Part shown: positions 1 through 64,000 of the stretch, in pieces | How positions within the stretch are numbered: position 1 is the stretch's first letter | Layout of the letters: each line of letters starts with the position of its first letter | Assembly: GCF_001651875.1 (NCBI RefSeq) | Contig: NZ_LNQB01000072.1 | Span: forward strand, 1 to 64,000 | Direction of reading: 5' to 3' | Source: Sinorhizobium saheli | GTDB lineage: Bacteria; Pseudomonadota; Alphaproteobacteria; Rhizobiales; Rhizobiaceae | Length of the DNA: 64,000 nucleotides | Notes under the pieces: model-generated | The model's database searches: none | Told to the model about the DNA's origin: nothing | Seen by the model: the letters and a program-made list of their open reading frames with translations, nothing else | Translations under genes and position numbers: made by a program

Positions 1-31
1 ACGTTTGACCAGCATCCCAAGAGGCGACGAC

Positions 32-69
32 TGTCGCATCTCTAACTGGCTCATATGTCGCATCTCTAA
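32..69. repeat. Pair of 14 bp direct repeats at the left edge
   Basis: The 14-mer TGTCGCATCTCTAA occurs at 32-45 and again at 56-69, a 24 bp period. A third, diverged copy may lie near 88. The surrounding 168 bases carry no convincing gene. Multiple short terminal repeats of this kind are typical of some transposon ends, so this may be a remnant of an element lying to the left, but no transposase is visible. Confidence 0.4.
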
Positions 70-168
70 AATGCCGCTACAAACGACAATCGCATAAGAT
101 AGATTATGGAACTAACGCATGTAACCGAAGCCGCCAATTGCTTGAAAGCGAAACTTGATGTCCGACCT

Positions 169-1005
169 TCACGCTTCTTCGGCGGTTGGCTGGTCGATCT
201 CGAACTCCAGACGCATCATGTCGTAAGCCGGTTCGACATGGTCCGGCGTCTCGTTCTGCACGACGTCGTAATCCAGCGGCACATGCATGTGCGTCAGCAC
301 CGCACGCTTCGGCTGAAGCCGGTTGATCCAGCCGAGCGACTGAACCAGCGACAGATGGCTCGGATGAAACCTGTACTGCAGCGTATCGATCACCAGCAGA
401 TCAAGCCCGGTGAGCTTTTCGACGGTGTCCGGCGGGAAGTCGCTGACGTCGCTGCAATAGGCAAAGTCGCCAATGCGAAAACCCAGCGAATGGATGTTGC
501 CGTGGAACTGCATCAGCGGCTCGAAGGCGATCGAGCCGCCGGCGCCATGGATGATCACGGGCGGAAGGTCGTCGGGAATGACATTTGCCTCGACGATCGG
601 CGGATAGCCGCTGCCATGCGGCGATTCCAGGCAGTAACGGAAACCCTCGCGAATCCGGCCCATGGTGAAGCTGTCCGCCCAGATCGGCACGCGCCGGCGG
701 TACTCGATCACGAAGCCGCGAAGATCGTCGATCCCGTGCAGATGGTCGGCATGGGCGTGCGTATAGAAAACCGCATCGATATGACGAACGTCGGCGGCGA
801 TCATCTGGGCGCGGAAATCCGGACCGGTATCGATGACCACGGTGGTCTTGCCGCCGTCCGGCGCGATCTGTTCCACCAGCAGCGCCGCCCGCATGCGCCG
901 ATTGCGCGGGTTCGACGGGTCACAGGCGCCCCAATCCCCGGTGATGCGCGGTACGCCCGGCGACGATCCGCAGCCAAGGATGGTGAAGACCCGCCGAAAC
1001 GCCAT
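169..1005 (-). CDS. MBL-fold metallo-hydrolase (PhnP-like)
   Basis: A 278-residue cytoplasmic protein of the metallo-beta-lactamase fold. The zinc-binding signature HAHADH lies at residues 83-88, following a beta-rich N-terminus with an ILGCGSS start typical of the PhnP/RNase Z-like branch. Family members are phosphodiesterases; PhnP acts on cyclic ribose phosphates, but the substrate of this protein cannot be told from sequence. The ATG at 1005 was chosen because it begins directly before the conserved first strand and sits one base after the tatD stop codon. It is the last gene of the minus-strand run metG-tatD-MBL, a common rhizobial arrangement, and is probably translated from the same messenger. 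Confidence 0.88.
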   Translation of the reverse strand: MAFRRVFTILGCGSSPGVPRITGDWGACDPSNPRNRRMRAALLVEQIAPDGGKTTVVIDTGPDFRAQMIAADVRHIDAVFYTHAHADHLHGIDDLRGFVIEYRRRVPIWADSFTMGRIREGFRYCLESPHGSGYPPIVEANVIPDDLPPVIIHGAGGSIAFEPLMQFHGNIHSLGFRIGDFAYCSDVSDFPPDTVEKLTGLDLLVIDTLQYRFHPSHLSLVQSLGWINRLQPKRAVLTHMHVPLDYDVVQNETPDHVEPAYDMMRLEFEIDQPTAEEA

Positions 1006-1006
1006 G

Positions 1007-1786
1007 TCAGAGCCTCGGCATTTTCGAGAAGATGCGGAATGCATTCTCCGTGGTTATGGCCGCAACTTCGTCCCTCGACACGCCGATCGTCTGCGCCAGC
1101 ACCTCGGCCGTATGCGCCACGTAAGCCGGTTCGTTGCGCTTGCCGCGGAAGGGCTTTGGCGCGAGATAGGGTGCGTCGGTCTCGACGATCAGCCGGTCGT
1201 GCGGCACCCACTTGGCGATCTCGCGCAGTTCCTCGGATTTCGGGAATGTCAGGATGCCGGAGAACGATATATAGCCGCCGAGTTCGACGCCGACGCGGGC
1301 AAGCTCCGGGCCGGACGAGAAGCAGTGGAGCAGGAAAGGGAAGGCGCCCTTCCCTGTTTCCTCGGTCAGGATCGCCGCCATGTCGTCATCCGCCGACCGG
1401 CTGTGGATGACAAGCGGCAGTCCGGTCGCCCGCGCCGCCGCGATGTGCCGGCGCAGGCCTTCCGCCTGCGCGTCCCGCGGGGCGTTATCGTAGAAATAGT
1501 CGAGCCCCGCCTCGCCGATCGCCACGACCTTCGGATGCGCCGACAGCCGGATGAGATCGTCTGTCGTGACATCGAGTTCCTCATCCGCATTGTGCGGATG
1601 CGTGCCGACCGAACAGAAAACGTTCGGATATTTCTCGGCAATCGAAAGAACCCCGTCGAACCGCTTCACCCGGGTCGAAATCGTCACCATCTGCGTGACC
1701 CCCGCCTCGCGCGCGCGCTCGATGATCGCGTCACGCTCGGCTTCGAAATCGGGAAAATCCAGGTGGCAATGGGTATCGATCAGCAT
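1007..1786 (-). CDS. tatD: TatD family metal-dependent hydrolase
   Basis: This 259-residue protein begins MLIDTHCHLDFP, the metal-binding HxH of TatD amidohydrolases, and contains GEAGLDYF, VIHSR and ETDAPYLAP, the other conserved metal and active-site blocks. TatD proteins are cytoplasmic magnesium-dependent 3'-5' exonucleases/deoxyribonucleases linked to DNA repair and RNA turnover. Length and domain content are normal for the family. The start at 1786 is fixed by the N-terminal motif; the open frame continues upstream only as a shadow of metG. It lies between metG and the MBL hydrolase with gaps of about 20 and 1 bases, so it is almost certainly in one operon with them. Confidence 0.93.
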   Translation of the reverse strand: MLIDTHCHLDFPDFEAERDAIIERAREAGVTQMVTISTRVKRFDGVLSIAEKYPNVFCSVGTHPHNADEELDVTTDDLIRLSAHPKVVAIGEAGLDYFYDNAPRDAQAEGLRRHIAAARATGLPLVIHSRSADDDMAAILTEETGKGAFPFLLHCFSSGPELARVGVELGGYISFSGILTFPKSEELREIAKWVPHDRLIVETDAPYLAPKPFRGKRNEPAYVAHTAEVLAQTIGVSRDEVAAITTENAFRIFSKMPRL

Positions 1787-1806
1787 TGGTCCGCTTTCGC
1801 TCTTGC

Positions 1807-3357
1807 TTACGCTTCCGGCGCCACGTAACGCGGGAAGACCGGCTTCGGCGCCTCGAGCGGCGTTCCGGCGACGAGGCGGCCCGCTTCGCCGAGCTCGGCG
1901 AAGTCGCGCTTGTCGGCGGGGACGGCGACGAGATCCAGCAGCTTGCCCGCCGATTCCGGCATGAAGGGCTGCAGGAGGATCGCGATCTGGCGGACGACTT
2001 CGGCGGTGACATAGAGCACCGTCGCCATGCGCGCCGGATCGGTCTTCTTCAGCGCCCAAGGCTCCTGGGCGGCGAAATAGCGATCGGTTTCGGACACGAC
2101 GGCGATCACCGCGGCCAGTGCACGATGAATGAGCTGCTTGCTCATTTCCTCGCGTGCCGTGTCGATCAGCGCATCGGCCGCAGCGAGCATCGCCTTGTCC
2201 TCGTCCGTCAGCGTTCCACAAACGGGAATCTGGCCCTCGCAGTTCTTGACGATCATCGACAGCGAGCGGCTCGCCAGATTGCCGATGCCGTTGGCGAGGT
2301 CGGAATTGATGCGGGTTGCGATCCCCTCCTCGCTATAGCTGCCGTCCTGGCCGAACGAGACCTCGCGCAGGAAGAAATAGCGGATCTGGTCGAGGCCGAA
2401 GTGCTCGACCAGGTTGAACGGATCGACCACATTGCCGAGCGACTTCGACATCTTCTCGCCCTTGTTGAGCAGGAAGCCATGGGCGAAGACGCGCCTGGGG
2501 AGCGGCAGGCCGGCTGACATCAGGAAAGCCGGCCAGTAGACGGCATGGAAGCGGATGATGTCCTTGCCGATCACATGGATATCCGCCGGCCAGAATTTCG
2601 CGCGCGGGCCGCTCGGGTCGGTCAGGTAGCCGGTCGCAGTCAAATAGTTGGTCAGCGCGTCGACCCACACATACATCACGTGCGCCGGATCGTTCGGGAC
2701 CTTGATGCCCCAATCGAAGGTCGTGCGCGAGACGGACAAGTCCTTGAGCCCCGACTTGACGAAGGAGATGACTTCGTTGCGCCGCTCCGCCGGGCCGATG
2801 AAGTCCCGGTTCTCCTCGTAGTGCTTCAGGAGCTTTTCCTGGTAGGCGGAGAGCCGGAAGAAATAGCTTTCCTCCTCCACCCATTCGACCGGCGTTCCCT
2901 GCGGTCCGTAGCGCACGCCGTCGTCGCGCAGCTCCGTCTCGTTTTCCTGGTAGTAGGCCTCGTCGCGCACGGAATACCAGCCGGCATAGGAGTCCTTGTA
3001 GAGGTCTCCCGCCTCGCTCATGCGCATCCAGATCGCCTGCGATGCCTCGTGGTGGCGCTTTTCGGTCGTGCGGATGAAGTCGTCATTGGAGGCGTTGAGC
3101 AGCCGCGCCATCTTCTGGAACTCGGCGGAGTTGCGGTCGGCAAGCTCCTGCGGCGAAATTCCCTCCTTCTTTGCCGTCTGCTGCATCTTCTGGCCGTGCT
3201 CGTCCGTGCCGGTCAGGAAGAACACCTCGCGCCCGTCCAGTCGCTGGAAGCGCGCCATGGCATCCGTCGCGATCAGCTCATAGGCGTGGCCGATATGCGG
3301 CCTGCCGTTCGGATAGGAAATCGCGGTCGTGATGTAGAATGGGGACGTGTCTCTCAT
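1807..3357 (-). CDS. metG: Methionyl-tRNA synthetase
   Basis: A class I aminoacyl-tRNA synthetase of 516 residues that charges tRNA-Met with methionine. The HIGH motif is at residues 21-24 and KMSKS at 302-306. The connective-peptide region (residues about 120-165) has no cysteine pairs, so this belongs to the zinc-free short MetG type without the C-terminal dimerisation domain, as is usual for alphaproteobacteria. It heads the metG-tatD-MBL run. In most rhizobia metG would follow holB closely; here about 1.1 kb with two unrelated genes separates them. Confidence 0.97.
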
Positions 3358-3582
3358 GGCGGGCTTCGATTTACCTCGGATCGGAAACTACGGCAGCTAT
3401 TAGCGCATCGCCTTTAGGTAGGGAACCGCCGCACCCAGAAAAAGCCTGACGTACGGTGGCGCCATTGTGGCGACTTGACAGTTGGCAAGCGCGTCCTTGG
3501 TCGAGCGTCGTCACGACGGGTGTCGACGCGAAGCGAGCGATGCGGGTGCAACTTGCTATACTCGGTCGTTTGGCGCGGGGCT

Positions 3583-3873
3583 TCAGCCGGTTTCGACAAC
3601 GAACATCCTCGCTTGCTGAGCCTCCCGGCGTTCGGCCTTGATCGGTGCGTACTTATCGGAATTGTAGAAGGCTAGCGCTTGGGCCAGGGTTGGAAACTCA
3701 AACACGCCAGCTATTGGGAAAGGCGCCTCGTTGCCTTCAAGAACCTGCGCAACACGACCGAAGTGCAGAATCCGCCCGCCCGCCTCTTGTAGAGCCGCCT
3801 GAAAGCGAGGAGCGAGCGCCGCCTGCTTGACGGGGTCAATGACGCGCAGATTGATATGCACGTACGCTGGCAT
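3583..3873 (-). CDS. DUF1330 family protein
   Basis: A 96-residue protein with the DUF1330 ferredoxin-like fold: YVHINLRVIDP near the N-terminus, then GGRILHFG, and VFEFPTLAQALAFYNSDKY followed by a basic helix. DUF1330 proteins are small dimeric alpha-beta barrel-type proteins of unknown function. The ATG at 3873 starts the conserved MPAYVHI segment; earlier in-frame codons would run into the divergent promoter region. The gene is divergent from a MarR regulator 70 bases away, so the regulator probably controls it. Both genes sit between holB and metG, breaking an otherwise continuous housekeeping run. Confidence 0.8.
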   Translation of the reverse strand: MPAYVHINLRVIDPVKQAALAPRFQAALQEAGGRILHFGRVAQVLEGNEAPFPIAGVFEFPTLAQALAFYNSDKYAPIKAERREAQQARMFVVETG

Positions 3874-3916
3874 AATAGATCTCCACATTGCCAAATAATG
3901 CATATACACTATTATG
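3871..3916. promoter_or_regulatory. Inverted repeat in the DUF1330/marR divergent promoter
   Basis: CATAATAG at 3871-3878 is matched exactly by CTATTATG at 3909-3916, with AT-rich sequence containing ATAATGCATATA in between. The left arm overlaps the DUF1330 start codon and the right arm lies just upstream of the marR start. MarR proteins bind palindromes in such divergent intergenic regions, so this is a plausible autoregulatory operator; that role is inference. Confidence 0.4.
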
Positions 3917-3944
3917 CTCACGCCGGGTTGTCGAGGGTGCAGAC

Positions 3945-4397
3945 GTGAGCGGGTTTGATCCAGAATTTTTGAATGGCGTCGCAGCCGAATGTCCGGGCTT
4001 TCAGGCTCGTGCGACGGCGCGCGCAGTCACGCGCTATTACAACGCCTGCTTCAAGCCGCTCGGGCTGACGGCCGAGCAGTTCAGCCTCTTGGTCGGAATC
4101 GGAGCGGCCGCGGGAGCTACACTCGTTGATCTTGCGGTTAGCGCAGGGGTCGATGCGACTACTCTCAGCCGAAATGTTCAGAACCTGGAGGCGCGAGGTT
4201 TGGTCCGCGCTGAAGGCGGACGTGGCCGCGCAGGAAAGCGGCTAAACTTGACCAGTTCCGGGCGTCGCCTCATGGTAGATGCCTTTCCCGTATGGAAATC
4301 GGCCAAAGCGGAGCTGTCCCGCCACATGGGCGATGAACGGCTTCGATCGGCAACACGGGCAATGGCGGAGTTAGCCAAGGCGGCGGCTTTAGGGTAG
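3945..4397 (+). CDS. MarR family transcriptional regulator
   Basis: A 150-residue winged-helix regulator. The central part, LVDLAVSAGVDATTLSRNVQNLEARGLV, is the MarR recognition helix, and the following GRAGKRLNLTSSGRRLM is the wing. An N-terminal helix with RAVTRYYNACFKPLGLTAEQFSLL precedes it, as usual in the family. The GTG at 3945 is preferred because GAGGGTG lies 6-7 bases upstream; an in-frame ATG at 3888 would start within the presumed operator. It is divergent from the DUF1330 gene and probably represses it and itself. Ligand unknown. Confidence 0.8.
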   Translation: MSGFDPEFLNGVAAECPGFQARATARAVTRYYNACFKPLGLTAEQFSLLVGIGAAAGATLVDLAVSAGVDATTLSRNVQNLEARGLVRAEGGRGRAGKRLNLTSSGRRLMVDAFPVWKSAKAELSRHMGDERLRSATRAMAELAKAAALG

Positions 4398-4482
4398 ATT
4401 TCCGCCCCGTACCGCAGACGCCCCCGACAACGATATCGATCTTGCCGCAGCGATCGCGCGGAGGTGGAAGTTCGATCCCGGC

Positions 4483-5514
4483 CTATGAAGCGTCCTTCAG
4501 GTCATCGAGCAGCGACAGGATCGTCTGCTTGCGATCGAGGTTATAGGCATCGCTCAACGCAAGCCGCTCGGCAAAAATGCCGGACAGTCTCGCCAGCCTC
4601 TCCGCCCGTTCGATGTCGCCGGCGGCGGCGGCTTCCCGCGCCGACTGGATGACGCGACCGGTCAGCAGCGAAGAGAAGAAGTCGAAAATCGTCTCGCTGT
4701 CCTTCGCTGAAAGAATATCGGCAAGCTTGTGCATCTGTTTGCGAACGGATGGCCCCTGCCCCTTGAGGATCTCCTCGAAAGCCTCGGCGATATCGAGGCC
4801 GCCGTAATTGATCAGCTTCAGCGCCTCGGAGACGCTGCCGCCCGCCGCCGCAAGTATCCGCTCGGCATTGGCGCCGGTAACGTCGAAGCCGAGAAGGGCG
4901 AGCGCCTGCCGCATGGCGCCGGCGTCGAGCGGCTTCAGCCGCAAGGGCAGGCAGCGCGAACGGATCGTCGGCAGGAGTTTTCCGGGCGCGTGCGTCAGTA
5001 CCAGGAACAGCGAACGGCGCGGCGGCTCCTCCAGTATCTTCAAAATCGCGTTCGCCGCGTTGCGGTTGAGGTCGTCAGCCGGATCGATGATGACGATGCG
5101 CCAGTTTCCGCTGCCGGATGTCTGGCCGAAGAACTTGCCGGCGCGACGCACCTCGTCCACCGTGATCGCGCCCTTCGCCCTGCCCGTCTTTTCGTCGATC
5201 GGTCGCGTCAGATGCAAGAGGTTGTGCGATGCGCCGGAGACGAGCTGCCGCGTGACGATCGAACCGGGGTCCGGATCGCCGAGGCTGTCGGGCGCTTCCG
5301 CGGGCTCCGGATGGTTCAGGATGTGGTTGGCAAAGCGGAAGGCGAGCGTCGCCTTGCCTATGCCCTCCGGGCCTTCGACGAGAATCGCGTGATGGCCCTT
5401 GCCGGATTTATAGCTCTGCGCGAGGAAGGCCTCCGCTTCCCGATGGCCGAAGAGCTTGCTGTTTTCCGCCGGCGCGATCGCTCCCTCCAGCACGCCTGAA
5501 CGCTCCGTCGTCAT
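4483..5514 (-). CDS. holB: DNA polymerase III subunit delta'
   Basis: A 343-residue AAA+ clamp-loader subunit. The P-loop region is [12 protein letters not shown] (residues 48-59), followed by the [32 protein letters not shown] block and a C-terminal helical collar. The residue after the P-loop lysine is alanine instead of serine or threonine, and the four zinc-binding cysteines known from the E. coli subunit are absent, consistent with delta' acting as a non-hydrolysing stator. The start ATG overlaps the tmk stop codon (ATGA, 5511-5514), indicating translational coupling with tmk. Confidence 0.93.
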
Positions 5515-6215
5515 TGGGCCTTTTCCGTATTCGACAATTGCGGGTTGCCCTCGGCCGGCAGCAGCGATTCGACAAGGCCCAGCACTTCGGCGGCGATGAC
5601 GTCCGCCGGCCGCGTCGCGTCGACCACACGACAGCGCCCGGGATCGGCCTCGGCAATGTCGAGAAAGGCTTCGCGCCGCTTCTCGTGCGTCTCGAGTTGT
5701 TCCTTCTCGAACCGGTCGGGACTGTCGCTGGCGGCGCGAAGGCGCGCACGCTCGAGCCCGACGGCGGCCGGAAGGTCGAAGATGATGGTGCGATCGGGAA
5801 TCACACCGTTCACGGCCACGCGCTCCAGGGTCTCGACGAATGCAGGCTCGAGATTGCCGGTGATCCCCTGATAAACGCGCGAGGAATCCATGAAACGATC
5901 GCAAAGGACGATCGTGCCTTCCTTGAGCGCCGGACGAATCACCTCCTCGACGTGGTCGCTGCGCGCCGCCGCGAAGAGTATCGCCTCCATCCTGACGCCG
6001 AAAGGCTCGGCAGCGCCGGAGAGAAGCACATGGCGAACGGCCTCGGCGCCGACCGAGCCGCCGGGCTCCCGCGTGGTCAGCACGGGGTAGCCGCGTGCGC
6101 TCAGCGCTTCGGCAAGAAGGCGCATCTGGGTCGACTTTCCGGCCCCTTCCCCTCCCTCGAACGTTACGAACAAACCCTTGGTCAGCGACACATTTCTTCC
6201 CGGATCGGCGTGCAT
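5511..6215 (-). CDS. tmk: Thymidylate kinase
   Basis: A 234-residue kinase that converts dTMP to dTDP for DNA synthesis. It has the P-loop GGEGAGKS at residues 21-28, TREPGGS, the [12 protein letters not shown] segment and a C-terminal VVDATRP. The start is uncertain: the ATG at 6215 is used, but a GTG at 6191, preceded by GGGAAGA four bases upstream, gives an N-terminus ([14 protein letters not shown]) closer to the usual family length. It lies between dac and holB and overlaps holB by four bases, a standard alphaproteobacterial arrangement. Confidence 0.95.
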
Positions 6216-6330
6216 ATCGGCCCTGTTTAGAGCCTTTCCCGGCGAAATGGAAACGATTCTGTCAGGCCACCGCGGCGCCGAAAGGATGTCGCGAAAGGGC
6301 GCGCAGCCCCTCCGGGTCGGTGCGCATTTC

Positions 6331-7485
6331 TCAGAGCCAGAAGAACAGCAGTTCCTGGAGCGCGTCGAGGGCGCGGCTCGTGAGCGTACCGGTCTCGACC
6401 GCATTGACTGTTCTCACGGGAACCTCCCGCAGCAGCTTGTCGCCGTTCCAGAGCTTGACGACGCCAACCTCCTGCCCGGCTGCGACCGGAGCCCTGAGCG
6501 GCCATTTGTAGACGATTCGAGCCGTCAAGCGCTCGGGATTGTTGACCGGCAGCAGCACGTCCACCGGCCCGCTCGCCACGAGCGCGACGCGGGACGCCGC
6601 ACCGCCATAGACGCTCGCTTCTCCAACCGTCTCGCCATCGGCGAAGATCCGCCGCTTCTCGAAGGCGGTCATTGCCCAATCGAGCACCCGGCGGCTTTCC
6701 TCGATCCTCTCCTTCTCGCTCGCGAGCCCGCCCATCGCGAGGTAAACCCGACGGTCGCCGCGCTGCATCGAGGCTGCCACCGAAAAGCCGAAGCCCTCCG
6801 CAAACCCGGTCGCCAGCCCGTCGACGCCGATACTGGCGGCAATCAGCGGATTCCTGTTGCGCTGCAGGATCTTGTTCCACTCGAATTCGGGCTGCGAATA
6901 GAGGCGATAGAAATCCGGGTGGGCTTCGCGCAGATGCCGTATCAGCGTCGCGACTTCCCGCATCGTGACCCGGTTTCCCGGGTCCGGCAGGCCCGTGGCA
7001 TTCTTGAATGTTGCAGTCGGCATGCCGAGTTCGCGCGCTCGCGCAGTCATGCGCCCGGCGAAGGCCGTCTCGCTGCCCGTCAGTCCCTCGCCGAGAATGA
7101 TGCAGGCGTCGTTCGCCTGCTGCACCGTCACACCCTGGATGAGATCGGCGACGCGGATCCGCGATTTGATCGCGGCAAACATGGTGGCCGTGCCGGAAGG
7201 CGCGCCGCCCGTGCGCCAGGCATGCTCGGAGACTTCGAATGTTGTCTCCGGCGTCAGTTCGCCCTTGTCCAGCGCCTCGAAGACGACTTCCATCGCCATG
7301 AGCTTGGCGAGCGATGCAGGCGGCACCGCCTCGTTCTCGCCGCGCGAGAAAAGCACGGTCCCCGTTTCGGAATCGACGAGATAGATCTGCTTCGCTTTCG
7401 TGTCGAAAGTGGGCGTCTGCGCGACCGCCTCCGCCGAAACGATGGCCGCAAGCAAGCCCGCGACCGCAAGCCACTTCATGCGCAT
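6331..7485 (-). CDS. dac: D-alanyl-D-alanine carboxypeptidase (PBP5-like, altered motifs)
   Basis: A 384-residue exported penicillin-binding protein of the peptidase S11 family, which trims the terminal D-alanine from peptidoglycan stem peptides. A signal peptide ([23 protein letters not shown]) precedes the catalytic domain; the serine motif SLAK is at residues 58-61. Two other motifs differ from the family rule: the SxN position reads QAN (123-125) and KTG reads ATG (225-227, in VDGLATGF). A C-terminal beta domain follows, ending in a hydrophobic LLFFWL that could be the membrane anchor. The ATG at 7485 has a GGAG six bases upstream; ATG 7506 or TTG 7536 are alternatives. Directly downstream of rlpA. 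Confidence 0.88.
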
Positions 7486-7532
7486 GAGAAACTCCGGTTT
7501 CTTCATGGGCATAGCAGCGCGCACACCCCTCT

Positions 7533-8585
7533 TCAACGATGTTGATGCGAGGAGGCGCTCCCGTGCTGCCGATTCGCGTAGGCGAGGATGGATTCCGGGG
7601 TCAGCGGATTGCGGTCGACCATGATGGCCTCGAAGGGCGACGGCTCGTCGCTGACGCGAACTTCGACGTAAGCGGCGGCATAGGCCATGTTGCCGTCCGG
7701 CAGCGGGATCAATTGCGGCCGGGCGGTCGGGATCGGTCCGATGTCCGGCAGGATCGCGAATTCGCCGAACGCCTGCGGCATCGCCGGGGCCGCGGCCGGC
7801 TCTGCAATGGCCGTGACGGGCACGCCCGCGTCAAGCGTGGAGTTGCGCGGCACGGGCACGGAACGAATATCCGGAATCTGGTTGCGCAGCGGTTCGTTCG
7901 AGGCGACCATGACGCCCGTCGCGATCTGCCCTTCCGGCATCACGCTCGGCGCGCGATCGCCCTTCCTGACGTAGGAAGCCATGAGATAGGGCATGTCGTT
8001 GCCTTCGAGCGGCGCGCGTCCGACATATTGCACGCGGACCTTGGCGCTGCCCTTGCCCTTCATGTCGAGGAGGTCGGCCGTCTTCGACGAGACGTCGATG
8101 ATCCGGCCATATTCATAGGGACCGCGATCGTTCACTCGAACGATGACCGACGTTCCGTTTTCAAGATTGGTGACGCGCGCATAGCTCGGAAGCGGGAAGG
8201 TCGGATGCGCCGCCGACAGATGATACTTGTCGTAGATTTCGCCGTTTGCCGTCAGCCGCCCGTGAAAGGCCGAGCCATACCAGGACGCCATCCCGGTCTT
8301 GTTATAGCCGAAATCCTCCTTCGGCTGATACCACCTGCCCTTGACCTGATAGGCTTTGCCGACCTGGTACCGGCCGCCGCCCTTGGGGATATTGCGCCCC
8401 GCCGCGACACGCGGGCTCGCTTTGACGCCATAGACCGACTCGGCGAAATATTCCTTGCTCCGCGTCTTCGTCTTCTTGACGCTCGACGTCGCCGAACCGC
8501 AGGCGGCAAGCGTCGCGCAAAGCAACGGAACTGCTGCGAGACGCATTCCCCTCACAAGATAGGCCGCACTCTTACTGGATGTCAT
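7533..8585 (-). CDS. rlpA: RlpA-like septal lytic transglycosylase lipoprotein
   Basis: A 350-residue lipoprotein with signal sequence and lipobox LAAC (cysteine about residue 30). The double-psi beta-barrel region GMASWYGSAFHGRLTANGE ... HPTFPLPSYARVTN ... VNDRGPYEYGRIIDVS matches RlpA, including the histidine and aspartate equivalent to the catalytic pair. The C-terminal part is proline/alanine-rich and carries no obvious SPOR domain, unlike E. coli RlpA. RlpA cleaves naked glycan strands at the division septum. The next gene, dac, also acts on peptidoglycan, so the pair forms a wall-remodelling unit. ATG 8585 was preferred over an in-frame GTG at 8594. Confidence 0.9.
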   Translation of the reverse strand: MTSSKSAAYLVRGMRLAAVPLLCATLAACGSATSSVKKTKTRSKEYFAESVYGVKASPRVAAGRNIPKGGGRYQVGKAYQVKGRWYQPKEDFGYNKTGMASWYGSAFHGRLTANGEIYDKYHLSAAHPTFPLPSYARVTNLENGTSVIVRVNDRGPYEYGRIIDVSSKTADLLDMKGKGSAKVRVQYVGRAPLEGNDMPYLMASYVRKGDRAPSVMPEGQIATGVMVASNEPLRNQIPDIRSVPVPRNSTLDAGVPVTAIAEPAAAPAMPQAFGEFAILPDIGPIPTARPQLIPLPDGNMAYAAAYVEVRVSDEPSPFEAIMVDRNPLTPESILAYANRQHGSASSHQHR

Positions 8586-8868
8586 CTGTCCCACAAAGTC
8601 ATTCGCAAAGCCTCGCCCGGAACAATCCGCCGCCCCAGCGGATATCCCGGCGTCCCGAAACGGTACAATTGAGCAATCATGACAACAACAAGGCAGAATT
8701 GCGATTGTGAAGGCGAAACGGCGCGGGAAATCTCTATTTATGGTTTACAAACAGTAAAGGCGGACCCTGCCGGAGACCTTCGCGCTCGGCACGAGCCGAG
8801 AAATTCTTCAAGTCCGACGCAGCTTAAATCTTGCAACGTCTCCCGCTTCGCGCAATAACGCGCTGCCC

Positions 8869-8958
8869 GGATGGGTGGCCGAGCGGTTTAAGGCACCGGT
8901 CTTGAAAACCGGCGTAGGTGAAAGCCTACCGTGGGTTCGAATCCCACCCCATCCGCCA
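8869..8958 (+). tRNA. tRNA-Ser (anticodon UGA)
   Basis: Ninety bases with a 7 bp acceptor stem (GGATGGG/CCCATCC), a long variable arm (GTAGGTGAAAGCCTAC) typical of class II serine tRNAs, anticodon loop CTTGAAA, T-loop TTCGAAT and encoded CCA. Confidence 0.97.
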
Positions 8959-9132
8959 CATCGCCAAGCGATCGCATACCCGGCTCATCTGCGCTGATCA
9001 CGCGGGAGAGCGTTGACAACGAGCCGCGCACCGCTACGACAATCCGCTCCCGTTTGGCCACCAAGTCCTGTCGAAAAGGCGCCGGAAGGTACTAGCGCGT
9101 TTGAGAGAAACCGCTTATAGACAAGAGCCGCT

Positions 9133-9208
9133 GGGGTCGTAGCTCAGTTGGGAGAGCGCCGCAATCGCACTGCGGAGGTCGAGGGTTCGACTCCCTTCGA
9201 CTCCACCA
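9133..9208 (+). tRNA. tRNA-Ala (anticodon CGC)
   Basis: Seventy-six bases. Anticodon stem CCGCA/TGCGG closes the loop ATCGCAC, giving anticodon CGC. Acceptor GGGGTCG pairs with CGACTCC with one G-T pair, T-loop is TTCGACT, and CCA is encoded. Confidence 0.95.
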
Positions 9209-9530
9209 AGCATCCCTTGTCCAGCCCGGAGACATAGGTAACAGAACGTACCTGAGACATGGGTGACAAGCTCGTGCCGAACGGGTTGTCGATGGCTTGG
9301 ACAGTCCCATGTCAGCATGACATCGCTGCCGATCTCTGCCGATCTGGGCATAACGGCATGGCTGTACCGCAACGATCCAAGTACCCTCCCGGCGACGCAT
9401 TTCAGCCCCTGTCGGCGCCCGGCAACAGGTCCTCCGCCGGTTGAGTCAGGCTTGCCAAAACAGCTGATTTGAGAGACAGTTTTCGTCGGGCCGTTCAGGG
9501 CCCGGGCAACTCCCGCAAGTGGAGACGATC
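9209..9530. other. Gene-free stretch with IS-end-like repeats
   Basis: No convincing gene. At 9229-9272 the imperfect repeat GGAGACATAGGTAAC / TGAGACATGGGTGAC appears twice in direct orientation, and CTGCCGATCT is repeated near 9330. The GAGACATrGGTnAC repeat resembles sequences I associate with ends of IS481-type elements, but no transposase is present, so at most it is a remnant. The ribosome-binding site of the following lipoprotein gene lies at the right edge. Confidence 0.35.
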
Positions 9531-9695
9531 ATGCCGCTTAAATCTGTGATGGCAGCCGCAGCAATTGCCCTTTTCACCCTTTCGGGATGCGCGACGACCG
9601 GCGATCTCAATACGTCCTATACCCAGTGGTATGGCCCCTATCCGGAGCCGGATTTCGACGTTCTGAGCCCGGGCGGTCTCCGTCTCGCCTATTGA
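9531..9695 (+). CDS. Small predicted lipoprotein
   Basis: A 54-residue protein starting at an ATG with GGAG six bases upstream. The first 20 residues form a signal peptide with lipobox LSGC (Cys20), followed by ATTGDLNTSYTQWYGPYPEP and a short tail. Many rhizobial genomes carry such small lipoproteins of unknown function; it probably ends up in the inner or outer membrane. It stands alone between tRNA-Ala and lexA. Function unknown. Confidence 0.7.
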   Translation: MPLKSVMAAAAIALFTLSGCATTGDLNTSYTQWYGPYPEPDFDVLSPGGLRLAY

Positions 9696-9846
9696 AACAC
9701 CGCATCCGGTCTGCGGCGGAGAGCCGCGGCACTCCCCCTGCCCCGAAGATTCCAGGCGCTCGAGCGCCGGCCTTTGCTTGCGGCGGCGAACCCGGGCGCG
9801 ATCTTTTCATCACCCGGCGAAATTCACGGAATTTTAGGCACTTGCG

Positions 9847-9861
9847 GAACACATATGGAAC
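9847..9861 (-). promoter_or_regulatory. LexA box (GAAC-N7-GAAC)
   Basis: GAACACATATGGAAC reads as GTTC-N7-GTTC on the opposite strand, an exact match to the alphaproteobacterial direct-repeat SOS box. It lies about 50 bases upstream of the lexA start, as expected for autoregulation. Confidence 0.8.
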
Positions 9862-9872
9862 AGATAGTTTCT

Positions 9873-9887
9873 GTTCTTGATTTGTTT
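9873..9887 (+). promoter_or_regulatory. Second, imperfect LexA box (GTTC-N7-GTTT)
   Basis: GTTCTTGATTTGTTT differs from the SOS consensus at one base. It is 12 bases after the perfect box and 22 bases before lexA, suggesting a double operator for tight autoregulation. Confidence 0.55.
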
Positions 9888-9909
9888 CGCGATTCTGGAG
9901 TGACGCGCC

Positions 9910-10629
9910 ATGCTGACCCGCAAGCAACAGGAATTGCTTCTGTTCATTCACGAGCGAATGAAGGAGTCCGGGGTCCCGCCGTCCTTCGACGAGATGAAAG
10001 ACGCGCTGGATCTCGCGTCGAAGTCGGGCATCCACCGGTTGATCACCGCACTCGAGGAACGCGGGTTCATTCGCCGGCTACCGAACCGCGCCCGCGCGCT
10101 CGAAGTAATCAAGCTGCCGGAAGCCTATGCTGGCGCCGCACAGGTCCGCCGCGGCTTTTCGCCGAGCGTGATCGAGGGGAGCCTCGGCAAGCCGCCCGCG
10201 CCTCCGCCTGTCCCGGCGAAGTCGCCGCCACCGGCCGAGAACGCTTCGGTTGCCATTCCGGTCATGGGGCGCATTGCCGCGGGCGTGCCGATTTCGGCAA
10301 TCCAGAACAACACGCACGACATTTCCGTACCGGTCGAAATGATCGGCAACGGCGAGCACTACGCGCTTGAGATCAAGGGCGATTCGATGATCGAGGCCGG
10401 CATCCTCGACGGCGATACGGTCATCATCCGCAACTCCAGCACCGCCAATCCCGGCGACATCGTCGTCGCCCTGATCGATGACGAGGAAGCCACCCTGAAG
10501 CGCTTCCGCCGGAAGGGCGCATCGATCGCGCTCGAGGCCGCGAACCCGGCTTACGAAACGCGCATCTTCGGACCGGACCGGGTGAAGATCCAGGGTAAAC
10601 TCATCGGCCTGATCCGCCGCTATCATTGA
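9910..10629 (+). CDS. lexA: SOS repressor LexA
   Basis: A 239-residue repressor-protease. Residues 1-65 form the winged helix ([41 protein letters not shown]). A proline-rich linker (95-110) leads to the S24 peptidase domain: self-cleavage bond Ala124-Gly125 in GRIAAGVP, catalytic Ser159 in KGDSM and Lys197 in ATLKRF. RecA-stimulated self-cleavage relieves repression of repair genes. The start has GGAG about eight bases upstream, and two SOS boxes precede it. Confidence 0.98.
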
Positions 10630-10787
10630 GGCGGCGGCAGGTGTAGCGGCTCTCAGCCGTGCTCGTGTGAAATGTCGGGCAGGCGCACGTTTCTGGATTC
10701 GCCACGGATTTTTTTCAGAAATTGCCTCTTGCGGTTTCCGGTCAATCATTCTAAATCGCGCCACGGCTTGAGAATTCAGGTCAGAGA

Positions 10788-10861
10788 GGCCTCGTGGCGG
10801 AGTGGTGACGCAGAGGACTGCAAATCCTTGTACCCCGGTTCAATTCCGGGCGAGGCCTCCA
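10788..10861 (+). tRNA. tRNA-Cys (anticodon GCA)
   Basis: Seventy-four bases. Acceptor GGCCTCG/CGAGGCC, anticodon loop CTGCAAA inside stem AGGA/TCCT, T-loop TTCAATT, encoded CCA. Confidence 0.96.
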
Positions 10862-10991
10862 AAGATCTTCTCTCCTATAAGCAAGTAACGACGCAGACCG
10901 GAACCGCCGGTTGCGCTCGCGCGTCTTTGCCCGACCTGCGGGTTACGGCCTCGCAAAATCAGCGGGAACGGCCTTGAGGAGCCCCTCGCCC

Positions 10992-11300
10992 TCACGCGCC
11001 CGCGTCGGACCCACCGGACGAATTCTGCGCACCGCGCCTGCGCGCCCACCACACGGCAAGCTTGCGGCGCTGGCGGCGCACGAAGGGGATGTCGTGGGAA
11101 AGGATAAGCAGGCCCAGGGGAACCATCCAAAAGCCGAGGACCGGCAGAAAGCCGAGCAGGCCGCCGACAACCAGCAGCAAGCCGATCAGGATCCGTGGGA
11201 GCGGCGAACTGGGCAAGGCCATGCGCCATTTGCCAAGCACGATTTCCCGCGTCTGCGGATCGATACCGAAATGTACTTTCTTCCTGTCGCTCGCCATCAT
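10992..11300 (-). CDS. Small two-helix membrane protein
   Basis: A 102-residue protein: a polar N-terminus (MMASDRKKVHFGIDPQTREIV), then two hydrophobic segments, LPRILIGLLLVVGGLLGFLPV and GFWMVPLGLLILSHDIPF, and an arginine-rich cytoplasmic tail (RRQRRKLAVWWARRRG). The architecture resembles PGPGW-type membrane proteins, but that signature itself is not present. Two adjacent ATG codons (11300, 11297) follow AGAGGA, and the second has the better spacing. It lies between tRNA-Cys and tRNA-Asn on the opposite strand. Function unknown. Confidence 0.7.
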   Translation of the reverse strand: MMASDRKKVHFGIDPQTREIVLGKWRMALPSSPLPRILIGLLLVVGGLLGFLPVLGFWMVPLGLLILSHDIPFVRRQRRKLAVWWARRRGAQNSSGGSDAGA

Positions 11301-11440
11301 TCCTCTTTCGTAAGCCAGTCCTCCAGAGTTGGGGCTTTCTCCACAGCCTGACAACCGCGCCTCGGGATTTTTTTTGAAAAACCGCTTGGCAAATCGAAAA
11401 AGCATTTGTATTAGCAGCCTCACGTCTGCGGCGCAGATGA

Positions 11441-11515
11441 TCCCTGGTAGCTCAGCGGTAGAGCACTCGACTGTTAATCGATAGGTCGTCGGTTCGAATC
11501 CGACCCGGGGAGCCA
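11441..11515 (+). tRNA. tRNA-Asn (anticodon GUU)
   Basis: Seventy-five bases. Acceptor TCCCTGG/CCGGGGA, anticodon loop CTGTTAA, T-loop TTCGAAT, encoded CCA. An intrinsic terminator follows within ten bases. Confidence 0.97.
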
Positions 11516-11522
11516 GTTTCGA

Positions 11523-11555
11523 AAGGCCTGCACCTCAGGGTGCGGGCCTTTTTTC
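11523..11555 (+). terminator. Intrinsic terminator after tRNA-Asn
   Basis: AAGGCCTGCACC pairs with GGTGCGGGCCTT (12 bp, one G-T pair) around a TCAG loop and is followed by a run of six or more T. Confidence 0.85.
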
Positions 11556-11728
11556 TGTCGGGTTCTCAACGGCTTACCGGAACAGGTGAACGCGCGACGA
11601 CTGCCAAAGTTCAGTGTTTGACCTACAGGACAGCGGAGGCGCTCGTCATCGGCCCGGGGAAATGAGCCTGATGGCGCCCGAGGCCGGTCGGGTTTCGCTG
11701 AGGCTGACGCCATCTTTCTCGCCCTCAT

Positions 11729-12067
11729 CTACCGGTGGCGCGTTACAATGACCGAAAAGGCTCGCCCGATTTCCTGGCGAATCTCATCGGGCTGGTCGCG
11801 GAGTGCGTCGGCGATTGACCTGAGCTCGCCCCTCAAGCGGTAAAGCTGATCCAAGAGCGCAAGGATGATGGGCACGGCATCGTCGTTGACGTTCATGTCG
11901 TTCCGCAGTTCGCAGACGAGGCGAATTCGAGCGATGTCGACTTCATCGAAAAGCGGTCCCGCCTGCCCCTGAGACGGCATGATCCAGCCGCGACGCACCC
12001 ATTGCCGCAACTGGCGGCCGGTGACGGTGTGGAAGAGTTCGAGGACCTGTTCCTCCGTCAGTCTCAT
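11729..12067 (-). CDS. cbpM: Chaperone modulator CbpM
   Basis: A 112-residue helical protein with a MerR-like N-terminal segment (LTEEQVLELFHTVTGRQLRQWVRRGWI) and FDEVDIARIRLVCELRNDMNVND, the CbpM signature. CbpM binds the J-domain of CbpA and blocks both its co-chaperone and DNA-binding activities. Its start overlaps the cbpA stop by four bases (ATGA), so the two are co-translated and probably made in fixed ratio. Normal length. Confidence 0.92.
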   Translation of the reverse strand: MRLTEEQVLELFHTVTGRQLRQWVRRGWIMPSQGQAGPLFDEVDIARIRLVCELRNDMNVNDDAVPIILALLDQLYRLRGELRSIADALRDQPDEIRQEIGRAFSVIVTRHR

Positions 12068-12981
12068 GAAGCCTTCCTCAGCGCTTGCCGTGGGTCATAG
12101 GCATGGGCCCGGCCCCAGGTTTCGATGAGCCTTTCGAGATCGGGGTCTATCCTGTCGGGCAACATCACCTTCAGCTTGACGCGCTGGTCCCCCGCCGGGC
12201 CTTTCGAAGGCTTCACACCCTTGCCCCTGAGGCGCAGCACATCGCCGGTATTCGAGCCCTTCGGCACCGTCATCATCACGCGACCGGAGATCGTCGGCAC
12301 CTCGATCTTGGCACCGAGCACGGCCTCGTACAGTGTTATCGGCAGTTCAATTTCGATGTCGTTGCCCTCGCGACGGAAAAGCGGGTGGGAACGGATGCTG
12401 ATCCCGATCAGGGCATCCCCGCTTTCCCCGCCGCCAAATCCCGGCGCGCCCTTTCCCTTGAGCCGCAGCGTGCTGCCGTCGCGCGTGCCGGCGGGAATGG
12501 TCAGTTCGAGCGTGTTTCCGTCGGGAAGGGTAATGCGGCGCTGGGCGCCGTTGGCCGCCTCCAGAAATTCGACCTCCAATTGGTAGCGGAGATCCTGTCC
12601 GCGCGTCTTGAAGCGAGTCCCTGTCCTGGTCCGGCCGAACAGGTCCGAGAAAATGTCGGAGAGGTCCTCGAATTCGCCCGCTCCGGACGCGGACGTATAC
12701 CGGCCCGCCTGGTCTGCGTCCGCATAGTGCCGGTAGAAGCGCTGCTGGGCTCGCTCCGCCCCGGATGCATCGATCTCGCCGCGGTCGAAACGGGCGCGCT
12801 GCTCGGGGTCGTTCAGGAGATGATAGGCGGCCGAGAGCGCCTTGAATTGGGCCTCCACCTGTTCGTCGCCCGGATGCAGGTCGGGATGCAGTTCCTTTGC
12901 GCGCTTGCGATAGGCCTTGCGGATGTCGTTCTGTGTGGCTGTACGCGAAACGCCCAGGATCTGATATGGATCGTCCGTCAC
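12064..12981 (-). CDS. cbpA: DnaJ-class co-chaperone, curved DNA-binding protein A type
   Basis: A 305-residue protein with an N-terminal J-domain (HPD at residues 32-34), a short Gly/Ser-poor linker, and two C-terminal beta domains (substrate-binding CTD), but no zinc-finger CxxCxGxG repeats. That domain order is the CbpA/DnaJ-B class, which stimulates DnaK ATPase and in E. coli also compacts curved DNA under starvation. The downstream cbpM supports the assignment over a plain DnaJ. A GGTGATCGGTGACGG stretch precedes the start; no stronger regulatory signal is apparent. Confidence 0.93.
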   Translation of the reverse strand: MTDDPYQILGVSRTATQNDIRKAYRKRAKELHPDLHPGDEQVEAQFKALSAAYHLLNDPEQRARFDRGEIDASGAERAQQRFYRHYADADQAGRYTSASGAGEFEDLSDIFSDLFGRTRTGTRFKTRGQDLRYQLEVEFLEAANGAQRRITLPDGNTLELTIPAGTRDGSTLRLKGKGAPGFGGGESGDALIGISIRSHPLFRREGNDIEIELPITLYEAVLGAKIEVPTISGRVMMTVPKGSNTGDVLRLRGKGVKPSKGPAGDQRVKLKVMLPDRIDPDLERLIETWGRAHAYDPRQALRKAS

Positions 12982-13205
12982 CGATCACCTCCACCGACTT
13001 GATCTTGCGCTGCGGTTTCGACATCAGCGCACCGTCAACGACAAGTCTTCAATATGGGGTTCACGGTCTTACTTGCCCACCCTTCTCTCGCTTGGGAGGG
13101 CGTTGCGGAATGATTGATTTGCCCGCGGGACTCGAGGCCCGGGAAGCGAGCACCTTTCGGCGGTGCGCCTTCAGTCCGCGCTCTTCCGCGCGGGTGCGGC
13201 CTCGT

Positions 13206-13358
13206 TCATATGCGCCCTGAAAGCGTACTTTGCGCAGACCAGATCGACGCATATTTGGTGGGGCCGGCATGCTCCTTCCATACGGGACCGCACCACAGGA
13301 GCAAAAGCGCCAGGTCGAGCGGCAGCGACAGAACCACGATGACTACCAAGCCTGCCAT
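13206..13358 (-). CDS. Candidate 50-residue membrane protein
   Basis: A short open frame translates to MAGLVVIVVLSLPLDLALLL followed by LWCGPVWKEHAGPTKYASIW and a short tail. One strong transmembrane segment and the W/C/P-rich exit look coding. The reading frame continues upstream as HDNEWHE before an in-frame TAA. A good ribosome-binding site (GGGAGA) precedes a different frame at 13429 (MSDRTEHHHPRG...), which ends after 28 codons. The two pieces would join by a -1 shift near 13379, so this may be a frameshifted gene. No family recognised. Confidence 0.4.
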   Translation of the reverse strand: MAGLVVIVVLSLPLDLALLLLWCGPVWKEHAGPTKYASIWSAQSTLSGRI

Positions 13359-13617
13359 CTCATGCCACTCGTTGTCATGCCGTTAGCTGCGCTTCCCCGC
13401 GGATGGTGATGCTCTGTCCGGTCGGACATGAAGTTCTCCCTTCTTGTTCATTGTGAATGTCGGATACCGTGGAAAGTTCCGCCTTGGCGCGGACAGAACG
13501 GGCGGCCGCCCTCCTTTCAATTTTGCTGCAAACCCGCATTGGAAGGCGTATCGTGTTGTCGGCACCGGCCCTCATGGCCGGGAGAGAGATGTTCTCGCGC
13601 CGGGAGGAGAGTTCCCG

Positions 13618-13827
13618 ATGGAGCGCCGTGGCGACGAACCCGCAGCGATCAGTCCTGACGCCGTGGAGATGCTCGGCAAACTCTTCGACCAGATCCTGGA
13701 TGAACATCAGATCCCGCGGGAGGGAGAAAGGGCCGAGGACCTCGCCGCCAGGCTGATCGCCATTTATCGCAGCGGCGTGCGTGACCTCGAACTTCTGAAA
13801 AAACTCGCCATGCGTTCGCGAAGCTGA
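13618..13827 (+). CDS. Small helical protein (69 residues), paralogue of 47011-47268
   Basis: Starts at an ATG with GGAGGAGA eight bases upstream. The core, SPDAVEMLGKLFDQILDEHQ with IPREGERAEDLAARLIAIYR and SGVRDLELLKKLA, predicts three helices. The same pattern (aromatic-D-x2-C/L, PR-x2-x-AE, LI-x2-Y-x-G-x-RD) recurs in the protein ending at 47268, so the two are probably paralogues of one small rhizobial family. No known function. It precedes nuoH by 157 bases on the same strand, but nothing ties it to complex I. Confidence 0.65.
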   Translation: MERRGDEPAAISPDAVEMLGKLFDQILDEHQIPREGERAEDLAARLIAIYRSGVRDLELLKKLAMRSRS

Positions 13828-13984
13828 GCTTGGCGGTCTCGGCCGCTCGCGGCGATGTAATCGTCATTGTCTGTGGCGCGTCACCGTTGTACCGTTCAAG
13901 TTGACAAACTGCGCAGGTCGCTCGGTGTTTACCGGGGAGCCGAAGCCGGTCGCATGTTTCAATCCGTTGAATTGCAGGCGGATC

Positions 13985-14971
13985 ATGGAACTTATCGTTG
14001 CCCTTGGCCTGATCGTATTCAAGGTCGCGTTGCTGATCGCGATGCTGCTCCTCCTCCCCTTGCCGCTGACCTGGGTCGAACGCAAGATAGCCGGGCACAT
14101 GCAGCAGCGGATGGGCCCGATGCGCGTGGGGTGGCACGGGCTCCTGCAGCCGGTGGCGGACGGCATAAAGCTCCTGACGAAAGAGGACCATATTCCGGCC
14201 GAAGCCGACCGCTTCCTCTTCAAGCTCGCTCCGATCCTGGCGCTCGCGCCCCCCTTCGTGGTGTTCGTCGCGATTCCGTTCGGCGAAAGCATCTCGGTTC
14301 TTGGCAACGAGATCTCGCTCTACGTCTCGGACATGAACGTGGCGCTGCTCTTTGTCTTCTCCGTGATCGGGCTCGAGGTCTATGGCGTCATTTTCGGCGG
14401 CTGGGCCGCCAATAGCAAATATGCCGTCCTGGGCAGCCTCAGGACCTGCGCGCAGATGATCAGCTACGAGATCCCGATGGGCTTCGCGGTCATCGGCGTG
14501 GTGATGCTGGCGCAATCGATGAGCCTTCTGGACATCGTGCGTGCCCAGGCGGATGTCTGGAACATCGTCTACCAGCCAATCGGCTTCCTGGTGTTCTTCA
14601 TCGCCGGGCTCGCCGAGGCGCAGCGCATCCCCTTCGACCTGGCGGAGGCGGAAGGGGATCTCGGGGCCGGGTTCCACACCGAATATAGCGGCATCCGCTT
14701 CGCCTTCTTCATGGTCAGCGAATACGTCATCATGCTGCTGGTGTCGGTCCTGGCGGTGATCCTGTTCTTCGGCGGCTGGAACGGCGTGCTGATCCCCCTG
14801 CCGCCGCTCCTCTGGTTCGCCCTCAAGGTGGCGTTGTTCATCTATCTGTTCATGTGGTTCCGCTTCACTTTCCCGCGCTACCGCTACGACCAGCTGATGT
14901 CGATTGGATGGAAAGTCTTGCTTCCTCTGTCGATGGCGAACATAATCCTAACCGGTATTGCCTTCATCTGA
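13985..14971 (+). CDS. nuoH: NADH-quinone oxidoreductase subunit H
   Basis: A 328-residue membrane subunit with eight hydrophobic segments that forms most of the quinone chamber at the junction of the peripheral and membrane arms. Family blocks seen are TWVERKIAGHMQQRMGP, GWHGLLQPVADGIKLLTKED, ISYEIPMG and RIPFDLAEAEGDLGAGFHTEYSG (the last split here for length: RIPFDLAEAEGDL then GAGFHTEYSG). The ATG at 13985 follows AGGCGG by five bases. A TTGACA at 13901 may be a -35 element, but no clear -10 follows. NuoH and NuoI are transcribed toward the rest of the nuo genes rather than within them. Confidence 0.95.
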   Translation: MELIVALGLIVFKVALLIAMLLLLPLPLTWVERKIAGHMQQRMGPMRVGWHGLLQPVADGIKLLTKEDHIPAEADRFLFKLAPILALAPPFVVFVAIPFGESISVLGNEISLYVSDMNVALLFVFSVIGLEVYGVIFGGWAANSKYAVLGSLRTCAQMISYEIPMGFAVIGVVMLAQSMSLLDIVRAQADVWNIVYQPIGFLVFFIAGLAEAQRIPFDLAEAEGDLGAGFHTEYSGIRFAFFMVSEYVIMLLVSVLAVILFFGGWNGVLIPLPPLLWFALKVALFIYLFMWFRFTFPRYRYDQLMSIGWKVLLPLSMANIILTGIAFI

Positions 14972-15063
14972 TCCATGTCGGAAAGATGCGGCAATTCAAA
15001 GTGCTACGGCGCTCCTTGCGCGCCTGAGCGGGCGCGGCGCCGTGAGCTCGGAGCGGTGCGGCG

Positions 15064-15630
15064 ATGTTGCGCGCACGGGACAGAATTGGAACATGGATCG
15101 GCTGGGCCTTCTTCGCCGATCTTGCAAGCGCCCTGGCGTTGACTTTCGGCTACATGTTCTCCCGATCCGTGACCATGCAGTATCCGGACAAGGAGAAGTG
15201 GCTCCCCTATTCGCGTTATCGCGGTCATCACTTCCTGAAGCGCGACGACGAGGGCGAGATCAAGTGCGTGGCGTGCGAGCTCTGCGCGCGGATCTGTCCC
15301 TGCGACTGCATCGAAGTCGTCCCCTATGAGGACGAGAAGGGCAATCGTCACCCGATAAAATTCGAGATCGACACGGCCCGTTGCCTCTTTTGCGGGCTAT
15401 GCGAGGATGCCTGCCCGGCAGATGCGATCGCGCTCGGGCAGCAATATGAATTCTCGAGTTTTTCCTCGCGCGACCTGGTGATCGGGCGTGACGACCTGCT
15501 CGCCAAGCCCGGGAAGGCGCCGACCGGTGGCGGTGTGGTCGCCGCGCGCCTGAACACGAAGAAGGATGTGCTGGTCGAGACGAACGAGCCGCAGGGCTAC
15601 AACTGGTGGCGGAATATCCGGCGGACGTGA
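15064..15630 (+). CDS. nuoI: NADH-quinone oxidoreductase subunit I
   Basis: A 188-residue peripheral-arm subunit that carries clusters N6a and N6b. The two ferredoxin motifs are C68-C71-C74-C78 (CVACELCARICP) and C107-C110-C113-C117 (CLFCGLCEDACP). The N-terminal amphipathic part and HFLKRDDEGEIKCVACELCA are typical. The C-terminus ends with GYNWWRNIRRT, slightly longer than the standard form. It follows nuoH by 92 bases and is followed by a strong palindrome and a CBS-domain gene. Confidence 0.95.
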   Translation: MLRARDRIGTWIGWAFFADLASALALTFGYMFSRSVTMQYPDKEKWLPYSRYRGHHFLKRDDEGEIKCVACELCARICPCDCIEVVPYEDEKGNRHPIKFEIDTARCLFCGLCEDACPADAIALGQQYEFSSFSSRDLVIGRDDLLAKPGKAPTGGGVVAARLNTKKDVLVETNEPQGYNWWRNIRRT

Positions 15631-15658
15631 GCACGCCGCAGGCTGAGCCCGAGCGCTA

Positions 15659-15702
15659 CTGCATGTTTCCTTAGACCGGAGCCGTTCTAAGGAAACATGC
15701 AG
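15659..15702. repeat. Perfect 17 bp inverted repeat downstream of nuoI
   Basis: CTGCATGTTTCCTTAGA at 15659-15675 is exactly complementary to TCTAAGGAAACATGCAG at 15686-15702, around a 10-base loop. No T-tract follows, so it is either a non-canonical terminator/stabiliser or a member of the small palindromic intergenic repeats common in rhizobia. It separates nuoI from the CBS gene. Confidence 0.75.
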
Positions 15703-15763
15703 CATTCGGAGAGCCGCTCGTGCGCCTGAAAGGACGCACGGCGCTGTCGGGTAGGAGGCGCAG

Positions 15764-16204
15764 ATGTTTGTCGGCGAAATCGTCAGGAACAAGGGTGTCG
15801 GAGTGATCGCGGTTACTCCCGATCGCACGATGGTGGAGGCTCTGCAGCTGTTTCGCGACAGGAACATCGGTTTCGTGATCGTCAGCGACGGGACCGGCGA
15901 ATGCCTGGGCACTCTCTCGGAGCGGGACTGCTGCAATGCGCTGGCGGAATTCGGGCCCGAGGCGGCGCTGATGCCGATCGCCGACGTCATGAACCGCAGT
16001 GTGGCGACCTGCTCGACCGAAGACTTGCTGCCCTTCGTGATGGCGATCATGACCCAGCGGCGCACGCGCCATGTGCTGGTCATGGATGGCGACTCCGCCA
16101 TCGGCGTCGTCAGCATCGGCGACGTGGTCAAGCACCGGCTCGATGAGGCGCTGCGCACGGAGCAGTACCTGCAGGATTACATATGCGGCACCAACTATCG
16201 CTGA
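15764..16204 (+). CDS. Tandem CBS-domain protein
   Basis: A 146-residue protein made of two CBS motifs: residues about 1-65 (VIAVTPDRTMVEALQLFRDR, IGFVIVSDGTGECLGTLSER) and 75-135 (MNRSVATCSTEDLLPFVMAI, TRHVLVMDGDSAIGVVSIGD). Such Bateman pairs bind adenine nucleotides or NAD and act as energy sensors. A strong AGGAGG site precedes the ATG. It ends 15 bases from the convergent nuoG stop and follows nuoHI on the same strand, so a role in sensing nucleotide or redox state near complex I is possible but only inferred. Confidence 0.88.
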   Translation: MFVGEIVRNKGVGVIAVTPDRTMVEALQLFRDRNIGFVIVSDGTGECLGTLSERDCCNALAEFGPEAALMPIADVMNRSVATCSTEDLLPFVMAIMTQRRTRHVLVMDGDSAIGVVSIGDVVKHRLDEALRTEQYLQDYICGTNYR

Positions 16205-16219
16205 GGGGTGCGGTGCACT

Positions 16220-18793
16220 TCAGGACGCGCCGTCGCGCGCGCTTTGGCCGCGGTCCTCCGGGCCAAGGGCGGCACTCGGCGGAGCGATATCCAAGACAGT
16301 CTCCGCCCTTCGAACATCCACCGGGCACGGATATTCACCCCGTCGCATCAGGCTGTTGAGACGCAGGGCTCTGTAGTTCTCGGGAACAAACACGAGGCCG
16401 CCTGGAAAGCGCCCGTTGATCTTCAGCTTCGCCGCCAGTTCACCCTGGGCCGAGCGCACGACCACCTGGTCGCCATCCGAAAGACCGAGCCCAGCGGCAT
16501 CCTCAGCGCTCATCTCGACGTAAGGGTCATCCGCGACCGTATTCAGGATTTCCGAGCGTTCGGACAGGTATCCATTGTGGAAGAGGCCGTTGCCGGTGAT
16601 CAGCATCAGCCGGCCTGCCGCTCTCGTCGCGGGCGGTGCGGCGAAGAATGCGTCAGCCGTCAGCGTTCCGGAACTCCTGGTGAATGCTCCGTCGGCGCCG
16701 AGCTCTTCCTGCCTCAGTCCGCGATAGGCCGGAAGCAGCCGGGCGATCTCGTCGAAGATTTCCCCCTGCGCCGATGGTTTCAGCACCTTGTCGCGGAGCG
16801 CCGCGACGAAATCGAATATCGCCAGATTGCCCCGCGCCTCGAAGGCGGCCTCACGGAATTTGCGGACCACCTGGATGCGGCCCTCATTATTGGTGAAGGT
16901 CCCTGCTTCTTCGCCATAGCCCGCCGCCGGCAGGACGACCTCGGCAAGACCCGCCGTATCCGTGAGGAAGGTATCCTGCACGATGAGGAGGTCGGCGGCG
17001 CCGAGCGCCCGGCTGATGAAATCCCGGTCGGGATAGGAGATCAGCGGGTCTGTTCCGACGATATAGAGCGCACCCATTTGCCCGCCGACACAGAGGTCCA
17101 GCATGGCATCGAGATCGGCGCCGGCTTCGGCGGGGAGTTCGGTGCCCCGGTCCTGCGCAAGTTCGGCGCATGCCGCGTCGGTTGCCGGCCATGGCCCCGG
17201 CACGGCGCCCATGTCCCAGGCGCCCATCTGGTTGGCACGGTCGAAGAGGAACTGCATCGCCGGCCCCTTGCCGAGCAGGCGGAGAAGCTGCAGCAGGCTG
17301 CTGAGTTGCTGCAGCGTCAGGCGCGCCTCCGGCAGTCTCAGAAGTTCGACGCTGACCAGCACGCTGACGCTGCGGCTCTTCTTGAGCTCGGCGACCAGGC
17401 GATCGATCCCCTCACCGCCGGCGCTCGCATCCCCAATCGTCGCGCGGATGTGCGCAAAGCCGTCGGCATCCGCCAGGAGCCCGGCCGCCACCGCCGCAAG
17501 GCTCGCCGCCTCCCCACCCGGGGGCACGCGAACCGCCACCCGAGCGTCGGCATCGAGCCGCGACGGCCGCGCCGAGAGCATGAGCAATCCGGTCTGCCGC
17601 CGTCGCGCGGCGTCGCGCAGCAGGTATTCGGTAACCGGGTTCTCCTCGGTCACGTTGCCGCCAACGACGAGGACGCAGTCGTTGCCGAGCACATCTGCGA
17701 GCGGCGCGCGCGTATAGAAGCCTGTCACCAGCGGGCCCAAGCTGTCGACGGGCGTCGACCAGCGCGACGAGCAGTCGATGTTGTTGGTGTGGAATACCGT
17801 CCGCATCAGCTTCTGGAATTGATAGAGCACCTCGTTGGGCAGGCGCGGCGAGATCAGCCCGCCAGCCGCCCTGCCCTCGACCGCCGACAGGCGCCGGCGC
17901 AGGTAGGCGCCCGCTTCCTCCCAGGAAACCGGCGTAAGCGCGCCGTCGCGGCGGATCATCGGTCGCTTGATGCGCTCGCGGTTCTCGATGAAGTCGAGCC
18001 CAAAGCGGCCGCGGACGCAGAGCGTTTCGCGGTTGACCCCGTGCTCCCAGTCCGAGCGGACGCGCATGAACTCGCCCTTGCGCGCGCCGACGGTGAGCTG
18101 GCAACCGGTGCCGCAATGCGGGCATACCGTATCGGTCTCGGCAAGGTCCCAGGGCCGTGCCTTGTAGCGGTAAGGAAAGCTCATCAGCGCGCCGACCGGG
18201 CAGACCTCGACGCAGTTGCCGCACTGGTCGCAACTCGCAAGACTGCCCTCGAATCCGGTGACGGCAGTGTCCATGCCCTTTTCGACCGTGCCCAGCGCCA
18301 CCGCGCCGACGACTTCCTCGCACATCCGCACGCAGCGCTGGCACTGGATGCAGCGGTTGACGTTCATGATGATGACGGGGCTCAGGCGGATGTCCTTCGA
18401 GTGGAACACGCGCTTCAGGTCGCGGAATTCGCTTTTGCGGGGGCCATAGGCCATGACCATATCCTGGAGCTCGCACTCGCCGCCCTTGTCGCAGATGGGG
18501 CAATCGAGAGGATGGTTGGCGAGCAGCATGTCGAGCATCGACGCGCGCGTTTCCTCGATCAGCGGCGTATTCGTCCTGACCACCATCCCCTCCGTGGCCA
18601 CTGTCGCGCAGGCCGGCTGCAGCCGCCGCTGCCCCTCGATCTCCACCAGGCACATGCGGCAGGAGGCGAGCGGCGGTAGGCGCTTCCAGTAACAGAAGGT
18701 CGGGATCTCGACGCCAAGACGCTCCGCGGCCTTCAGCACGGTCGAGCCCGCCTCAACTTCAAGCGTCTGTTCGTCGATCGTAACGCTAACCAT
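16220..18793 (-). CDS. nuoG: NADH-quinone oxidoreductase subunit G
   Basis: An 857-residue iron-sulfur subunit. The N-terminal 2Fe-2S domain uses C34, C45, C48 and C62; the His-coordinated cluster follows as H94-C98-C101-C107; then two 4Fe-4S motifs, CIQCQRCVRMC and CDQCGNCVEVCP. A fourth motif, CPHCGTGC with a later cysteine (LCVRGRFG), supplies the additional N7-type cluster seen in E. coli. The remainder is the molybdopterin-oxidoreductase-like domain without cofactor. The ATG at 18793 has GAGG upstream and starts the MVSVTIDEQ strand. Last gene of the long nuo series; its stop faces the CBS gene. Confidence 0.96.
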   Translation of the reverse strand: MVSVTIDEQTLEVEAGSTVLKAAERLGVEIPTFCYWKRLPPLASCRMCLVEIEGQRRLQPACATVATEGMVVRTNTPLIEETRASMLDMLLANHPLDCPICDKGGECELQDMVMAYGPRKSEFRDLKRVFHSKDIRLSPVIIMNVNRCIQCQRCVRMCEEVVGAVALGTVEKGMDTAVTGFEGSLASCDQCGNCVEVCPVGALMSFPYRYKARPWDLAETDTVCPHCGTGCQLTVGARKGEFMRVRSDWEHGVNRETLCVRGRFGLDFIENRERIKRPMIRRDGALTPVSWEEAGAYLRRRLSAVEGRAAGGLISPRLPNEVLYQFQKLMRTVFHTNNIDCSSRWSTPVDSLGPLVTGFYTRAPLADVLGNDCVLVVGGNVTEENPVTEYLLRDAARRRQTGLLMLSARPSRLDADARVAVRVPPGGEAASLAAVAAGLLADADGFAHIRATIGDASAGGEGIDRLVAELKKSRSVSVLVSVELLRLPEARLTLQQLSSLLQLLRLLGKGPAMQFLFDRANQMGAWDMGAVPGPWPATDAACAELAQDRGTELPAEAGADLDAMLDLCVGGQMGALYIVGTDPLISYPDRDFISRALGAADLLIVQDTFLTDTAGLAEVVLPAAGYGEEAGTFTNNEGRIQVVRKFREAAFEARGNLAIFDFVAALRDKVLKPSAQGEIFDEIARLLPAYRGLRQEELGADGAFTRSSGTLTADAFFAAPPATRAAGRLMLITGNGLFHNGYLSERSEILNTVADDPYVEMSAEDAAGLGLSDGDQVVVRSAQGELAAKLKINGRFPGGLVFVPENYRALRLNSLMRRGEYPCPVDVRRAETVLDIAPPSAALGPEDRGQSARDGAS

Positions 18794-18880
18794 CTTTCCT
18801 CGGCCCTTATCCAGCGTGGTCGTCCTGCTTTCATGCATGTCGTCGTCCCAAAGCCGCTGCACACATCCGGGCGCCATGCA

Positions 18881-20146
18881 TTAGTGATAGGGGCACCTCC
18901 GCGCCTCGATATGGGCGACGAATTCATCGCGGAAATGCTTCAGGGCGGCCCGCAATCCCATCGCCGCACCGTCGCCAAGAGCGCAGAACGTGTTGCCGAA
19001 AATGCCCTTGCAGAGCCTGTCCAGCTGCTCGAGATCGCCAGGGGCGCCCTCCCCGGCCTCGATCCGGCGCAGCACCTTCACGGCCCAGTTCAATCCTTCG
19101 CGGCACGGCGTGCACTTGCCGCAGGATTCGTGGTGGAAGAACTCGATGATCCGGGTGGCGACCTTGACCATGCAGGCCGTATCGTCGATCACGATGACGC
19201 CGGCCGAGCCGAGCATCGATCCCGCGGCAGCGAGCGAGTCGAAATCCATGCCCACGTCCAGCCCGCTCTCGGGGATGACGGGCGCCGAGACGCCGCCCGG
19301 GATCACCGCCTTGATCCGGCGTCCCGGCAGCGGACCGCCGGCATGGTCCTCGATGAGTTCACGCAACAGTATGCCCATCGGCAATTCATAGAGGCCGGGT
19401 TTGCGCACCTGGCCGCTCACGCAATAGAGCTTCGGGCCCGGGCTCTTGTCCGGGCCGATTCCCCGGAACCAGGCCGGCCCGCGCGTCACGATATGCGGCA
19501 CGCAGGCGAGCGTCTCGACATTGTTGATCACCGTGGGGCTGGCGTAGAGCCCGGCCACGGCGGGGAACGGCGGCTTCAAGCGCGGCTGCGCCCGCTTGCC
19601 CTCGAGCGACTCGAGCATCGCGGTCTCCTCGCCGCAGATATAGGCGCCGGCGCCGCAGTGGATGTGTACGGAAAAATTGAAGTCCGAGCCCAGCACGCCC
19701 CTTCCGAGATAGCCCTTCGCGTGCGCCTCGGCGATCGCCTGCTGAAGGCGGCGGATTGCCGTTACATATTCTCCTCGAACATAGACATAGGCGGTTTCGG
19801 CGCCGATCGCGTAGGCGCTGACCGCCAGCCCCTCGATGAGCTGGTGCGGATCACGCTCCATGATGATCCTGTCCTTGAAAGTGCCGGGCTCGCCTTCGTC
19901 GGCGTTGCAGCACAGGTATTTCGGCCTGTCGGTCCCCTTCGGCACGAAACTCCATTTCATGCCCGTCGGGAACCCGGCCCCGCCGCGGCCGCGCAGGTTC
20001 GACTGCTTGACGAGGTCGATGACTTCGTCCGGCGTGTGCTCGCCAAGCGCTTTCCTGAGCGCCTGGTAGCCGCCATCGGCCTCATAGGTCGACAGCAGAT
20101 GGCCGTCCGCTGCGTCGACATTCCTGAGAAGAACCGGCTCCGACAT
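18881..20146 (-). CDS. nuoF: NADH-quinone oxidoreductase subunit F
   Basis: A 421-residue subunit that oxidises NADH with FMN and carries the N3 4Fe-4S cluster. It has the glycine-rich nucleotide region GRGGAGFPTGMKW (about 53-65), the NADEGEPGTFKDR block, GAGAYICGEETA, and the cluster ligands in ESCGKCTPCREG plus a later cysteine in FCALGDGA. Length is standard. It begins four bases after the nuoE stop and ends 87 bases before nuoG. With nuoE and nuoG it forms the NADH-input module, so this complex accepts electrons from NADH, unlike the 11-subunit form. Confidence 0.97.
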   Translation of the reverse strand: MSEPVLLRNVDAADGHLLSTYEADGGYQALRKALGEHTPDEVIDLVKQSNLRGRGGAGFPTGMKWSFVPKGTDRPKYLCCNADEGEPGTFKDRIIMERDPHQLIEGLAVSAYAIGAETAYVYVRGEYVTAIRRLQQAIAEAHAKGYLGRGVLGSDFNFSVHIHCGAGAYICGEETAMLESLEGKRAQPRLKPPFPAVAGLYASPTVINNVETLACVPHIVTRGPAWFRGIGPDKSPGPKLYCVSGQVRKPGLYELPMGILLRELIEDHAGGPLPGRRIKAVIPGGVSAPVIPESGLDVGMDFDSLAAAGSMLGSAGVIVIDDTACMVKVATRIIEFFHHESCGKCTPCREGLNWAVKVLRRIEAGEGAPGDLEQLDRLCKGIFGNTFCALGDGAAMGLRAALKHFRDEFVAHIEARRCPYH

Positions 20147-20150
20147 GGCG

Positions 20151-20663
20151 CTATTCTCCCGGTGCCGGCGCGGAGGCGTGCTCCACGCTCGTCACGCGAC
20201 CTGCCGCAACGCGGAGGCCCTGCAGCAGCGCGTCCAGCCGCGCGACGTCGAGGTTGCCGTGGTAATCGTCGCCGACTTGCATCACCGGCGCCATCTCGCA
20301 GGCCCCGAGGCACTCGACGGTGGAAAGCGTGAACAGCCCGTCCGCAGTGGTCTCGCCCTTCCCGATCCCGAGGGTCGTTTCGAGGTGTTTCAAGAGGTCC
20401 TCGGATCCGCACAGCATGCAGGAGACATTGTCACAAAGCTGCAGGTGGAACCGGCCGACCGGCTCCGTATGGAAGAGCGTGTAGAAGGTCGCGAGCTCGA
20501 AGACCCAGATCCTCTCGACACCGAGAATCTCGGCGACCTCTTCCAGCACGGGACCGGGCAGATGGCCATGCTCCTCCTGCGCGATCAGCAGCGCTGGCAT
20601 GATCGCCGAGCGCCGGTCGGGATAGCGTGCCGCCGCCTCTTCGATCTTTTCGCGCATCGTCAT
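20151..20663 (-). CDS. nuoE: NADH-quinone oxidoreductase subunit E
   Basis: A 170-residue thioredoxin-like subunit binding the 2Fe-2S cluster N1a through C77, C82, C118 and C122 (LCDNVSC and ECLGACEMAP). The N-terminal helical bundle (YPDRRSAIMPALLIAQEEHG) and VATFYTLF-like segment are typical. It is shorter than the alphaproteobacterial housekeeping NuoE proteins that carry long C-terminal Lys/Ala-rich tails. RBS GGCAGG precedes the ATG; a second in-frame ATG is two codons in. Between nuoD and nuoF in the operon. Confidence 0.95.
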   Translation of the reverse strand: MTMREKIEEAAARYPDRRSAIMPALLIAQEEHGHLPGPVLEEVAEILGVERIWVFELATFYTLFHTEPVGRFHLQLCDNVSCMLCGSEDLLKHLETTLGIGKGETTADGLFTLSTVECLGACEMAPVMQVGDDYHGNLDVARLDALLQGLRVAAGRVTSVEHASAPAPGE

Positions 20664-20681
20664 CCGAACCTGCCCTCCCTG

Positions 20682-21896
20682 CTACTTGTCCACCTCCGCC
20701 ATCACGGGGTCGATGCTGCCGAGCACGGCGATCATGTCCGCTAGGTAGCGGGCGTTGGTGACCCCGAACAATGCCTGAAGATTGACGAAGGACGGTGCCC
20801 TGACCTTCATGCGGAACGGCTTCGGCGATCCGTCGCTGATGATGTAGAACCCGAGCTCGCCCTTCGGCGCCTCGATCGCCGAATAGACCTCGCCCGGAGG
20901 GACGTCGAAGCCATAGGCCGACAGGTCGAAATGCTGGATCAGCGCCTCCATCGAGCAATGCACCCGTTCCTTGTCCACCGGGAAGGCGATCGTCGGCATG
21001 TCGACCTGGAACAACCCTTCCGGCATCTGCTCGATGCATTGCTCGATGATCCGGACGCTCTCGCGCATCTCGTCGACCCGGCACTGCCAGCGCGCGAAGC
21101 AATCGCCCTCCTTGCGGGTGATGACGTTGAAGGCGAGCCGGTCGTAGACTTCGTAAGGCTCGTCACGCCGAATGTCCCAGTCGACGCCGGAGGCGCGCAG
21201 GTTGGGGCCGCTCAAGCCCAGGTCGATGGCGTCCTCGGCGGAAATCACGCCGACGCCTTGCGTACGCTTCAGGAACACCCGGTTGTCCTCGACCAGCCGC
21301 TCATAGTCACGGATGCGGTTGGGGAAGATCGCGCAGAACTCCCTGATCTTCGGGAGGAATCCTTCCGGCAGGTCCTCGCGCACGCCGCCGACCCGGCAGA
21401 AGGACGTATGCATGCGCGCACCGGTAATCATCTCCATGAGATCCATGATCATCTCGCGCTCGCGCATGGCGTAAAGCAGCGCGGTCATGGCACCGAGGTC
21501 CATCGGCAGCGCGCCGGTGATCAGAAGATGGCCGGAAATCCGTGCGAGCTCCGCCATCATCACGCGGATATATTGCGCCCGGATCGGTGCCTCGATGCCG
21601 AGGAGCTTCTCCACCGCAAGCGCGAAGGCCAGGTTGTTCGACGGCGGGCAGACATAGTCGAGCCGGTCGGTCAGCGGGAAGATCTGGGTGTAGGTGAAGC
21701 TTTCCGCGAGTTTTTCGGTGCCGCGATGAAGATAGCCGATATGCGGATCGACGCGCTCGACGATCTCGCCGTCGAGCTCGAGGACGAGCCGGAGAACCCC
21801 ATGGGTGCTGGGGTGCTGCGGGCCGAGGTTGAGAAGCACTTCCTTGGTATTGAGCGCCTCGCCTTCCGGCCTCATGAGCTCGGTGACTTCGGTCAT
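20682..21896 (-). CDS. nuoD: NADH-quinone oxidoreductase subunit D
   Basis: A 404-residue subunit (49 kDa type) that forms the quinone-binding site with NuoB. Diagnostic blocks are NLGPQHPSTHGVLRLVLELD, HIGYLHRGTEKLAE, CRVGGVREDLPEGF, and the C-terminal IGSIDPVMAEVDK-like end (here VLGSIDPVMAEVDK). Encoded separately from NuoC, as in most bacteria outside enterics. GGAGAG lies just upstream of the ATG. A 77-base gap separates it from nuoC. Confidence 0.97.
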   Translation of the reverse strand: MTEVTELMRPEGEALNTKEVLLNLGPQHPSTHGVLRLVLELDGEIVERVDPHIGYLHRGTEKLAESFTYTQIFPLTDRLDYVCPPSNNLAFALAVEKLLGIEAPIRAQYIRVMMAELARISGHLLITGALPMDLGAMTALLYAMREREMIMDLMEMITGARMHTSFCRVGGVREDLPEGFLPKIREFCAIFPNRIRDYERLVEDNRVFLKRTQGVGVISAEDAIDLGLSGPNLRASGVDWDIRRDEPYEVYDRLAFNVITRKEGDCFARWQCRVDEMRESVRIIEQCIEQMPEGLFQVDMPTIAFPVDKERVHCSMEALIQHFDLSAYGFDVPPGEVYSAIEAPKGELGFYIISDGSPKPFRMKVRAPSFVNLQALFGVTNARYLADMIAVLGSIDPVMAEVDK

Positions 21897-21973
21897 CTCG
21901 ACTCTCCGTCGTCAACGGCCTCCTTCAGATCGGTTCGAGCGGGATGCGGGCCGAAAACCGCACACACTTTTCC

Positions 21974-22516
21974 TCATCCTCGCGGTATCTCCCTGGTGGC
22001 AAGGTCGGGCTCGGTTGGCGGCGGACCTTCGACACCGAAGGGGTTCAGCTTGTCCTTGAAGCCCCTGAGCGGGAAATCCTTGCGCTGGGGAAAGCCCTCG
22101 AAGCCCTCCCACATGTAGATGCGGCGGAGATCAGGGTGCCCCTCGAACCGGATGCCGTACATGTCCCAGGCTTCGCGCTCATGCCAGTTGGCGGTGCGCC
22201 AGACGCCCGTGACCGAGGGAACCCGCGGCGGATCGCCCAGCCGGCACTTGATGCGAACGCGCCATTTGTTGGGCAGCGAATAGAGGTGGTACACCGTCTC
22301 GAAGCGCGGCGTTTCGGGATAACGGTCGACGCCGCAAATGTCCGAGAGGAAATTGAATTGAAGGGCCGGATGTTCTTTCAGGAACCGGCAGAACTCAACG
22401 ATCGTCTCCGGCGGCACGGCGAAGATCTCGATGCCGTGGGCGCTGCCGAGATCCTCGATCACTCCTTCGAAGCGCTCCATGATCGGAGCGCGATTGAGGG
22501 ACGGCTCCGCACTCAT
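21974..22516 (-). CDS. nuoC: NADH-quinone oxidoreductase subunit C
   Basis: A 180-residue subunit (30 kDa type) of the connecting module. The signature [23 protein letters not shown] is present ([20 protein letters not shown]), and the tail has FPLRGFKD. The start overlaps the nuoB stop by four bases (22513-22516), indicating translational coupling. Length is standard for the unfused form. Confidence 0.96.
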
Positions 22517-23016
22517 GAGACGGCAGCCCGATCGAGAGCCGTGCCCGTCAGCGCGCGCGATCTCTTGATCTTCTCTTGAAGCATGAGGAAGCCGTGCATC
22601 AGCGCCTCGGGCCGCGGCGGACAGCCGGGCACATGCACGTCCACCGGCACGAAGGTCTCCGCTCCCTGCACCACGGCATAGGTGTTATAGACCCCGCCCG
22701 AGATGGCGCAGGTGCCCATGGCGATGACCCAGCGGGGCTCCGGCATCTGGTCGTAAAGCCGGCGCACCACCGGCGCGAACTTCCGCGTGATCGTGCCGGC
22801 GATGATCATCACGTCGGACTGCCGGGGTGACGGACGGAACACCACGCCGAACCGGTCGAGATCGTAGCGGGCGCAACCGGCCGAGATCATCTCGATGGCG
22901 CAGCAGGCAATCCCGAAGGTCTCGGGCCACAGCGCCGACCTCCGGCTCCAGCCGATGATGCTGTCGGCCGTGGTGAACAGGACGCTGTCGCGGATCGTGT
23001 CGTTCACTCCTCCCAT
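22513..23016 (-). CDS. nuoB: NADH-quinone oxidoreductase subunit B
   Basis: A 167-residue subunit carrying the terminal 4Fe-4S cluster N2, which passes electrons to quinone. The tandem cysteines C38-C39 are in [10 protein letters not shown]; the other ligands lie in MGTCAISGG and [12 protein letters not shown]. The ATG at 23016 lies 13 bases inside the 3' end of nuoA, so the two genes overlap; later starts would remove conserved N-terminal residues. Compact operon organisation supports co-translation. Confidence 0.95.
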
Positions 23017-23369
23017 TCCAGCGCTCCCTTCAGCCAGGCATAGGCAAAGCCCACGAGCAGCAACAAGATGAAGACGAACATCTCGATATAGCCTACGAGG
23101 CCGATCTCTTTCAGGACGACCGCCCACGGAAAGAGGAACATCGCCTCGACATCGAAAACCACCAACAGGATCGCGAGGATGAAGAACGGCACCCTGAAGC
23201 GGCCCCCGGCGGCCTCGCCTGCCGGATCCATGCCGCATTCATAGGGCAGGTTCTTAGCGCGATAGGGGTTGGACGGGCGCAACAGCGACGAGACGAAAAG
23301 CGTCGCCACCGCCACCAGAACAATTCCGGCGACCATGATGAGAACCGGCAGGAACTCAATTGCCGTCAT
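23004..23369 (-). CDS. nuoA: NADH-quinone oxidoreductase subunit A
   Basis: A 121-residue membrane subunit with three hydrophobic helices. The conserved loop [20 protein letters not shown] contains the quinone-site cysteine region, followed by [20 protein letters not shown]. The ATG at 23369 is preferred over an upstream GTG at 23387. About 190 bases separate it from the nuoN stop, the longest gap inside the minus-strand series, so a second promoter could lie there. Confidence 0.94.
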
Positions 23370-23561
23370 GTCGCAACGCCCCGGCACACAACAAGAGCTT
23401 TGCTCAGGCCGCCATCAAACCTTCGGGGCCGAAAATGCCGTCGCCCCCGAGTGGCGACTTGGGCAATCCTTCTACACTTTGACTCTATTCTGTCGGGCGG
23501 ATCATTGCAAATCCAATCGATTAGGCGGGATCGGCACCCGCCTTGCGCACTGACCCGGCCC

Positions 23562-25001
23562 CTACCCCCCGAACACCGATTGCTGGGCGAGCCCCAGAAA
23601 CCACGCGGGAAACAGGCCGATGCCGATCGTGCCGAGGGCGGTGACGGCAAGCGTGGCGCGGACGAGCGGCGTCAATGCCGGCTCGAACACCCTCTGGGGC
23701 TCGCGCATGTAGATCACCATGACGACGCGGATATAGAAATAGGCGGCGACGGCGCTCAACAGCACTGCGATCACCGCCAGCACCACGAAGCCGCGCTCGA
23801 CGAGCGCGGTGAGCACGTAGAACTTGGCGAAGAAGCCGGCCGTCGGCGGAATGCCGGCCAGCGAGAACAGATAGATGAGCATCAGAAGCGCGAGCCCGGA
23901 ATGCGACTTGCCGAAACCCGCGTAGTCGTCGATGACCTCGCCCGAGAAATCGCCGTTGCGCATCATGATGACGGCGGCGAAGATGCCGAGATTCATGAAG
24001 GCGTAGATCAGCAGGTAGAGCATCACGCTGGCGATCCCGTCGGCGCCGCCGGCCACGACGCCGAAAATGGCGAAGCCGGCATGGGCGATGCTGGAATAGG
24101 CAAGCAGCCGTTTGAAATTGTCCTGCACCAGCGCCACGAAACTGCCGACCGCCATCGTCGCCACAGCAATCAGCGCGACGATGATCCATGCATCCGAGGC
24201 CTGGACCAGCGGGTTGAGGAAGACCCTCAGGATCACCGCGAAGCCCGCCGCCTTGGGCCCCACCGACATGAAGGCGGTGACCGTCGTCGGCGCACCTTCA
24301 TAGACATCCGGCACCCACATGTGGAACGGTACCGCGCCGACCTTGAAGACGAGCCCCGCGACGATGAAGACCACGGCCAGCAACAAGGCGGGATCGAGCG
24401 GATCTTCGGTCACTGCCCGCGCCATCCCGTCAAGCTGCGTCGTCCCGGTGAGCCCGTAGACGAGCGACACGCCGTAAAGGAAAATCCCGGTCGAGACCGC
24501 GCCGAGGATCACGTATTTCAGCGCCGCTTCGTTCGAGCGTCGCTCCCGCCGCAGGAATCCGGTCAGCACATAGGTGCAGAGCACCATCAGTTCGAGGCCG
24601 ACGAAGATCGAAAGGAGATCGGTCGCCGAGGCCATGATCATCATTCCCGTAAGCGCGAAGAGCAGCAGGACGTAGTATTCGCTGCTGCCGATCCCTTCTA
24701 TGTCCGCATATTTTCGCGAAAGAAGGAACGTCAGGACCGTGGCGAGGTAGAACACGCACTTGAAGAAGGCCGCGAAGCGATCGGCGACGAACATGCCGGC
24801 ATAGGCGGGCCGCGCCTCGCCCGCCAGCATGAGTGTGCTCAAGGTCGCGATCAACACGACAGCGACCGACGCCCAGACGAGCAGATCTTCCTGCCCCTTC
24901 CGCACGAATTGTCCCGCAATCAGCAGGATGCAGGCCCCGCTGACGACCAGGATCTCCGGCAGGCTCGCCAGGACCGACTGCAAAAGCGCGGCGGCCGTCA
25001 T
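23562..25001 (-). CDS. nuoN: NADH-quinone oxidoreductase subunit N
   Basis: A 479-residue antiporter-like membrane subunit with 14 or so helices. The two residues central to ion movement are visible: the TM5 glutamate in FVGLELMVLCTYVLTGF and the TM7 lysine in SVGPKAAGFAVIL. It is one of four such subunits here. The start overlaps the nuoM stop by four bases and has GGGAG upstream. It ends the first half of the minus-strand series, with nuoA following. Confidence 0.93.
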   Translation of the reverse strand: MTAAALLQSVLASLPEILVVSGACILLIAGQFVRKGQEDLLVWASVAVVLIATLSTLMLAGEARPAYAGMFVADRFAAFFKCVFYLATVLTFLLSRKYADIEGIGSSEYYVLLLFALTGMMIMASATDLLSIFVGLELMVLCTYVLTGFLRRERRSNEAALKYVILGAVSTGIFLYGVSLVYGLTGTTQLDGMARAVTEDPLDPALLLAVVFIVAGLVFKVGAVPFHMWVPDVYEGAPTTVTAFMSVGPKAAGFAVILRVFLNPLVQASDAWIIVALIAVATMAVGSFVALVQDNFKRLLAYSSIAHAGFAIFGVVAGGADGIASVMLYLLIYAFMNLGIFAAVIMMRNGDFSGEVIDDYAGFGKSHSGLALLMLIYLFSLAGIPPTAGFFAKFYVLTALVERGFVVLAVIAVLLSAVAAYFYIRVVMVIYMREPQRVFEPALTPLVRATLAVTALGTIGIGLFPAWFLGLAQQSVFGG

Positions 25002-26473
25002 GGGCTGCTCCCGTTACCGTGCACCTGCACCAAGAGATGCTTCACCGAGGCGTCGATGATGCCGAGAAAGGGCTTCGGATAGAGCCCGACCCAAAGAACG
25101 AAGACCGCCAGCGGCAGGATCGCAACCAACTCGCGGCCGTTCACGTCGTGTATCTTGAACCGGGCGCGGGCGTCCGCGGGCCCTAGCGCGACTTTGCGAT
25201 ACATGCCGAGCAGATAAGCCGCGCCGAGCAAGGCGCCGAGAACCGCGGCGGCGCCGAAGGCCGGGCTGGCCGCGAACCCGCCCGTCAGCACCAGCAATTC
25301 GCCCACGAACGAATTCGTGCCCGGCAGCGCCATCGACGACAGGGTGAACAAGGCAAGAAACGCGGTATAGACCGGCGCCACCTTCATCAGCCCGCCATAG
25401 TCGGCGATGCTGCGCGTATGGGTTCGCTCGTAGATCAGGCCGACGAACAGGAACAATGCGCCGGTCGTCACCCCATGGTTGAACATCTGCAGGATGCCGC
25501 CCTCCAGACCGCGCAGGTTCAGCGCGAAGATCCCGAGCGTCACGAAGCCCATGTGGCTGATGCTGGAATAGGCCACCAGCTTCTTCAGATCGTCCTGCGC
25601 AAGCGCCAGAAAACCGCCATAGACGATCGCAAGCGCCGAAAGCGCCAGCATCAGCGTCGAATAATAGAGCGACGCGTCCGGCAGCATCGGCAACGAAAAC
25701 CGCAGGAACCCGTAGGCGCCCATCTTCAGGAGCACGCCGGCAAGAATGATGCTGCCGGCCGTCGGCGCCTGCACATGCGCGTCGGGCAGCCAGGTATGGA
25801 CCGGGACCATCGGCACCTTGACGGCGAAGGCGATCAGGAAAGCGAAGAACAGCCAGGACTGGACATGAAACGGCAAATCCCGCGCCGTCAGGGCGAGGAT
25901 GTCGAAGGTCTGGCCGCCCTGGAAATAGAGCACGATCACGCCGACCAGGAACAGGAGGCTGCCGGCAAGCGTGTAGAGGAAGAACTTGAACGCCGCATAG
26001 ACCCGGCCCTCCCCGCCCCAGACGCCGATGATGAGATACATCGGGATCAGCATCGCCTCCCAGAAGACGTAGAACAGGAAGAGGTCGAGCGCGCAGAACA
26101 CTCCCAGCATCAGCGCCTGCATGGAAAGCAGGCTGACCATGAACTCCTTCACCTTGCGGTCGATCGCGGCCCACGAGGCGAGCACGCAGATCCAGCCCAA
26201 CAGGGCGCTCAGAAACACAAAGAGCGCGCTGATGCCGTCGACGCCGAGCGCATAGGTGATCCCGAGCGCCGGCACCCATGGCCGCGTCTCGGTGAACTGC
26301 ATCTCATGGGTGGTGGTGTCGAAGCCGACCAGCATCGCGACCGCGAGGGCGAAATCGAGCAGGGTGAAGCCGAGTGCGATCCATCGCACCGCATCGTCGT
26401 TGCGCAGGAACATCAGGACCGCAGCACCGGCGGCGGGCAGGAAGACGATGAGGCTGAGCAGCGGCAACGTCAT
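24998..26473 (-). CDS. nuoM: NADH-quinone oxidoreductase subunit M
   Basis: A 491-residue antiporter-like subunit. It has the NuoM-type TM5 segment FYVFWEAMLIPMYLIIGVWG, TM7 lysine in GVLLKMGAYGFLRF, HTWLPDAHVQAPTAGSIILAG and FVGELLVL. A very strong GGGGGGAG lies before the ATG, nine bases after the nuoL stop. As in other complex I enzymes it would form one proton channel in the membrane arm. Confidence 0.95.
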   Translation of the reverse strand: MTLPLLSLIVFLPAAGAAVLMFLRNDDAVRWIALGFTLLDFALAVAMLVGFDTTTHEMQFTETRPWVPALGITYALGVDGISALFVFLSALLGWICVLASWAAIDRKVKEFMVSLLSMQALMLGVFCALDLFLFYVFWEAMLIPMYLIIGVWGGEGRVYAAFKFFLYTLAGSLLFLVGVIVLYFQGGQTFDILALTARDLPFHVQSWLFFAFLIAFAVKVPMVPVHTWLPDAHVQAPTAGSIILAGVLLKMGAYGFLRFSLPMLPDASLYYSTLMLALSALAIVYGGFLALAQDDLKKLVAYSSISHMGFVTLGIFALNLRGLEGGILQMFNHGVTTGALFLFVGLIYERTHTRSIADYGGLMKVAPVYTAFLALFTLSSMALPGTNSFVGELLVLTGGFAASPAFGAAAVLGALLGAAYLLGMYRKVALGPADARARFKIHDVNGRELVAILPLAVFVLWVGLYPKPFLGIIDASVKHLLVQVHGNGSSP

Positions 26474-26482
26474 TGCTCCCCC

Positions 26483-28243
26483 CTATTGCCACACGACGGC
26501 GAAGACGGCAGTGGCCGCGATCACGCCGGCGATCATCGCCAGCGCGTAATGGGTCACGACGCCGGTCTGCAGCCGCCGCAGCACGCCGCCGCCATCGAGG
26601 ATCGAACGAGCGATGCCGTTTACCGCGCCGTCGACGGCGTTCAGATCGAGCCTGAGCCCCGCGCGCGCGGTCCCATGCAGGAAAGGCAGCGCCGCCGTCT
26701 CGGATACGCTGCTCACCGCCTTCTCGTAGCGCGCCAGCGGCCTTTCGGCGAACCACATGAAGGCGCGGGCGGCCTTGCGATAGAACCAGTCGGTATCGAG
26801 GCTGATCGTGTTCTCCGGGTCGAGCGCCCGGAGGAACAACACGAATCCCAAAGCGGTGAACATCAGGATTCCGAGGCTTTCGGTGACATGCGACCCGGTA
26901 TAGGGCTCGAAGTCGACCGGATAGGGCAGAAGCGCATAAAGCGGTCCCGGGAACACACCGATCGCGATGCAGAGCGCCGCCGCCATGCTCATCGCCACCA
27001 GCATGTTGCCCGGCGGCTCCCGCGCCTCCAGTTTCCGGTCCGTACCGAAGAACATGTAGTAAGGAAGCTTGAGGCCGGTGTGCAGGAACGTCCCGGACGA
27101 GGCCATCGTCAGCGCCAGCATCACCAGCGCCCGGTGATCCTGCCCGGCGGCAGCCACCACCATCGATTTGCTGACGAAGCCCGAGAAGAACGGGAATGCC
27201 GATATCGCGAAGGCGCCGACCATGTAGAGCGCCACGGTCAGCGGCATGGCCTTGTAGAGCCCGCCGAGCTCGGTGAGCTTGCGTCGTCCCGTGACGTGGA
27301 TCACCGCCCCCGCTCCCATGAAGAGGAGCGCCTTGTAGAGGATATGCGCGAAGGCGTGGCTGGTGGCGCCGTTCACCGCCAGTTCGGTGCCGATGCCGAC
27401 GCCCGCGACCATGTAGCCCACCTGACTGACGATGTGATAGGCGAGCAGCCGACGACAGTCGTTCTCGAGCACCGCGTAAACGACGCCGTAGAGCGCCATC
27501 ACCGTGCCAAGCCAGACCAGGAGCTCGGTACCCGGGAACACGCGTGCCAGCACATAGACGGCCGTCTTGGTGGTGAAGGCGCTCATGAACACCGCCCCGG
27601 TGACGGTCGCCTCCGGATAGGCGTCGGTGAGCCAGGCATTGAGCGGCGGGACCGCGGCATTGAGGACGAAGCCGAACAGGATCAGATAGGCGCCAAGGCC
27701 GAGGGGCCCTTCGATCGGGCCAAACAGCAGCGAGCCGGCGGACGCTCCATGCAGAAGGATGCCGGCAAGCAGGACGACCCCGCCCGTGACATGGACCATG
27801 AGGTAGCGGAACGCGGCGCGGATCGCCTGCCTGCTGCCCCTGGCGAAAACAAGGTAGGCGGAGGCGAAGGCCATGCCCTCCCAGAACAGGTAGAGGGTCA
27901 GGTAGTCGCCGGCGAACACTACCCCGAGCGCGCTGCCGACATAGACGAAGGCGGCCACATGCTGGCCGGCGCTGGTGAGGTGCAGGGCGTAGACCGTACC
28001 GATCAGCGCCATGATGGTGAAGACGGTCGCGAAGACGATGGCGAGCTTGTCGACCTTCGCGACGAGAACTTCATGCCCGATGAACCGCGCCGCGCCATAG
28101 CTGCCGGGCTCCATCGTCATGACGGCGAGGATCGCCATCAGCGGGATCAGCACGAGGTAGGCCTGCCGGATCGTGCCTCGAAGCCACGGGACCGGCAGGG
28201 CGCCGAGAATGAAGATGGCGGCCGGGTGGACGAAATCAGTCAT
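26483..28243 (-). CDS. nuoL: NADH-quinone oxidoreductase subunit L-like (with C-terminal lateral helix)
   Basis: A 586-residue antiporter-like subunit. The core has TM5 YLFWEGMAFASAYLV and TM7 SAFTTKTAVYVLAR with the expected Glu and Lys, and looks closer to MrpD/HyfB proteins than to typical NuoL. The C-terminal 130 residues carry the NuoL hallmark: a long amphipathic stretch, then NAVDGAVNGIAR, LRRLQTG and a last helix, THYALAMIAGVIAATAVFAV. About 90 residues lie between the last core helix and that final helix. RBS GAGGAC precedes the ATG, which overlaps the 84-residue gene by eight bases. Confidence 0.85.
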   Translation of the reverse strand: MTDFVHPAAIFILGALPVPWLRGTIRQAYLVLIPLMAILAVMTMEPGSYGAARFIGHEVLVAKVDKLAIVFATVFTIMALIGTVYALHLTSAGQHVAAFVYVGSALGVVFAGDYLTLYLFWEGMAFASAYLVFARGSRQAIRAAFRYLMVHVTGGVVLLAGILLHGASAGSLLFGPIEGPLGLGAYLILFGFVLNAAVPPLNAWLTDAYPEATVTGAVFMSAFTTKTAVYVLARVFPGTELLVWLGTVMALYGVVYAVLENDCRRLLAYHIVSQVGYMVAGVGIGTELAVNGATSHAFAHILYKALLFMGAGAVIHVTGRRKLTELGGLYKAMPLTVALYMVGAFAISAFPFFSGFVSKSMVVAAAGQDHRALVMLALTMASSGTFLHTGLKLPYYMFFGTDRKLEAREPPGNMLVAMSMAAALCIAIGVFPGPLYALLPYPVDFEPYTGSHVTESLGILMFTALGFVLFLRALDPENTISLDTDWFYRKAARAFMWFAERPLARYEKAVSSVSETAALPFLHGTARAGLRLDLNAVDGAVNGIARSILDGGGVLRRLQTGVVTHYALAMIAGVIAATAVFAVVWQ

Positions 28244-28490
28244 AATAGTCCTCGCGCCGCATGAGCCCGCCCTGATGGCCGAGGAACTTGGAAACGAATA
28301 TCAGCAGCACGCAGGAGACGAAGCCGTACACGGCCGACCAGCCCGGAAGGCGCTCCCATGGATACTCGGCGTGTTCGCGGGGGACCAGGAAGTCGGCGAT
28401 GACGATCAGCACGAGCACCAGATAGAACAGGCGGCGCCGCTGCCTCGCATGTTCCTCGTCACCAAAGAAGTCGACGATACGCTTGATCAT
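28236..28490 (-). CDS. 84-residue two-helix protein of the complex I locus
   Basis: A small protein: polar N-terminus MIKRIVDFFGDEEHARQRRR, hydrophobic segment LFYLVLVLIVIADFL, a conserved-looking loop PREHAEYPWERLPGWSAVYG, a second hydrophobic segment FVSCVLLIFVSKFLG, and a cytoplasmic tail ending MRREDYYD. Its start overlaps the stop of the preceding antiporter-like gene (ATGA), and its own end overlaps nuoL by eight bases, so it is translated inside the complex I operon. It has no counterpart among the 14 standard subunits. I recall similar short proteins beside MrpD-like antiporter genes, but cannot name a family. Confidence 0.85.
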   Translation of the reverse strand: MIKRIVDFFGDEEHARQRRRLFYLVLVLIVIADFLVPREHAEYPWERLPGWSAVYGFVSCVLLIFVSKFLGHQGGLMRREDYYD

Positions 28491-29950
28491 CTGACCACTC
28501 CGTTCGCGAGCGTGAGAAAATAATCGGGAAAAATGCCCATCAGCACCGACAGGAAGGCGGTCGCGACCAGCGGCACCGTCACCAGCGGAATTTCGCGCAC
28601 CGTCGCGTGCCCCTCGCCGCTCTCCGCCTCGAAGAAGGCGGAATAGCTGACCGGCAGGAAATAGGCGGCGTTGAGGACCGAGCTCGTCAGCAGCACGAGC
28701 AGGAATGCGACCTGCCCGGCCTCCACCGAACCCTCGGCCAGATACCACTTGCTGACGAAGCCTGCCGTCGGCGGGATGCCGATCATGGAGAGCGACGCGA
28801 CGAAGAATGCCCCCATCGTCCAGGGCAGCCGCCGGCCGATGCCGGCCATGTCGCTGATCTTGCGCTTTCCCGAGGCGCAATAGATCGAACCGGCGCAAAA
28901 AAACAGCGTGATCTTGGAAAAGGCGTGCGCGGCGATGTGGATGATCCCGCCGACCATGGCGACCGGCGACAACAGCACTGCGCCGAGGACGATGTAGGAG
29001 AGCTGGCTGACCGTGGAATAGGCGAGCCTCGCCTTCAGGTCATCGCGCGTCAGCGCATAGACCGAGGCCATCAGGATGGTGAACGAAACCAGATAGGCCG
29101 TGGCGATGCCGAGCCCAAGGTCGCCCACGAGCCCGACGCCGAAGACGTTGAAGATCACCCGCAGCACGCAGAAAACGCCCATCTTGACGACGGCCACTGC
29201 ATGCAGGAGCGCGCTGACGGGTGTCGGCGCCACCATCGCTGCCGGCAGCCAGGCGTGCATCGGCATCACCGCCGCCTTGGCGAAACCGAAGAGATAGCAG
29301 AAATAGACGACCGTCAGCAGCGCCGGCGAGGCATCGGCGCCCGCCAACAGTCCGCCCGCCCTGAAATCGAGCGATCCGGCGATGTGGTATGTCAGCGCCA
29401 GGGCGGCGAGAAGAACGCTTTTCGAGGCGCCCATCAGGTAGACGAGGTACTTGCGGCTGCCCGCCCATCCCTCCTCGTCCTCGTGGTGGTAGACGAGCGG
29501 ATAGGTGACGAGGCTGAGCACCTCGTAGAAGATCACCAGAGTGAACAGATTGGCGGAAAAGGCGCCGCCGACAGCCGCCGCGAGGCTCAAGGCGAAGCAG
29601 GCGTAGAAGCGGGTCTGCGCATGCTCGTTCAGGTGCCGCATGTAACCGATCGAATAGACCGCGGCCACGATCCACAACAGCGACGATACCGTGGCGAACA
29701 CCATGCCGAGCGCGTCGACACGGAAAGCCAGGTCGATTCCGGGCAGGATCTCGAACAGCCGCAGATCGACGGTCCCGCCCGCCAGAACCGTCGGTGCCAT
29801 GGAGGCGACGATCGCGAACATGAGGACCGCGGCCACGGGCGAGACGAGGTCGCGCAGTTTCTCGCGGTTGTGCAAGAGAAGGACCGAAAGGGCCGCCAGA
29901 GAGGCGACGGCGACGGCTAAAAGCGGCCGGATTGATAGCACCGGGTCCAA
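28487..29950 (-). CDS. Extra antiporter-like (NuoM/MrpD-type) subunit
   Basis: A 487-residue polytopic protein of the proton-conducting membrane transporter family. TM5 reads VIFYEVLSLVTYPLVYHHE, TM7 HAVAVVKMGVFCVLR, and HAWLPAAMVAPTPVSALLHA and FSKITLFFCAGSIY carry the other conserved polar positions. There is no C-terminal lateral helix. The start is TTG at 29950, with AAAGGA seven bases upstream overlapping the nuoK stop. As nuoL, nuoM and nuoN are also present, this is a fourth pump-like subunit. It could instead function as an MrpD-like antiporter, but no other mrp genes are nearby. Confidence 0.88.
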   Translation of the reverse strand: MDPVLSIRPLLAVAVASLAALSVLLLHNREKLRDLVSPVAAVLMFAIVASMAPTVLAGGTVDLRLFEILPGIDLAFRVDALGMVFATVSSLLWIVAAVYSIGYMRHLNEHAQTRFYACFALSLAAAVGGAFSANLFTLVIFYEVLSLVTYPLVYHHEDEEGWAGSRKYLVYLMGASKSVLLAALALTYHIAGSLDFRAGGLLAGADASPALLTVVYFCYLFGFAKAAVMPMHAWLPAAMVAPTPVSALLHAVAVVKMGVFCVLRVIFNVFGVGLVGDLGLGIATAYLVSFTILMASVYALTRDDLKARLAYSTVSQLSYIVLGAVLLSPVAMVGGIIHIAAHAFSKITLFFCAGSIYCASGKRKISDMAGIGRRLPWTMGAFFVASLSMIGIPPTAGFVSKWYLAEGSVEAGQVAFLLVLLTSSVLNAAYFLPVSYSAFFEAESGEGHATVREIPLVTVPLVATAFLSVLMGIFPDYFLTLANGVVR

Positions 29951-29954
29951 GCCG

Positions 29955-30263
29955 CTATCCTTTCATCATGGTCACATCGTCGACCTTGAGGGTGGACTTG
30001 TTCCTCACGAGGGCGACCAGGATGCCGAGGGCGACGGCAACCTCCGCCGCGGTGATTGCGATGACGAAGATCGCGAAGACCTGTCCGCGGAAGTCGTCGT
30101 AGTAATAGCGCCCGAAGGCGATGAAATTGATGTTGACCGAGTTGAGCAGCAACTCCAGCGACATCAGCACCACCAGGATATTGCGCCTGAGAAGCACGCC
30201 CGCAGCTCCGATCACGAAGAGGACGACCGCGAGCGAAATGTACCACCAGAGTGGAACCATCAT
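29955..30263 (-). CDS. nuoK: NADH-quinone oxidoreductase subunit K
   Basis: A 102-residue subunit with three helices. The two conserved membrane glutamates are in [17 protein letters not shown] and [16 protein letters not shown]. The first of two adjacent ATG codons overlaps the nuoJ stop (ATGATGG), a coupling arrangement. Length is standard. Confidence 0.95.
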
Positions 30264-30757
30264 CCCGACTCCTTGCGCGCCAGCACGATCGCACCGACGA
30301 GCGCCGCCAGCAGGATGACCGAGGCGACCTCGAACGGCAGGAGATAGTCGGCGAAAAGTGTCGTGCTGAGCGCTCTGATCTCGCCGCCGCGGGTGGCGAC
30401 GGGCTCGGTGACCGAAAAGCGCTCGCTCAACAGCACCAGGACCAGCATCTCGACCCCGAGCAGGACGAGCAGCACGAGTGCCGGCAGGTTGCCGCCCGGG
30501 ACGAACCGCTGCAGCACCGCTTCGCGCACATCGATCATCATGATCACGAACAGGAACAGGACCATGATCGCGCCGACATAGACGAAGATCTGGATGACCG
30601 CGAGCAACGGCGCCTCGAGGAGGACGAAGATCGCCGAGATCTGCAGGAAGCAGGCCATCAGCGCCAAGGCGCTGTGAACGGGGTTTCGCGCCAGGACCAC
30701 GGTCAGGGCCGTGATCACGGACACCGTGGCAAACAGAAGAAAAAACCCCTGATCCAT
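30260..30757 (-). CDS. nuoJ: NADH-quinone oxidoreductase subunit J
   Basis: A 165-residue subunit with five helices; TM3 contains [20 protein letters not shown], the hallmark segment whose pi-bulge couples quinone chemistry to pumping. The ATG at 30757 is used; an in-frame GTG at 30775 is less likely. It is the first gene of the minus-strand nuo series, so the main promoter should lie in the 300-base gap upstream, shared with the divergent SMR pair. Confidence 0.93.
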
Positions 30758-31057
30758 CGACGCCGACGCTCCCACGCGAACTGTAACTCGGCGCGAGACG
30801 GCCAGATTTGCGATAGCGCCGCACTTCAGATGCGTTCAGAAATTGTGCCCTAGTCTCGGATTTTTCACAAGATTATTGTCGGCGGAGGAGGAAGACGCTG
30901 CCGTTGACAGAGATGGCGGAATCGAGAATTCGTCTTCGCGCTCCCATAGGCACGAGGTTGCCGTAGCCTTTTGAATTGCGCATGGGGAGCCGTTCGCGGC
31001 AAAGACCCGAATGGCTCTTTCTGCCGGTTTCCGATTGTTTCCTCACGAAGGTCCATC
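30758..31057. other. Divergent promoter region nuoJ / SMR pair
   Basis: Three hundred bases without a gene. A TTGACA at about 30904 on the plus strand could be a -35 element for the SMR pair, but its -10 is poor. I see no clear FNR, NtrC or sigma-54 site for nuoJ. No riboswitch-like paired structure with tandem ACGR loops was found, although SMR genes sometimes have guanidine riboswitches. Confidence 0.4.
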
Positions 31058-31417
31058 ATGCCTCTTGCATGGCTATTCCTCATCCTCGCTATAGCAACCG
31101 AGATCGTCGGCCTCACCGTCATGAAGGCGGCTTCCGTCGCAGGCTCCTATTACGGACACGCGGTCATGTATGCGTCGATCGCCCTCTCCTACGTCTTCCT
31201 GGCAAGGGCCGTGAAAACAATCCCGGTCGGCATCGCCTATGCGATCTGGGAAGGGTCCGGTGTCGCGCTCGTCACGCTCGTTTCCGTGTTTGTCTTCGGC
31301 CATGAACTGACCGGCCGCGAGATGCTCGGTCTGGCAATGGCCGTTGCAGGCATTCTCCTCGTCAATGCCGGCAAGAGCGGCGAAGACGCCGTAGCGACCG
31401 GGGAATCGATCCGATGA
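31058..31417 (+). CDS. SMR family transporter, MdtI-like
   Basis: A 119-residue four-helix small multidrug resistance protein. The membrane glutamate of helix 1 is in FLILAIATEIVGLTVMKAA, and YAIWEGSGVALVTLVS carries the second conserved tryptophan/glutamate region. It is followed with a four-base overlap by a second SMR gene, the layout of heterodimeric pairs such as MdtIJ (spermidine export) or EbrAB (cationic dyes). Substrate cannot be told from sequence. Confidence 0.88.
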   Translation: MPLAWLFLILAIATEIVGLTVMKAASVAGSYYGHAVMYASIALSYVFLARAVKTIPVGIAYAIWEGSGVALVTLVSVFVFGHELTGREMLGLAMAVAGILLVNAGKSGEDAVATGESIR

Positions 31418-31740
31418 CGGCCTCCGGCTTCTCTTTCGCTTTCGCGGTCATGGCGGGCATCCTCGACGTTGCGGCAAATCTCGCCTCCACCAAATCGGAT
31501 GGCTTTGCCCGCCGCGGCTGGGGGGCGCTGTCGATTGCCCTGGTGCTCGCCGCCTTCGCGCTGCTTGCCGAGGCGGTCAAGGGCATGGACCTGGCTGTCG
31601 CCTATGCGGTTCTCGGCGCGACCGGCATCTTCGGCACGGCCATCTGCGGCCGCCTCTTTTTCGGACAAAGGCTGAAACCGATCGGCTGGGCAGGCCTCCT
31701 CATGATCTTCGGTGCGGTGCTGGTGCTTCACACCGCCTGA
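31414..31740 (+). CDS. SMR family transporter, second subunit
   Basis: A 108-residue four-helix partner. Helix 1 (FAFAVMAGILDVAANLAS) has aspartate where classic SMR proteins have glutamate, and AYAVLGATGIFGTAICGRLFF replaces the usual YAIWxGxG motif. Such asymmetry is normal in obligate SMR heterodimers. Start overlaps the first gene's stop (ATGA), so the two are probably made in equal amounts. Its end overlaps the convergent SDR gene by 13 bases. Confidence 0.85.
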   Translation: MTASGFSFAFAVMAGILDVAANLASTKSDGFARRGWGALSIALVLAAFALLAEAVKGMDLAVAYAVLGATGIFGTAICGRLFFGQRLKPIGWAGLLMIFGAVLVLHTA

Positions 31741-32573
31741 CGCGGCCGCCCATCGGGGCCGGAATGCTTGTTCTTCGGCGCAGAAGCAGCGGCTATCCGC
31801 CAGGGCACGAGCCAGTCGAGAAGGGCGAAATAGGCGCCGTAAGGCAGGATCTGCAGTGCCTTGACCAAATAGGTGAAGCGCTTCGGAAAGGTGATCTCGA
31901 AGCGCGCAGACTTGAGCCCGAGGCATATCCGGTCCGCGGCCTCTTCGACGCTCACCAGCGCGGGCCTCTGAAAGCCCTTGACCGTTCCATGCGTGTCGAC
32001 GAAGCCGGGACAGATCAGTTGCAGGCGGATGCCGATGCGGTCGAGGTCGAATTTCAGGCTTTCCGCCATGTTGATGAGTGCCGCCTTGCTCGCACCGTAG
32101 GCAGCGTTCATCGGCGTGCCGCCGTAACCGGCCACCGAGGCCATGATGGCGATCTGGCCATGCCCCTTCGCCTTCATGTGCTCGACCAGGGGCACAAGGC
32201 AGTTGACGACGCCGTGAAGATTGACGGCGAAACTCTTGTCGAAGGCCGCGCGATTGAGATCGTCGCCACGCACCGGGATGACGACGCCGGCATTGAGGAT
32301 GGCGAGCGCCACCTGGCCGTACTCGTATTCGATCGCCGCCAGCAACCGTTCCATGTCGAGCGGATCGGTGACATCGCCATCGAGGACGATCATCCTGCCC
32401 GGGCCAGTCGTCTCGTGCTGCAGTTCGACCAGCTTTTCATGGCTTCGTGCGGTGACGACGACCGAGTAGCCTTCCTCGATTAGCCTGAGCGCCACGGCGC
32501 GTCCGATCCCGGAGCTTGCTCCGGTGATCCACACCAATCCATGTTCGGGCCGGGCGGTAAATACGGTTTCCAT
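31728..32573 (-). CDS. Short-chain dehydrogenase/reductase
   Basis: A 281-residue NAD(P)-dependent oxidoreductase of the classical SDR type. The cofactor motif TGASSGIG begins near residue 18, NAGV follows at about 95, and the catalytic set is Ser in MASVAGYGG with Tyr-x3-Lys in AAYGASKAA. The C-terminal 50 residues include a hydrophobic stretch (ILPYGAYFALLDWLVPW) that could bind membrane. Substrate unknown. GAGGCAG precedes the ATG. It is convergent with the SMR pair and divergent from cysK. Confidence 0.9.
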   Translation of the reverse strand: METVFTARPEHGLVWITGASSGIGRAVALRLIEEGYSVVVTARSHEKLVELQHETTGPGRMIVLDGDVTDPLDMERLLAAIEYEYGQVALAILNAGVVIPVRGDDLNRAAFDKSFAVNLHGVVNCLVPLVEHMKAKGHGQIAIMASVAGYGGTPMNAAYGASKAALINMAESLKFDLDRIGIRLQLICPGFVDTHGTVKGFQRPALVSVEEAADRICLGLKSARFEITFPKRFTYLVKALQILPYGAYFALLDWLVPWRIAAASAPKNKHSGPDGRPRQAV

Positions 32574-32888
32574 TTCTGCCTCGCACGTCGACGGGGTTTT
32601 GCTCCATGACCGGACGCATCATTCGGCCGGGTCGCCTCCCCTCTCCGACGGCAAGCGGCTGCCCGCATTCTCCGCTTCCCGCCCGTCGATCGACACCTGA
32701 GACGTTTTTTGCCCGGGACAGGAATGCTGCGAAACGCTATTTCTTGCCTGTGGAACAGCCTGAGCCGAAAACACGCCAATATTTCGGCGATCCTGCTCCT
32801 GGAACAAATGTTTATCGGCTTGCCGTTCGTCGAGGTTAATGCTTGGCTCTAGGCCCGGCATCCGTTCCGTCCAGTGTGAGGTTTCAAA
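32574..32888. other. Gene-free region between SDR gene and cysK
   Basis: Three hundred and fifteen bases between divergent genes. It contains an AT-richer patch around 32740-32830, the likely promoter area for both genes. GAGG just before the cysK ATG is its ribosome-binding site. No clear operator or RNA structure was recognised. Confidence 0.4.
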
Positions 32889-33929
32889 ATGCCTGCTCTT
32901 CCGTCCGTGCTCGAAGCAATCGGCAATACGCCGCTGATCCGGCTCAAGGCCGTTTCCGAAGCGACCGGCTGCACCATCCTCGGCAAAGCGGAATTCCTCA
33001 ACCCCGGCCAATCGGTGAAGGACCGGGCGGCGCTCTGGATCATCCGCCAGGCGGAGCAGTCCGGGCAGTTGCGGCCGGGCGGCGTGATCGTCGAGGGCAC
33101 GGCCGGCAATACCGGCATAGGTCTCGCCGTCGTCGCCAGCGCGCTCGGCTACCGCACCGTCATCGTCATTCCCGAGACCCAGAGCCAGGAGAAGAAGGAC
33201 GCGCTGCGCCTGCTCGGCGCCGAACTGGTCGAAGTTCCGGCGGTGCCCTACAGGAACCCCAACAACTACGTGAAGATCTCCGGCAGGCTCGCCGCCGAAC
33301 TCGCGAAGACCGAGCCGAACGGTGCCATCTGGGCGAATCAGTTCGACAACGTCGCCAATCGCGACGCGCATGTCGAAACGACAGCGCCGGAAATCTGGCG
33401 CGACACCGACGGCAAGGTCGACGGCTTCATCTGCGCGGTAGGCTCCGGCGGCACGCTCGCCGGCGTGGCGCAGGGCTTGCGCGCCCGCAACCCCGCAATC
33501 AAGATCGGCATCGCCGATCCGGAGGGTGCGGCGCTTTACAACTATTATGCTCACGGGGAACTCAAGGCGAGCGGCAGTTCGATCACCGAGGGCATCGGCC
33601 AGGGCCGGATCACCGCCAACCTCGAGGGCTTCACGCCCGATTTCGCCTACCAGATTCCCGATTCGGAAGCGGTGCCCTACGTCTTCGACCTCATCGAGAA
33701 GGAAGGCATCTGCGTCGGCGGTTCGACCGGCATCAACATCGCCGGCGCCGTAAGGCTGGCCCGGGAGCTTGGGCCGGGACATACGATCGTGACGATCCTC
33801 TGCGACTATGGTAACCGCTACCAGTCGAAGCTCTTCAACCCGGATTTCCTGACCTCCAAGGGCCTGCCGGTCCCCGCCTGGTTGAAGACGGCTTCGACCA
33901 TAACCGTTCCGTACGAACCAGTTGGATAG
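32889..33929 (+). CDS. cysK: Cysteine synthase A-type PLP enzyme
   Basis: A 346-residue fold-type II PLP enzyme that makes cysteine from O-acetylserine and sulfide. The PLP lysine is K44 in NPGQSVKDRAA; the substrate/phosphate loops are EGTAGNTGIG and GSGGTLAG. At 346 residues it is about 30 longer than the main CysK and resembles the second cysteine synthase of rhizobia; a cystathionine- or other beta-replacing activity cannot be excluded. Followed seven bases later by an AlaX-type gene. Confidence 0.92.
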   Translation: MPALPSVLEAIGNTPLIRLKAVSEATGCTILGKAEFLNPGQSVKDRAALWIIRQAEQSGQLRPGGVIVEGTAGNTGIGLAVVASALGYRTVIVIPETQSQEKKDALRLLGAELVEVPAVPYRNPNNYVKISGRLAAELAKTEPNGAIWANQFDNVANRDAHVETTAPEIWRDTDGKVDGFICAVGSGGTLAGVAQGLRARNPAIKIGIADPEGAALYNYYAHGELKASGSSITEGIGQGRITANLEGFTPDFAYQIPDSEAVPYVFDLIEKEGICVGGSTGINIAGAVRLARELGPGHTIVTILCDYGNRYQSKLFNPDFLTSKGLPVPAWLKTASTITVPYEPVG

Positions 33930-33936
33930 CCATGCC

Positions 33937-34686
33937 ATGACCAGGACCGTGACTGCCCTCTTCCGCGACGATTTCTACCTTTCGACCTGTGAAGCAAGCG
34001 TGACGGCAATCCTGGAGGATGGCGGGATCGAACTCGACCAGACGTGCTTCTACGCCACCTCCGGCGGACAGCCCGGCGACACGGGCTTCCTGGAACGGGC
34101 GGACGGCAGCCGGATCCTCATTGCCGAAACGCGCCACGGGACGACCAAGGACGTCATCGTGCATGTACCCGCGGAGGGACAGCCCGTGCCGGCGGTCGGC
34201 GAGCCGCTCGTCCTCCACATCGACTGGCCGCGGCGCTACCGACTGATGCGCATGCATACGGCCTGCCACCTGCTCTCGGTCGTCTGCCCCTTCCCGATCA
34301 CCGGCGCGGCGGTCGGCGAGGAGGAAAGCCGGGTCGATTTCGACATGAGCGAAACGATCGACAAGGACCAGGTGACAGCGGCACTGATGAAGCTCGTTGA
34401 GGAGAACCATCCGGTCTACGTCCAGTGGATCACCGACGAGGAGCTTTCAGCCAATCCGGGCATCGTCAAGTCCAAGAACGTCCGCCCGCCAATGGGCCTC
34501 GGCCGGGTGAGCCTCGTCTGCATCGGCGAAAATTCCGCGATCGACAGCCAGCCCTGCGGCGGCACCCATGTCTCCGAGACGCAGGAAGTGGGCGCGATCC
34601 ACATCGCCAAGATCGAGAAGAAGGGCAAGGAGAACCGACGCTTCAGAATACGCTTCGGGACGGCCGAGAACCGGGCCGGCGCCTAG
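33937..34686 (+). CDS. Alanyl-tRNA editing protein (AlaX-type)
   Basis: A 249-residue trans-editing hydrolase related to the editing domain of AlaRS. The zinc-binding motifs are H107-x3-H111 (RMHTACHLL) and C207-x3-H211 (QPCGGTH), and the N-terminal part has the TCFYATSGGQPGDTG beta-barrel region. These proteins deacylate Ser-tRNA-Ala or Gly-tRNA-Ala. ATG 33937 is chosen; an in-frame TTG at 33922 overlaps cysK. Its placement between cysteine synthase and mercaptopyruvate sulfurtransferase genes is suggestive, because serine is both a cysteine precursor and the amino acid edited. Confidence 0.9.
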   Translation: MTRTVTALFRDDFYLSTCEASVTAILEDGGIELDQTCFYATSGGQPGDTGFLERADGSRILIAETRHGTTKDVIVHVPAEGQPVPAVGEPLVLHIDWPRRYRLMRMHTACHLLSVVCPFPITGAAVGEEESRVDFDMSETIDKDQVTAALMKLVEENHPVYVQWITDEELSANPGIVKSKNVRPPMGLGRVSLVCIGENSAIDSQPCGGTHVSETQEVGAIHIAKIEKKGKENRRFRIRFGTAENRAGA

Positions 34687-34687
34687 G

Positions 34688-34787
34688 GCATCTTTGCAGT
34701 CGGGTGGAATCACCTCACGTTGCACAAATGCGGCAAAGACAAACAGATAGAGTGGTGGCGCGAACGCATTTTAGCGCATTCCGCTCC
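34688..34787 (+). repeat. RIME-like intergenic repeat, copy 1
   Basis: About 100 bases beginning GCATCTTTGCAGTCGGGTGG and ending near GCGCATTCCGCTCC. It matches the reverse complement of 36825-36922 along nearly its whole length and the first 70 bases of 54131-54205. It contains the small palindrome GGTGGAATCACC. The size and intergenic location fit the rhizobial RIME family; that name is from memory. Confidence 0.8.
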
Positions 34788-34807
34788 GGATCGATGGAAG
34801 GACGACA

Positions 34808-35671
34808 ATGAACGGCCACAACGATAACAAGAGCAGCTTTGTCGTTTCCGCGGAATGGCTCGAACAGCGCCTCGGCGATCCGGCGGTCAAGATTCTGGAC
34901 GCCTCCTGGTACCTGCCGGCGCAGAATCGCGATCCGCGGACCGAATACCGGTCGGCGCACATTCCCGGAGCGATCTTCTTCGACCAGGACGCAATCGCCG
35001 ACCAGACGAGCGGCCTGCCGCACACGCTGCCCTCGCCGGAGGCATTCGCCGGGGCCGTCGGGGCAATGGGTATCGGCGAGGACGACACGATCGTCGTCTA
35101 TGACGGACCGGGTATCTTCACCGCGCCGAGGGTCTGGTGGATGTTTCGCATCATGGGCGCGAAGAACGTGTTCGTTCTCGACGGAGGAATGGACGGCTGG
35201 AAAGCGGAGGGAAGACCGACGACGACCGAGGTCCCGACGCCCGCGCCGCGCGCCTTCAAGCCGACCTTCAATCGGGAGGCGGTGACCTCGTTCGAGCGCA
35301 TGAGGGATATCGTCGAAAACCGCCTTGCGCAGGTAGCCGACGCCCGCGGCGCAGGACGCTTCACCGGCGAGGAGCCCGAGCCGCGGGCGGGAATCCGCTC
35401 CGGCCATATGCCGGGCGCCAGAAGCCTGCCCTCCGGCGTATTTTCGGAGAACGGCAGGCTGAAGAGCCTCGACGCGCTCCGGCGCACCTTCGAAGAGGCC
35501 GGCATCGACCTGACGAAGCCGGTCGTGACCACCTGCGGATCCGGCGTAACCGCCGCCATCATCACCCTTGCGCTTCAATCCTTGGGACATACGGCCAATA
35601 CGCTTTATGATGGTTCCTGGTCGGAATGGGGCGGGCGGCCGGACACTCCGGTCGCAACAGGTAAAGAGTGA
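34808..35671 (+). CDS. sseA: 3-mercaptopyruvate sulfurtransferase
   Basis: A 287-residue protein of two rhodanese domains. The catalytic cysteine is C243 in the loop CGSGVTA, the sequence that distinguishes mercaptopyruvate sulfurtransferase from thiosulfate sulfurtransferase (CRxGx[RT]). The N-terminal domain has ILDASWYLP and a tyrosine in place of the active cysteine (VVYDGPGIF). It transfers sulfur from 3-mercaptopyruvate, a cysteine transamination product, to acceptors. Preceded by a RIME-like repeat; overlaps the frame of the next gene by a few bases. Confidence 0.95.
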   Translation: MNGHNDNKSSFVVSAEWLEQRLGDPAVKILDASWYLPAQNRDPRTEYRSAHIPGAIFFDQDAIADQTSGLPHTLPSPEAFAGAVGAMGIGEDDTIVVYDGPGIFTAPRVWWMFRIMGAKNVFVLDGGMDGWKAEGRPTTTEVPTPAPRAFKPTFNREAVTSFERMRDIVENRLAQVADARGAGRFTGEEPEPRAGIRSGHMPGARSLPSGVFSENGRLKSLDALRRTFEEAGIDLTKPVVTTCGSGVTAAIITLALQSLGHTANTLYDGSWSEWGGRPDTPVATGKE

Positions 35672-35676
35672 GAACC

Positions 35677-36240
35677 ATGAAAGGGTCGAAGCCTGGCGCG
35701 CTGACGGCGCACGTGACCGAACTCGAGATGACGTCACCGCCGAAGCAAAGCCTTCCAATGCCCATCAACATACAGACGGCGGTCCTGCGCGTGTCGGACA
35801 TTCCGCTCGCCTACTATCGCTTCCTCTATCTCGGCGTCGGCAAGCGCTGGCACTGGGCGGAGCGTCTGCGCATGAACGACGAGGAGCTCACGGCGATCCT
35901 GCACGACAAGCGGACGACGCTTACGGTGCTCTACGTCAACGGCGCCCCGGCCGGGTTCTTCGAACTGCACCAGCTCGAAGACGACGTCGTCGAAATGACC
36001 CATTTCGGACTCATGGAACATGCCCTGGGCCTCGGGCTCGGTAAGTGGTTCCTGCTGCAGGCGCTGTTCGAGGCATGGGCCGTGAACCCCGGCAAGGTCA
36101 AGGTCACGACCAACAGTCTCGACCATCCCCGCGCGCTGCAACTCTATCAACAATTCGGCTTCTCACCGGTTGCGACGAGCGAAATAGTCGTCGAGCCGCT
36201 GAGCGACGACGAGCTGCTCGATTTCGCGAAGAAGCTCTGA
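35677..36240 (+). CDS. GNAT family N-acetyltransferase
   Basis: A 187-residue protein with a GNAT core: VLYVNGAPAGFFELHQL (beta-hairpin), VEMTHFGLMEHALGLGLGKW (acetyl-CoA pyrophosphate loop), and TTNSLDHPRALQLYQQFGF (the typical C-terminal strand-helix). Substrate is unknown. ATG 35677 lies six bases after the sseA stop, so the two are likely co-transcribed; a GTG at 35668 overlapping sseA is possible. Confidence 0.88.
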   Translation: MKGSKPGALTAHVTELEMTSPPKQSLPMPINIQTAVLRVSDIPLAYYRFLYLGVGKRWHWAERLRMNDEELTAILHDKRTTLTVLYVNGAPAGFFELHQLEDDVVEMTHFGLMEHALGLGLGKWFLLQALFEAWAVNPGKVKVTTNSLDHPRALQLYQQFGFSPVATSEIVVEPLSDDELLDFAKKL

Positions 36241-36284
36241 ACCACGCAAGTTTCGGGTGTCGCCGCGGCACCAACGCGGACATT

Positions 36285-36312
36285 CTCTCCTCAACGGATC
36301 GGTTGAGGAGAG
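36285..36312 (+). promoter_or_regulatory. 11 bp hairpin covering the DUF1203 gene's ribosome-binding site
   Basis: CTCTCCTCAAC (36285-36295) is exactly complementary to GTTGAGGAGAG (36302-36312) around the six-base loop GGATCG. The right arm is the only good Shine-Dalgarno sequence (GAGGAG) for the ATG at 36318. It could act as a translational switch, for example a thermosensor, or as the terminator of the upstream gene; no T-tract follows. Confidence 0.6.
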
Positions 36313-36317
36313 GCGCG

Positions 36318-36818
36318 ATGCCACTGCGTTATATTGCAATGCCCGACGACGAAGCCGAACGGCTGCAGCAAGGCGGCAGTGACGCCTATGGCAATCCGCC
36401 CGAGCGCCGCGTTTCGGATGGCGACGGTGTGCCGTGCAGGCATTGCCTGCGCAACGTCGATGCCGGCGAGGCCTATCTGATCCTGGCCTATCGTCCTTTT
36501 GCGTCAGCGCAAGCTTACGCTGAAACCGGGCCGATCTTCATGCACGCCGATAAATGCCCCGCGCATGACGAACGCTCGCTCCCGGCCATTCTGACGTCCA
36601 GCAAGGACTACCTGCTGCGCGGATATGATGCGGATGAGCGTATCGTCTACGGCACCGGCGGGATCGTCTCGGCGGAAGGGCTCGTAGAACGTGCCGTGGC
36701 GTTGCTGGCGCGACCGGACGTCACTTTCGTCCATGTGCGCTCCGCGAAGTACAATTGCTACCAGTGCCGCATCGAAGCCGACCGAGAAGAGCCCGGCGCA
36801 GACAAGCGCCGGGCCTGA
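36318..36818 (+). CDS. DUF1203 family protein
   Basis: A 166-residue protein matching the DUF1203 pattern: RVSDGDGVPCRHCLRNVDAG, EAYLILAYRPF, GPIFMHADKCP, and a C-terminal VHVRSAKYNCYQCRI. Four cysteines in two CxxC pairs suggest metal binding. Function unknown. The Shine-Dalgarno site is inside a perfect 11 bp hairpin. The last codons contain a 9 bp hairpin (GCCCGGCGC/GCGCCGGGC, 36791-36814), and a RIME-like repeat follows. Confidence 0.85.
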   Translation: MPLRYIAMPDDEAERLQQGGSDAYGNPPERRVSDGDGVPCRHCLRNVDAGEAYLILAYRPFASAQAYAETGPIFMHADKCPAHDERSLPAILTSSKDYLLRGYDADERIVYGTGGIVSAEGLVERAVALLARPDVTFVHVRSAKYNCYQCRIEADREEPGADKRRA

Positions 36819-36824
36819 TGGCGA

Positions 36825-36922
36825 GAGCGGAATGCGCTCACATGCGTTCGCGCCACCGCTCTACCTGTTTGTTTTTGCCGCATTTGTGCGACGTCAGGTG
36901 ATTCCACCTGACTGCATAATGC
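36825..36922 (-). repeat. RIME-like intergenic repeat, copy 2 (inverted)
   Basis: Reverse complement of the element at 34688-34787, with roughly nine of ten bases identical by eye, including CACAAATGCGGCAAA and GCGCGAACGCAT. It lies between the convergent DUF1203 and ald genes, eight bases after the DUF1203 stop. Confidence 0.8.
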
Positions 36923-36935
36923 TCGAGGGATTGCC

Positions 36936-38054
36936 TCAGGCGACGTTGAGGGCGGCCTCGGGCGCATGAACGTCGTAGCCGAGCGCTTCGGCGACCGGAG
37001 CATTGGTTATGCGGCCCTTATGGACGTTGAGGCCGGCGCGCAGATGGCGATCTTCGGCAATCGCCTTGAGACCGCGGTCCGCGAGCTGCAGGCCGTGCTG
37101 GAGCGTCGCGTTGTTGAGCGCGTGGGTGGACGTGATCGGCACGGCACCCGGCATGTTCGCCACGCAGTAATGGACAACGCCGTCCACCTCGAACGTCGGT
37201 TCGGAATGCGTCGTCGCATGCGAGGTCTCGAAGCAGCCGCCCTGGTCGATCGCGACATCGACGATGACGGCGCCCTTCTTCATGCCCGACAGCATTTCAC
37301 GGGTGACGAGCTTCGGCGCGGCAGCGCCCGGGATGAGCACCGCACCGATGACCAGATCGGCGGAAAAGACCTCTTCTTCCAGCGCATCGATCGTCGAATA
37401 GCGCGTGTGGACGCGGCCGTTGAAGATGTCGTCGAGCTGGCGCAGGCGCGGGATCGACCGGTCGAGGATCGTGACGTCGGCGCCGAGACCGGTCGCCATC
37501 TTGGCGGCATGCAGGCCGACGACGCCGCCACCGATGATCGCGACCTTGGCGGGCAGCACGCCGGGCACGCCGCCGAGCAGGATGCCGCGGCCGCCGTTCG
37601 CCTTCTGCAGCGATGTCGCGCCTGCCTGGATCGCCAGGCGGCCAGCCACTTCCGACATCGGTGCAAGCAGCGGCAGGCCGCCGCGCTCATCCGTTACCGT
37701 CTCATAGGCGACCGCCGTGACACCCGAATTCAGAAGTCCCCTCGTCTGTTCGGGATCCGGCGCAAGATGGAGATAGGTATAGAGGATCTGGCCTTCTCGC
37801 AGCAGCGTCCATTCCGTCGGCTGCGGTTCCTTGACCTTGACGATCATGTCGGCCTTTTCGAACACGTCCTTCGCTGTCGGAACGATCCTCGCGCCCGCGG
37901 CGCGATAGGCGTCGTCGTCGGCCCCGATCCCTGCCCCGGCCTTGGTTTCCACGATGACCTCATGGCCATGGGCGACGTATTCACGCACCGAGCCGGGCGT
38001 CAGGCCGACCCGATATTCATGATTTTTGATTTCCTTCGGGCAACCGACACGCAT
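36936..38054 (-). CDS. ald: Alanine dehydrogenase
   Basis: A 372-residue enzyme interconverting L-alanine and pyruvate/ammonia with NAD. It begins [20 protein letters not shown] (pyruvate-binding Arg/Lys region), has [13 protein letters not shown], the Rossmann loop [14 protein letters not shown], and [13 protein letters not shown]. Length is standard. It is divergent from an Lrp-type regulator 157 bases away, the usual arrangement for aldR-ald in rhizobia, where alanine can be an important nitrogen product of bacteroids. Confidence 0.97.
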
Positions 38055-38211
38055 CTTTGCGTTCCTCTCCTGTCCGTGGGCTTTCCGCCGTGTTGATGAG
38101 GAACCAAGCAAACCAGAAGGTGCTGCGAATGTCCTTGCAAAGCGATGAGCTGCAGCGCATTATTTTCGCGTATTATTGCACAAAACGTGCCGATTCCGAA
38201 GGAAATCACGA
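38055..38211. promoter_or_regulatory. ald / Lrp-type regulator divergent promoter
   Basis: The AT-rich core GCGCATTATTTTCGCGTATT ATTGCAC lies at about 38155-38181 and is imperfectly symmetric (GCATTATT...TTATTGC). It is the best candidate for Lrp-family binding, which favours AT-rich dyads. AAGGA precedes the regulator's ATG. Confidence 0.4.
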
Positions 38212-38673
38212 ATGAGCGACCTTGATGCCATTGATCGTGCGATTATGCGCGTTCTTCAGGAGGACGGCAGGATATCCAATGCCGATCTCGCCGCCAAGGT
38301 CGGCCTCTCGCCTTCCGCCTGCTCGCGGCGGGTCGACATCCTCGAGAAATCCGGCACGATCGCCGGCTACCACGCCCGCATCGCCCACAAGGCGCTCGAT
38401 TACAAGATCATGGTCATCGTCCATATCTCGCTTTCCGGCCAGTTTGCCAAGACCCTCACCGAATTCGAGGCGGCGGTGAAGCTCTGTCCGAACGTGCTCG
38501 TCTGCTATCTGATGTCCGGGGAATACGACTACATCCTGCGGGTGGCGGCAAGGGATCTGGAGGATTACGAGCGCATCCACCGCGATTGGCTATCGGCGCT
38601 GCCGCATGTGGTGCGGATCAATTCGAGCTTCTCGCTGCGCGAAGTCATCGACCGCCCCAACGTCGGCATCTGA
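38212..38673 (+). CDS. Lrp/AsnC family transcriptional regulator
   Basis: A 153-residue regulator. The N-terminal helix-turn-helix (DAIDRAIMRVLQEDGRISNA, DLAAKVGLSPSACSRRVDIL) is followed by a RAM/ACT ligand domain (YKIMVIVHISLSGQ ... CYLMSGEYDYILRVAARDLE). Divergent from ald, so it is probably the alanine-responsive activator (AldR type). Ends four bases from the convergent diguanylate cyclase gene. Confidence 0.93.
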   Translation: MSDLDAIDRAIMRVLQEDGRISNADLAAKVGLSPSACSRRVDILEKSGTIAGYHARIAHKALDYKIMVIVHISLSGQFAKTLTEFEAAVKLCPNVLVCYLMSGEYDYILRVAARDLEDYERIHRDWLSALPHVVRINSSFSLREVIDRPNVGI

Positions 38674-38677
38674 GCGG

Positions 38678-39925
38678 TCAGCGCCCGACGACGCAATTCC
38701 GGCCGCTGCCCTTGGCGGCGTAAAGACGAATGTCGGCCTGGGACAGGAGTTCATGGATGCCCGTGCCATCGGCAAGCGTCGAGGAAAGGCCGATGCTGGC
38801 GGTGACCGGACCGCCGTCCGGCGTGGTGACCCTGCCGGAAACGGCAAGCCGTATGTCTTCGGCTCGCGCATATGCCTCCGCATGGGCAATTCCGGGGCAG
38901 AGAAGGACGAACTCCTCACCGCCGTAGCGGAACACGCGATCGTCCGGTCTGAGCTTCTCTTTCACGGTCTCCACCAGCTTCTGCAACACCCGATCGCCTT
39001 CGAGGTGACCGAACCGGTCGTTGACGTCCTTGAAGTGATCGACATCGATGATCATCAGGCTCACCGGCGCGTTGGCGGCCGCAGCCTCACGCATCATCTG
39101 GTGCCCCTCGAGCTCGAACCGTCCCCGGTCGAGCGCCCCGGTCAACGTATCCTGTCCGGAGCGCGACAGCAGATCCTCGTAGCGTTCCCGGAACGTGAGG
39201 TCGTTGAAGATGTCGCCGAGCGGCCGGTTCGAGATCGCGAGGAACGGATGGCGCGATGCATTCAGATAGAAGCCGATGGCCACGGCGAAGAACGGTGCCG
39301 CCAGCATCTTCGCCAGCCATCCGCCCCAGAACACGTCCGCAGGCGCGTCGTTCACCCAGTGCAGTGCCGCGTAGAAGCCGACCTGATCGAACGTCAGCAC
39401 GGTCACGCCGCAGATCAGGAAACGCACCGTGACGAACCGACGGAACCACCGCCCCAGCTTTTCGTAGAGCAGGATGATGATCAGCGAATCGAAGTAGAGG
39501 AGCGTCGTGCCCCAGACCATCAGCCATCCCATCTCATCGATGAAGGCGATGTCCGCGGTGCGACCGGGAACGATGTCGACCGTATCGTGCCGCCTCAGCA
39601 GCAAGGCGAGCGCCACCGTCAGGAAGTTGCCGGCAAGCAGGCCGTAAATCGGCTGGCGGACCGTTGCCGCATCCTCCTTCACATAGAGGAGCAGGATCAT
39701 CATCAGCTTGCCGGAAAAGAGGACGGCGGACCCCGGAGAGATCACGCCGAAGGGCAGTTGCACGTAGAAGACGGCGGCGAGATAGGTCTCTATGAAATGC
39801 ATGACCCCGAGCGCCGCCACGAAGACGCCGAGCCCCAGGCGCGCGCGCAGATGCAGGAGCCCGATCATCGCGGCGACATAGACCAGCGCCTCACCGATGA
39901 ACAGAACGAGATTGGCGTTTGGCAT
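38678..39925 (-). CDS. Membrane diguanylate cyclase (GGDEF)
   Basis: A 415-residue protein with six to seven N-terminal hydrophobic segments (residues about 1-220), then a GGDEF domain. The active motif reads GGEEF (near residue 330), an active variant, and an RxxD inhibitory site (RPDD) lies five residues upstream, implying product feedback. The membrane part, with PIYGLLAGNFLTVALAL, resembles vitamin-uptake-like sensor domains (VUPS type), but this is uncertain. It makes cyclic di-GMP, which controls motility and exopolysaccharide. Convergent with the Lrp regulator. Confidence 0.92.
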   Translation of the reverse strand: MPNANLVLFIGEALVYVAAMIGLLHLRARLGLGVFVAALGVMHFIETYLAAVFYVQLPFGVISPGSAVLFSGKLMMILLLYVKEDAATVRQPIYGLLAGNFLTVALALLLRRHDTVDIVPGRTADIAFIDEMGWLMVWGTTLLYFDSLIIILLYEKLGRWFRRFVTVRFLICGVTVLTFDQVGFYAALHWVNDAPADVFWGGWLAKMLAAPFFAVAIGFYLNASRHPFLAISNRPLGDIFNDLTFRERYEDLLSRSGQDTLTGALDRGRFELEGHQMMREAAAANAPVSLMIIDVDHFKDVNDRFGHLEGDRVLQKLVETVKEKLRPDDRVFRYGGEEFVLLCPGIAHAEAYARAEDIRLAVSGRVTTPDGGPVTASIGLSSTLADGTGIHELLSQADIRLYAAKGSGRNCVVGR

Positions 39926-40134
39926 GTGCGTGGGCGATCCGGTTGCGTCAGCCCTTGTCTTTAGGGTTAAATTTTGAAGAAAACTTTACCAGTGCGGGAT
40001 GAAGAGCGGGCAAGATTCAACCGCTTTCCGCCGGGCCGGCATTCGGCCATAGTCGGCCGGGGATATGCGATGCCGCCGTGGGCGCAACGCGATACCCAAT
40101 TGCACATGAAAGAATTTTCGACCGGGAGACCGCA

Positions 40135-42117
40135 ATGTCATCGACGATCGCTTTGCATCCTATTTCGCGCCGCGCCCTGCTTGGCGGCCTCGCCGCCTCC
40201 TCCGCCCTCGCCGTGCTCCATCCATTCTCCACCCGCGCCGCCGCCAACCAGGCGCATCTGAGGATCATGGAAACGACCGACCTGCACGTGCATGTCTTTC
40301 CTTACGATTACTACGCGGACAAGCCGAACGACACGCTCGGGCTGGCGCGCACCGCCTCGATCATCGACCAGATCCGTGCCGAGGCGACCAATGCCATCCT
40401 CGTCGACAATGGCGACTTCCTGCAGGGCAATCCGATGGGCGACTACATCGCCTACAAGCGCGGCATGAAGGCGGGCGACGTCCACCCGATCATCGCTGCG
40501 ATGAACGTGCTCGGCTACGACTGCGGAACGCTCGGCAACCATGAGTTCAACTACGGCCTGGACTTCATGCTCAACGTGCTCAACGGCGCCAACTTCCCGG
40601 TCGTCTGCGCCAATCTGACCAAGGGCGCGCTCGCCGCAACCCCGCGTCAGGACGCGCTTTTCCTCAAGCCGTACATCATCCTCGACCGGAAACTCAAGGA
40701 CGGCACCGGTCAGGAGCACCCCATCCGCATCGGCCTGATCGGCTTCGTGCCGCCGCAGATCATGACCTGGGACGCCAAGAACCTCGAGGGCAAGGCGAAC
40801 GCCCGCGACATCGTCAAGGCCGCGGAGGCCTGGGTGCCTCAGATGCGCGAGGAAGGCGCCGATATCGTCGTCGCGCTCTCCCACTCGGGAATCGGACAGG
40901 AGGCCTATGCGGAGAACCTGGAGAATGCCTCGGTGCCGCTTGCGGCGATCGAGGGCATCGACGCCATCGTCACCGGCCACAGCCATCTCGACTTCCCCGG
41001 ACCCAAGTTCGAAGGCCTCGCCGGTGTCGACAATGCGAAAGGGCTGATCTCCGGCAAGCCCGGTGTCATGGGCGGCTTCTGGGGCTCGCATCTCGGCCTG
41101 ATCGACCTCCTGCTCGAGCGCGACGGCAACGCCTGGCGGGTGATCGGCTCCACGAGCGAGGCGCGGCCGATCTACCGCCGCGAGGAGAAGAAGGTGATCG
41201 CCGAGGTCGGCGACAAGACGGAGGTGCTGGCGGCCGCGAAAAAGGATCACGAGGCGACACTCGCCTATGTCCGCACGCCGGTCGGCAAGACGTCGGCGCC
41301 GCTCTACTCCTATTTCGCCCTCGTCGCCGACGATCCGTCCGTGCAGATCGTCAGCCAGGCCCAGACCTGGTATATCCGCGACATGCTCAAGGACACCGAG
41401 CACAGGGACCTGCCGGTGCTTTCCGCGGCCGCCCCGTTCAAGGCCGGCGGACGCGGCGGCGCCGAGTATTACACCGACGTTCCGGCGGGCGACATCGCCA
41501 TCAAGAACGTCGCCGATCTCTATCTCTACCCGAACACGGTGCAGGCCGTCGTCATCACCGGGGAGCAGGTGCGGAACTGGCTCGAAATGTCCGCCGGCAT
41601 TTTCAACCAGGTCGCGCCGGGATCGTCCGACGCGGTCCTGATCAATGCCGACTTCCCTTCCTATAATTTCGACGTGATCGACGGCGTCACCTATGAGATC
41701 GACCTCTCCCAGCCGGCAAGGTTCGATAAGGACGGCAACCTCGTGAACCCGCAGGCAAACCGCATCCGCGACCTCCAGTTCGACGGCAAGGCGATCGATC
41801 CCGCGCAGAAATTCGTGGTGGCCACCAACAACTACCGCGCCGGCGGCGGCGGTCATTTCCCGGAGATCGCCGCCGACAAGGTGGTCTTCGTCGCACCGGA
41901 TACCAATCGCGACGTGATCGTCCGCTACATCGTCGAACAGGGCACGATCAATCCGTCAGCCGACTCGAACTGGAAATTCACGCCGCTCGAGGGCACGAGC
42001 GTGCTCTTCGACAGCAGCCCGAAGGCTCGGCAGTTGCTGTCCGAGGTCAAGGCGGTGACGATCGAGGATGCCGGCGACGGCGCTGACGGTTTCGCCCGCT
42101 TCCGTATCAGGCTCTGA
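40135..42117 (+). CDS. cpdB: Bifunctional 2',3'-cyclic-nucleotide 2'-phosphodiesterase/3'-nucleotidase
   Basis: A 660-residue periplasmic enzyme. The N-terminus MSSTIALHPISRRALLGGLA is a twin-arginine (Tat) signal. The calcineurin-like domain follows: ETTDLHVHVFPYDYYAD, NGDFLQGNP, GTLGNHEFNYG and VTGHSHLDFPG, then the 5'-nucleotidase C-terminal domain. The E. coli enzyme uses Sec export, so the Tat signal is a difference, also known in rhizobial homologues. GGGAGA lies six bases before the ATG. It salvages phosphate and nucleosides from RNA breakdown products. Confidence 0.94.
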   Translation: MSSTIALHPISRRALLGGLAASSALAVLHPFSTRAAANQAHLRIMETTDLHVHVFPYDYYADKPNDTLGLARTASIIDQIRAEATNAILVDNGDFLQGNPMGDYIAYKRGMKAGDVHPIIAAMNVLGYDCGTLGNHEFNYGLDFMLNVLNGANFPVVCANLTKGALAATPRQDALFLKPYIILDRKLKDGTGQEHPIRIGLIGFVPPQIMTWDAKNLEGKANARDIVKAAEAWVPQMREEGADIVVALSHSGIGQEAYAENLENASVPLAAIEGIDAIVTGHSHLDFPGPKFEGLAGVDNAKGLISGKPGVMGGFWGSHLGLIDLLLERDGNAWRVIGSTSEARPIYRREEKKVIAEVGDKTEVLAAAKKDHEATLAYVRTPVGKTSAPLYSYFALVADDPSVQIVSQAQTWYIRDMLKDTEHRDLPVLSAAAPFKAGGRGGAEYYTDVPAGDIAIKNVADLYLYPNTVQAVVITGEQVRNWLEMSAGIFNQVAPGSSDAVLINADFPSYNFDVIDGVTYEIDLSQPARFDKDGNLVNPQANRIRDLQFDGKAIDPAQKFVVATNNYRAGGGGHFPEIAADKVVFVAPDTNRDVIVRYIVEQGTINPSADSNWKFTPLEGTSVLFDSSPKARQLLSEVKAVTIEDAGDGADGFARFRIRL

Positions 42118-42147
42118 TGCGTGAGCGGCCGAAGGCTTGGATCGATC

Positions 42148-42170
42148 CCGGCGCCGTTGACCGGCGCCGG
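42148..42170 (+). terminator. GC-rich hairpin downstream of cpdB
   Basis: CCGGCGCC (42148-42155) pairs with GGCGCCGG (42163-42170) around a 7-base loop, about 30 bases after the cpdB stop. No T-tract follows, so it may be a transcript-end stabiliser rather than an intrinsic terminator. Confidence 0.4.
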
Positions 42171-42258
42171 CCGTTGCCTCGGATGGCTGGGCCGACGAAA
42201 TCAAAAGATTGAATGAGGAAATCCCGGTAACGCGTTGTAGCTAAACGCGATTGCTGCT

Positions 42259-42579
42259 TTACACCGACCGCGACTGGGCGTCGTCGGAAAAGAGCGTCGC
42301 GCGCTGCTCGTCGATGATCTGCCGGCCCTTGCGCAGGGCCGAATCGATCGCGTCCTGCTCGGCGGTGAAGAGATCGGCCCGAATGAAGCTGCGGACTTTC
42401 GTCGCGCCATCGGGCATCGTCTTTTCGATGCTGCCCGCGAGCCGGTATTGCGAGCCCTCGCGCATCGGTGTCGCGCGGATCAGGCAGTCCGCATAGGTCT
42501 CCGTCTTGCCCGCTGCAGGCTGCGCCTCTTTTTCAGAGCCGCCGGAGAAGCCGAAAAGTTTCGAGAAGAACGATGCCAT
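42259..42579 (-). CDS. HlyU-like small protein
   Basis: A 106-residue protein with MASFFSKLFGFSGG at the N-terminus and the HlyU-type core TYADCLIRATPMREGSQYRL, AGSIEK, SFIRADLFTAEQDAIDSALR KGRQIIDEQ. The family is named after a Vibrio regulator but lacks a helix-turn-helix in this subgroup, so its role is unknown. It lies between cpdB and ilvA, on the same strand as ilvA. Confidence 0.8.
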   Translation of the reverse strand: MASFFSKLFGFSGGSEKEAQPAAGKTETYADCLIRATPMREGSQYRLAGSIEKTMPDGATKVRSFIRADLFTAEQDAIDSALRKGRQIIDEQRATLFSDDAQSRSV

Positions 42580-42658
42580 GGCCCATGGTTAGCCGCGGCC
42601 GCAGACGCTGTCAAAGCCAAAGTTGACGCGACGCACTCGGGGCCGGGGCGCCCCGGGA

Positions 42659-43906
42659 TCAGATGATGAGGTTCGCGAGAACTTCATTCTCGGTGATGTC
42701 CTGGTAGCGCAGCCCCGCGGCGTCGAAACGTTGCTTCAGGACCGGGAAGTTTCCCGCATGCTTGGTCTCGATGCCGATGAGGACGGAGCCGAAATTGCGC
42801 GCCGACTTCTTCAGATATTCGAAGCGGGCGATATCGTCTTCCTCGCCCAGAAGGCTAAGGAAATCGCGCAGCGCGCCGGGGCGCTGCGCCATGCGCAGGA
42901 TGAAATATTTCTTGAGCCCCGCATGGCGCATCGCGCGCTCCTTCACATCCGGCAGGCGTTCGAAATCGAAATTGCCGCCGGAGACGACGGCGACCACCGT
43001 CCTGCCTTCCAGCTTCTCGCGGCCAAGCGTCTCCAGCGCGGTGATCGACAGGGCGCCGGCCGGTTCGAGGACGACCCCTTCGACGTTCAGCATCTCGGTA
43101 ATCGTCAGGCAGATCGCATTCTCCGGGAGCAGCATCACCTGCTCCGGCGAGAATGCGCGGAGCGCCGCAAAATTCAGGTCGCCGATCCGCGCGACCGCGG
43201 CCCCATCGACGAAGTTGTCGACCTGGTCGAGGGTGACCACGCCGCCCGCCTCAAGGCTCCGCCGCAAGCTCGGAGCGCCCGCCGGCTCGCAGAACAGGAA
43301 CCGGTCTTTGGAGAGGCTGCGGCCGAAGTAGCCGGTAACCCCCGCCGCCAGGCCGCCGCCGCCGACAGGCAGGACGACGAGGTCGGGGCGGACCCCGTCC
43401 AGCAACTGCCCGGCGATCTCTGCCGCAACCGTCGCTTGCCCCTCGATGATGTCCGCATGGTCGAAGGGCGGCACCATGACGCCGCCGATCGCTTCGACGT
43501 GGTCGCGCGCCGCCTGATAGCATTGGTCGAAAATATCGCCGACGAGGCGGATCGTGATGAATTCGCCGCCGAACATGCGCGTCTTGTCGATCTTCTGCTG
43601 CGGCGTCGTCACCGGCATGAACACGACGCCGGGCACGGCGAAATGCCGGCAGACAAAGGCAAAGCCCTGCGCGTGATTTCCCGCGGAGGCGCAAACGAAG
43701 GTCTTGCCTGCCGCCCCGGAGCCCAGCGCCTTGCGGAAGAAATTGAAGGCGCCGCGAATCTTGTAGGACCGCACCGGCGACAGGTCCTCGCGCTTGAGGA
43801 AGACGGTGGCGCCGTAGTGCGCGCTCAGGTGCTCGTTGAGCTGCAGCGGGGTCGGCGGGAAAATCTCGCGCATGGCGGCCGCTGCCTTTTCAACATCCTG
43901 CTTCAT
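42659..43906 (-). CDS. ilvA: Threonine ammonia-lyase
   Basis: A 415-residue fold-type II PLP enzyme converting threonine to 2-oxobutyrate, the first step to isoleucine. PLP lysine is K49 (SYKIRGAF); SAGNHAQGFA and PVGGGGLAAGV bind phosphate. A single C-terminal ACT-like regulatory domain (FILRMAQRPGALRDFLSLLG onward) is present, shorter than the two-domain E. coli enzyme, as in many alphaproteobacteria. The ATG at 43906 is preferred to the GTG directly before it. Divergent from the trkH gene. Confidence 0.95.
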   Translation of the reverse strand: MKQDVEKAAAAMREIFPPTPLQLNEHLSAHYGATVFLKREDLSPVRSYKIRGAFNFFRKALGSGAAGKTFVCASAGNHAQGFAFVCRHFAVPGVVFMPVTTPQQKIDKTRMFGGEFITIRLVGDIFDQCYQAARDHVEAIGGVMVPPFDHADIIEGQATVAAEIAGQLLDGVRPDLVVLPVGGGGLAAGVTGYFGRSLSKDRFLFCEPAGAPSLRRSLEAGGVVTLDQVDNFVDGAAVARIGDLNFAALRAFSPEQVMLLPENAICLTITEMLNVEGVVLEPAGALSITALETLGREKLEGRTVVAVVSGGNFDFERLPDVKERAMRHAGLKKYFILRMAQRPGALRDFLSLLGEEDDIARFEYLKKSARNFGSVLIGIETKHAGNFPVLKQRFDAAGLRYQDITENEVLANLII

Positions 43907-44061
43907 CACGTGACATCATCCGTTGAGTTTGCCGATGGCAGTGGCTATTGCACATTGCCGCGCCGGAGACCATCGATTTGACACGAATCGGGCGGGCACG
44001 ACACTATCGCGCCGTTCGGGCGGCGCCGCCCCTTCCGATAACGCTTCCGGGAAATCAAAGC

Positions 44062-45515
44062 TTGAACGCAAACCTGATCCGGCACGCTGTCCATATCGCG
44101 GCAATCCTCGGGCTTTATCTTTCCGCGGCGATGCTGATCCCGGCGCTGGTCGACCTCTCCTACGGCCACCCGGACTGGCAGGTCTTCGCCGTGACGGCGT
44201 TCATGATCGGCGGCCTTTCGGCCGGAACCTTCCTCGCGACCCGCTCCGGCCCGCCGCCGTTCTCGAAGAAATTCGGCTTCCTGCTGGTCAACGTGCTGTG
44301 GGCCGTCTTCTCCGTCGTCGGAGCGCTCCCGCTCTGGCTGTCCTCGCTGAAGCTCGATTTCGCGCAGGCATTCTTCGAGTCAGTCTCCGCGATCACCACC
44401 ACCGGCTCGACCGTCATCGTCGGTCTCGACGATGTGCCGCCGGGCCTGCTGCTCTGGCGCTCGCTCCTGTGCTGGCTCGGCGGCATCGGCGTGGTCGCCT
44501 CGGCCTGTTCATCATTCCCTATCTGCGCGTCGGCGGCATGTCCTTCTTCAAGATGGAGTCCTCCGACACCAGCGACAAGCCGTTTGCCCGCCTCGCCACC
44601 TTCAGCCGTGCCTTCCTCGCCGTCTATGTGGCAATCACCCTGCTCTGCGCGATCGGTTACAACGTGACCGGCATGAACCGGTTCGACGCGATCAACCATG
44701 CCATGTCGACGGTCGCCACCGGCGGCTTCTCGACCCATGATGCGTCCTTCGCCTATTTCGGCAGCGTTCCGCTCCTGTGGACCGGCACATTCTTCATGAC
44801 GCTGTGCAGCCTGCCGTTCTCGATCCTCATCGTCTTCGTGGCCCGTGGCCGGCTCGACGCCTTGCGCGATCCGCAGATCGCCGTCTTCCTCGGCTATCTC
44901 ACCGCCTTTTCGATCGCCGTCGCAATCTACCATCGGCTGGCAAACGGCGTCGAATTCCACCTGGCGCTCGCGCATTCCTTCTTCAACATAAGCTCGATTC
45001 TCTCGACGAGCGGCTATGCGAGCGAAGACTACAGCCTGTGGGGCCCCTTCGCCGTCATGGCGGCGTTCATCGCCACCTTCATGGGCGGCTGCTCTGGTTC
45101 GACCGCCGGCGGCATCAAGGCCTATCGCTTCATCATCCTTTTCAATGCAATACGGTCGGGCCTCAACAGGCTCGTCTACCCGAATGCGATCTATGCGGTA
45201 CGATACGGCAAGAATACCGTCGACGCCGACACGCAACGCGCGATCTTCCTGTTCTTCATCACCTACATTCTGCTCTGGGCTCTCGGCAGCCTGGTCATGG
45301 GCGCGCTTGGCTACGACCTCGTCACCGCCGTCTCGTCGGTGATCACCAGCCTCTCGAATGTCGGCCCCGGCCTCGGCAGCATCATCGGGCCGGCCGGAAA
45401 CTACTCGACCCTCGAGGACCCGGAACTCTACCTCCTGTCGCTGATGATGCTGCTCGGCCGCCTGGAGGTGCTGACCGTGCTCGTCATCCTGACGCCGATC
45501 TACTGGAGGCAGTGA
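44062..45515 (+). pseudogene. trkH: TrkH family potassium transporter, disrupted by a single-base frameshift
   Basis: The N-terminal frame reads NANLIRHAVHIAAILGLYLS onward through ITTTGSTVIVGLDD and CWLGGIGVVA, then goes out of frame. The continuation, LGLFIIPYLRVGGMSFFKME through STVATGGFS, GCSGSTAGGIKAYR and SNVGPGLGSI, lies in another frame up to 45515. The switch is at 44498-44500, where GTCGCCTCGGCC would need one more C (GCC CTC GGC). Restoring it gives a normal 484-residue protein with all four selectivity-filter regions. TTG at 44062 is the likely start. Either a real null mutation or a sequence error. Confidence 0.9.
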
Positions 45516-45595
45516 CGCCCACCACGGGCGCAGTCGACTTGACTCGCACGCCAAATGCCGGAAATCTTTGACGATCGGGCACTGGGGTGAACGTG

Positions 45596-46183
45596 ATGCC
45601 GAAACACCTGCTGCTTGCGGCGCTCACCATCGCGATCGCGGTCTTGTTTCATCCGGGAGCGCGGGCCGGGCCGCTTGCGGAGGCTGCGGCGAAGGCGGAA
45701 AAGCAGGCAGGCGCGGGAGACGCGGCCGGGGCACGGGAAACGCTGCGACAGGCGGTGAGCGATTTCTCGCAAACCCTTCCCTTCGCGATCGGCAAGGCCG
45801 TCTTCGTCACGGCCGAACCGGCCGGCTACGCGATGTACGAACCGAAGCCCGACCCGGTCTTCAAGGCCGGCGAGCCGTTGGTGTCCTATGTCGAACCGGT
45901 GGGGCTCACCTGGAAGGATGCGAGCACCAAGGGCAAGCTCGAGACGCGCTTCACGGTGGATTTCGACATCCTCAATCCGAAGGGAGACGTCCTCGCCGGC
46001 CAGAAGGCTTTCGGCGACTTCACCTTCACGGGCTATCGGCGCAACCAGGAGATCTATGCGACGCTGACGATCGACGTCACCGGCGCGCCCGCCGGCGACT
46101 ACGTCCTGCGCTTCCGCTTCAACGACATCAACAGCGGCAAGAGCGCAAGCGTCGACCAGCCCTTCAAGATCGCCGCGCCGTGA
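45596..46183 (+). CDS. Exported protein of unknown function
   Basis: A 195-residue protein with a signal peptide (MPKHLLLAALTIAIAVLFHP then GARAGPLAEA). A short helical region with Ala/Lys-rich repeats is followed by an immunoglobulin-like beta part (GLTWKDASTKGKLETRFTVD, PAGDYVLRFRFNDINSGKSA). Probably periplasmic. GGGGTGA precedes the ATG by six bases. No neighbouring operon partner; function unknown. Confidence 0.75.
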   Translation: MPKHLLLAALTIAIAVLFHPGARAGPLAEAAAKAEKQAGAGDAAGARETLRQAVSDFSQTLPFAIGKAVFVTAEPAGYAMYEPKPDPVFKAGEPLVSYVEPVGLTWKDASTKGKLETRFTVDFDILNPKGDVLAGQKAFGDFTFTGYRRNQEIYATLTIDVTGAPAGDYVLRFRFNDINSGKSASVDQPFKIAAP

Positions 46184-46268
46184 TCGGGGCTGGAACGGGT
46201 CGATCGGCCGCCGCAAGTATCCGCAAAGCCGGGACAAATCGATTGAGTCTGCAAAGCAAATCAGTCGC

Positions 46269-46353
46269 TGGTGCGGACGACGGGGATCGAACCCGTACGG
46301 GCAAGCCCGAGGGATTTTAAGTCCCTTGCGTCTACCAGTTTCGCCACGTCCGC
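46269..46353 (-). tRNA. tRNA-Leu (anticodon UAA)
   Basis: Eighty-five bases on the minus strand. Acceptor GCGGACG/CGTCCGC, anticodon loop CTTAAAA inside stem GGGA/TCCC, long variable arm, T-loop TTCGATC and encoded CCA. Confidence 0.96.
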
Positions 46354-46574
46354 GCGCAGCTTAGATCGAGCACTTGGACGATTCAGTCAAGGGAATGTTT
46401 TCCGGCCGGGTCGGACTTTAGTCCGAAGGCAAGATGCGCTTCGACCGCCAAAGGTCCGATCCGTTGCGCTGGCGGTTGCGATATGGTGCGGCCTGCACGT
46501 TGCGGCAAACGACACCGCCGACAGAACACCTGCTATCGACCATTTCGAAGCACTTCTATCGGGACCCTTCAGCC

Positions 46575-46853
46575 ATGACACTCTTGGACGTCAGACGGAA
46601 AGACCGTATTTCCGATTTCGCGTGGGAGGCGGTATCCGGCCGCTATTCAATCGGGCTCTATATCGCCGTCGCCATGCTGATCGCGGCTCTCGCGAGCGCG
46701 ATGACGGGCATTCCGGGCTATGTGCTCGTCGCCGTTGCGGTTGTCCTGGTGCTGTTCATCGACCCTCCGGAAAGACTGGAGAGATTGAGAGAACGGCGCC
46801 GCCGGCAGGCGCAGCGGGCGCTGTTGGCAAGATATCTCCAAAGGCGCCCCTGA
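46575..46853 (+). CDS. Small membrane protein of unknown function
   Basis: A 92-residue protein: polar N-terminus MTLLDVRRKDRISDFAWEAV, a hydrophobic region of two closely spaced helices (SIGLYIAVAMLIAALASAMT, GYVLVAVAVVLVLFIDPP), and a strongly basic C-terminal helix rich in Arg (RLRERRRRQAQRALLARYLQ). Ribosome-binding site is weak. Followed at once by another small gene, possibly co-transcribed. Confidence 0.55.
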   Translation: MTLLDVRRKDRISDFAWEAVSGRYSIGLYIAVAMLIAALASAMTGIPGYVLVAVAVVLVLFIDPPERLERLRERRRRQAQRALLARYLQRRP

Positions 46854-47010
46854 GGTGGGTCGTTTCGGGCTACTGCGTCAGGGACGGGCCGGTCGGCCCT
46901 CGCGCAAGGCACTCGCCTTGAAGAATCTTGCGCAACCCCTGATTCGCCAGGGGTTCAATTATCGCGCGTTGCTGGCAATGTATGTCGGTCTCGAAAAAAT
47001 CCTTGCATTG

Positions 47011-47268
47011 ATGACAGAGGGTACCGGCGTGCGTCCATTGCAAGCGTCCAGCACTGTGCCTTTGTATCCGGAAGACCTCGCCGCGCTTCAGCGCGTGTTC
47101 GACCGGTTGTGCCGCGACTACCGCTGGCCGCGGGACAGCGCCCAGGCGCAGCGATATGGCAGGATGCTCATCGAGGAATATCAGGCAGGCACGCGGGATG
47201 AATGGCTTCTCCTCAGGGCGGGCCACTCCTTCGTAAACCGGTCCCACGAGCGGAGGCGCCCGGCATGA
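47011..47268 (+). CDS. Small helical protein, paralogue of 13618-13827
   Basis: An 85-residue protein from ATG 47011; the frame is open back to a GTG at 46855, so the start is uncertain. The core YPEDLAALQRVFDRLCRDYR, WPRDSAQAQRYGRMLIEEYQ, AGTRDEWLLL matches the pattern of the 69-residue protein at 13618. No known function. Its stop overlaps the start of the next small gene (ATGA), so they form a mini-operon. Confidence 0.65.
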   Translation: MTEGTGVRPLQASSTVPLYPEDLAALQRVFDRLCRDYRWPRDSAQAQRYGRMLIEEYQAGTRDEWLLLRAGHSFVNRSHERRRPA

Positions 47269-47441
47269 CGACAGAGACGGTGCGTGATGGCGAGGATCCG
47301 TTGGAAAAGCGTCGCCACATCGATGCCATGAAGGACGCATTCGCGAGCGCCATCGAGGCGCGCCAGGCGGAGTTGCGCGCGCGGGAGCTGCCCGGCCAGC
47401 GCACCGGCTGGAAGCCGCTTCTTTTCAGGAAGTCAAACTGA
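47265..47441 (+). CDS. 58-residue basic protein
   Basis: Starts at an ATG overlapping the preceding stop, with GGAGG about eight bases upstream. Sequence MTTETVRDGEDPLEKRRHID then AMKDAFASAIEARQAELRAR predicts one long amphipathic helix, followed by a short basic tail (GWKPLLFRKSN). Not recognised. Coupling to the gene before suggests they act together. Confidence 0.55.
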   Translation: MTTETVRDGEDPLEKRRHIDAMKDAFASAIEARQAELRARELPGQRTGWKPLLFRKSN

Positions 47442-47567
47442 ACGCGTGATTGCGCTCCGTTCGCCAGCATGGCAGCCGGAGTCTTCACACGGAAGGCGTG
47501 ACTGGAGGAGGTGCCTTGGTGTACCGAGCCCGTCCGGGCCCTGCGGCGTCAAGGCAGGGATTAAGCC

Positions 47568-47786
47568 TCAGTGATAGTAGAAACAGTCGCAATCGACCTT
47601 GTCGGGGTCCTCGCCTCGCCAGACCCTGACTGCCAGTCTCGACGACGTGCCGCTGTCGTCGAGCCTCAATCCGAGCAGCGACACCGCGGCTGCCTTGGGA
47701 TTGGGGGCATCGACTTCGATGACGGATCCCACCTGATGTACGCCTTGCCGGGCGGTCCAGGTGAAGATCTGAACGCTGTAATGCAT
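47568..47786 (-). CDS. 72-residue protein of unknown function
   Basis: Starts with MHYSVQIFTWTARQGVHQVG and continues with VIEVDAPNPKAAAVSLLGLR, ending VDCDCFYYH. GGAGGG five bases upstream of the ATG supports it. Alternating hydrophobic pattern suggests a small alpha-beta protein; the CxC near the C-terminus is unusual. Downstream on the same strand of another small gene. Confidence 0.6.
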   Translation of the reverse strand: MHYSVQIFTWTARQGVHQVGSVIEVDAPNPKAAAVSLLGLRLDDSGTSSRLAVRVWRGEDPDKVDCDCFYYH

Positions 47787-47875
47787 GGAACCCTCCGTCG
47801 CGTTAATCGCCGCGTACGCGGGCGGCGTACTCAGGGGCGACGTGCCATCGGGCGCTCGCCCATCAACACTACATT

Positions 47876-48118
47876 TCAGCCATCTTCGACTGTCGCCTCC
47901 GGTCGGTCTCCCCCGTCGGCGTGTTCGAAATGCCAAACGCCATTCTCATCCTGGAAGCTGATTTCCTCATCGTCGCCGCCAACCTGCTGTTCGGCCGCCG
48001 CGACCTTTGCGGCCGCCAGCGCCATTTCGCGACTGGGAAAGGGCTCTGAATAGGCGTCGGCTGCCTTGTAGGCCCAGCCTCCGTCATGTGGAACGATCGA
48101 ATATTTGATCCGCACCAT
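47876..48118 (-). CDS. 80-residue DUF2188-like protein
   Basis: Sequence MVRIKYSIVPHDGGWAYKAA, DAYSEPFPSREMALAAAKVA, AAEQQVGGDDEEISFQDENG VWHFEHADGG fits small DUF2188-type proteins: a beta hairpin ending in WAY/WxV, the PFPSREMA helix, then a final strand (WHFEHADG). Function unknown. Same strand as the 72-residue gene, 89 bases upstream of it. Confidence 0.65.
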   Translation of the reverse strand: MVRIKYSIVPHDGGWAYKAADAYSEPFPSREMALAAAKVAAAEQQVGGDDEEISFQDENGVWHFEHADGGDRPEATVEDG

Positions 48119-48491
48119 CCTTCACTCCCATGGATTTTCGAGGACGCTCGCGCTCCCCGGCGGGCCGTCGCCGTACGGCCTCTATGCTCCTCCTGTCTGC
48201 TGCACGTCTCCCTGGATCGAGCGCCGACCAAGGGTGAGAACAAACAGCCATCCATCTGAAAAACGACGCACAGCGCTCTCGGGCATTTGCATGCCAGACG
48301 GCGCGATGTTACCACAAAATCGCGCCGCCGGGATAATTTTGAGCACCCCTGCCGAGTGCGATGAAATCACGCTGTCGACGGGATTCATCAAGGCACATCC
48401 TGCGCCAAAACGGCGGCGGCGAACGGGCCGTTCAAGCCTGCGATAACATCAATGAGATCGCCCCGGGCGATCCGCTCGTGCCGGAGTCCGC
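48119..48491. other. Gene-free region with two hairpins
   Basis: No convincing gene. CGGCGCGAT (48299-48307) pairs exactly with ATCGCGCCG (48319-48327), and GGCAT-TTGC-ATGCC precedes it near 48282-48295. The region lies between divergent genes, so it must also hold their promoters. A small RNA is possible but there is no T-tract after either hairpin. Confidence 0.35.
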
Positions 48492-49247
48492 ATGACCAGT
48501 CCCAGCATTGTCACCGCCGCCATGCTTGCCATCGGCGACGAACTTCTCTCCGGTCGAACCAAGGACAAGAACATCGGCCATCTGGCGGACATGTTGACCA
48601 TGGTCGGCATCGACCTGCGGGAGGTCCGCATCGTGGCCGACGACGAGGGGGCGATCGTGGACGCGATCAACGCCCTGCGCAGCCGCTACGACCATGTCTT
48701 CACCTCCGGCGGCATCGGCCCGACCCATGACGACATCACCGCCGACGCGATATCGAAGGCCTTCGAGGTCCCTTGCGTCCACGATGCCAAGGCGATGGAA
48801 CTGCTCGCGGCCATGTACGAGCGCCGCGGCATGGAGTTCACCGAGGCACGGAAGAGAATGGCGCGCATGCCGGCCGGCGCGGCGCACATTCCCAACCCCG
48901 TATCGACGGCGCCCGGCTTTGCGATCGGCAATATCTATGTCATGGCCGGCGTGCCGCAGGTGTTCCAGGCCATGCTCGACGCGCTGCTGCCGACGCTCAA
49001 GGCCGGCACGCCCGTTCAGTCTCGCACGGTGCGTTCGCCCTATGGCGAAGGGGTGATCGGCGGGCCGCTCACGCAGGTGCAAAAGAACCATCCGGAAACG
49101 AGCATCGGCTCCTATCCCAAATTCGACGGCAAGAGCTTCTCGACGGACATCGTCATCCGCGCACGGGACGAAGCGTTGCTCGCTGCGGCGGAAGCCGAAG
49201 TGACGGCGATGATCGAAGCGATCGGCCGCTCACGCCAGGATGATTGA
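48492..49247 (+). CDS. CinA N-terminal-type protein (MoaB/MogA fold)
   Basis: A 251-residue protein of the MoCF-biosynthesis fold: AAMLAIGDELLSGRTKDKNI, VFTSGGIGPTHDDITADAIS, and MAGVPQVFQAMLDALLPTLK. It corresponds to the N-terminal domain of CinA (competence/damage-inducible protein A) without the C-terminal nicotinamide-nucleotide amidase domain. Family members are ADP-ribose or nucleotide pyrophosphatase-like enzymes; exact substrate uncertain. GGAG precedes the ATG. Confidence 0.88.
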   Translation: MTSPSIVTAAMLAIGDELLSGRTKDKNIGHLADMLTMVGIDLREVRIVADDEGAIVDAINALRSRYDHVFTSGGIGPTHDDITADAISKAFEVPCVHDAKAMELLAAMYERRGMEFTEARKRMARMPAGAAHIPNPVSTAPGFAIGNIYVMAGVPQVFQAMLDALLPTLKAGTPVQSRTVRSPYGEGVIGGPLTQVQKNHPETSIGSYPKFDGKSFSTDIVIRARDEALLAAAEAEVTAMIEAIGRSRQDD

Positions 49248-49307
49248 TGCATCGCGCCCGAAAGCGCGCGGCGGTTTCAGCGCGACGACATGCATGAAGA
49301 CAAGACT

Positions 49308-49335
49308 GCAAGAGCCCCGTGCGCGCGGCTCTTGC
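49308..49335 (+). terminator. Hairpin downstream of the CinA-type gene
   Basis: GCAAGAGCC (49308-49316) pairs with GGCTCTTGC (49327-49335) around a 10-base loop, 60 bases after the stop codon. No T-tract, so it is terminator-like only. Confidence 0.4.
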
Positions 49336-49451
49336 GCTCCTAGCTCCGTTGCCGCTATGGCATTGCGCAAACCATCGAAGCGCCGGCGGCCAGACGGCCG
49401 TTCGCCGCCCGCGCTTCGCATCAAGATTGGATGAGAAGCCGGAGCCTGCAC

Positions 49452-49949
49452 ATGCCTCTTCCCGATAAAGCCTTCCCCGTATCCTGGGATCAGTTCCACC
49501 GCGACGCGCGCGCGCTCGCCTGGCGCCTGGCAGACAACGGACAGGAATGGCGCGCGATGGTCTGCATCACACGCGGCGGCCTCGTTCCCGCCGCGATCAT
49601 CTCGCGGGAACTCAATATTCGAATGATAGAGACCGTGTGCATCGCCTCCTATCACGATTACGACACGCAAGGTCAGATGAAGGTGCTCAAGGGTATCTCG
49701 CCGGAGATCGCGCGCGACGGCGGCGAAGGCGTGCTGGTCGTCGACGACCTGACCGATACCGGCAAGACCGCCGCCGAAGTCCGCGCGATGCTGCCGAAGG
49801 CGCATTTTGCGGCCGTATATGCCAAGCCCAAGGGCCGGCCGCTGGTCGACACCTTCGTCACCGAAGTCAGCCAGGACACCTGGATCTACTTCCCCTGGGA
49901 CATGGGCTTTACCTATCAGGAGCCGATCGCCAAGGGCGCGCGCGGCTGA
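49452..49949 (+). CDS. gpt: Xanthine phosphoribosyltransferase
   Basis: A 165-residue purine-salvage enzyme that joins xanthine or guanine to PRPP. The PRPP-binding motif is [14 protein letters not shown] (about residues 96-109); [18 protein letters not shown] and the C-terminal WIYFPWDM base-binding loop are typical of Gpt. Length is standard. ATG 49452 is preferred; an in-frame ATG at 49431 lies closer to the upstream hairpin. Confidence 0.94.
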
Positions 49950-49962
49950 CGTAACGGCAGCC

Positions 49963-51438
49963 TCATGCAAGCGGCGGTATGTGGTCGACGAGCGTCTCGG
50001 CCGTCGCCGTGCGGCCTGCCCGGGTGCCCGCTTCGCCGTGGCGCCACACGGCGGCGGCGGCGGCCTCGAAGGCCGGCATGCCTTGCGCCAGGTGCGCGCC
50101 GACGATGCCGGCAAGCACGTCGCCCGAGCCCGCGGTCGCGAGCCACGGCGGCGCGTTGGCGTTGACGACCGCGCGGCCGGACGGGTCGGCAATCACCGTA
50201 TCCGGTCCCTTTAAGACGATCACCGCATGGCTGAGCTTCGCCGCGGCTGCAGCCTTTTCGATCTTGGAGAGTCGGGCATCCGCGGCCACTTCCGGGAAAA
50301 GGCGGACAAACTCGCCTTCATGCGGCGTCATGACGACGTCGCCGCCGCCCTGCGCTATTCGCTCGAAGAGCTCCGCCCTTCCCTCGCTGAACGAAGTCAT
50401 CCCGTCGGCATCGAGCACCAGTGCCCGGTCGCAGAGCATCAGGGCAAAGTCCCTCGCCTTCTTGCCGATGCCGAAACCGGGGCCGAGCACGAAGGCGTTC
50501 AGCCGCTTGTCCTTGAGCCACGCCGCAAGATCGGAGGCGTTCCTCACCTCCTTCAGCATCACGGCCGTAAGGTGTGCCGCGTTGACGGCGAGCGCGTCCG
50601 GCGGCGAGGCGAGCGTGACGAGGCCCGCGCCGGCACGGAGGCCGACGGCGGCCGAGAGCCGGGCTGCGCCGGTCGCCGCCTGTCCTCCGGATAGGACACC
50701 GAGGTGCCCCCGCCTGTACTTGTGTGTCGCCGGATCGAGCGCGGCGGCATGGTCCTTCCAGCTCGCGGGCGTGTTGACGCGCAGATGGCCGGCGCGCGCG
50801 CTGATGAGTCGCGCCGGAATGCCGATGTCGGCCACCTCCAGCGTGCCGCAGCGGCTGCGGCCCGGCATCAGCACGTGGCCGGGCTTGGCGGCCATGAAGG
50901 TGACCGTGTGGGCCGCAACGAAACTCGCGCCGCGCACCTCGCCAGTGCGACCGTCGAGGCCGGAAGGCAGATCGACCGCAACGACGGGGATGCCGCTTTC
51001 GTTCACCCGTTCGATCACCGCCTGCAACGGCTCCGGCAAATCGCGCGCGAGCCCTGCCCCGAAAAGCGCATCGATGACGACGTCACCCGTCCGGGGCCGG
51101 TAGGCCTCAACGGATTCCGGCGTCAGCGCGCAGGCATCGCGCGCCCGAGCCGCGTCGCCCTTCAGCATCGCCGGATCGCCGAACGAAAACACCGCAACCT
51201 CCGCGCCGCTCTCCACCAGGGCGGCGGCTGCGACATAGCCGTCGCCGCCATTGTTGCCCGGGCCGCAAAGGACGACGAAACGCAGCGCCGCCGGAAAGAG
51301 CCGCAAGGCCGCAGCCGACACGGAGGTCCCCGCCGAACGCATCAGCGAAAAGCTGTCGATGCCCGACGAGGCCGCGTCCCTGTCGATCGCGGCCATTTCG
51401 GCGGGGGTCACGAGGATATCCTGGAGCTTATCTGGCAT
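49963..51438 (-). CDS. nnr: Bifunctional NAD(P)H-hydrate epimerase / ADP-dependent dehydratase
   Basis: A 491-residue fusion that repairs hydrated NADH and NADPH. The N-terminal NnrE domain has VVLCGPGNNGGDGYVAA and VDLPSGLDGRTG; the C-terminal NnrD domain has the ribokinase-like GVLSGGQAATGAARLSA, VLGPGFG and NANAPPWLATAGSGDVLAGI. ATG 51438 is the natural start; open frame continues upstream but has no RBS. It is divergent from glnB, as in other rhizobia. Confidence 0.95.
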   Translation of the reverse strand: MPDKLQDILVTPAEMAAIDRDAASSGIDSFSLMRSAGTSVSAAALRLFPAALRFVVLCGPGNNGGDGYVAAAALVESGAEVAVFSFGDPAMLKGDAARARDACALTPESVEAYRPRTGDVVIDALFGAGLARDLPEPLQAVIERVNESGIPVVAVDLPSGLDGRTGEVRGASFVAAHTVTFMAAKPGHVLMPGRSRCGTLEVADIGIPARLISARAGHLRVNTPASWKDHAAALDPATHKYRRGHLGVLSGGQAATGAARLSAAVGLRAGAGLVTLASPPDALAVNAAHLTAVMLKEVRNASDLAAWLKDKRLNAFVLGPGFGIGKKARDFALMLCDRALVLDADGMTSFSEGRAELFERIAQGGGDVVMTPHEGEFVRLFPEVAADARLSKIEKAAAAAKLSHAVIVLKGPDTVIADPSGRAVVNANAPPWLATAGSGDVLAGIVGAHLAQGMPAFEAAAAAVWRHGEAGTRAGRTATAETLVDHIPPLA

Positions 51439-51524
51439 GGACCGATCTAAGCGCGCCCGGGAGCGCAAGACAAGTGCGCGATGGACGGCGTGAGATCGAA
51501 CCGAAATGCTCATAATTTATGCAT

Positions 51525-51541
51525 TTGCACGTTTATGGTGC
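51525..51541 (+). promoter_or_regulatory. NtrC-type enhancer site upstream of glnB
   Basis: TTGCACGTTTATGGTGC fits the NtrC dyad GCAC-N7-GGTGC closely. It is about 190 bases upstream of the sigma-54-like element, within the range for enhancer binding. Confidence 0.55.
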
Positions 51542-51623
51542 TCAAATAACGGGCGATGAGTGCGAAACGGCGGCGCCAGCCACAGGATTGTCCGCACAGA
51601 CGGCGAAATCTCATAAAAAATAG

Positions 51624-52130
<507 letters not shown>

Positions 52131-52162
52131 TCACGTCGTCTGATATAACCTCGCCTCATAGA

Positions 52163-52186
52163 GGGGCCGTCCGGCCCCGATTTTTT
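52163..52186 (+). terminator. Terminator-like hairpin between glnB and glnA
   Basis: GGGGCC-GTCC-GGCCCC is followed by GA and six T. It lies 32 bases after glnB and 36 bases before glnA. It could end a glnB-only transcript or attenuate read-through into glnA. Confidence 0.7.
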
Positions 52187-52221
52187 CAATCCTCGTCATC
52201 ACACACAGGGAATTACAAGAA

Positions 52222-53631
52222 ATGACGACTGCGAGTGAAGTTCTGAAGCAAATCAAGGATAACGACGTCAAATTCGTCGACCTGCGGTTTACCGACCCGA
52301 AGGGCAAGCTGCAGCATGTAACGATGGATATCGCCGTGGTCGACGAGGACATGTTCGCCGACGGCGTGATGTTCGACGGCTCCTCGATTGCCGGCTGGAA
52401 GGCCATCAACGAGTCCGACATGGTGCTGATGCCCGATCCGGAAACGGCCCATATGGACCCGTTCTTCGCGCAGTCCACGATGGTCATCTTCTGCGACATC
52501 CTCGATCCGGTCTCCGGCGAGGCCTATAACCGCGACCCGCGCGGCACGGCGAAGAAGGCGGAAGCCTATCTCAAGGCCTCCGGCATCGGCGATGCCGTCT
52601 TCGTAGGTCCGGAAGCCGAGTTCTTCGTCTTCGACGACGTCAAGTACAAGGCCGACCCCTACAACACGGGCTTCAAGCTCGACTGCTCGGAACTCCCCTC
52701 CAACGACGACACCGACTACGAGACGGGCAACCTCGGCCATCGTCCGCGCATCAAGGGCGGCTATTTCCCGGTTCCGCCGGTCGACAGCAGCCAGGACATG
52801 CGCTCGGAAATGCTCACCGTCCTCGCCGAAATGGGCGTCACGGTCGAAAAGCACCACCACGAAGTGGCGGCTGCCCAGCATGAACTCGGCGTCAAGTTCG
52901 ACGCGCTCGTGCGCAACGCCGACAAGATGCAGATCTACAAGTATGTCGTGCATCAGGTCGCCAATGCCTATGGCAAGACCGCGACCTTCATGCCGAAGCC
53001 GATCTTCGGCGACAACGGCTCGGGCATGCACGTGCACCTGTCGATCTGGAAGGACGGCAGGCCGACCTTTGCCGGCGACGAATATGCCGGCCTGTCGGAG
53101 AACTGCCTCTTCTTCATCGGCGGCATCATCAAGCATGCCAAGGCGCTAAACGCCTTCACCAACCCGTCGACGAACTCCTACAAGCGTCTCGTTCCGGGCT
53201 ACGAAGCGCCGGTTCTGCTCGCCTACTCGGCCCGCAACCGCTCCGCCTCCTGCCGTATCCCGTTCGGCAGCAACCCGAAGGCCAAGCGCGTCGAAGTCCG
53301 CTTCCCGGACCCGAGCGCCAACCCCTATCTCGCCTTCGCCGCCATGCTGATGGCAGGCCTCGACGGTATCAAGAACAAGCTTCACCCCGGCAAGGCCATG
53401 GACAAGGACCTTTATGACCTGCCGCCGAAGGAGCTGAAGAAGATCCCGACCGTCTGCGGCAGCCTGCGTGAAGCACTTGAAAGCCTCGACAAGGACCGCA
53501 AGTTCCTGACCGCCGGCGGCGTCTTCGACGACGACCAGATCGACTCCTTCATCGAACTGAAGATGCAGGAAGTCATGCGCTTCGAGATGACCCCGCACCC
53601 GGTCGAGTTCGACATGTACTATTCCGTCTGA
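52222..53631 (+). CDS. glnA: Glutamine synthetase type I
   Basis: A 469-residue dodecameric enzyme making glutamine from glutamate and ammonia. Conserved blocks are [27 protein letters not shown], the [12 protein letters not shown] metal/glutamate site, [18 protein letters not shown], and the adenylylation loop KDLYDLPP with Tyr398. That tyrosine means activity is controlled by GlnE-type adenylylation, coupled to PII next door. Length matches GSI. A strong terminator follows. Confidence 0.98.
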
Positions 53632-53685
53632 TGACGGTACGGGCGGCATCTTCAATGAGAGCCCGCCCCTTCGCGACGAACGAGC

Positions 53686-53717
53686 AAGGCGGGTTTCATC
53701 CGAAACCCGCCTTTTTC
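53686..53717 (+). terminator. Intrinsic terminator after glnA
   Basis: AAGGCGGGTTTC pairs exactly with GAAACCCGCCTT (12 bp) around a four-base loop, with the T-run continuing to 53716. Confidence 0.9.
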
Positions 53718-53801
53718 AATGGCGCCAGCATGAAGTTCGCCCGCCTATTGATGTTCCATATGCGACAACCCAGATAATTGTCTGAAAGGATGTGTTGCGT
53801 C

Positions 53802-54131
53802 ATGAAACAAAGAAACGCGAAATTTGAGATCGGACAGGTGGTTCGCCATCGGATATTCCCGTTCCGCGGCGTCATCTTCGACGTCGACCCGGAATATGCG
53901 AATACCGAGGAATGGTGGAACGCGATCCCGCAGGAGATAAGGCCTGAAAAGGATCAACCCTTCTATCACCTGTTCGCGGAAAACGACGATTCCGAGTACG
54001 TTGCCTATGTTTCGGAGCAGAACCTCGTCTCCGACGATAGCGACAGGCCGATCCGCCACACCCAGGTAGACGCCCTGTTCGAAAAGGCCGACGCCGGTCA
54101 CTACAGGCCCAAGGCCATATATCAGCACTAA
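53802..54131 (+). CDS. hspQ: Heat shock protein HspQ
   Basis: A 109-residue hemimethylated-DNA-binding-type protein of the HspQ family: AKFEIGQVVRHRIFPFRGVI, DVDPEYANTEEWW, QPFYHLFAENDDSEYVAYVS and EQNLV. HspQ promotes degradation of mutant DnaA and enhances Lon protease in E. coli. The ATG at 53802 is used; ATG 53790 would place AAAGG too close. Ends inside the first bases of a RIME-like repeat. Confidence 0.92.
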   Translation: MKQRNAKFEIGQVVRHRIFPFRGVIFDVDPEYANTEEWWNAIPQEIRPEKDQPFYHLFAENDDSEYVAYVSEQNLVSDDSDRPIRHTQVDALFEKADAGHYRPKAIYQH

Positions 54132-54205
54132 AGCATTTTGCAGTCGGGTGGAATCACCTGGCGTCGCACAAAAAACAAGCGATAGAGCGGCGGCGCGAGG
54201 CCGGT
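54131..54205 (+). repeat. RIME-like intergenic repeat, copy 3 (shortened)
   Basis: Begins AGCATTTTGCAGTCGGGTGG, matching copy 1, and runs through CACAAAAAACAAGCGATAGA GCGGCGGCGCGA before diverging. The right third is lost, so it is a truncated copy. It starts at the hspQ stop codon. Confidence 0.7.
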
Positions 54206-54232
54206 TATTGGTTCGTCCATTCACAAACGAAG

Positions 54233-54257
54233 ACGCCCGGATCGCTGATCCGGGCGT
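54233..54257 (-). terminator. Terminator of ialB
   Basis: ACGCCCGGATC and GATCCGGGCGT pair over 11 bp around a three-base loop. Read on the minus strand, a moderately T-rich tail (CTTCGTTTGTG) follows. Confidence 0.6.
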
Positions 54258-54281
54258 GTCGTCATCGGCGAAATGAAACGC

Positions 54282-54911
54282 TTACTGCTGCTTGGCGGCC
54301 TTCTGCGCTTCTTCGAGCTTCTTGCGCGCGTCCTCGGCCTTCTTCTGCATTTCTTCCTGCAGCAGGCGCTGGCGCTCCTCCAGTTGCGACTGCTCGATCG
54401 GCTCGCCGTCGAACACGCCGGTGAAGCCTTCGAGCGTCATCTTGATCGGGTTCGGAGCGCGCTGGAAGTTGACCGAGGTGAAGACGACCTCGTTGCCCTT
54501 CTTCAGGCTGGCGATGAGCGCGTCGGAAAGCGGCGCCTCGGCAACGCACTTGTCCGGCATGCAGATAGCGTAGTCGAGCTTGACGCCCTTGCCGCCGTCG
54601 ATCTGCATCTGGACGCCCGGCGGAATCATGCGGGCAGAGGGTACGGAGACCTGCAGGACCTTGCGGTTGACCTTACCGGAGACGGTGATGAGGCCGACCG
54701 CCGTTATGAGCTGACCGTTGTTGGCGGTGAGCAGGTTCTGGACGATGCAGACATCGTTGTCTTCCTGCTTGGTGCAGACCTTGAACCACCCCTGCGGCGG
54801 CTTGCCACCTGCCTGCTGGGCAGATGCGATGCTCGGCGCACCGGCGGCTGCGACGGAGAGCCCCAGTGCTGCCATCGCCGCGCGTTTGGTGAAGTTCGAC
54901 TTGAAGATCAT
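54282..54911 (-). CDS. ialB: Invasion-associated locus B family protein
   Basis: A 209-residue exported protein. A signal peptide (to about residue 31) is followed by the IalB beta domain: WFKVCTKQEDNDVCIVQNLL, LQVSVPSARMIPPGVQMQID, DYAICMPDKCVAEAPLSD and GFTGVFDG, with paired cysteines. The last 45 residues are a charged coiled coil (QLEERQRLLQEEMQKKAEDA) not needed by the fold. First described in Bartonella, where it aids erythrocyte invasion; in rhizobia its role is unclear. Confidence 0.92.
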   Translation of the reverse strand: MIFKSNFTKRAAMAALGLSVAAAGAPSIASAQQAGGKPPQGWFKVCTKQEDNDVCIVQNLLTANNGQLITAVGLITVSGKVNRKVLQVSVPSARMIPPGVQMQIDGGKGVKLDYAICMPDKCVAEAPLSDALIASLKKGNEVVFTSVNFQRAPNPIKMTLEGFTGVFDGEPIEQSQLEERQRLLQEEMQKKAEDARKKLEEAQKAAKQQ

Positions 54912-55232
54912 TGTGATTCCGTCTCCTGAAATCCGGTCACGGAACTACCGTTCCGCTGGTGAGTATCGTCAGCCGCCGCTGTCCTGTTGGCCAAATGAGG
55001 CATTTGAATGGCCCCGATTCCGGAAACACCTGTTACATTGGCTCGTGCCGTTTATCCAGTGTTTCGTTGCGTTTTTCGCAGCCAATCGTGTCGGTCGGTC
55101 GGCGCAACGCCCGCTTGCGCGGTTTTGCCCGTCCGCTGCCGCCAAAGGTTGGAAATGTGATCATGCATTGATAACGTGCCGGGAATCGGCCCCATAGAAT
55201 CCACTGCCCATAGAATCCCACGGGAGGTGAAG
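54912..55232. other. Divergent region ialB / binding-protein gene
   Basis: No gene seen in 321 bases. CCCATAGAATCC is repeated at 55191 and 55207, a 16-base tandem repeat right before the GGGAGG ribosome-binding site of the next gene. No clear operator. Confidence 0.4.
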
Positions 55233-57056
55233 TTGCGCGCAGTTCTTTCCGGTCTGGTCATGCTCCTCGCAGCCAGCACGTTTGCCAATCAAGCTGTCGC
55301 CGCCCCCGTCCATGCTATTTCCATGCACGGAGAGCCTGCCCTTCCGGCCGACTTCAAGCACTTTCCCTATGTCAATCCGAACGTGAAGAAGGGCGGGAAG
55401 ATCGCCTATGGCGTCGTCGGCACGTTCGACAGCCTCAATCCCTTCATCTTGAAGAGCATGCGGACGACCGCCCGGGGCATGTGGGACCCGGCCTTCGGCA
55501 ATCTCGTCTATGAATCCTTGATGCAGCGATCGCAGGACGAGCCCTTCACCATGTACGGGCTGCTCGCCGAGACGGTGGAGTGGGACGACGACCGCACCTT
55601 CATCCAGTTCAACCTCAACCCCAAGGCGCGCTGGGCCGACGGGCAGCCGGTGACCGCCGAGGACGTGATCTTCACCTTTGAACTCATGCGCGACAAGGGG
55701 CGCGCGCCCTTCAGCAATCGTCTGTCGAAGGTGGCGAAGATGGAGAAGGTCGGCGAGCGCAGCGTGCGCTTCACCTTCACGGAAGATGCCGACCGCGAGT
55801 TCCCGTTGTTGCTGGCGCTTTCGCCGGTGCTTCCGAAGCACGCCGTCAATATCGAAGCCTTCGATCGCACGACGCTGGAGCCGCCGCTCGGCTCCGGCCC
55901 CTACCGCGTCGCCGAGGTCCGCCCCGGCGAGCGGATCGTCTACCGCCGCAATCCCGACTATTGGGGCAAGGACCTGCCGTCGAAAATCGGTCTCGACAAT
56001 TACGACGAGATTTCCGTCGAGTATTTCCTGCAGGAAAACACGCTCTTCGAGGCCTTCAAGAAGGGCGAGGTCGATATCTATCCGGAAGGCAGCGCCACGA
56101 AATGGGCGCGCGCCTACGATTTTCCCGCCGTGCGCTCCGGCGAGGTGATCAAGGAGACTTTCAAGCCGAAGACTCCATCCGGCATGCTCGGTTTCGTCTT
56201 CAACACCCGCCGGCCGGTGTTCAACAACGTCAAGCTGCGCCAGGGGCTCGCCCTCGTCTTCGACTTCGAGTGGGTCAACAAGAATCTCTTCGACAATGCC
56301 TATACGCGCACCCAGAGCTACTGGCAGAATTCGTCGCTTTCCTTCCTCGGCGTCGCGGCCGACGACCGTGAGCTCGGCTTGATGGGCGACGTCAGGGAGA
56401 AGATCAATCCCGCGATCCTCGACGGCACCTACCGCCTGCCTGTGACCGACGGCTCGGGCCGTGACCGCAACGTGCTCAGGGAAGCCGTGACCCTGCTTCG
56501 GGAAGCCGGGTACTCCATCAAGGACGGCAAGATGGTCGACGCCAAGGGCACGCCGCTCGCCTTCGAGATCATGAGCCAGAACGCAGGCCAGGAGAAGATC
56601 GCGCTTGCCTTTCAGCGCTTCCTGGCGCCGCTCGGCATCGTCGCGACCGTACGGACCGTCGATGATTCCCAGTACCAGTTGCGCAGCCAATCCTTCGACT
56701 ACGACGTCATCATCAAGTCCTTTCCATCGTCGCTATCGCCGGGCGCCGAGCAGATATCCTATTGGGGGTCCGTTTCGCGTGATCGCCAAGGCAGCTCCAA
56801 CTTCGCCGGCGTCGCCGACAAGGACGTCGACAAGCTGATCAACAACATCCTGCAGGCGCGTACACCCGAGGATTTCACCGCTGCCGTTCGCGCCCACGAC
56901 CGGCTGCTCGTCAACAATTCCTATCTGGTGCCACTCTATCACCTCGATGCCCAATGGATTGCCCGTTGGAAACATATCGGCCGGCCGTCCACGACGCCGC
57001 TCTACGGCTATCAGTTGCCGGCCTGGTGGGACGAGCGCGCGCAGCAGGCAAAGTGA
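55233..57056 (+). CDS. ABC transporter peptide-type substrate-binding protein (YejA-like)
   Basis: A 607-residue family 5 extracellular solute-binding protein. A signal peptide (LSGLVMLLAASTFANQAVAA) precedes PADFKHFPYVNPNVKKGGKI, SLNPFILKS and the lobe motifs WADGQPVTAEDVIFTFELM and VYRRNPDYWGKDLPSKIG. The closest pattern is YejA/microcin C or oligopeptide binding protein. Start TTG 55233 has GGAGG five bases upstream; GTG 55227 is the alternative. No permease genes follow, so its transporter partners are elsewhere. Confidence 0.9.
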   Translation: MRAVLSGLVMLLAASTFANQAVAAPVHAISMHGEPALPADFKHFPYVNPNVKKGGKIAYGVVGTFDSLNPFILKSMRTTARGMWDPAFGNLVYESLMQRSQDEPFTMYGLLAETVEWDDDRTFIQFNLNPKARWADGQPVTAEDVIFTFELMRDKGRAPFSNRLSKVAKMEKVGERSVRFTFTEDADREFPLLLALSPVLPKHAVNIEAFDRTTLEPPLGSGPYRVAEVRPGERIVYRRNPDYWGKDLPSKIGLDNYDEISVEYFLQENTLFEAFKKGEVDIYPEGSATKWARAYDFPAVRSGEVIKETFKPKTPSGMLGFVFNTRRPVFNNVKLRQGLALVFDFEWVNKNLFDNAYTRTQSYWQNSSLSFLGVAADDRELGLMGDVREKINPAILDGTYRLPVTDGSGRDRNVLREAVTLLREAGYSIKDGKMVDAKGTPLAFEIMSQNAGQEKIALAFQRFLAPLGIVATVRTVDDSQYQLRSQSFDYDVIIKSFPSSLSPGAEQISYWGSVSRDRQGSSNFAGVADKDVDKLINNILQARTPEDFTAAVRAHDRLLVNNSYLVPLYHLDAQWIARWKHIGRPSTTPLYGYQLPAWWDERAQQAK

Positions 57057-57137
57057 CCAGGTTCCTTTTCGGTAACGCATTGAAAGCCGTCGCCTGCCGG
57101 CCTATGTCGCAGCTTTAGCGAAAAGGAAGGTAGTGCC

Positions 57138-57803
57138 ATGCAAACCGTCAATATCGATATCGTCTCGGACGTCGTCTGCCCGTGGTGCTATCTCGGCAAG
57201 AACCGCCTCGACCAGGCCGTCGCCAATGTCGCCGGCGAGGTTCACGTTGCGATCCAGTGGCGTCCCTATCAGCTCAACCCGGACCTGCCGCCGGAAGGCG
57301 TCGATCATAAGCAGCACCTCGCCGCGAAGTTGGGCGGCCAGGCGGCCGTCGATCGGGCGCATCAGATGCTCGAGGGCCTCGGGCAGGAAGTCGGTATCGC
57401 CTTCGATTTCGACGCGGTGAAGATCAGCCCCAACACGCTCGATGCCCATCGGCTGATCCGCTGGGCCGCCACAAGCGGCGATGCCGCGCAGGCGGACGTC
57501 GTGCGCCGGCTCTTCAAGGCGAATTTCGAGGAAGGCCGCAACGTCGGCGACCACGACGTTCTGCTCGACATTGCTGAACGGGCCGGTCTCGACCGCCCCG
57601 TCATTGCCGCCCTTCTCGCCTCCGACGCCGACAAGGACGCCGTCGGCCAGGAAATCGACATGGCCCGGGAAATCGGCGTGACCGGCGTTCCCTGCATGAT
57701 CATCGAGCAACAATATGCCGTTATGGGGGCGCAGTCGGTCGAAACGCTGACGAACGCGCTGCGCGAGATCGCCCAGATGAAGGCGGCCGGGCCGGCTCAC
57801 TGA
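57138..57803 (+). CDS. DsbA-family FrnE-like oxidoreductase
   Basis: A 221-residue thioredoxin-fold protein with the active-site CPWC at residues 14-17 (VSDVVCPWCYLG), a helical insertion, and the cis-proline region VTGVPCMIIEQQYAVMGAQS. No signal peptide, so it acts in the cytoplasm. FrnE-type proteins catalyse disulfide exchange and help oxidative-stress tolerance; 2-hydroxychromene-2-carboxylate isomerases share the fold but lack the CxxC. Confidence 0.92.
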   Translation: MQTVNIDIVSDVVCPWCYLGKNRLDQAVANVAGEVHVAIQWRPYQLNPDLPPEGVDHKQHLAAKLGGQAAVDRAHQMLEGLGQEVGIAFDFDAVKISPNTLDAHRLIRWAATSGDAAQADVVRRLFKANFEEGRNVGDHDVLLDIAERAGLDRPVIAALLASDADKDAVGQEIDMAREIGVTGVPCMIIEQQYAVMGAQSVETLTNALREIAQMKAAGPAH

Positions 57804-57857
57804 CCAGTCTGCTTCTGCGCGGCGGGCGGCGTTTGGAGACGGGGAAGCGGGGCGCCC

Positions 57858-60800
57858 TCAGGCCGGCTTCGCCAGCGCCGCAAGCTGGGTCATCACCATC
57901 GCGGCGCCGGCGAGGCGCTTCTCCGGTGTCGCGAGCTCGCGCTGGAAGAAGATGCTGTGGTCCGGGCGGATCTTTGCGAGCGTGCCCTGCTTGGCGATAT
58001 GGCCGACAAGGGCGGCCGGGTTCGGGAATTCCTTGTTGCGGAACTGGACGACGACGCCCTTGGGACCGGCATCGACCTTCTCGACATTCGCGGTGCGGCA
58101 GAGCGACTTGATATAGACGATCTTCAGCAGATGCTGGACCTCGGTCGGCATCGGGCCGAAACGATCGATCAGTTCGGCACCGAAGCCGTCGATCTCCTTG
58201 AGGTCCGTGAGTTCGCCGAGGCGACGGTAGAGGCCGAGCCGCAGATTGAGATCGGGCACGTATTCTTCCGGGATCATGACCGGGGTGCCGACCGAGATCT
58301 GCGGCGACCAGCCGGTATCGCGGACTTCCTCCTCGCCCTTGAGCTCGGCGACGGCCTCCTCCAGCATCTGCTGGTAGAGCTCGAAGCCAACCTCCTTGAT
58401 GTGGCCGGACTGCTCCTCGCCGAGCAGGTTGCCCGCCCCGCGGATATCGAGGTCGTGGCTCGCGAGCTGGAAGCCGGCTCCGAGCGTGTCGAGCGACTGC
58501 AGCACCTTCAGCCGCCGCTCCGCCGGCCCTGTCAGCGTCTTGTTGACAGGCAAGGTGAAGAGCGCGAAGGCACGCACCTTCGACCGCCCGACCCGGCCCC
58601 GGAGCTGGTAGAGCTGCGCCAGGCCGAACATGTCGGCGCGGTGCACGATCAGCGTGTTGGCGGTCGGAACGTCGAGGCCCGACTCGACGATCGTCGTCGA
58701 CAGAAGCACATCGAAGCGCCCTTCGTAGAAGGCGTTCATGATGTCTTCGAGTTCCGTGGCCGGCATCTGGCCGTGCGCCACCGCCACCCTCAATTCCGGC
58801 GCGTCGGACTTCAGGAATTCGTGGATCTCCGAAAGATCGCTCACCCGCGGACAGACGTAGAAACTCTGACCGCCGCGATAGTGCTCGCGCATCAGGGTCT
58901 CGCGGATGACCAGCGCATCGAAGGGCGAGATGAAGGTCCGCACCGCCATGCGGTCGACGGGCGGGGTGGTGATCAGCGAAAGTTCGCGGACGCCGGTCAG
59001 CGCAAGCTGCAGCGTGCGAGGGATCGGCGTTGCCGACAATGTAAGGACGTGCACGTCGGTCTTCAGCTCTTTCAGGCGCTCCTTGTGCTTGACGCCGAAG
59101 TGTTGCTCCTCGTCGATGATCAGCAGGCCGAGATTGGCGAACTTGATCGAGGAACCGAGCAGCGCATGGGTACCGACGACGATATCGGTCTTGCCGTCGG
59201 CAACCTCTTTCTTCGTCAATGCCAGATCCTTGGAACCGACGAGGCGGGACGCCTGCTGGATACGGATCGGCAGGCCGCGGAAGCGCTCGGAAAAGGTCTT
59301 GAAATGCTGGCGCGCGAGCAGCGTCGTCGGCACGACGACCGCGACCTGAACGCCGTTCATCGCGGCGATGAAGGCGGCGCGCAGCGCCACCTCCGTCTTG
59401 CCGAAGCCGACGTCGCCGCAAACGAGGCGGTCCATGGGCCGGCCGCCTCCGAGATCGTCGCGAACCGCATCGATTGAGGTCAGCTGGTCCTCGGTCTCGT
59501 CGTAGGGGAAACGGGCGGCAAACTCGTCATAGACACCGTCCTGCGCGGCAAGGACCGGCGCGTGCCGGGTGTGCCGCTCGGCGGCGATGCGAATGAGACC
59601 GCCCGCCATGTCGAGCAGCCGCTTCTTGAGCTTCGCCTTGCGCGCCTGCCAGGCGACGCCGCCGAGCTTGTCGAGGATCGCATCGGTTCCTTCCGAGCCG
59701 TAGCGCGACAGTAGCTCGATGTTTTCCACCGGCAGGAAGAGCTTGGCATCGTCCGCATAGACGAGTTCGAGGCAATCATGCGGGGCGCCGGCGGCCTCGA
59801 TCGTGCGCAGACCGACGAAGCGGCCGATGCCGTGCTCGGCATGAACCACGTAGCTGCCCTCGTCGAGGCCGGTCACCTCGGCGATGAAGTCCGCCGCGCG
59901 CCTGCGGCGCTTCGAGCGGCGCACCATCCGGTCGCCTAGGATGTCCTGCTCGCCGATGAACACGAAGTCGCCGGTCTCGAAGCCCTCCTCGAGGCTGAGC
60001 ACTGCGGACGCCGCCTCGCCGGGCTTCAGCGCCTTGAGATCGGCGAGGGCCTTCACCGGCCGGATATTGGCGAGACCATGCTCGGCGAGGACCTGGAGAA
60101 GTCGATCGAGCGATCCCTCGGTCCAGCCTGAAACGACGACCTTCGCGCCCTTCGCGCGCTTCTCGGCAATATGCCGTACGGCCTGGTCGAAGACGTTGAC
60201 GCGCGCGCCGTCGCTATCCGCCTCGCCTGCGGCCTTCGCCCAACGCAAGCCCTGGCGCGCCTCGATGGCGACGACGTGACGGGCTTCGCCCTCGTGTTCC
60301 GAAAACGGCGACAGGCGGATCGCGTTGCGCTCGGCGAGCGCCGCAGCGAAGCCGTCCGCGCTCATATAGAGCAATTCCGGCGGGACGGGCTTGTACGGCG
60401 TGCCCTGGGTCATCTGCGACTTGGCCGGCGATGCCGAGGCCAGGCGCGCATCATAATAGTCGAGGATCAATTTCGAGCGTTCGGAAGCCGCCTCACGCGC
60501 AAGATGATCGGTGACGATGCGAAAGCCTTCGAGGTAATCGAAGGCCGTTTCGAGACGGTCATAGAAGAGTGGCAGCCAATGCTCCATGCCGGCATAGCGG
60601 CGCCCTTCGGAGATGGCCTGGTAAAGCGCGTCCTCGCGCGTCGCCGCGCCGAAGAGCGAGAGATACTGCTTGCGGAAATGGCTGATCGTCTCCGGCGTCA
60701 GCGACACCTCGCTCATCGGATTGAGATCGAGGGAGCGGACCTGCCCGATCGTGCGCTGGCTGGCCGGATCGAAGGAGCGGATCGTCTCCAGCGTGTCGCC

Positions 60801-61367
60801 GAAGAAATCGAGGCGCAGCGGCTCGCTGCTGCCCGGCACATAGACGTCCAGGATGCCGCCGCGGACCGCGAACTCGCCGACCTCGCGCACCGTCGGCACG
60901 CGCTCGAAACCGTTTCGCTCGAGCCGGGAGGCGAGATCGTCCATCCGGATCTGGTTGCCCGGGCGCGCCGAAAAGGCGAGGCTTTCGATCACGTCCTGCG
61001 GCGAAATCTTCTGCAGGGCGGCGTTGACGGTGACGAGCACGATCGCCGGATGGGGCTTCGCCCGGTGTGCGATCAGGGCGCTAAGCGCCGCCAGCCGGCG
61101 TGCCGAGATATCAGCGCTCGGCGAGACGCGGTCGTAGGGCAGGCAGTCCCACCCCGGCAGGGTCAGAACCGGAATGTCCGGCGCGACGAAGCCCAGGACC
61201 TGCTCGAGATCGGCAATGCGCTGGCCGTCGGAAAGGATATAGGCGACGGGCGTCCCGGCGCGGGCCAGGTCGGCGAGCACCAGCGCCTCGGCGCCGGAGG
61301 GCACCGGGCCGATGGTCAGCTCTCGCGTTGCCGCAAGGATCTTCTTCGGATCGAGGCCGGGTATCAT
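57858..61367 (-). CDS. mfd: Transcription-repair coupling factor
   Basis: A 1169-residue ATP-dependent translocase. The N-terminal UvrB-homology part (LTLPGWDCLPYDRVSPSADI) is followed by the RNA polymerase-interacting domain (GSYVVHAEHGIGRFVGLRTI), then the helicase domain with Walker A GDVGFGKTEVAL and the DEEQH box IIDEEQHFGVKHKERLK, and the C-terminal TRCF domain. It removes stalled RNA polymerase and recruits UvrA. Eight bases downstream of sdhE. Confidence 0.98.
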   Translation of the reverse strand: MIPGLDPKKILAATRELTIGPVPSGAEALVLADLARAGTPVAYILSDGQRIADLEQVLGFVAPDIPVLTLPGWDCLPYDRVSPSADISARRLAALSALIAHRAKPHPAIVLVTVNAALQKISPQDVIESLAFSARPGNQIRMDDLASRLERNGFERVPTVREVGEFAVRGGILDVYVPGSSEPLRLDFFGDTLETIRSFDPASQRTIGQVRSLDLNPMSEVSLTPETISHFRKQYLSLFGAATREDALYQAISEGRRYAGMEHWLPLFYDRLETAFDYLEGFRIVTDHLAREAASERSKLILDYYDARLASASPAKSQMTQGTPYKPVPPELLYMSADGFAAALAERNAIRLSPFSEHEGEARHVVAIEARQGLRWAKAAGEADSDGARVNVFDQAVRHIAEKRAKGAKVVVSGWTEGSLDRLLQVLAEHGLANIRPVKALADLKALKPGEAASAVLSLEEGFETGDFVFIGEQDILGDRMVRRSKRRRRAADFIAEVTGLDEGSYVVHAEHGIGRFVGLRTIEAAGAPHDCLELVYADDAKLFLPVENIELLSRYGSEGTDAILDKLGGVAWQARKAKLKKRLLDMAGGLIRIAAERHTRHAPVLAAQDGVYDEFAARFPYDETEDQLTSIDAVRDDLGGGRPMDRLVCGDVGFGKTEVALRAAFIAAMNGVQVAVVVPTTLLARQHFKTFSERFRGLPIRIQQASRLVGSKDLALTKKEVADGKTDIVVGTHALLGSSIKFANLGLLIIDEEQHFGVKHKERLKELKTDVHVLTLSATPIPRTLQLALTGVRELSLITTPPVDRMAVRTFISPFDALVIRETLMREHYRGGQSFYVCPRVSDLSEIHEFLKSDAPELRVAVAHGQMPATELEDIMNAFYEGRFDVLLSTTIVESGLDVPTANTLIVHRADMFGLAQLYQLRGRVGRSKVRAFALFTLPVNKTLTGPAERRLKVLQSLDTLGAGFQLASHDLDIRGAGNLLGEEQSGHIKEVGFELYQQMLEEAVAELKGEEEVRDTGWSPQISVGTPVMIPEEYVPDLNLRLGLYRRLGELTDLKEIDGFGAELIDRFGPMPTEVQHLLKIVYIKSLCRTANVEKVDAGPKGVVVQFRNKEFPNPAALVGHIAKQGTLAKIRPDHSIFFQRELATPEKRLAGAAMVMTQLAALAKPA

Positions 61368-61375
61368 CGTCGTGT

Positions 61376-61681
61376 CTACTTCGTCTCTTGCAGGACAGGG
61401 TCGAAATCTGGACGGTAGGCGGCGATGCGCGCGAAGAGGTCTGTCGCGTAGCGCTCGGGCAGCGGCTTTTCTCCGGTGATCCAGCGAACGAGGTCGGCGT
61501 CCTCCTCGCGCATGATCGTTTCGAGCTCGTCGAGCTCCGCCTCCGAGAGCGAAGCGAGCTCCGCCTCGGCGAATTGGCCGAGGATCAGGTCCATCTCGCG
61601 AATGCCGCGATGCCAGGCGCGGAACAGGATTCTGCGCCGACGCGGGTCGAGATCGGCGCTCGTGCGCGAAATGCCGGTCAT
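61376..61681 (-). CDS. sdhE: FAD assembly factor SdhE
   Basis: A 101-residue helical protein. The RGxxE motif is in RAWHRGIREMDLILGQFAEA, the conserved site for flavinylation of succinate dehydrogenase. Followed by LVRWITGEKPLPE. ATG 61681 has AAGGAAGG upstream. A GATCCGCC hairpin lies in its leader. Located between mfd and recG, as in many alphaproteobacteria. Confidence 0.93.
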   Translation of the reverse strand: MTGISRTSADLDPRRRRILFRAWHRGIREMDLILGQFAEAELASLSEAELDELETIMREEDADLVRWITGEKPLPERYATDLFARIAAYRPDFDPVLQETK

Positions 61682-61697
61682 GGGGACGTCCTTCCTT

Positions 61698-61718
61698 GAT
61701 CCGCCGTTGCGGCGGATC
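61698..61718. repeat. 8 bp inverted repeat between sdhE and recG
   Basis: GATCCGCC (61698-61705) and GGCGGATC (61711-61718) pair perfectly with a five-base loop. It lies in the sdhE leader just before its Shine-Dalgarno and about 90 bases before recG. Could be an operator or leader hairpin. Confidence 0.4.
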
Positions 61719-61803
61719 GTGATCACGGGGCCGCTGGTATAAACGCTGAAAAGCGGGTTGTCAGCCTTGCCAAAGCCGGAATTATCGTCGCAATTTCCCG
61801 TGC

Positions 61804-63909
61804 ATGCGCCCTGCCCTCCTCGATCCGCTGTTTTCACCCCTCGACTCGCTCCCCGGCATCGGGCCGAAGACCGGCGAGTTCTACGCCCGGCTGCTCGGGC
61901 GTGAGACGATCGAGGACTGCCGCGTCGTAGATCTCGTGTTCCATGCTCCGCATTCGCTGATCGACCGGCGCCGGCAACCCGGCATAGCCTACGCGCCGCA
62001 AGGCGCAATCGTCACGATTACCGGCCGTGTCGACCGCCACCAGCCGTCGCCGCGCGGCAGGCCGAACGTCCCCTATCGCGTCTTCCTCCACGACGATACC
62101 GGCGAGCTGGCGCTCACCTTCTTCCACGTCAAGGGAAACTGGCTCGAGAAAGCCCTGCCCGTCGATGAAACGGTCATCGTCAGCGGCAAGGTGGATTGGT
62201 TCAACGGACGGGCCTCCATGGTCCATCCGGACTATATGGTGCGGGCCGAGGAAGCCGGGAGCCTGCCGCTCGTCGAGCCCGTATACGGGCTCACCGCCGG
62301 GCTTTCGTCCAAGGCGCTCCGCAAGGCGATAGAGGCGGCCGTCGGCCGGGTCCCGGACCTGCCTGAATGGCTGGATGAGCCGGTGCTTCGCCAGCAGGGT
62401 TTCCAAAGCGCGAAAGAGAGCTTTCAGCGGCTGCATGATCCGCGTGACGAAACGGATATAGATCCGCAGGCGCCCGCGCGCCGGCGGCTTGCCTATGACG
62501 AATTTCTCGCCGGCCAACTTTCGCTCGCGCTTGTCCGCCAGCGCCTGCGCAAGGTTGCCGGTACGCCGGTTCATCCGACCGGCCGGTTGAGCGGGCCGGT
62601 CATTGCCGCCCTTCCCTTCTCGCTGACGAAGAGCCAGTCGGCCGCCGTCAGGGACGTTCTTGCCGACATGTCCGGGGCGGAGCGCATGCTGCGCCTCCTG
62701 CAGGGGGACGTCGGCTCCGGGAAGACCGCCGTGGCGCTGATGGCGATGCTTGCCGCGGTCGAGTCCGGCGGCCAGGCGGTCCTGATGGCGCCCACGGAAA
62801 TCCTTGCGCGCCAGCATCATGCCACGCTTTCGAGGATGGCGGCGCCGGCCGGCGTCACCATCGACGTCCTGACCGGCCGGACGAAGGGCAAGGAGCGCGA
62901 GGCGATCCTCGAGCGCATCGCCACCGGCGAGACGCAGATGGTCATCGGTACGCATGCCCTCTTCCAGGACGCGGTGAACTATCAACAGCTCGTGCTCGCA
63001 GTCGTTGACGAACAGCACCGCTTCGGCGTCCACCAGAGGCTGCGCCTGACCGCAAAGGGTATTTCGCCGCACATGCTGGTGATGACGGCGACGCCGATCC
63101 CGCGCACCCTGGTGCTTGCCGCTTTCGGCGACATGGACGTATCGAAGCTCACCGAGAAACCTGCCGGCCGCAAGCCGATCCAGACCGTCACCATCCCGAC
63201 CGAGCGCACCGACGAGGTGATCGACAGGCTCGATGCGGCGCTGCGGCAAGGCAAGAAAGCCTATTGGATCTGCCCTCTGGTCGAGGAATCGGAGGAAACC
63301 GACGTCATGTCGGCCGACGAGCGCCATCAGAGCCTCGCCCGGCGATTCGGCAAGGACGTCGGGCTCGTGCACGGGCGCATGGCGGGACCGGAAAAGGACG
63401 CCGTCATGCTCGCCTTCAAGAACGGCGAAATTCGCGTGCTCGTGGCAACGACCGTCGTGGAGGTCGGAGTCGACGTTCCGGACGCGACGATAATGGTGAT
63501 CGAGCATGCCGAGCGCTTCGGCCTCGCGCAATTGCATCAGTTGCGCGGCCGCGTCGGACGCGGCGACGAGGCGTCGACCTGCATCCTGCTCTACAAGAGC
63601 CCGCTCAGCGAAGCCGGCCGCGCACGCCTTTCGATCCTGCGCGAGACCGAGGATGGCTTCGTGATCGCCGAGGAAGATCTGAAGCTGCGCGGCGAAGGCG
63701 AACTCCTCGGCACGCGCCAGTCCGGGACGCCCGGCTTCCTCATCGCAAGCCTGGAAGCCCATGGCGATCTTTTGGAGATGGCGCGCAAGGACGCGGCCTA
63801 TGTGATCGACCGCGATCCGGAACTCACCTCGGAACGCGGTCGCGCCTTAAGAACGCTTCTCTATCTCTACCGCCGCGACGAGGCGATCCGGTTCCTGCGG
63901 GCCGGCTGA
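61804..63909 (+). CDS. recG: ATP-dependent DNA helicase RecG
   Basis: A 701-residue branch-migration helicase. The N-terminal wedge domain (PLDSLPGIGPKTGEFYARLL, VTITGRVDRHQ) precedes motifs I to VI: GDVGSGKTAVALMA (Walker A), VVDEQHRFGVHQ (DEQH), TATPIPRT, and QLHQLRGRVGRG with the C-terminal TRG region. It rescues stalled replication forks. Divergent from sdhE. Length is typical. Confidence 0.98.
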   Translation: MRPALLDPLFSPLDSLPGIGPKTGEFYARLLGRETIEDCRVVDLVFHAPHSLIDRRRQPGIAYAPQGAIVTITGRVDRHQPSPRGRPNVPYRVFLHDDTGELALTFFHVKGNWLEKALPVDETVIVSGKVDWFNGRASMVHPDYMVRAEEAGSLPLVEPVYGLTAGLSSKALRKAIEAAVGRVPDLPEWLDEPVLRQQGFQSAKESFQRLHDPRDETDIDPQAPARRRLAYDEFLAGQLSLALVRQRLRKVAGTPVHPTGRLSGPVIAALPFSLTKSQSAAVRDVLADMSGAERMLRLLQGDVGSGKTAVALMAMLAAVESGGQAVLMAPTEILARQHHATLSRMAAPAGVTIDVLTGRTKGKEREAILERIATGETQMVIGTHALFQDAVNYQQLVLAVVDEQHRFGVHQRLRLTAKGISPHMLVMTATPIPRTLVLAAFGDMDVSKLTEKPAGRKPIQTVTIPTERTDEVIDRLDAALRQGKKAYWICPLVEESEETDVMSADERHQSLARRFGKDVGLVHGRMAGPEKDAVMLAFKNGEIRVLVATTVVEVGVDVPDATIMVIEHAERFGLAQLHQLRGRVGRGDEASTCILLYKSPLSEAGRARLSILRETEDGFVIAEEDLKLRGEGELLGTRQSGTPGFLIASLEAHGDLLEMARKDAAYVIDRDPELTSERGRALRTLLYLYRRDEAIRFLRAG

Positions 63910-63930
63910 CGTCCGGCGCGCGGGCGCACG

Positions 63931-64000
63931 TCAGGCTGTCTCTTGCTGCGCGATCGGCCGTGGCGCATTGGCGAGCGGCTTGTGATCCGGCGCGACGAGA
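63931..64000 (-). CDS. C-terminal end of an unidentified gene (partial)
   Basis: The minus strand from the window edge reads LVAPDHKPLANAPRPIAQQETA and stops at 63931. Codon use fits a real gene, and it is convergent with recG. In relatives a DUF502 membrane protein or glmS lies near here, but 23 residues are too few to decide. Confidence 0.5.
   Translation of the reverse strand, partial: LVAPDHKPLANAPRPIAQQETA

Follow-up and report, generated by a model that had tools for sequence, protein, structure and literature searches.

The nuo operon in the window (the whole stretch of 64,000 nucleotides that was analysed, from Sinorhizobium saheli) encodes what has been published from rhizobia as 'green complex I', an NADH:quinone oxidoreductase additional to the standard one. 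Here, three overlapping genes, X1, S and X2, replace the single nuoL. We consider it probable, at roughly two chances in three, that X1 takes the part of the NuoL core and that X2 is a NuoL-tailed, modified tip module, not a fourth canonical pump.

Gene content and order

The operon and its neighboring genes are arranged as follows.

13985..14971, plus strand: nuoH (PF00146, NCBIfam NuoH)
15064..15630, plus strand: nuoI (TIGR01971, 165 bits)
15764..16204, plus strand: CBS-domain protein adjoining nuoI, outside the set of complex I core genes (PF00571, two stretches)
16220..18877, minus strand: nuoG with an extra C..C...C...C motif, presumably of the N7 type (synteny)
18881..20146, minus strand: nuoF (ORF and synteny)
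20151..20663, minus strand: nuoE (ORF and synteny)
20682..21896, minus strand: nuoD (ORF and synteny)
21974..22516, minus strand: nuoC (ORF and synteny)
22513..23016, minus strand: nuoB, likely start 23016 (translation and synteny)
23004..23369, minus strand: nuoA, likely start 23369 (translation and synteny)
23562..25001, minus strand: nuoN (TIGR01770, 519 bits; with NuoN in the tree, 100/100)
24998..26473, minus strand: nuoM (TIGR01972, 646 bits; with NuoM in the tree, 100/100)
26483..28243, minus strand: X2, extra, presumably terminal antiporter-like subunit with lateral helix (NF009310, 783 bits; model pLDDT 86.6)
28236..28490, minus strand: S, 84 aa with two hydrophobic stretches, overlapping X1 and X2
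28487..29950, minus strand: X1, antiporter core of the NuoL/MrpA type that lacks the lateral helix, listed with a TTG start (NF006236, 843 bits)
29955..30260, minus strand: nuoK (PF00420)
30260..30775, minus strand: nuoJ (PF00499)

As the preliminary description had stated, four antiporter-like genes are present, all with PF00361, together with the NADH-input genes nuoE, nuoF and nuoG (ORFs and synteny). It had missed S between X1 and X2. From nuoK through X1, S and X2 to nuoM the genes overlap or are separated by gaps of less than 10 bases. The order J K X1 S X2 M N was found in the window and in three further Rhizobiaceae loci (read at 20 kb), and K X1 S X2 M N G in one Desulfobacteraceae locus. 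In the Rhizobiaceae survey, 30 of the 31 matches could be assigned a locus and read. Of the 16 loci, the window among them, that have nuoM downstream of X2, all have S directly ahead of X2, and 15 have X1 ahead of S, the 16th ending at a contig edge; because of this constancy, the arrangement goes beyond chance. In Sinorhizobium meliloti 1021, X2 is carried by pSymA.

Among the operon's genes (the nuo genes, X1, S, X2 and the CBS gene, from ORFs of at least 80 aa plus S) MrpB, C, E, F and G were not found. The letters E, F, G, B and C for the small mrp genes of other loci are our assignment from gene order and size. NuoG of the window contains the motif CPHCGTGC..C, a pattern not found in the other NuoG of the genome; we take its extra cysteines to be of the type of cluster N7. 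The canonical complex I sits elsewhere in the same genome (C58). Its genes from E to N were found, with D partial at the edge of the stretch examined and A to C outside it.

X1 and S

X1 was singled out in the preliminary description as the fourth pump. It turns out to be a NuoL/MrpA-type core: in the tree it falls with NuoL and MrpA (99/96), and it carries the NuoL/MrpA signature of a TM8 His with a one-residue insertion, as described for this type (PMC4938563). The extra module is X2, the protein that had been read there as NuoL-like. Neither protein is recognized as NuoL by the family model NDH_I_L (cut-off 407.5), with 190 bits for X1 and 146 bits for X2. S matches no Pfam or NCBIfam family; G56, C60 and Y83 are conserved, and F51, F57, K68 and Y82 nearly so.

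The NuoL-type tail of X2

X2 (586 aa) goes under the name Na+/H+ antiporter subunit D in other annotations. Its C-terminal end is of the NuoL type.

26495..26641, minus strand: X2 residues ~535-583, last part of the lateral helix plus the terminal anchor helix, of NuoL type (NuoL-tail HMM, 40.6 bits on the window tail)

All 18 X2 proteins in nuo context score 35.3-49.8 bits with the NuoL-tail HMM, in contrast to at most 8.4 bits for the 108 other X2 among the matches listed. Controls remained at or below 3.8 bits (53 other antiporter-like proteins) and 7.4 bits (500 shuffles). An HMM of 13 non-alpha NuoL tails gave 34.8-45.2 bits on the same 18 proteins. For these tail HMMs the rows were thinned to 26/31 NuoL, 29/30 other X2 and 13/16 nuo X2. 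The tails of free-standing X2 are mutually alike: the 29 from which their own HMM was built score 39-121 bits with it. Because of this separation, X2 is an apparent fusion: judged from its sequence, it looks like an Mrp-type module joined to the docking tail of NuoL, with the last ~50 residues of the NuoL type.

The lateral helix

26579..26791, minus strand: predicted lateral helix of X2, residues 485-555, 71 residues (AlphaFold2 model; amphipathic)

In the models the lateral helix spans 71 residues in X2 versus 44 in the free-standing relative L186 X2; this region of the X2 model is of low confidence (block pLDDT 43-71). The earlier count of ~90 residues from the last core helix to the final one holds in the model (helix 450-469 to helix 563-585). 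The distance from the D-W-x-Y motif to the TG motif is 74 residues in 16/16 Rhizobiaceae complex-I X2, compared to 50 in 30/31 NuoL (motif start of NuoL L110 set by hand) and 45 in E. coli. The structure comparison places X2 504 on E. coli NuoL 561, which supports the register at the helix start: in 14 of the 16 E. coli rows listed the match stops at X2 504-506 on NuoL 561-562, and the other two continue along the helix at offset 52 with rmsd of 7.2 and 9.1.

Other measurements give less. Between the centres of TM15 and TM16 the X2 linker is only 9-14 residues above the NuoL median of 102; the genome's other NuoL was mis-measured (160) but stays in range and hardly shifts this median. A global profile alignment of X2 and NuoL puts the D-W-x-Y motif elsewhere, with an insertion of ~14, which counts against +24. 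The longer lateral helix expected for an enlarged complex I thus stands by motif (+24), models and register, and is smaller from TM to TM (+9 to 14) and by profile; its carrier is X2, not NuoL. A reading without any extension (TM15-TM16 distances; PMC9040806, which reports a 26-aa lateral helix insertion as absent in rhizobia) was set aside in favor of the structural register and the 71 versus 44 residues.

Helix length does not follow module number as a law. About 16 free-standing X2, mostly deltaproteobacterial, are also long-tailed; those whose operon was seen belong to three-antiporter operons. The motif search wrongly called the L157 tail long.

The TM7 asparagine

27659..27661, minus strand: codon of X2 Asn195, at the position where the other antiporter-like subunits have the TM7 lysine
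27791..27793, minus strand: codon of X2 His151 (TM6)

In the alignment, the TM5 Glu is kept in all four subunits, as had been claimed. The same claim for the TM7 lysine fails: X2 has Asn195 where E. coli NuoL has K229. The TM5 Glu-TM7 Lys ion pair is present in X1, NuoM and NuoN and absent from X2, which retains the TM8, TM10 and TM12 lysines. Asn occupies this position in 120/120 close homologs and in 18/18 X2 of complex I context. Among the matches listed, it is also found in 75 of the 108 other X2, a class given by default to those not seen in nuo context, and Lys in 33; the sample was drawn from an Asn-type first sequence, which biases this ratio towards Asn. In 7 of the 78 named loci of this class, some of them on short contigs, no third antiporter-like or mrp gene was seen (L122, L132, L136, L144, L162, L169, L172). 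The asparagine is therefore not unique to complex I and may be compatible with transport. Decay in the complex I copy was rejected, Asn being commoner among the sampled X2 and Lys forming one nested clade. Lys at position 195 occurs naturally in some free-standing relatives. His is found at position 151 in 93/93 Asn-type X2, while 31/33 of the Lys type lack it (among the matches listed).

Phylogeny and origin

The tree of the four subunits, which the preliminary description had called for, places X1 and X2 with free-standing Mrp proteins (100/100), the grouping it had named as speaking against its proposal. Neither groups with NuoM. In the X1 tree the nuo-linked copies form one clade among free-standing ones (support 97), which points to one origin. 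The X2 core points to more than one (p-AU 1.4e-69; 0.0017 without L186/L187); the main tree holds 96 of 126 X2 rows, and the tests were made on 38 and 32 X2 rows. A single origin of nuo-linked X2 was not adopted, as the X1 and X2 trees disagree.

The X2 tree has three main branches; nuo-context X2 occur in two of them, both with the NuoL-type tail. This distribution would fit a tail that is ancestral to X2 and was lost by the free-standing copies, with no fusion at recruitment. Such a history would require about three losses on the X2 tree; the likeness of the free-standing tails to one another and the single nuo-linked clade of X1 also speak against it, and we hold it to be rather unlikely. 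An arrangement of nuoLMN with an mrp-like module (L123) was discarded as a hybrid, with three opposite-strand ORFs in between.

Proposed mechanism and alternatives

NADH would enter at NuoEFG and quinone would be reduced at NuoB/D/H. The pulse would then run through N and M into X1, which on tree and motifs probably stands at the place of the NuoL core. N, M and X1 each have the full Glu-Lys ion pair, so the three canonical pumping modules would all be present. X2 would form one further module at the tip, an Mrp-type terminal subunit with its end replaced by that of NuoL. The NuoL piece would probably dock where it does in ordinary complex I, at the N/JK junction. The lateral helix, which the models make longer by about one module, would strap four modules instead of three. 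X2 keeps the Glu as well as the central and terminal Lys and has Asn at TM7; most likely it serves as a modified exit or gating module and may use another titratable group, His151 being the candidate. The H+/2e ratio would be expected at or slightly above 4, and does not follow from gene number.

The preliminary description had instead suggested four subunits fit for proton movement and possibly more protons per NADH; a fully working fourth pump would mean five. Four modules, the longer lateral helix, the TM5 Glu and the remaining lysines of X2 are consistent with this, and enlarged complex I forms have been drawn with extra translocation (PMC9040806). However, the extra module lacks the TM7 lysine in every complex-I-context copy, so the higher yield does not follow. 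The homologous Lys is essential in Paracoccus Nqo13, where K232Q abolishes the NADH:Q activity of the purified enzyme (PMC9802314), and the Glu-Lys ion pair modulates proton transfer (PMC11496545). As far as residues can tell, the loss of the pair argues against a fourth canonical pump by simple counting, and we regard a fully working fourth pump as unlikely. Sodium pumping had been offered as another option: given the Mrp ancestry, the arm might transport Na+ (or K+) in addition to H+ or in its place. The grouping of X1 and X2 with free-standing Mrp homologs is the one support for this here. Against it stand the NuoL/MrpA type of X1, the missing TM7 lysine of X2 and the canonical NuoM and NuoN, which make it quite improbable. 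X1-S-X2 could even be a cation/proton antiporter in its own right that has only the operon in common with complex I, as in most other loci read the module stands free, accompanied by a third antiporter-like gene and small mrp-like genes. In the window, though, the operon holds only nuo genes besides X1, S and X2, and no nuoL; the gene order is constant, and the NuoL-type tail occurs in 18/18 nuo-context X2 versus 0/108 others (among the matches listed). This makes a separate antiporter highly improbable.

Within the preferred reading of X1 as NuoL core and X2 as modified tip module, a more specific version can be put forward only tentatively, with the odds against it: green complex I may be a natural chimera that splits the two jobs of NuoL, with X1 as pump core and X2 (Mrp module plus NuoL tail) as strap and tip, the tip working without the TM7 lysine and with TM6 His151 as switch.

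Comparison with known systems

Green complex I has been described as a second operon beside the standard one in Rhizobiaceae, with two Mrp-like subunits for NuoL (PMC7415380, PMC9040806, PMC4967309), an additional 4Fe4S cluster in NuoG (PMC4967309) and up-regulation in symbiosis (PMC7415380). No difference in gene content from these descriptions was seen. In both cases two Mrp-like subunits replace NuoL, a standard Nuo14 operon is present in the same genome, and NuoG has an extra FeS motif (in the window by Cys pattern only). New here are the assignment of X1 as NuoL/MrpA-type and not MrpD-type, the NuoL-type tail of X2, the TM7 Asn and the small subunit S. Among the best-ranked titles of a literature search none concerned the TM7 Asn, the NuoL tail or S; an earlier mention is possible in work of Chadwick or of Degli Esposti/Martinez Romero.

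The 2M complex I (Chadwick et al. 2018, ISME J) is described with a second NuoM and a lengthened NuoL (PMC6606698, PMC9040806). It resembles the operon of the window in its four antiporter-like subunits and its longer lateral helix, which in the window, by motif and models, belongs to X2; the window operon has one NuoM and no NuoL, and its helix extension seems to arise by fusion of two tail kinds, unlike in 2M. Complex_I_3 of Manganitrophaceae has an MrpD-like pair related to the rhizobial one, but five antiporter-like subunits and a further 26-aa helix insertion that rhizobia lack (PMC9040806). The Mrp-type three-antiporter operons contain X1 and X2 homologs of 42-54% identity and S homologs of 26-49%; these operons are free-standing, with a third antiporter-like gene, small mrp-like genes and the 44-residue helix of the L186 X2 model. 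Canonical Nuo14 (E. coli; C58) shares the other subunits, with NuoM and NuoN of the same families, but has one NuoL with Lys at TM7 and no S. Solved structures gave complex I, NDH, Mrp, MBH/MBS and formate hydrogenlyase chains, and none named as the green type among the best 60/79 and 60/101 matches.

Implications

How protons leave complex I is debated (PMC9802314): each antiporter-like subunit may release one, or the terminal subunit may release them all. An enzyme with three complete modules and a terminal module from which the TM7 lysine is naturally missing, held by an apparently fusion-lengthened strap, offers a direct handle on proton exit. The chimera, if true, would be a natural test of the model in which all protons leave via the terminal ND5-type subunit: either exit proceeds without that lysine, or it does not take place at the tip. 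It would also show how a complex gains a module, with the docking end of the former terminal subunit transferred to its successor.

Gene organization of the locus

The nuo genes of the window are arranged in two blocks on opposite strands:

13985-15630, + strand: nuoH and nuoI, with a CBS-domain gene alongside
15764-16204, + strand: the CBS-domain gene, immediately downstream of nuoI
30775-16220, - strand: J, K, X1, S, X2, M, N, A, B, C, D, E, F, G
28487-29950, - strand: X1, antiporter-like
28236-28490, - strand: S, small protein
26483-28243, - strand: X2, antiporter-like

Three genes stand in for nuoL, namely X1 (487 aa), S (84 aa) and X2 (586 aa). X1 overlaps S by 4 bases and S overlaps X2 by 8, while gaps of 4 and 9 bases separate X1 from K and X2 from M. 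The best-fitting NCBIfam models are NF006236 for X1 (843 bits) and NF009310 for X2 (783 bits); against the NuoL model (cut-off 407.5 bits) both fall far short, with 190 and 146 bits. NuoM and NuoN are canonical by their family models. Contig C58 of the same genome carries a second complex I, and two more antiporter loci lie on C73 and C99.

The CBS-domain gene is a possible candidate regulator. The locus lies in a housekeeping neighbourhood, with lexA (9910-10629), glutamine synthetase (52222-53631), mfd (57858-61367) and recG (61804-63909) identified by Pfam, whereas X2 of S. meliloti resides on pSymA.

X1 as the probable NuoL core and X2 as the probable added module

A tree built from 34 antiporter-like proteins placed the window's M with NuoM and its N with NuoN (100/100 each). 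X1 and X2 each joined their free-standing counterparts from Mrp-type loci (both 100/100), and the X1 group clustered with NuoL and MrpA (99/96). X1, NuoL and MrpA also have in common a TM8 His with a one-residue insertion that is missing in X2, M and N; a TM8 motif limited to MrpA-like proteins is described in PMC4938563. Because of this grouping and the TM8 signature, X1 is assigned by sequence to the NuoL-core place and X2 is the addition. The label 'two MrpD-like subunits' used for green complex I, the published rhizobial enzyme type, is therefore imprecise, X1 here being NuoL/MrpA-type. The enlarged membrane arm proposed in the preliminary description is borne out.

Absence of the TM7 lysine in X2

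Four antiporter-like subunits, all with the TM5 Glu and TM7 Lys, had been described at first. That observation holds apart from the lysine. In an alignment that includes NuoL, M and N of E. coli, all 76 antiporter-like proteins keep the TM5 Glu, and the TM7 Lys is present in X1, M, N, NuoL, the Mrp proteins and X3 (the third antiporter-like gene of free-standing loci). Asn stands there instead in window X2, in X2 from three further Rhizobiaceae and in 3 of the 17 free-standing X2 aligned. The closest 120 X2 homologs all carry Asn, and the TM7 Lys was found in 117 of the closest 120 X1 homologs, the other three being missed by the search pattern. Among 126 X2 collected from loci, Asn occupies the position in every nuo-context protein (18/18); the other 108 comprise 75 with Asn and 33 with Lys.

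TM6 residue 151 follows the same division, being His in 93/93 Asn-type X2 and Gln or Lys in 31/33 of the Lys type (His in 2/33). Since the Lys type forms one nested clade in the X2 tree, this covariation counts as about one event, not many. Glu122, Lys226, Lys304 and Lys359 are retained in X2. Purified Paracoccus enzyme with the TM7 change K232Q in Nqo13 is reported to have lost its NADH:ubiquinone activity (PMC9802314), and modelling gives the Glu-Lys pair a part in tuning proton transfer (PMC11496545). Taken with the TM7 Asn, these reports argue that X2 would not be a canonical pump.

The NuoL-type tail of X2

The C-terminal tail of X2 appears composite. Against an HMM trained on the tails of free-standing X2, its first 50 residues score a median of 13.0 bits, versus -1.6 bits against a NuoL-tail HMM; its last 45 residues score 1.6 versus 36.6 bits (13/13). 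Over whole tails, the NuoL HMM gives 35.3-49.8 bits for all 18 nuo-context X2 and at most 8.4 for the 108 others. As controls, 53 other antiporter-like proteins reached at most 3.8 bits with the NuoL-tail HMM and 500 shuffled window tails at most 7.4. An HMM built from 13 NuoL tails outside the Alphaproteobacteria still gives 34.8-45.2 bits on the 18 nuo-context X2, and the other X2 do not exceed 7.7. The NuoL-type piece of window X2 shows up to 47-49% identity over 47 residues to NuoL from outside the class.

In the Thermus structure, as described in PMC3046159, the lateral helix at this end of subunit L touches both M and N. The final helix of L meets N where it joins A, J or K. On the simplest reading, one or more fusions would have put the NuoL docking end onto an Mrp terminal module, and the longer lateral helix would have been gained in the same step. 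The suggestion of a longer helix stands, on balance.

Tails of 99-128 residues that do not resemble NuoL occur on free-standing X2 of comparison loci L162, L165-L169, L172-L174, L176, L178-L182 and L190. L188 is likewise long-tailed, but the motif is absent.

Distribution and origin

Plasmid records with X2 number 114, and in 99 the protein is 80-90% identical; the latter come from Sinorhizobium, Rhizobium, Ensifer and some further genera, and include pSymA of S. meliloti 1021. Above the family cut-off it occurs in 31 of 247 sampled Rhizobiaceae genomes. Loci were read for 30 of these 31 matches, and nuoM lies directly 3' of X2 in 16, the window locus being one of them, and not in 14.

Across the phylum, 21 of 398 sampled genomes carry an X2 that passes this cut-off, and 20 loci around such matches were read at 20 kb. 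Three are nuo operons, all from Rhizobiaceae. The other 17, from 15 genomes, are free-standing; X1 is present in 17/17, X3 in 16/17 and S in 13/17, with a 14th S found by ORF comparison. Small mrp-like genes lie upstream among the ORFs of seven listed free-standing loci. Among 80 named loci, 2 are nuo operons, L184 (Nitrospiraceae) and L185 (Desulfobacteraceae). X3 is present in 71 of the remaining 78, which span Pseudomonadota, Thermodesulfobacteriota and further phyla, and mrp-like genes usually accompany it.

L184 and L185 are green-type complex I operons beyond the Rhizobiaceae, and their X2 bears the same NuoL-type tail. In L123:1-11584, nuoLMN is followed by three opposite-strand ORFs and then by mrpC-like, X3, X1, S and X2; other mrp-like genes are absent from this reduced set.

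Nuo-linked X1 forms a single clade (support 97). The nuo-linked X2 cores do not (p-AU 1.4e-69; 0.0017 without L186 and L187). In these two loci X2 is free-standing; its core branches as sister to X2 of the rhizobial complex I, and X1 is placed with other Pseudomonadota, a discordance which suggests recombination between the X1 and X2 lineages.

The small protein S

S has two hydrophobic stretches and no family match in Pfam or NCBIfam. In 38 sequences from complex I and free-standing settings G56, C60 and Y83 are invariant, and F51, F57, K68 and Y82 are kept in at least 90%. A C-terminal E/D-x-Y-Y-D-like motif can also be seen, and S adjoins X2 in complex I operons and Mrp-type operons alike. 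S is probably an undescribed subunit of both complexes, with X1 and X2 as its likely structural partners.

Implications

The ion yield first proposed for this enzyme is unproven. The window locus is a further case of an already known enzyme type. To that type, sequence comparison would newly add the grafted tail, an extra module devoid of the TM7 lysine and the reassignment of X1.
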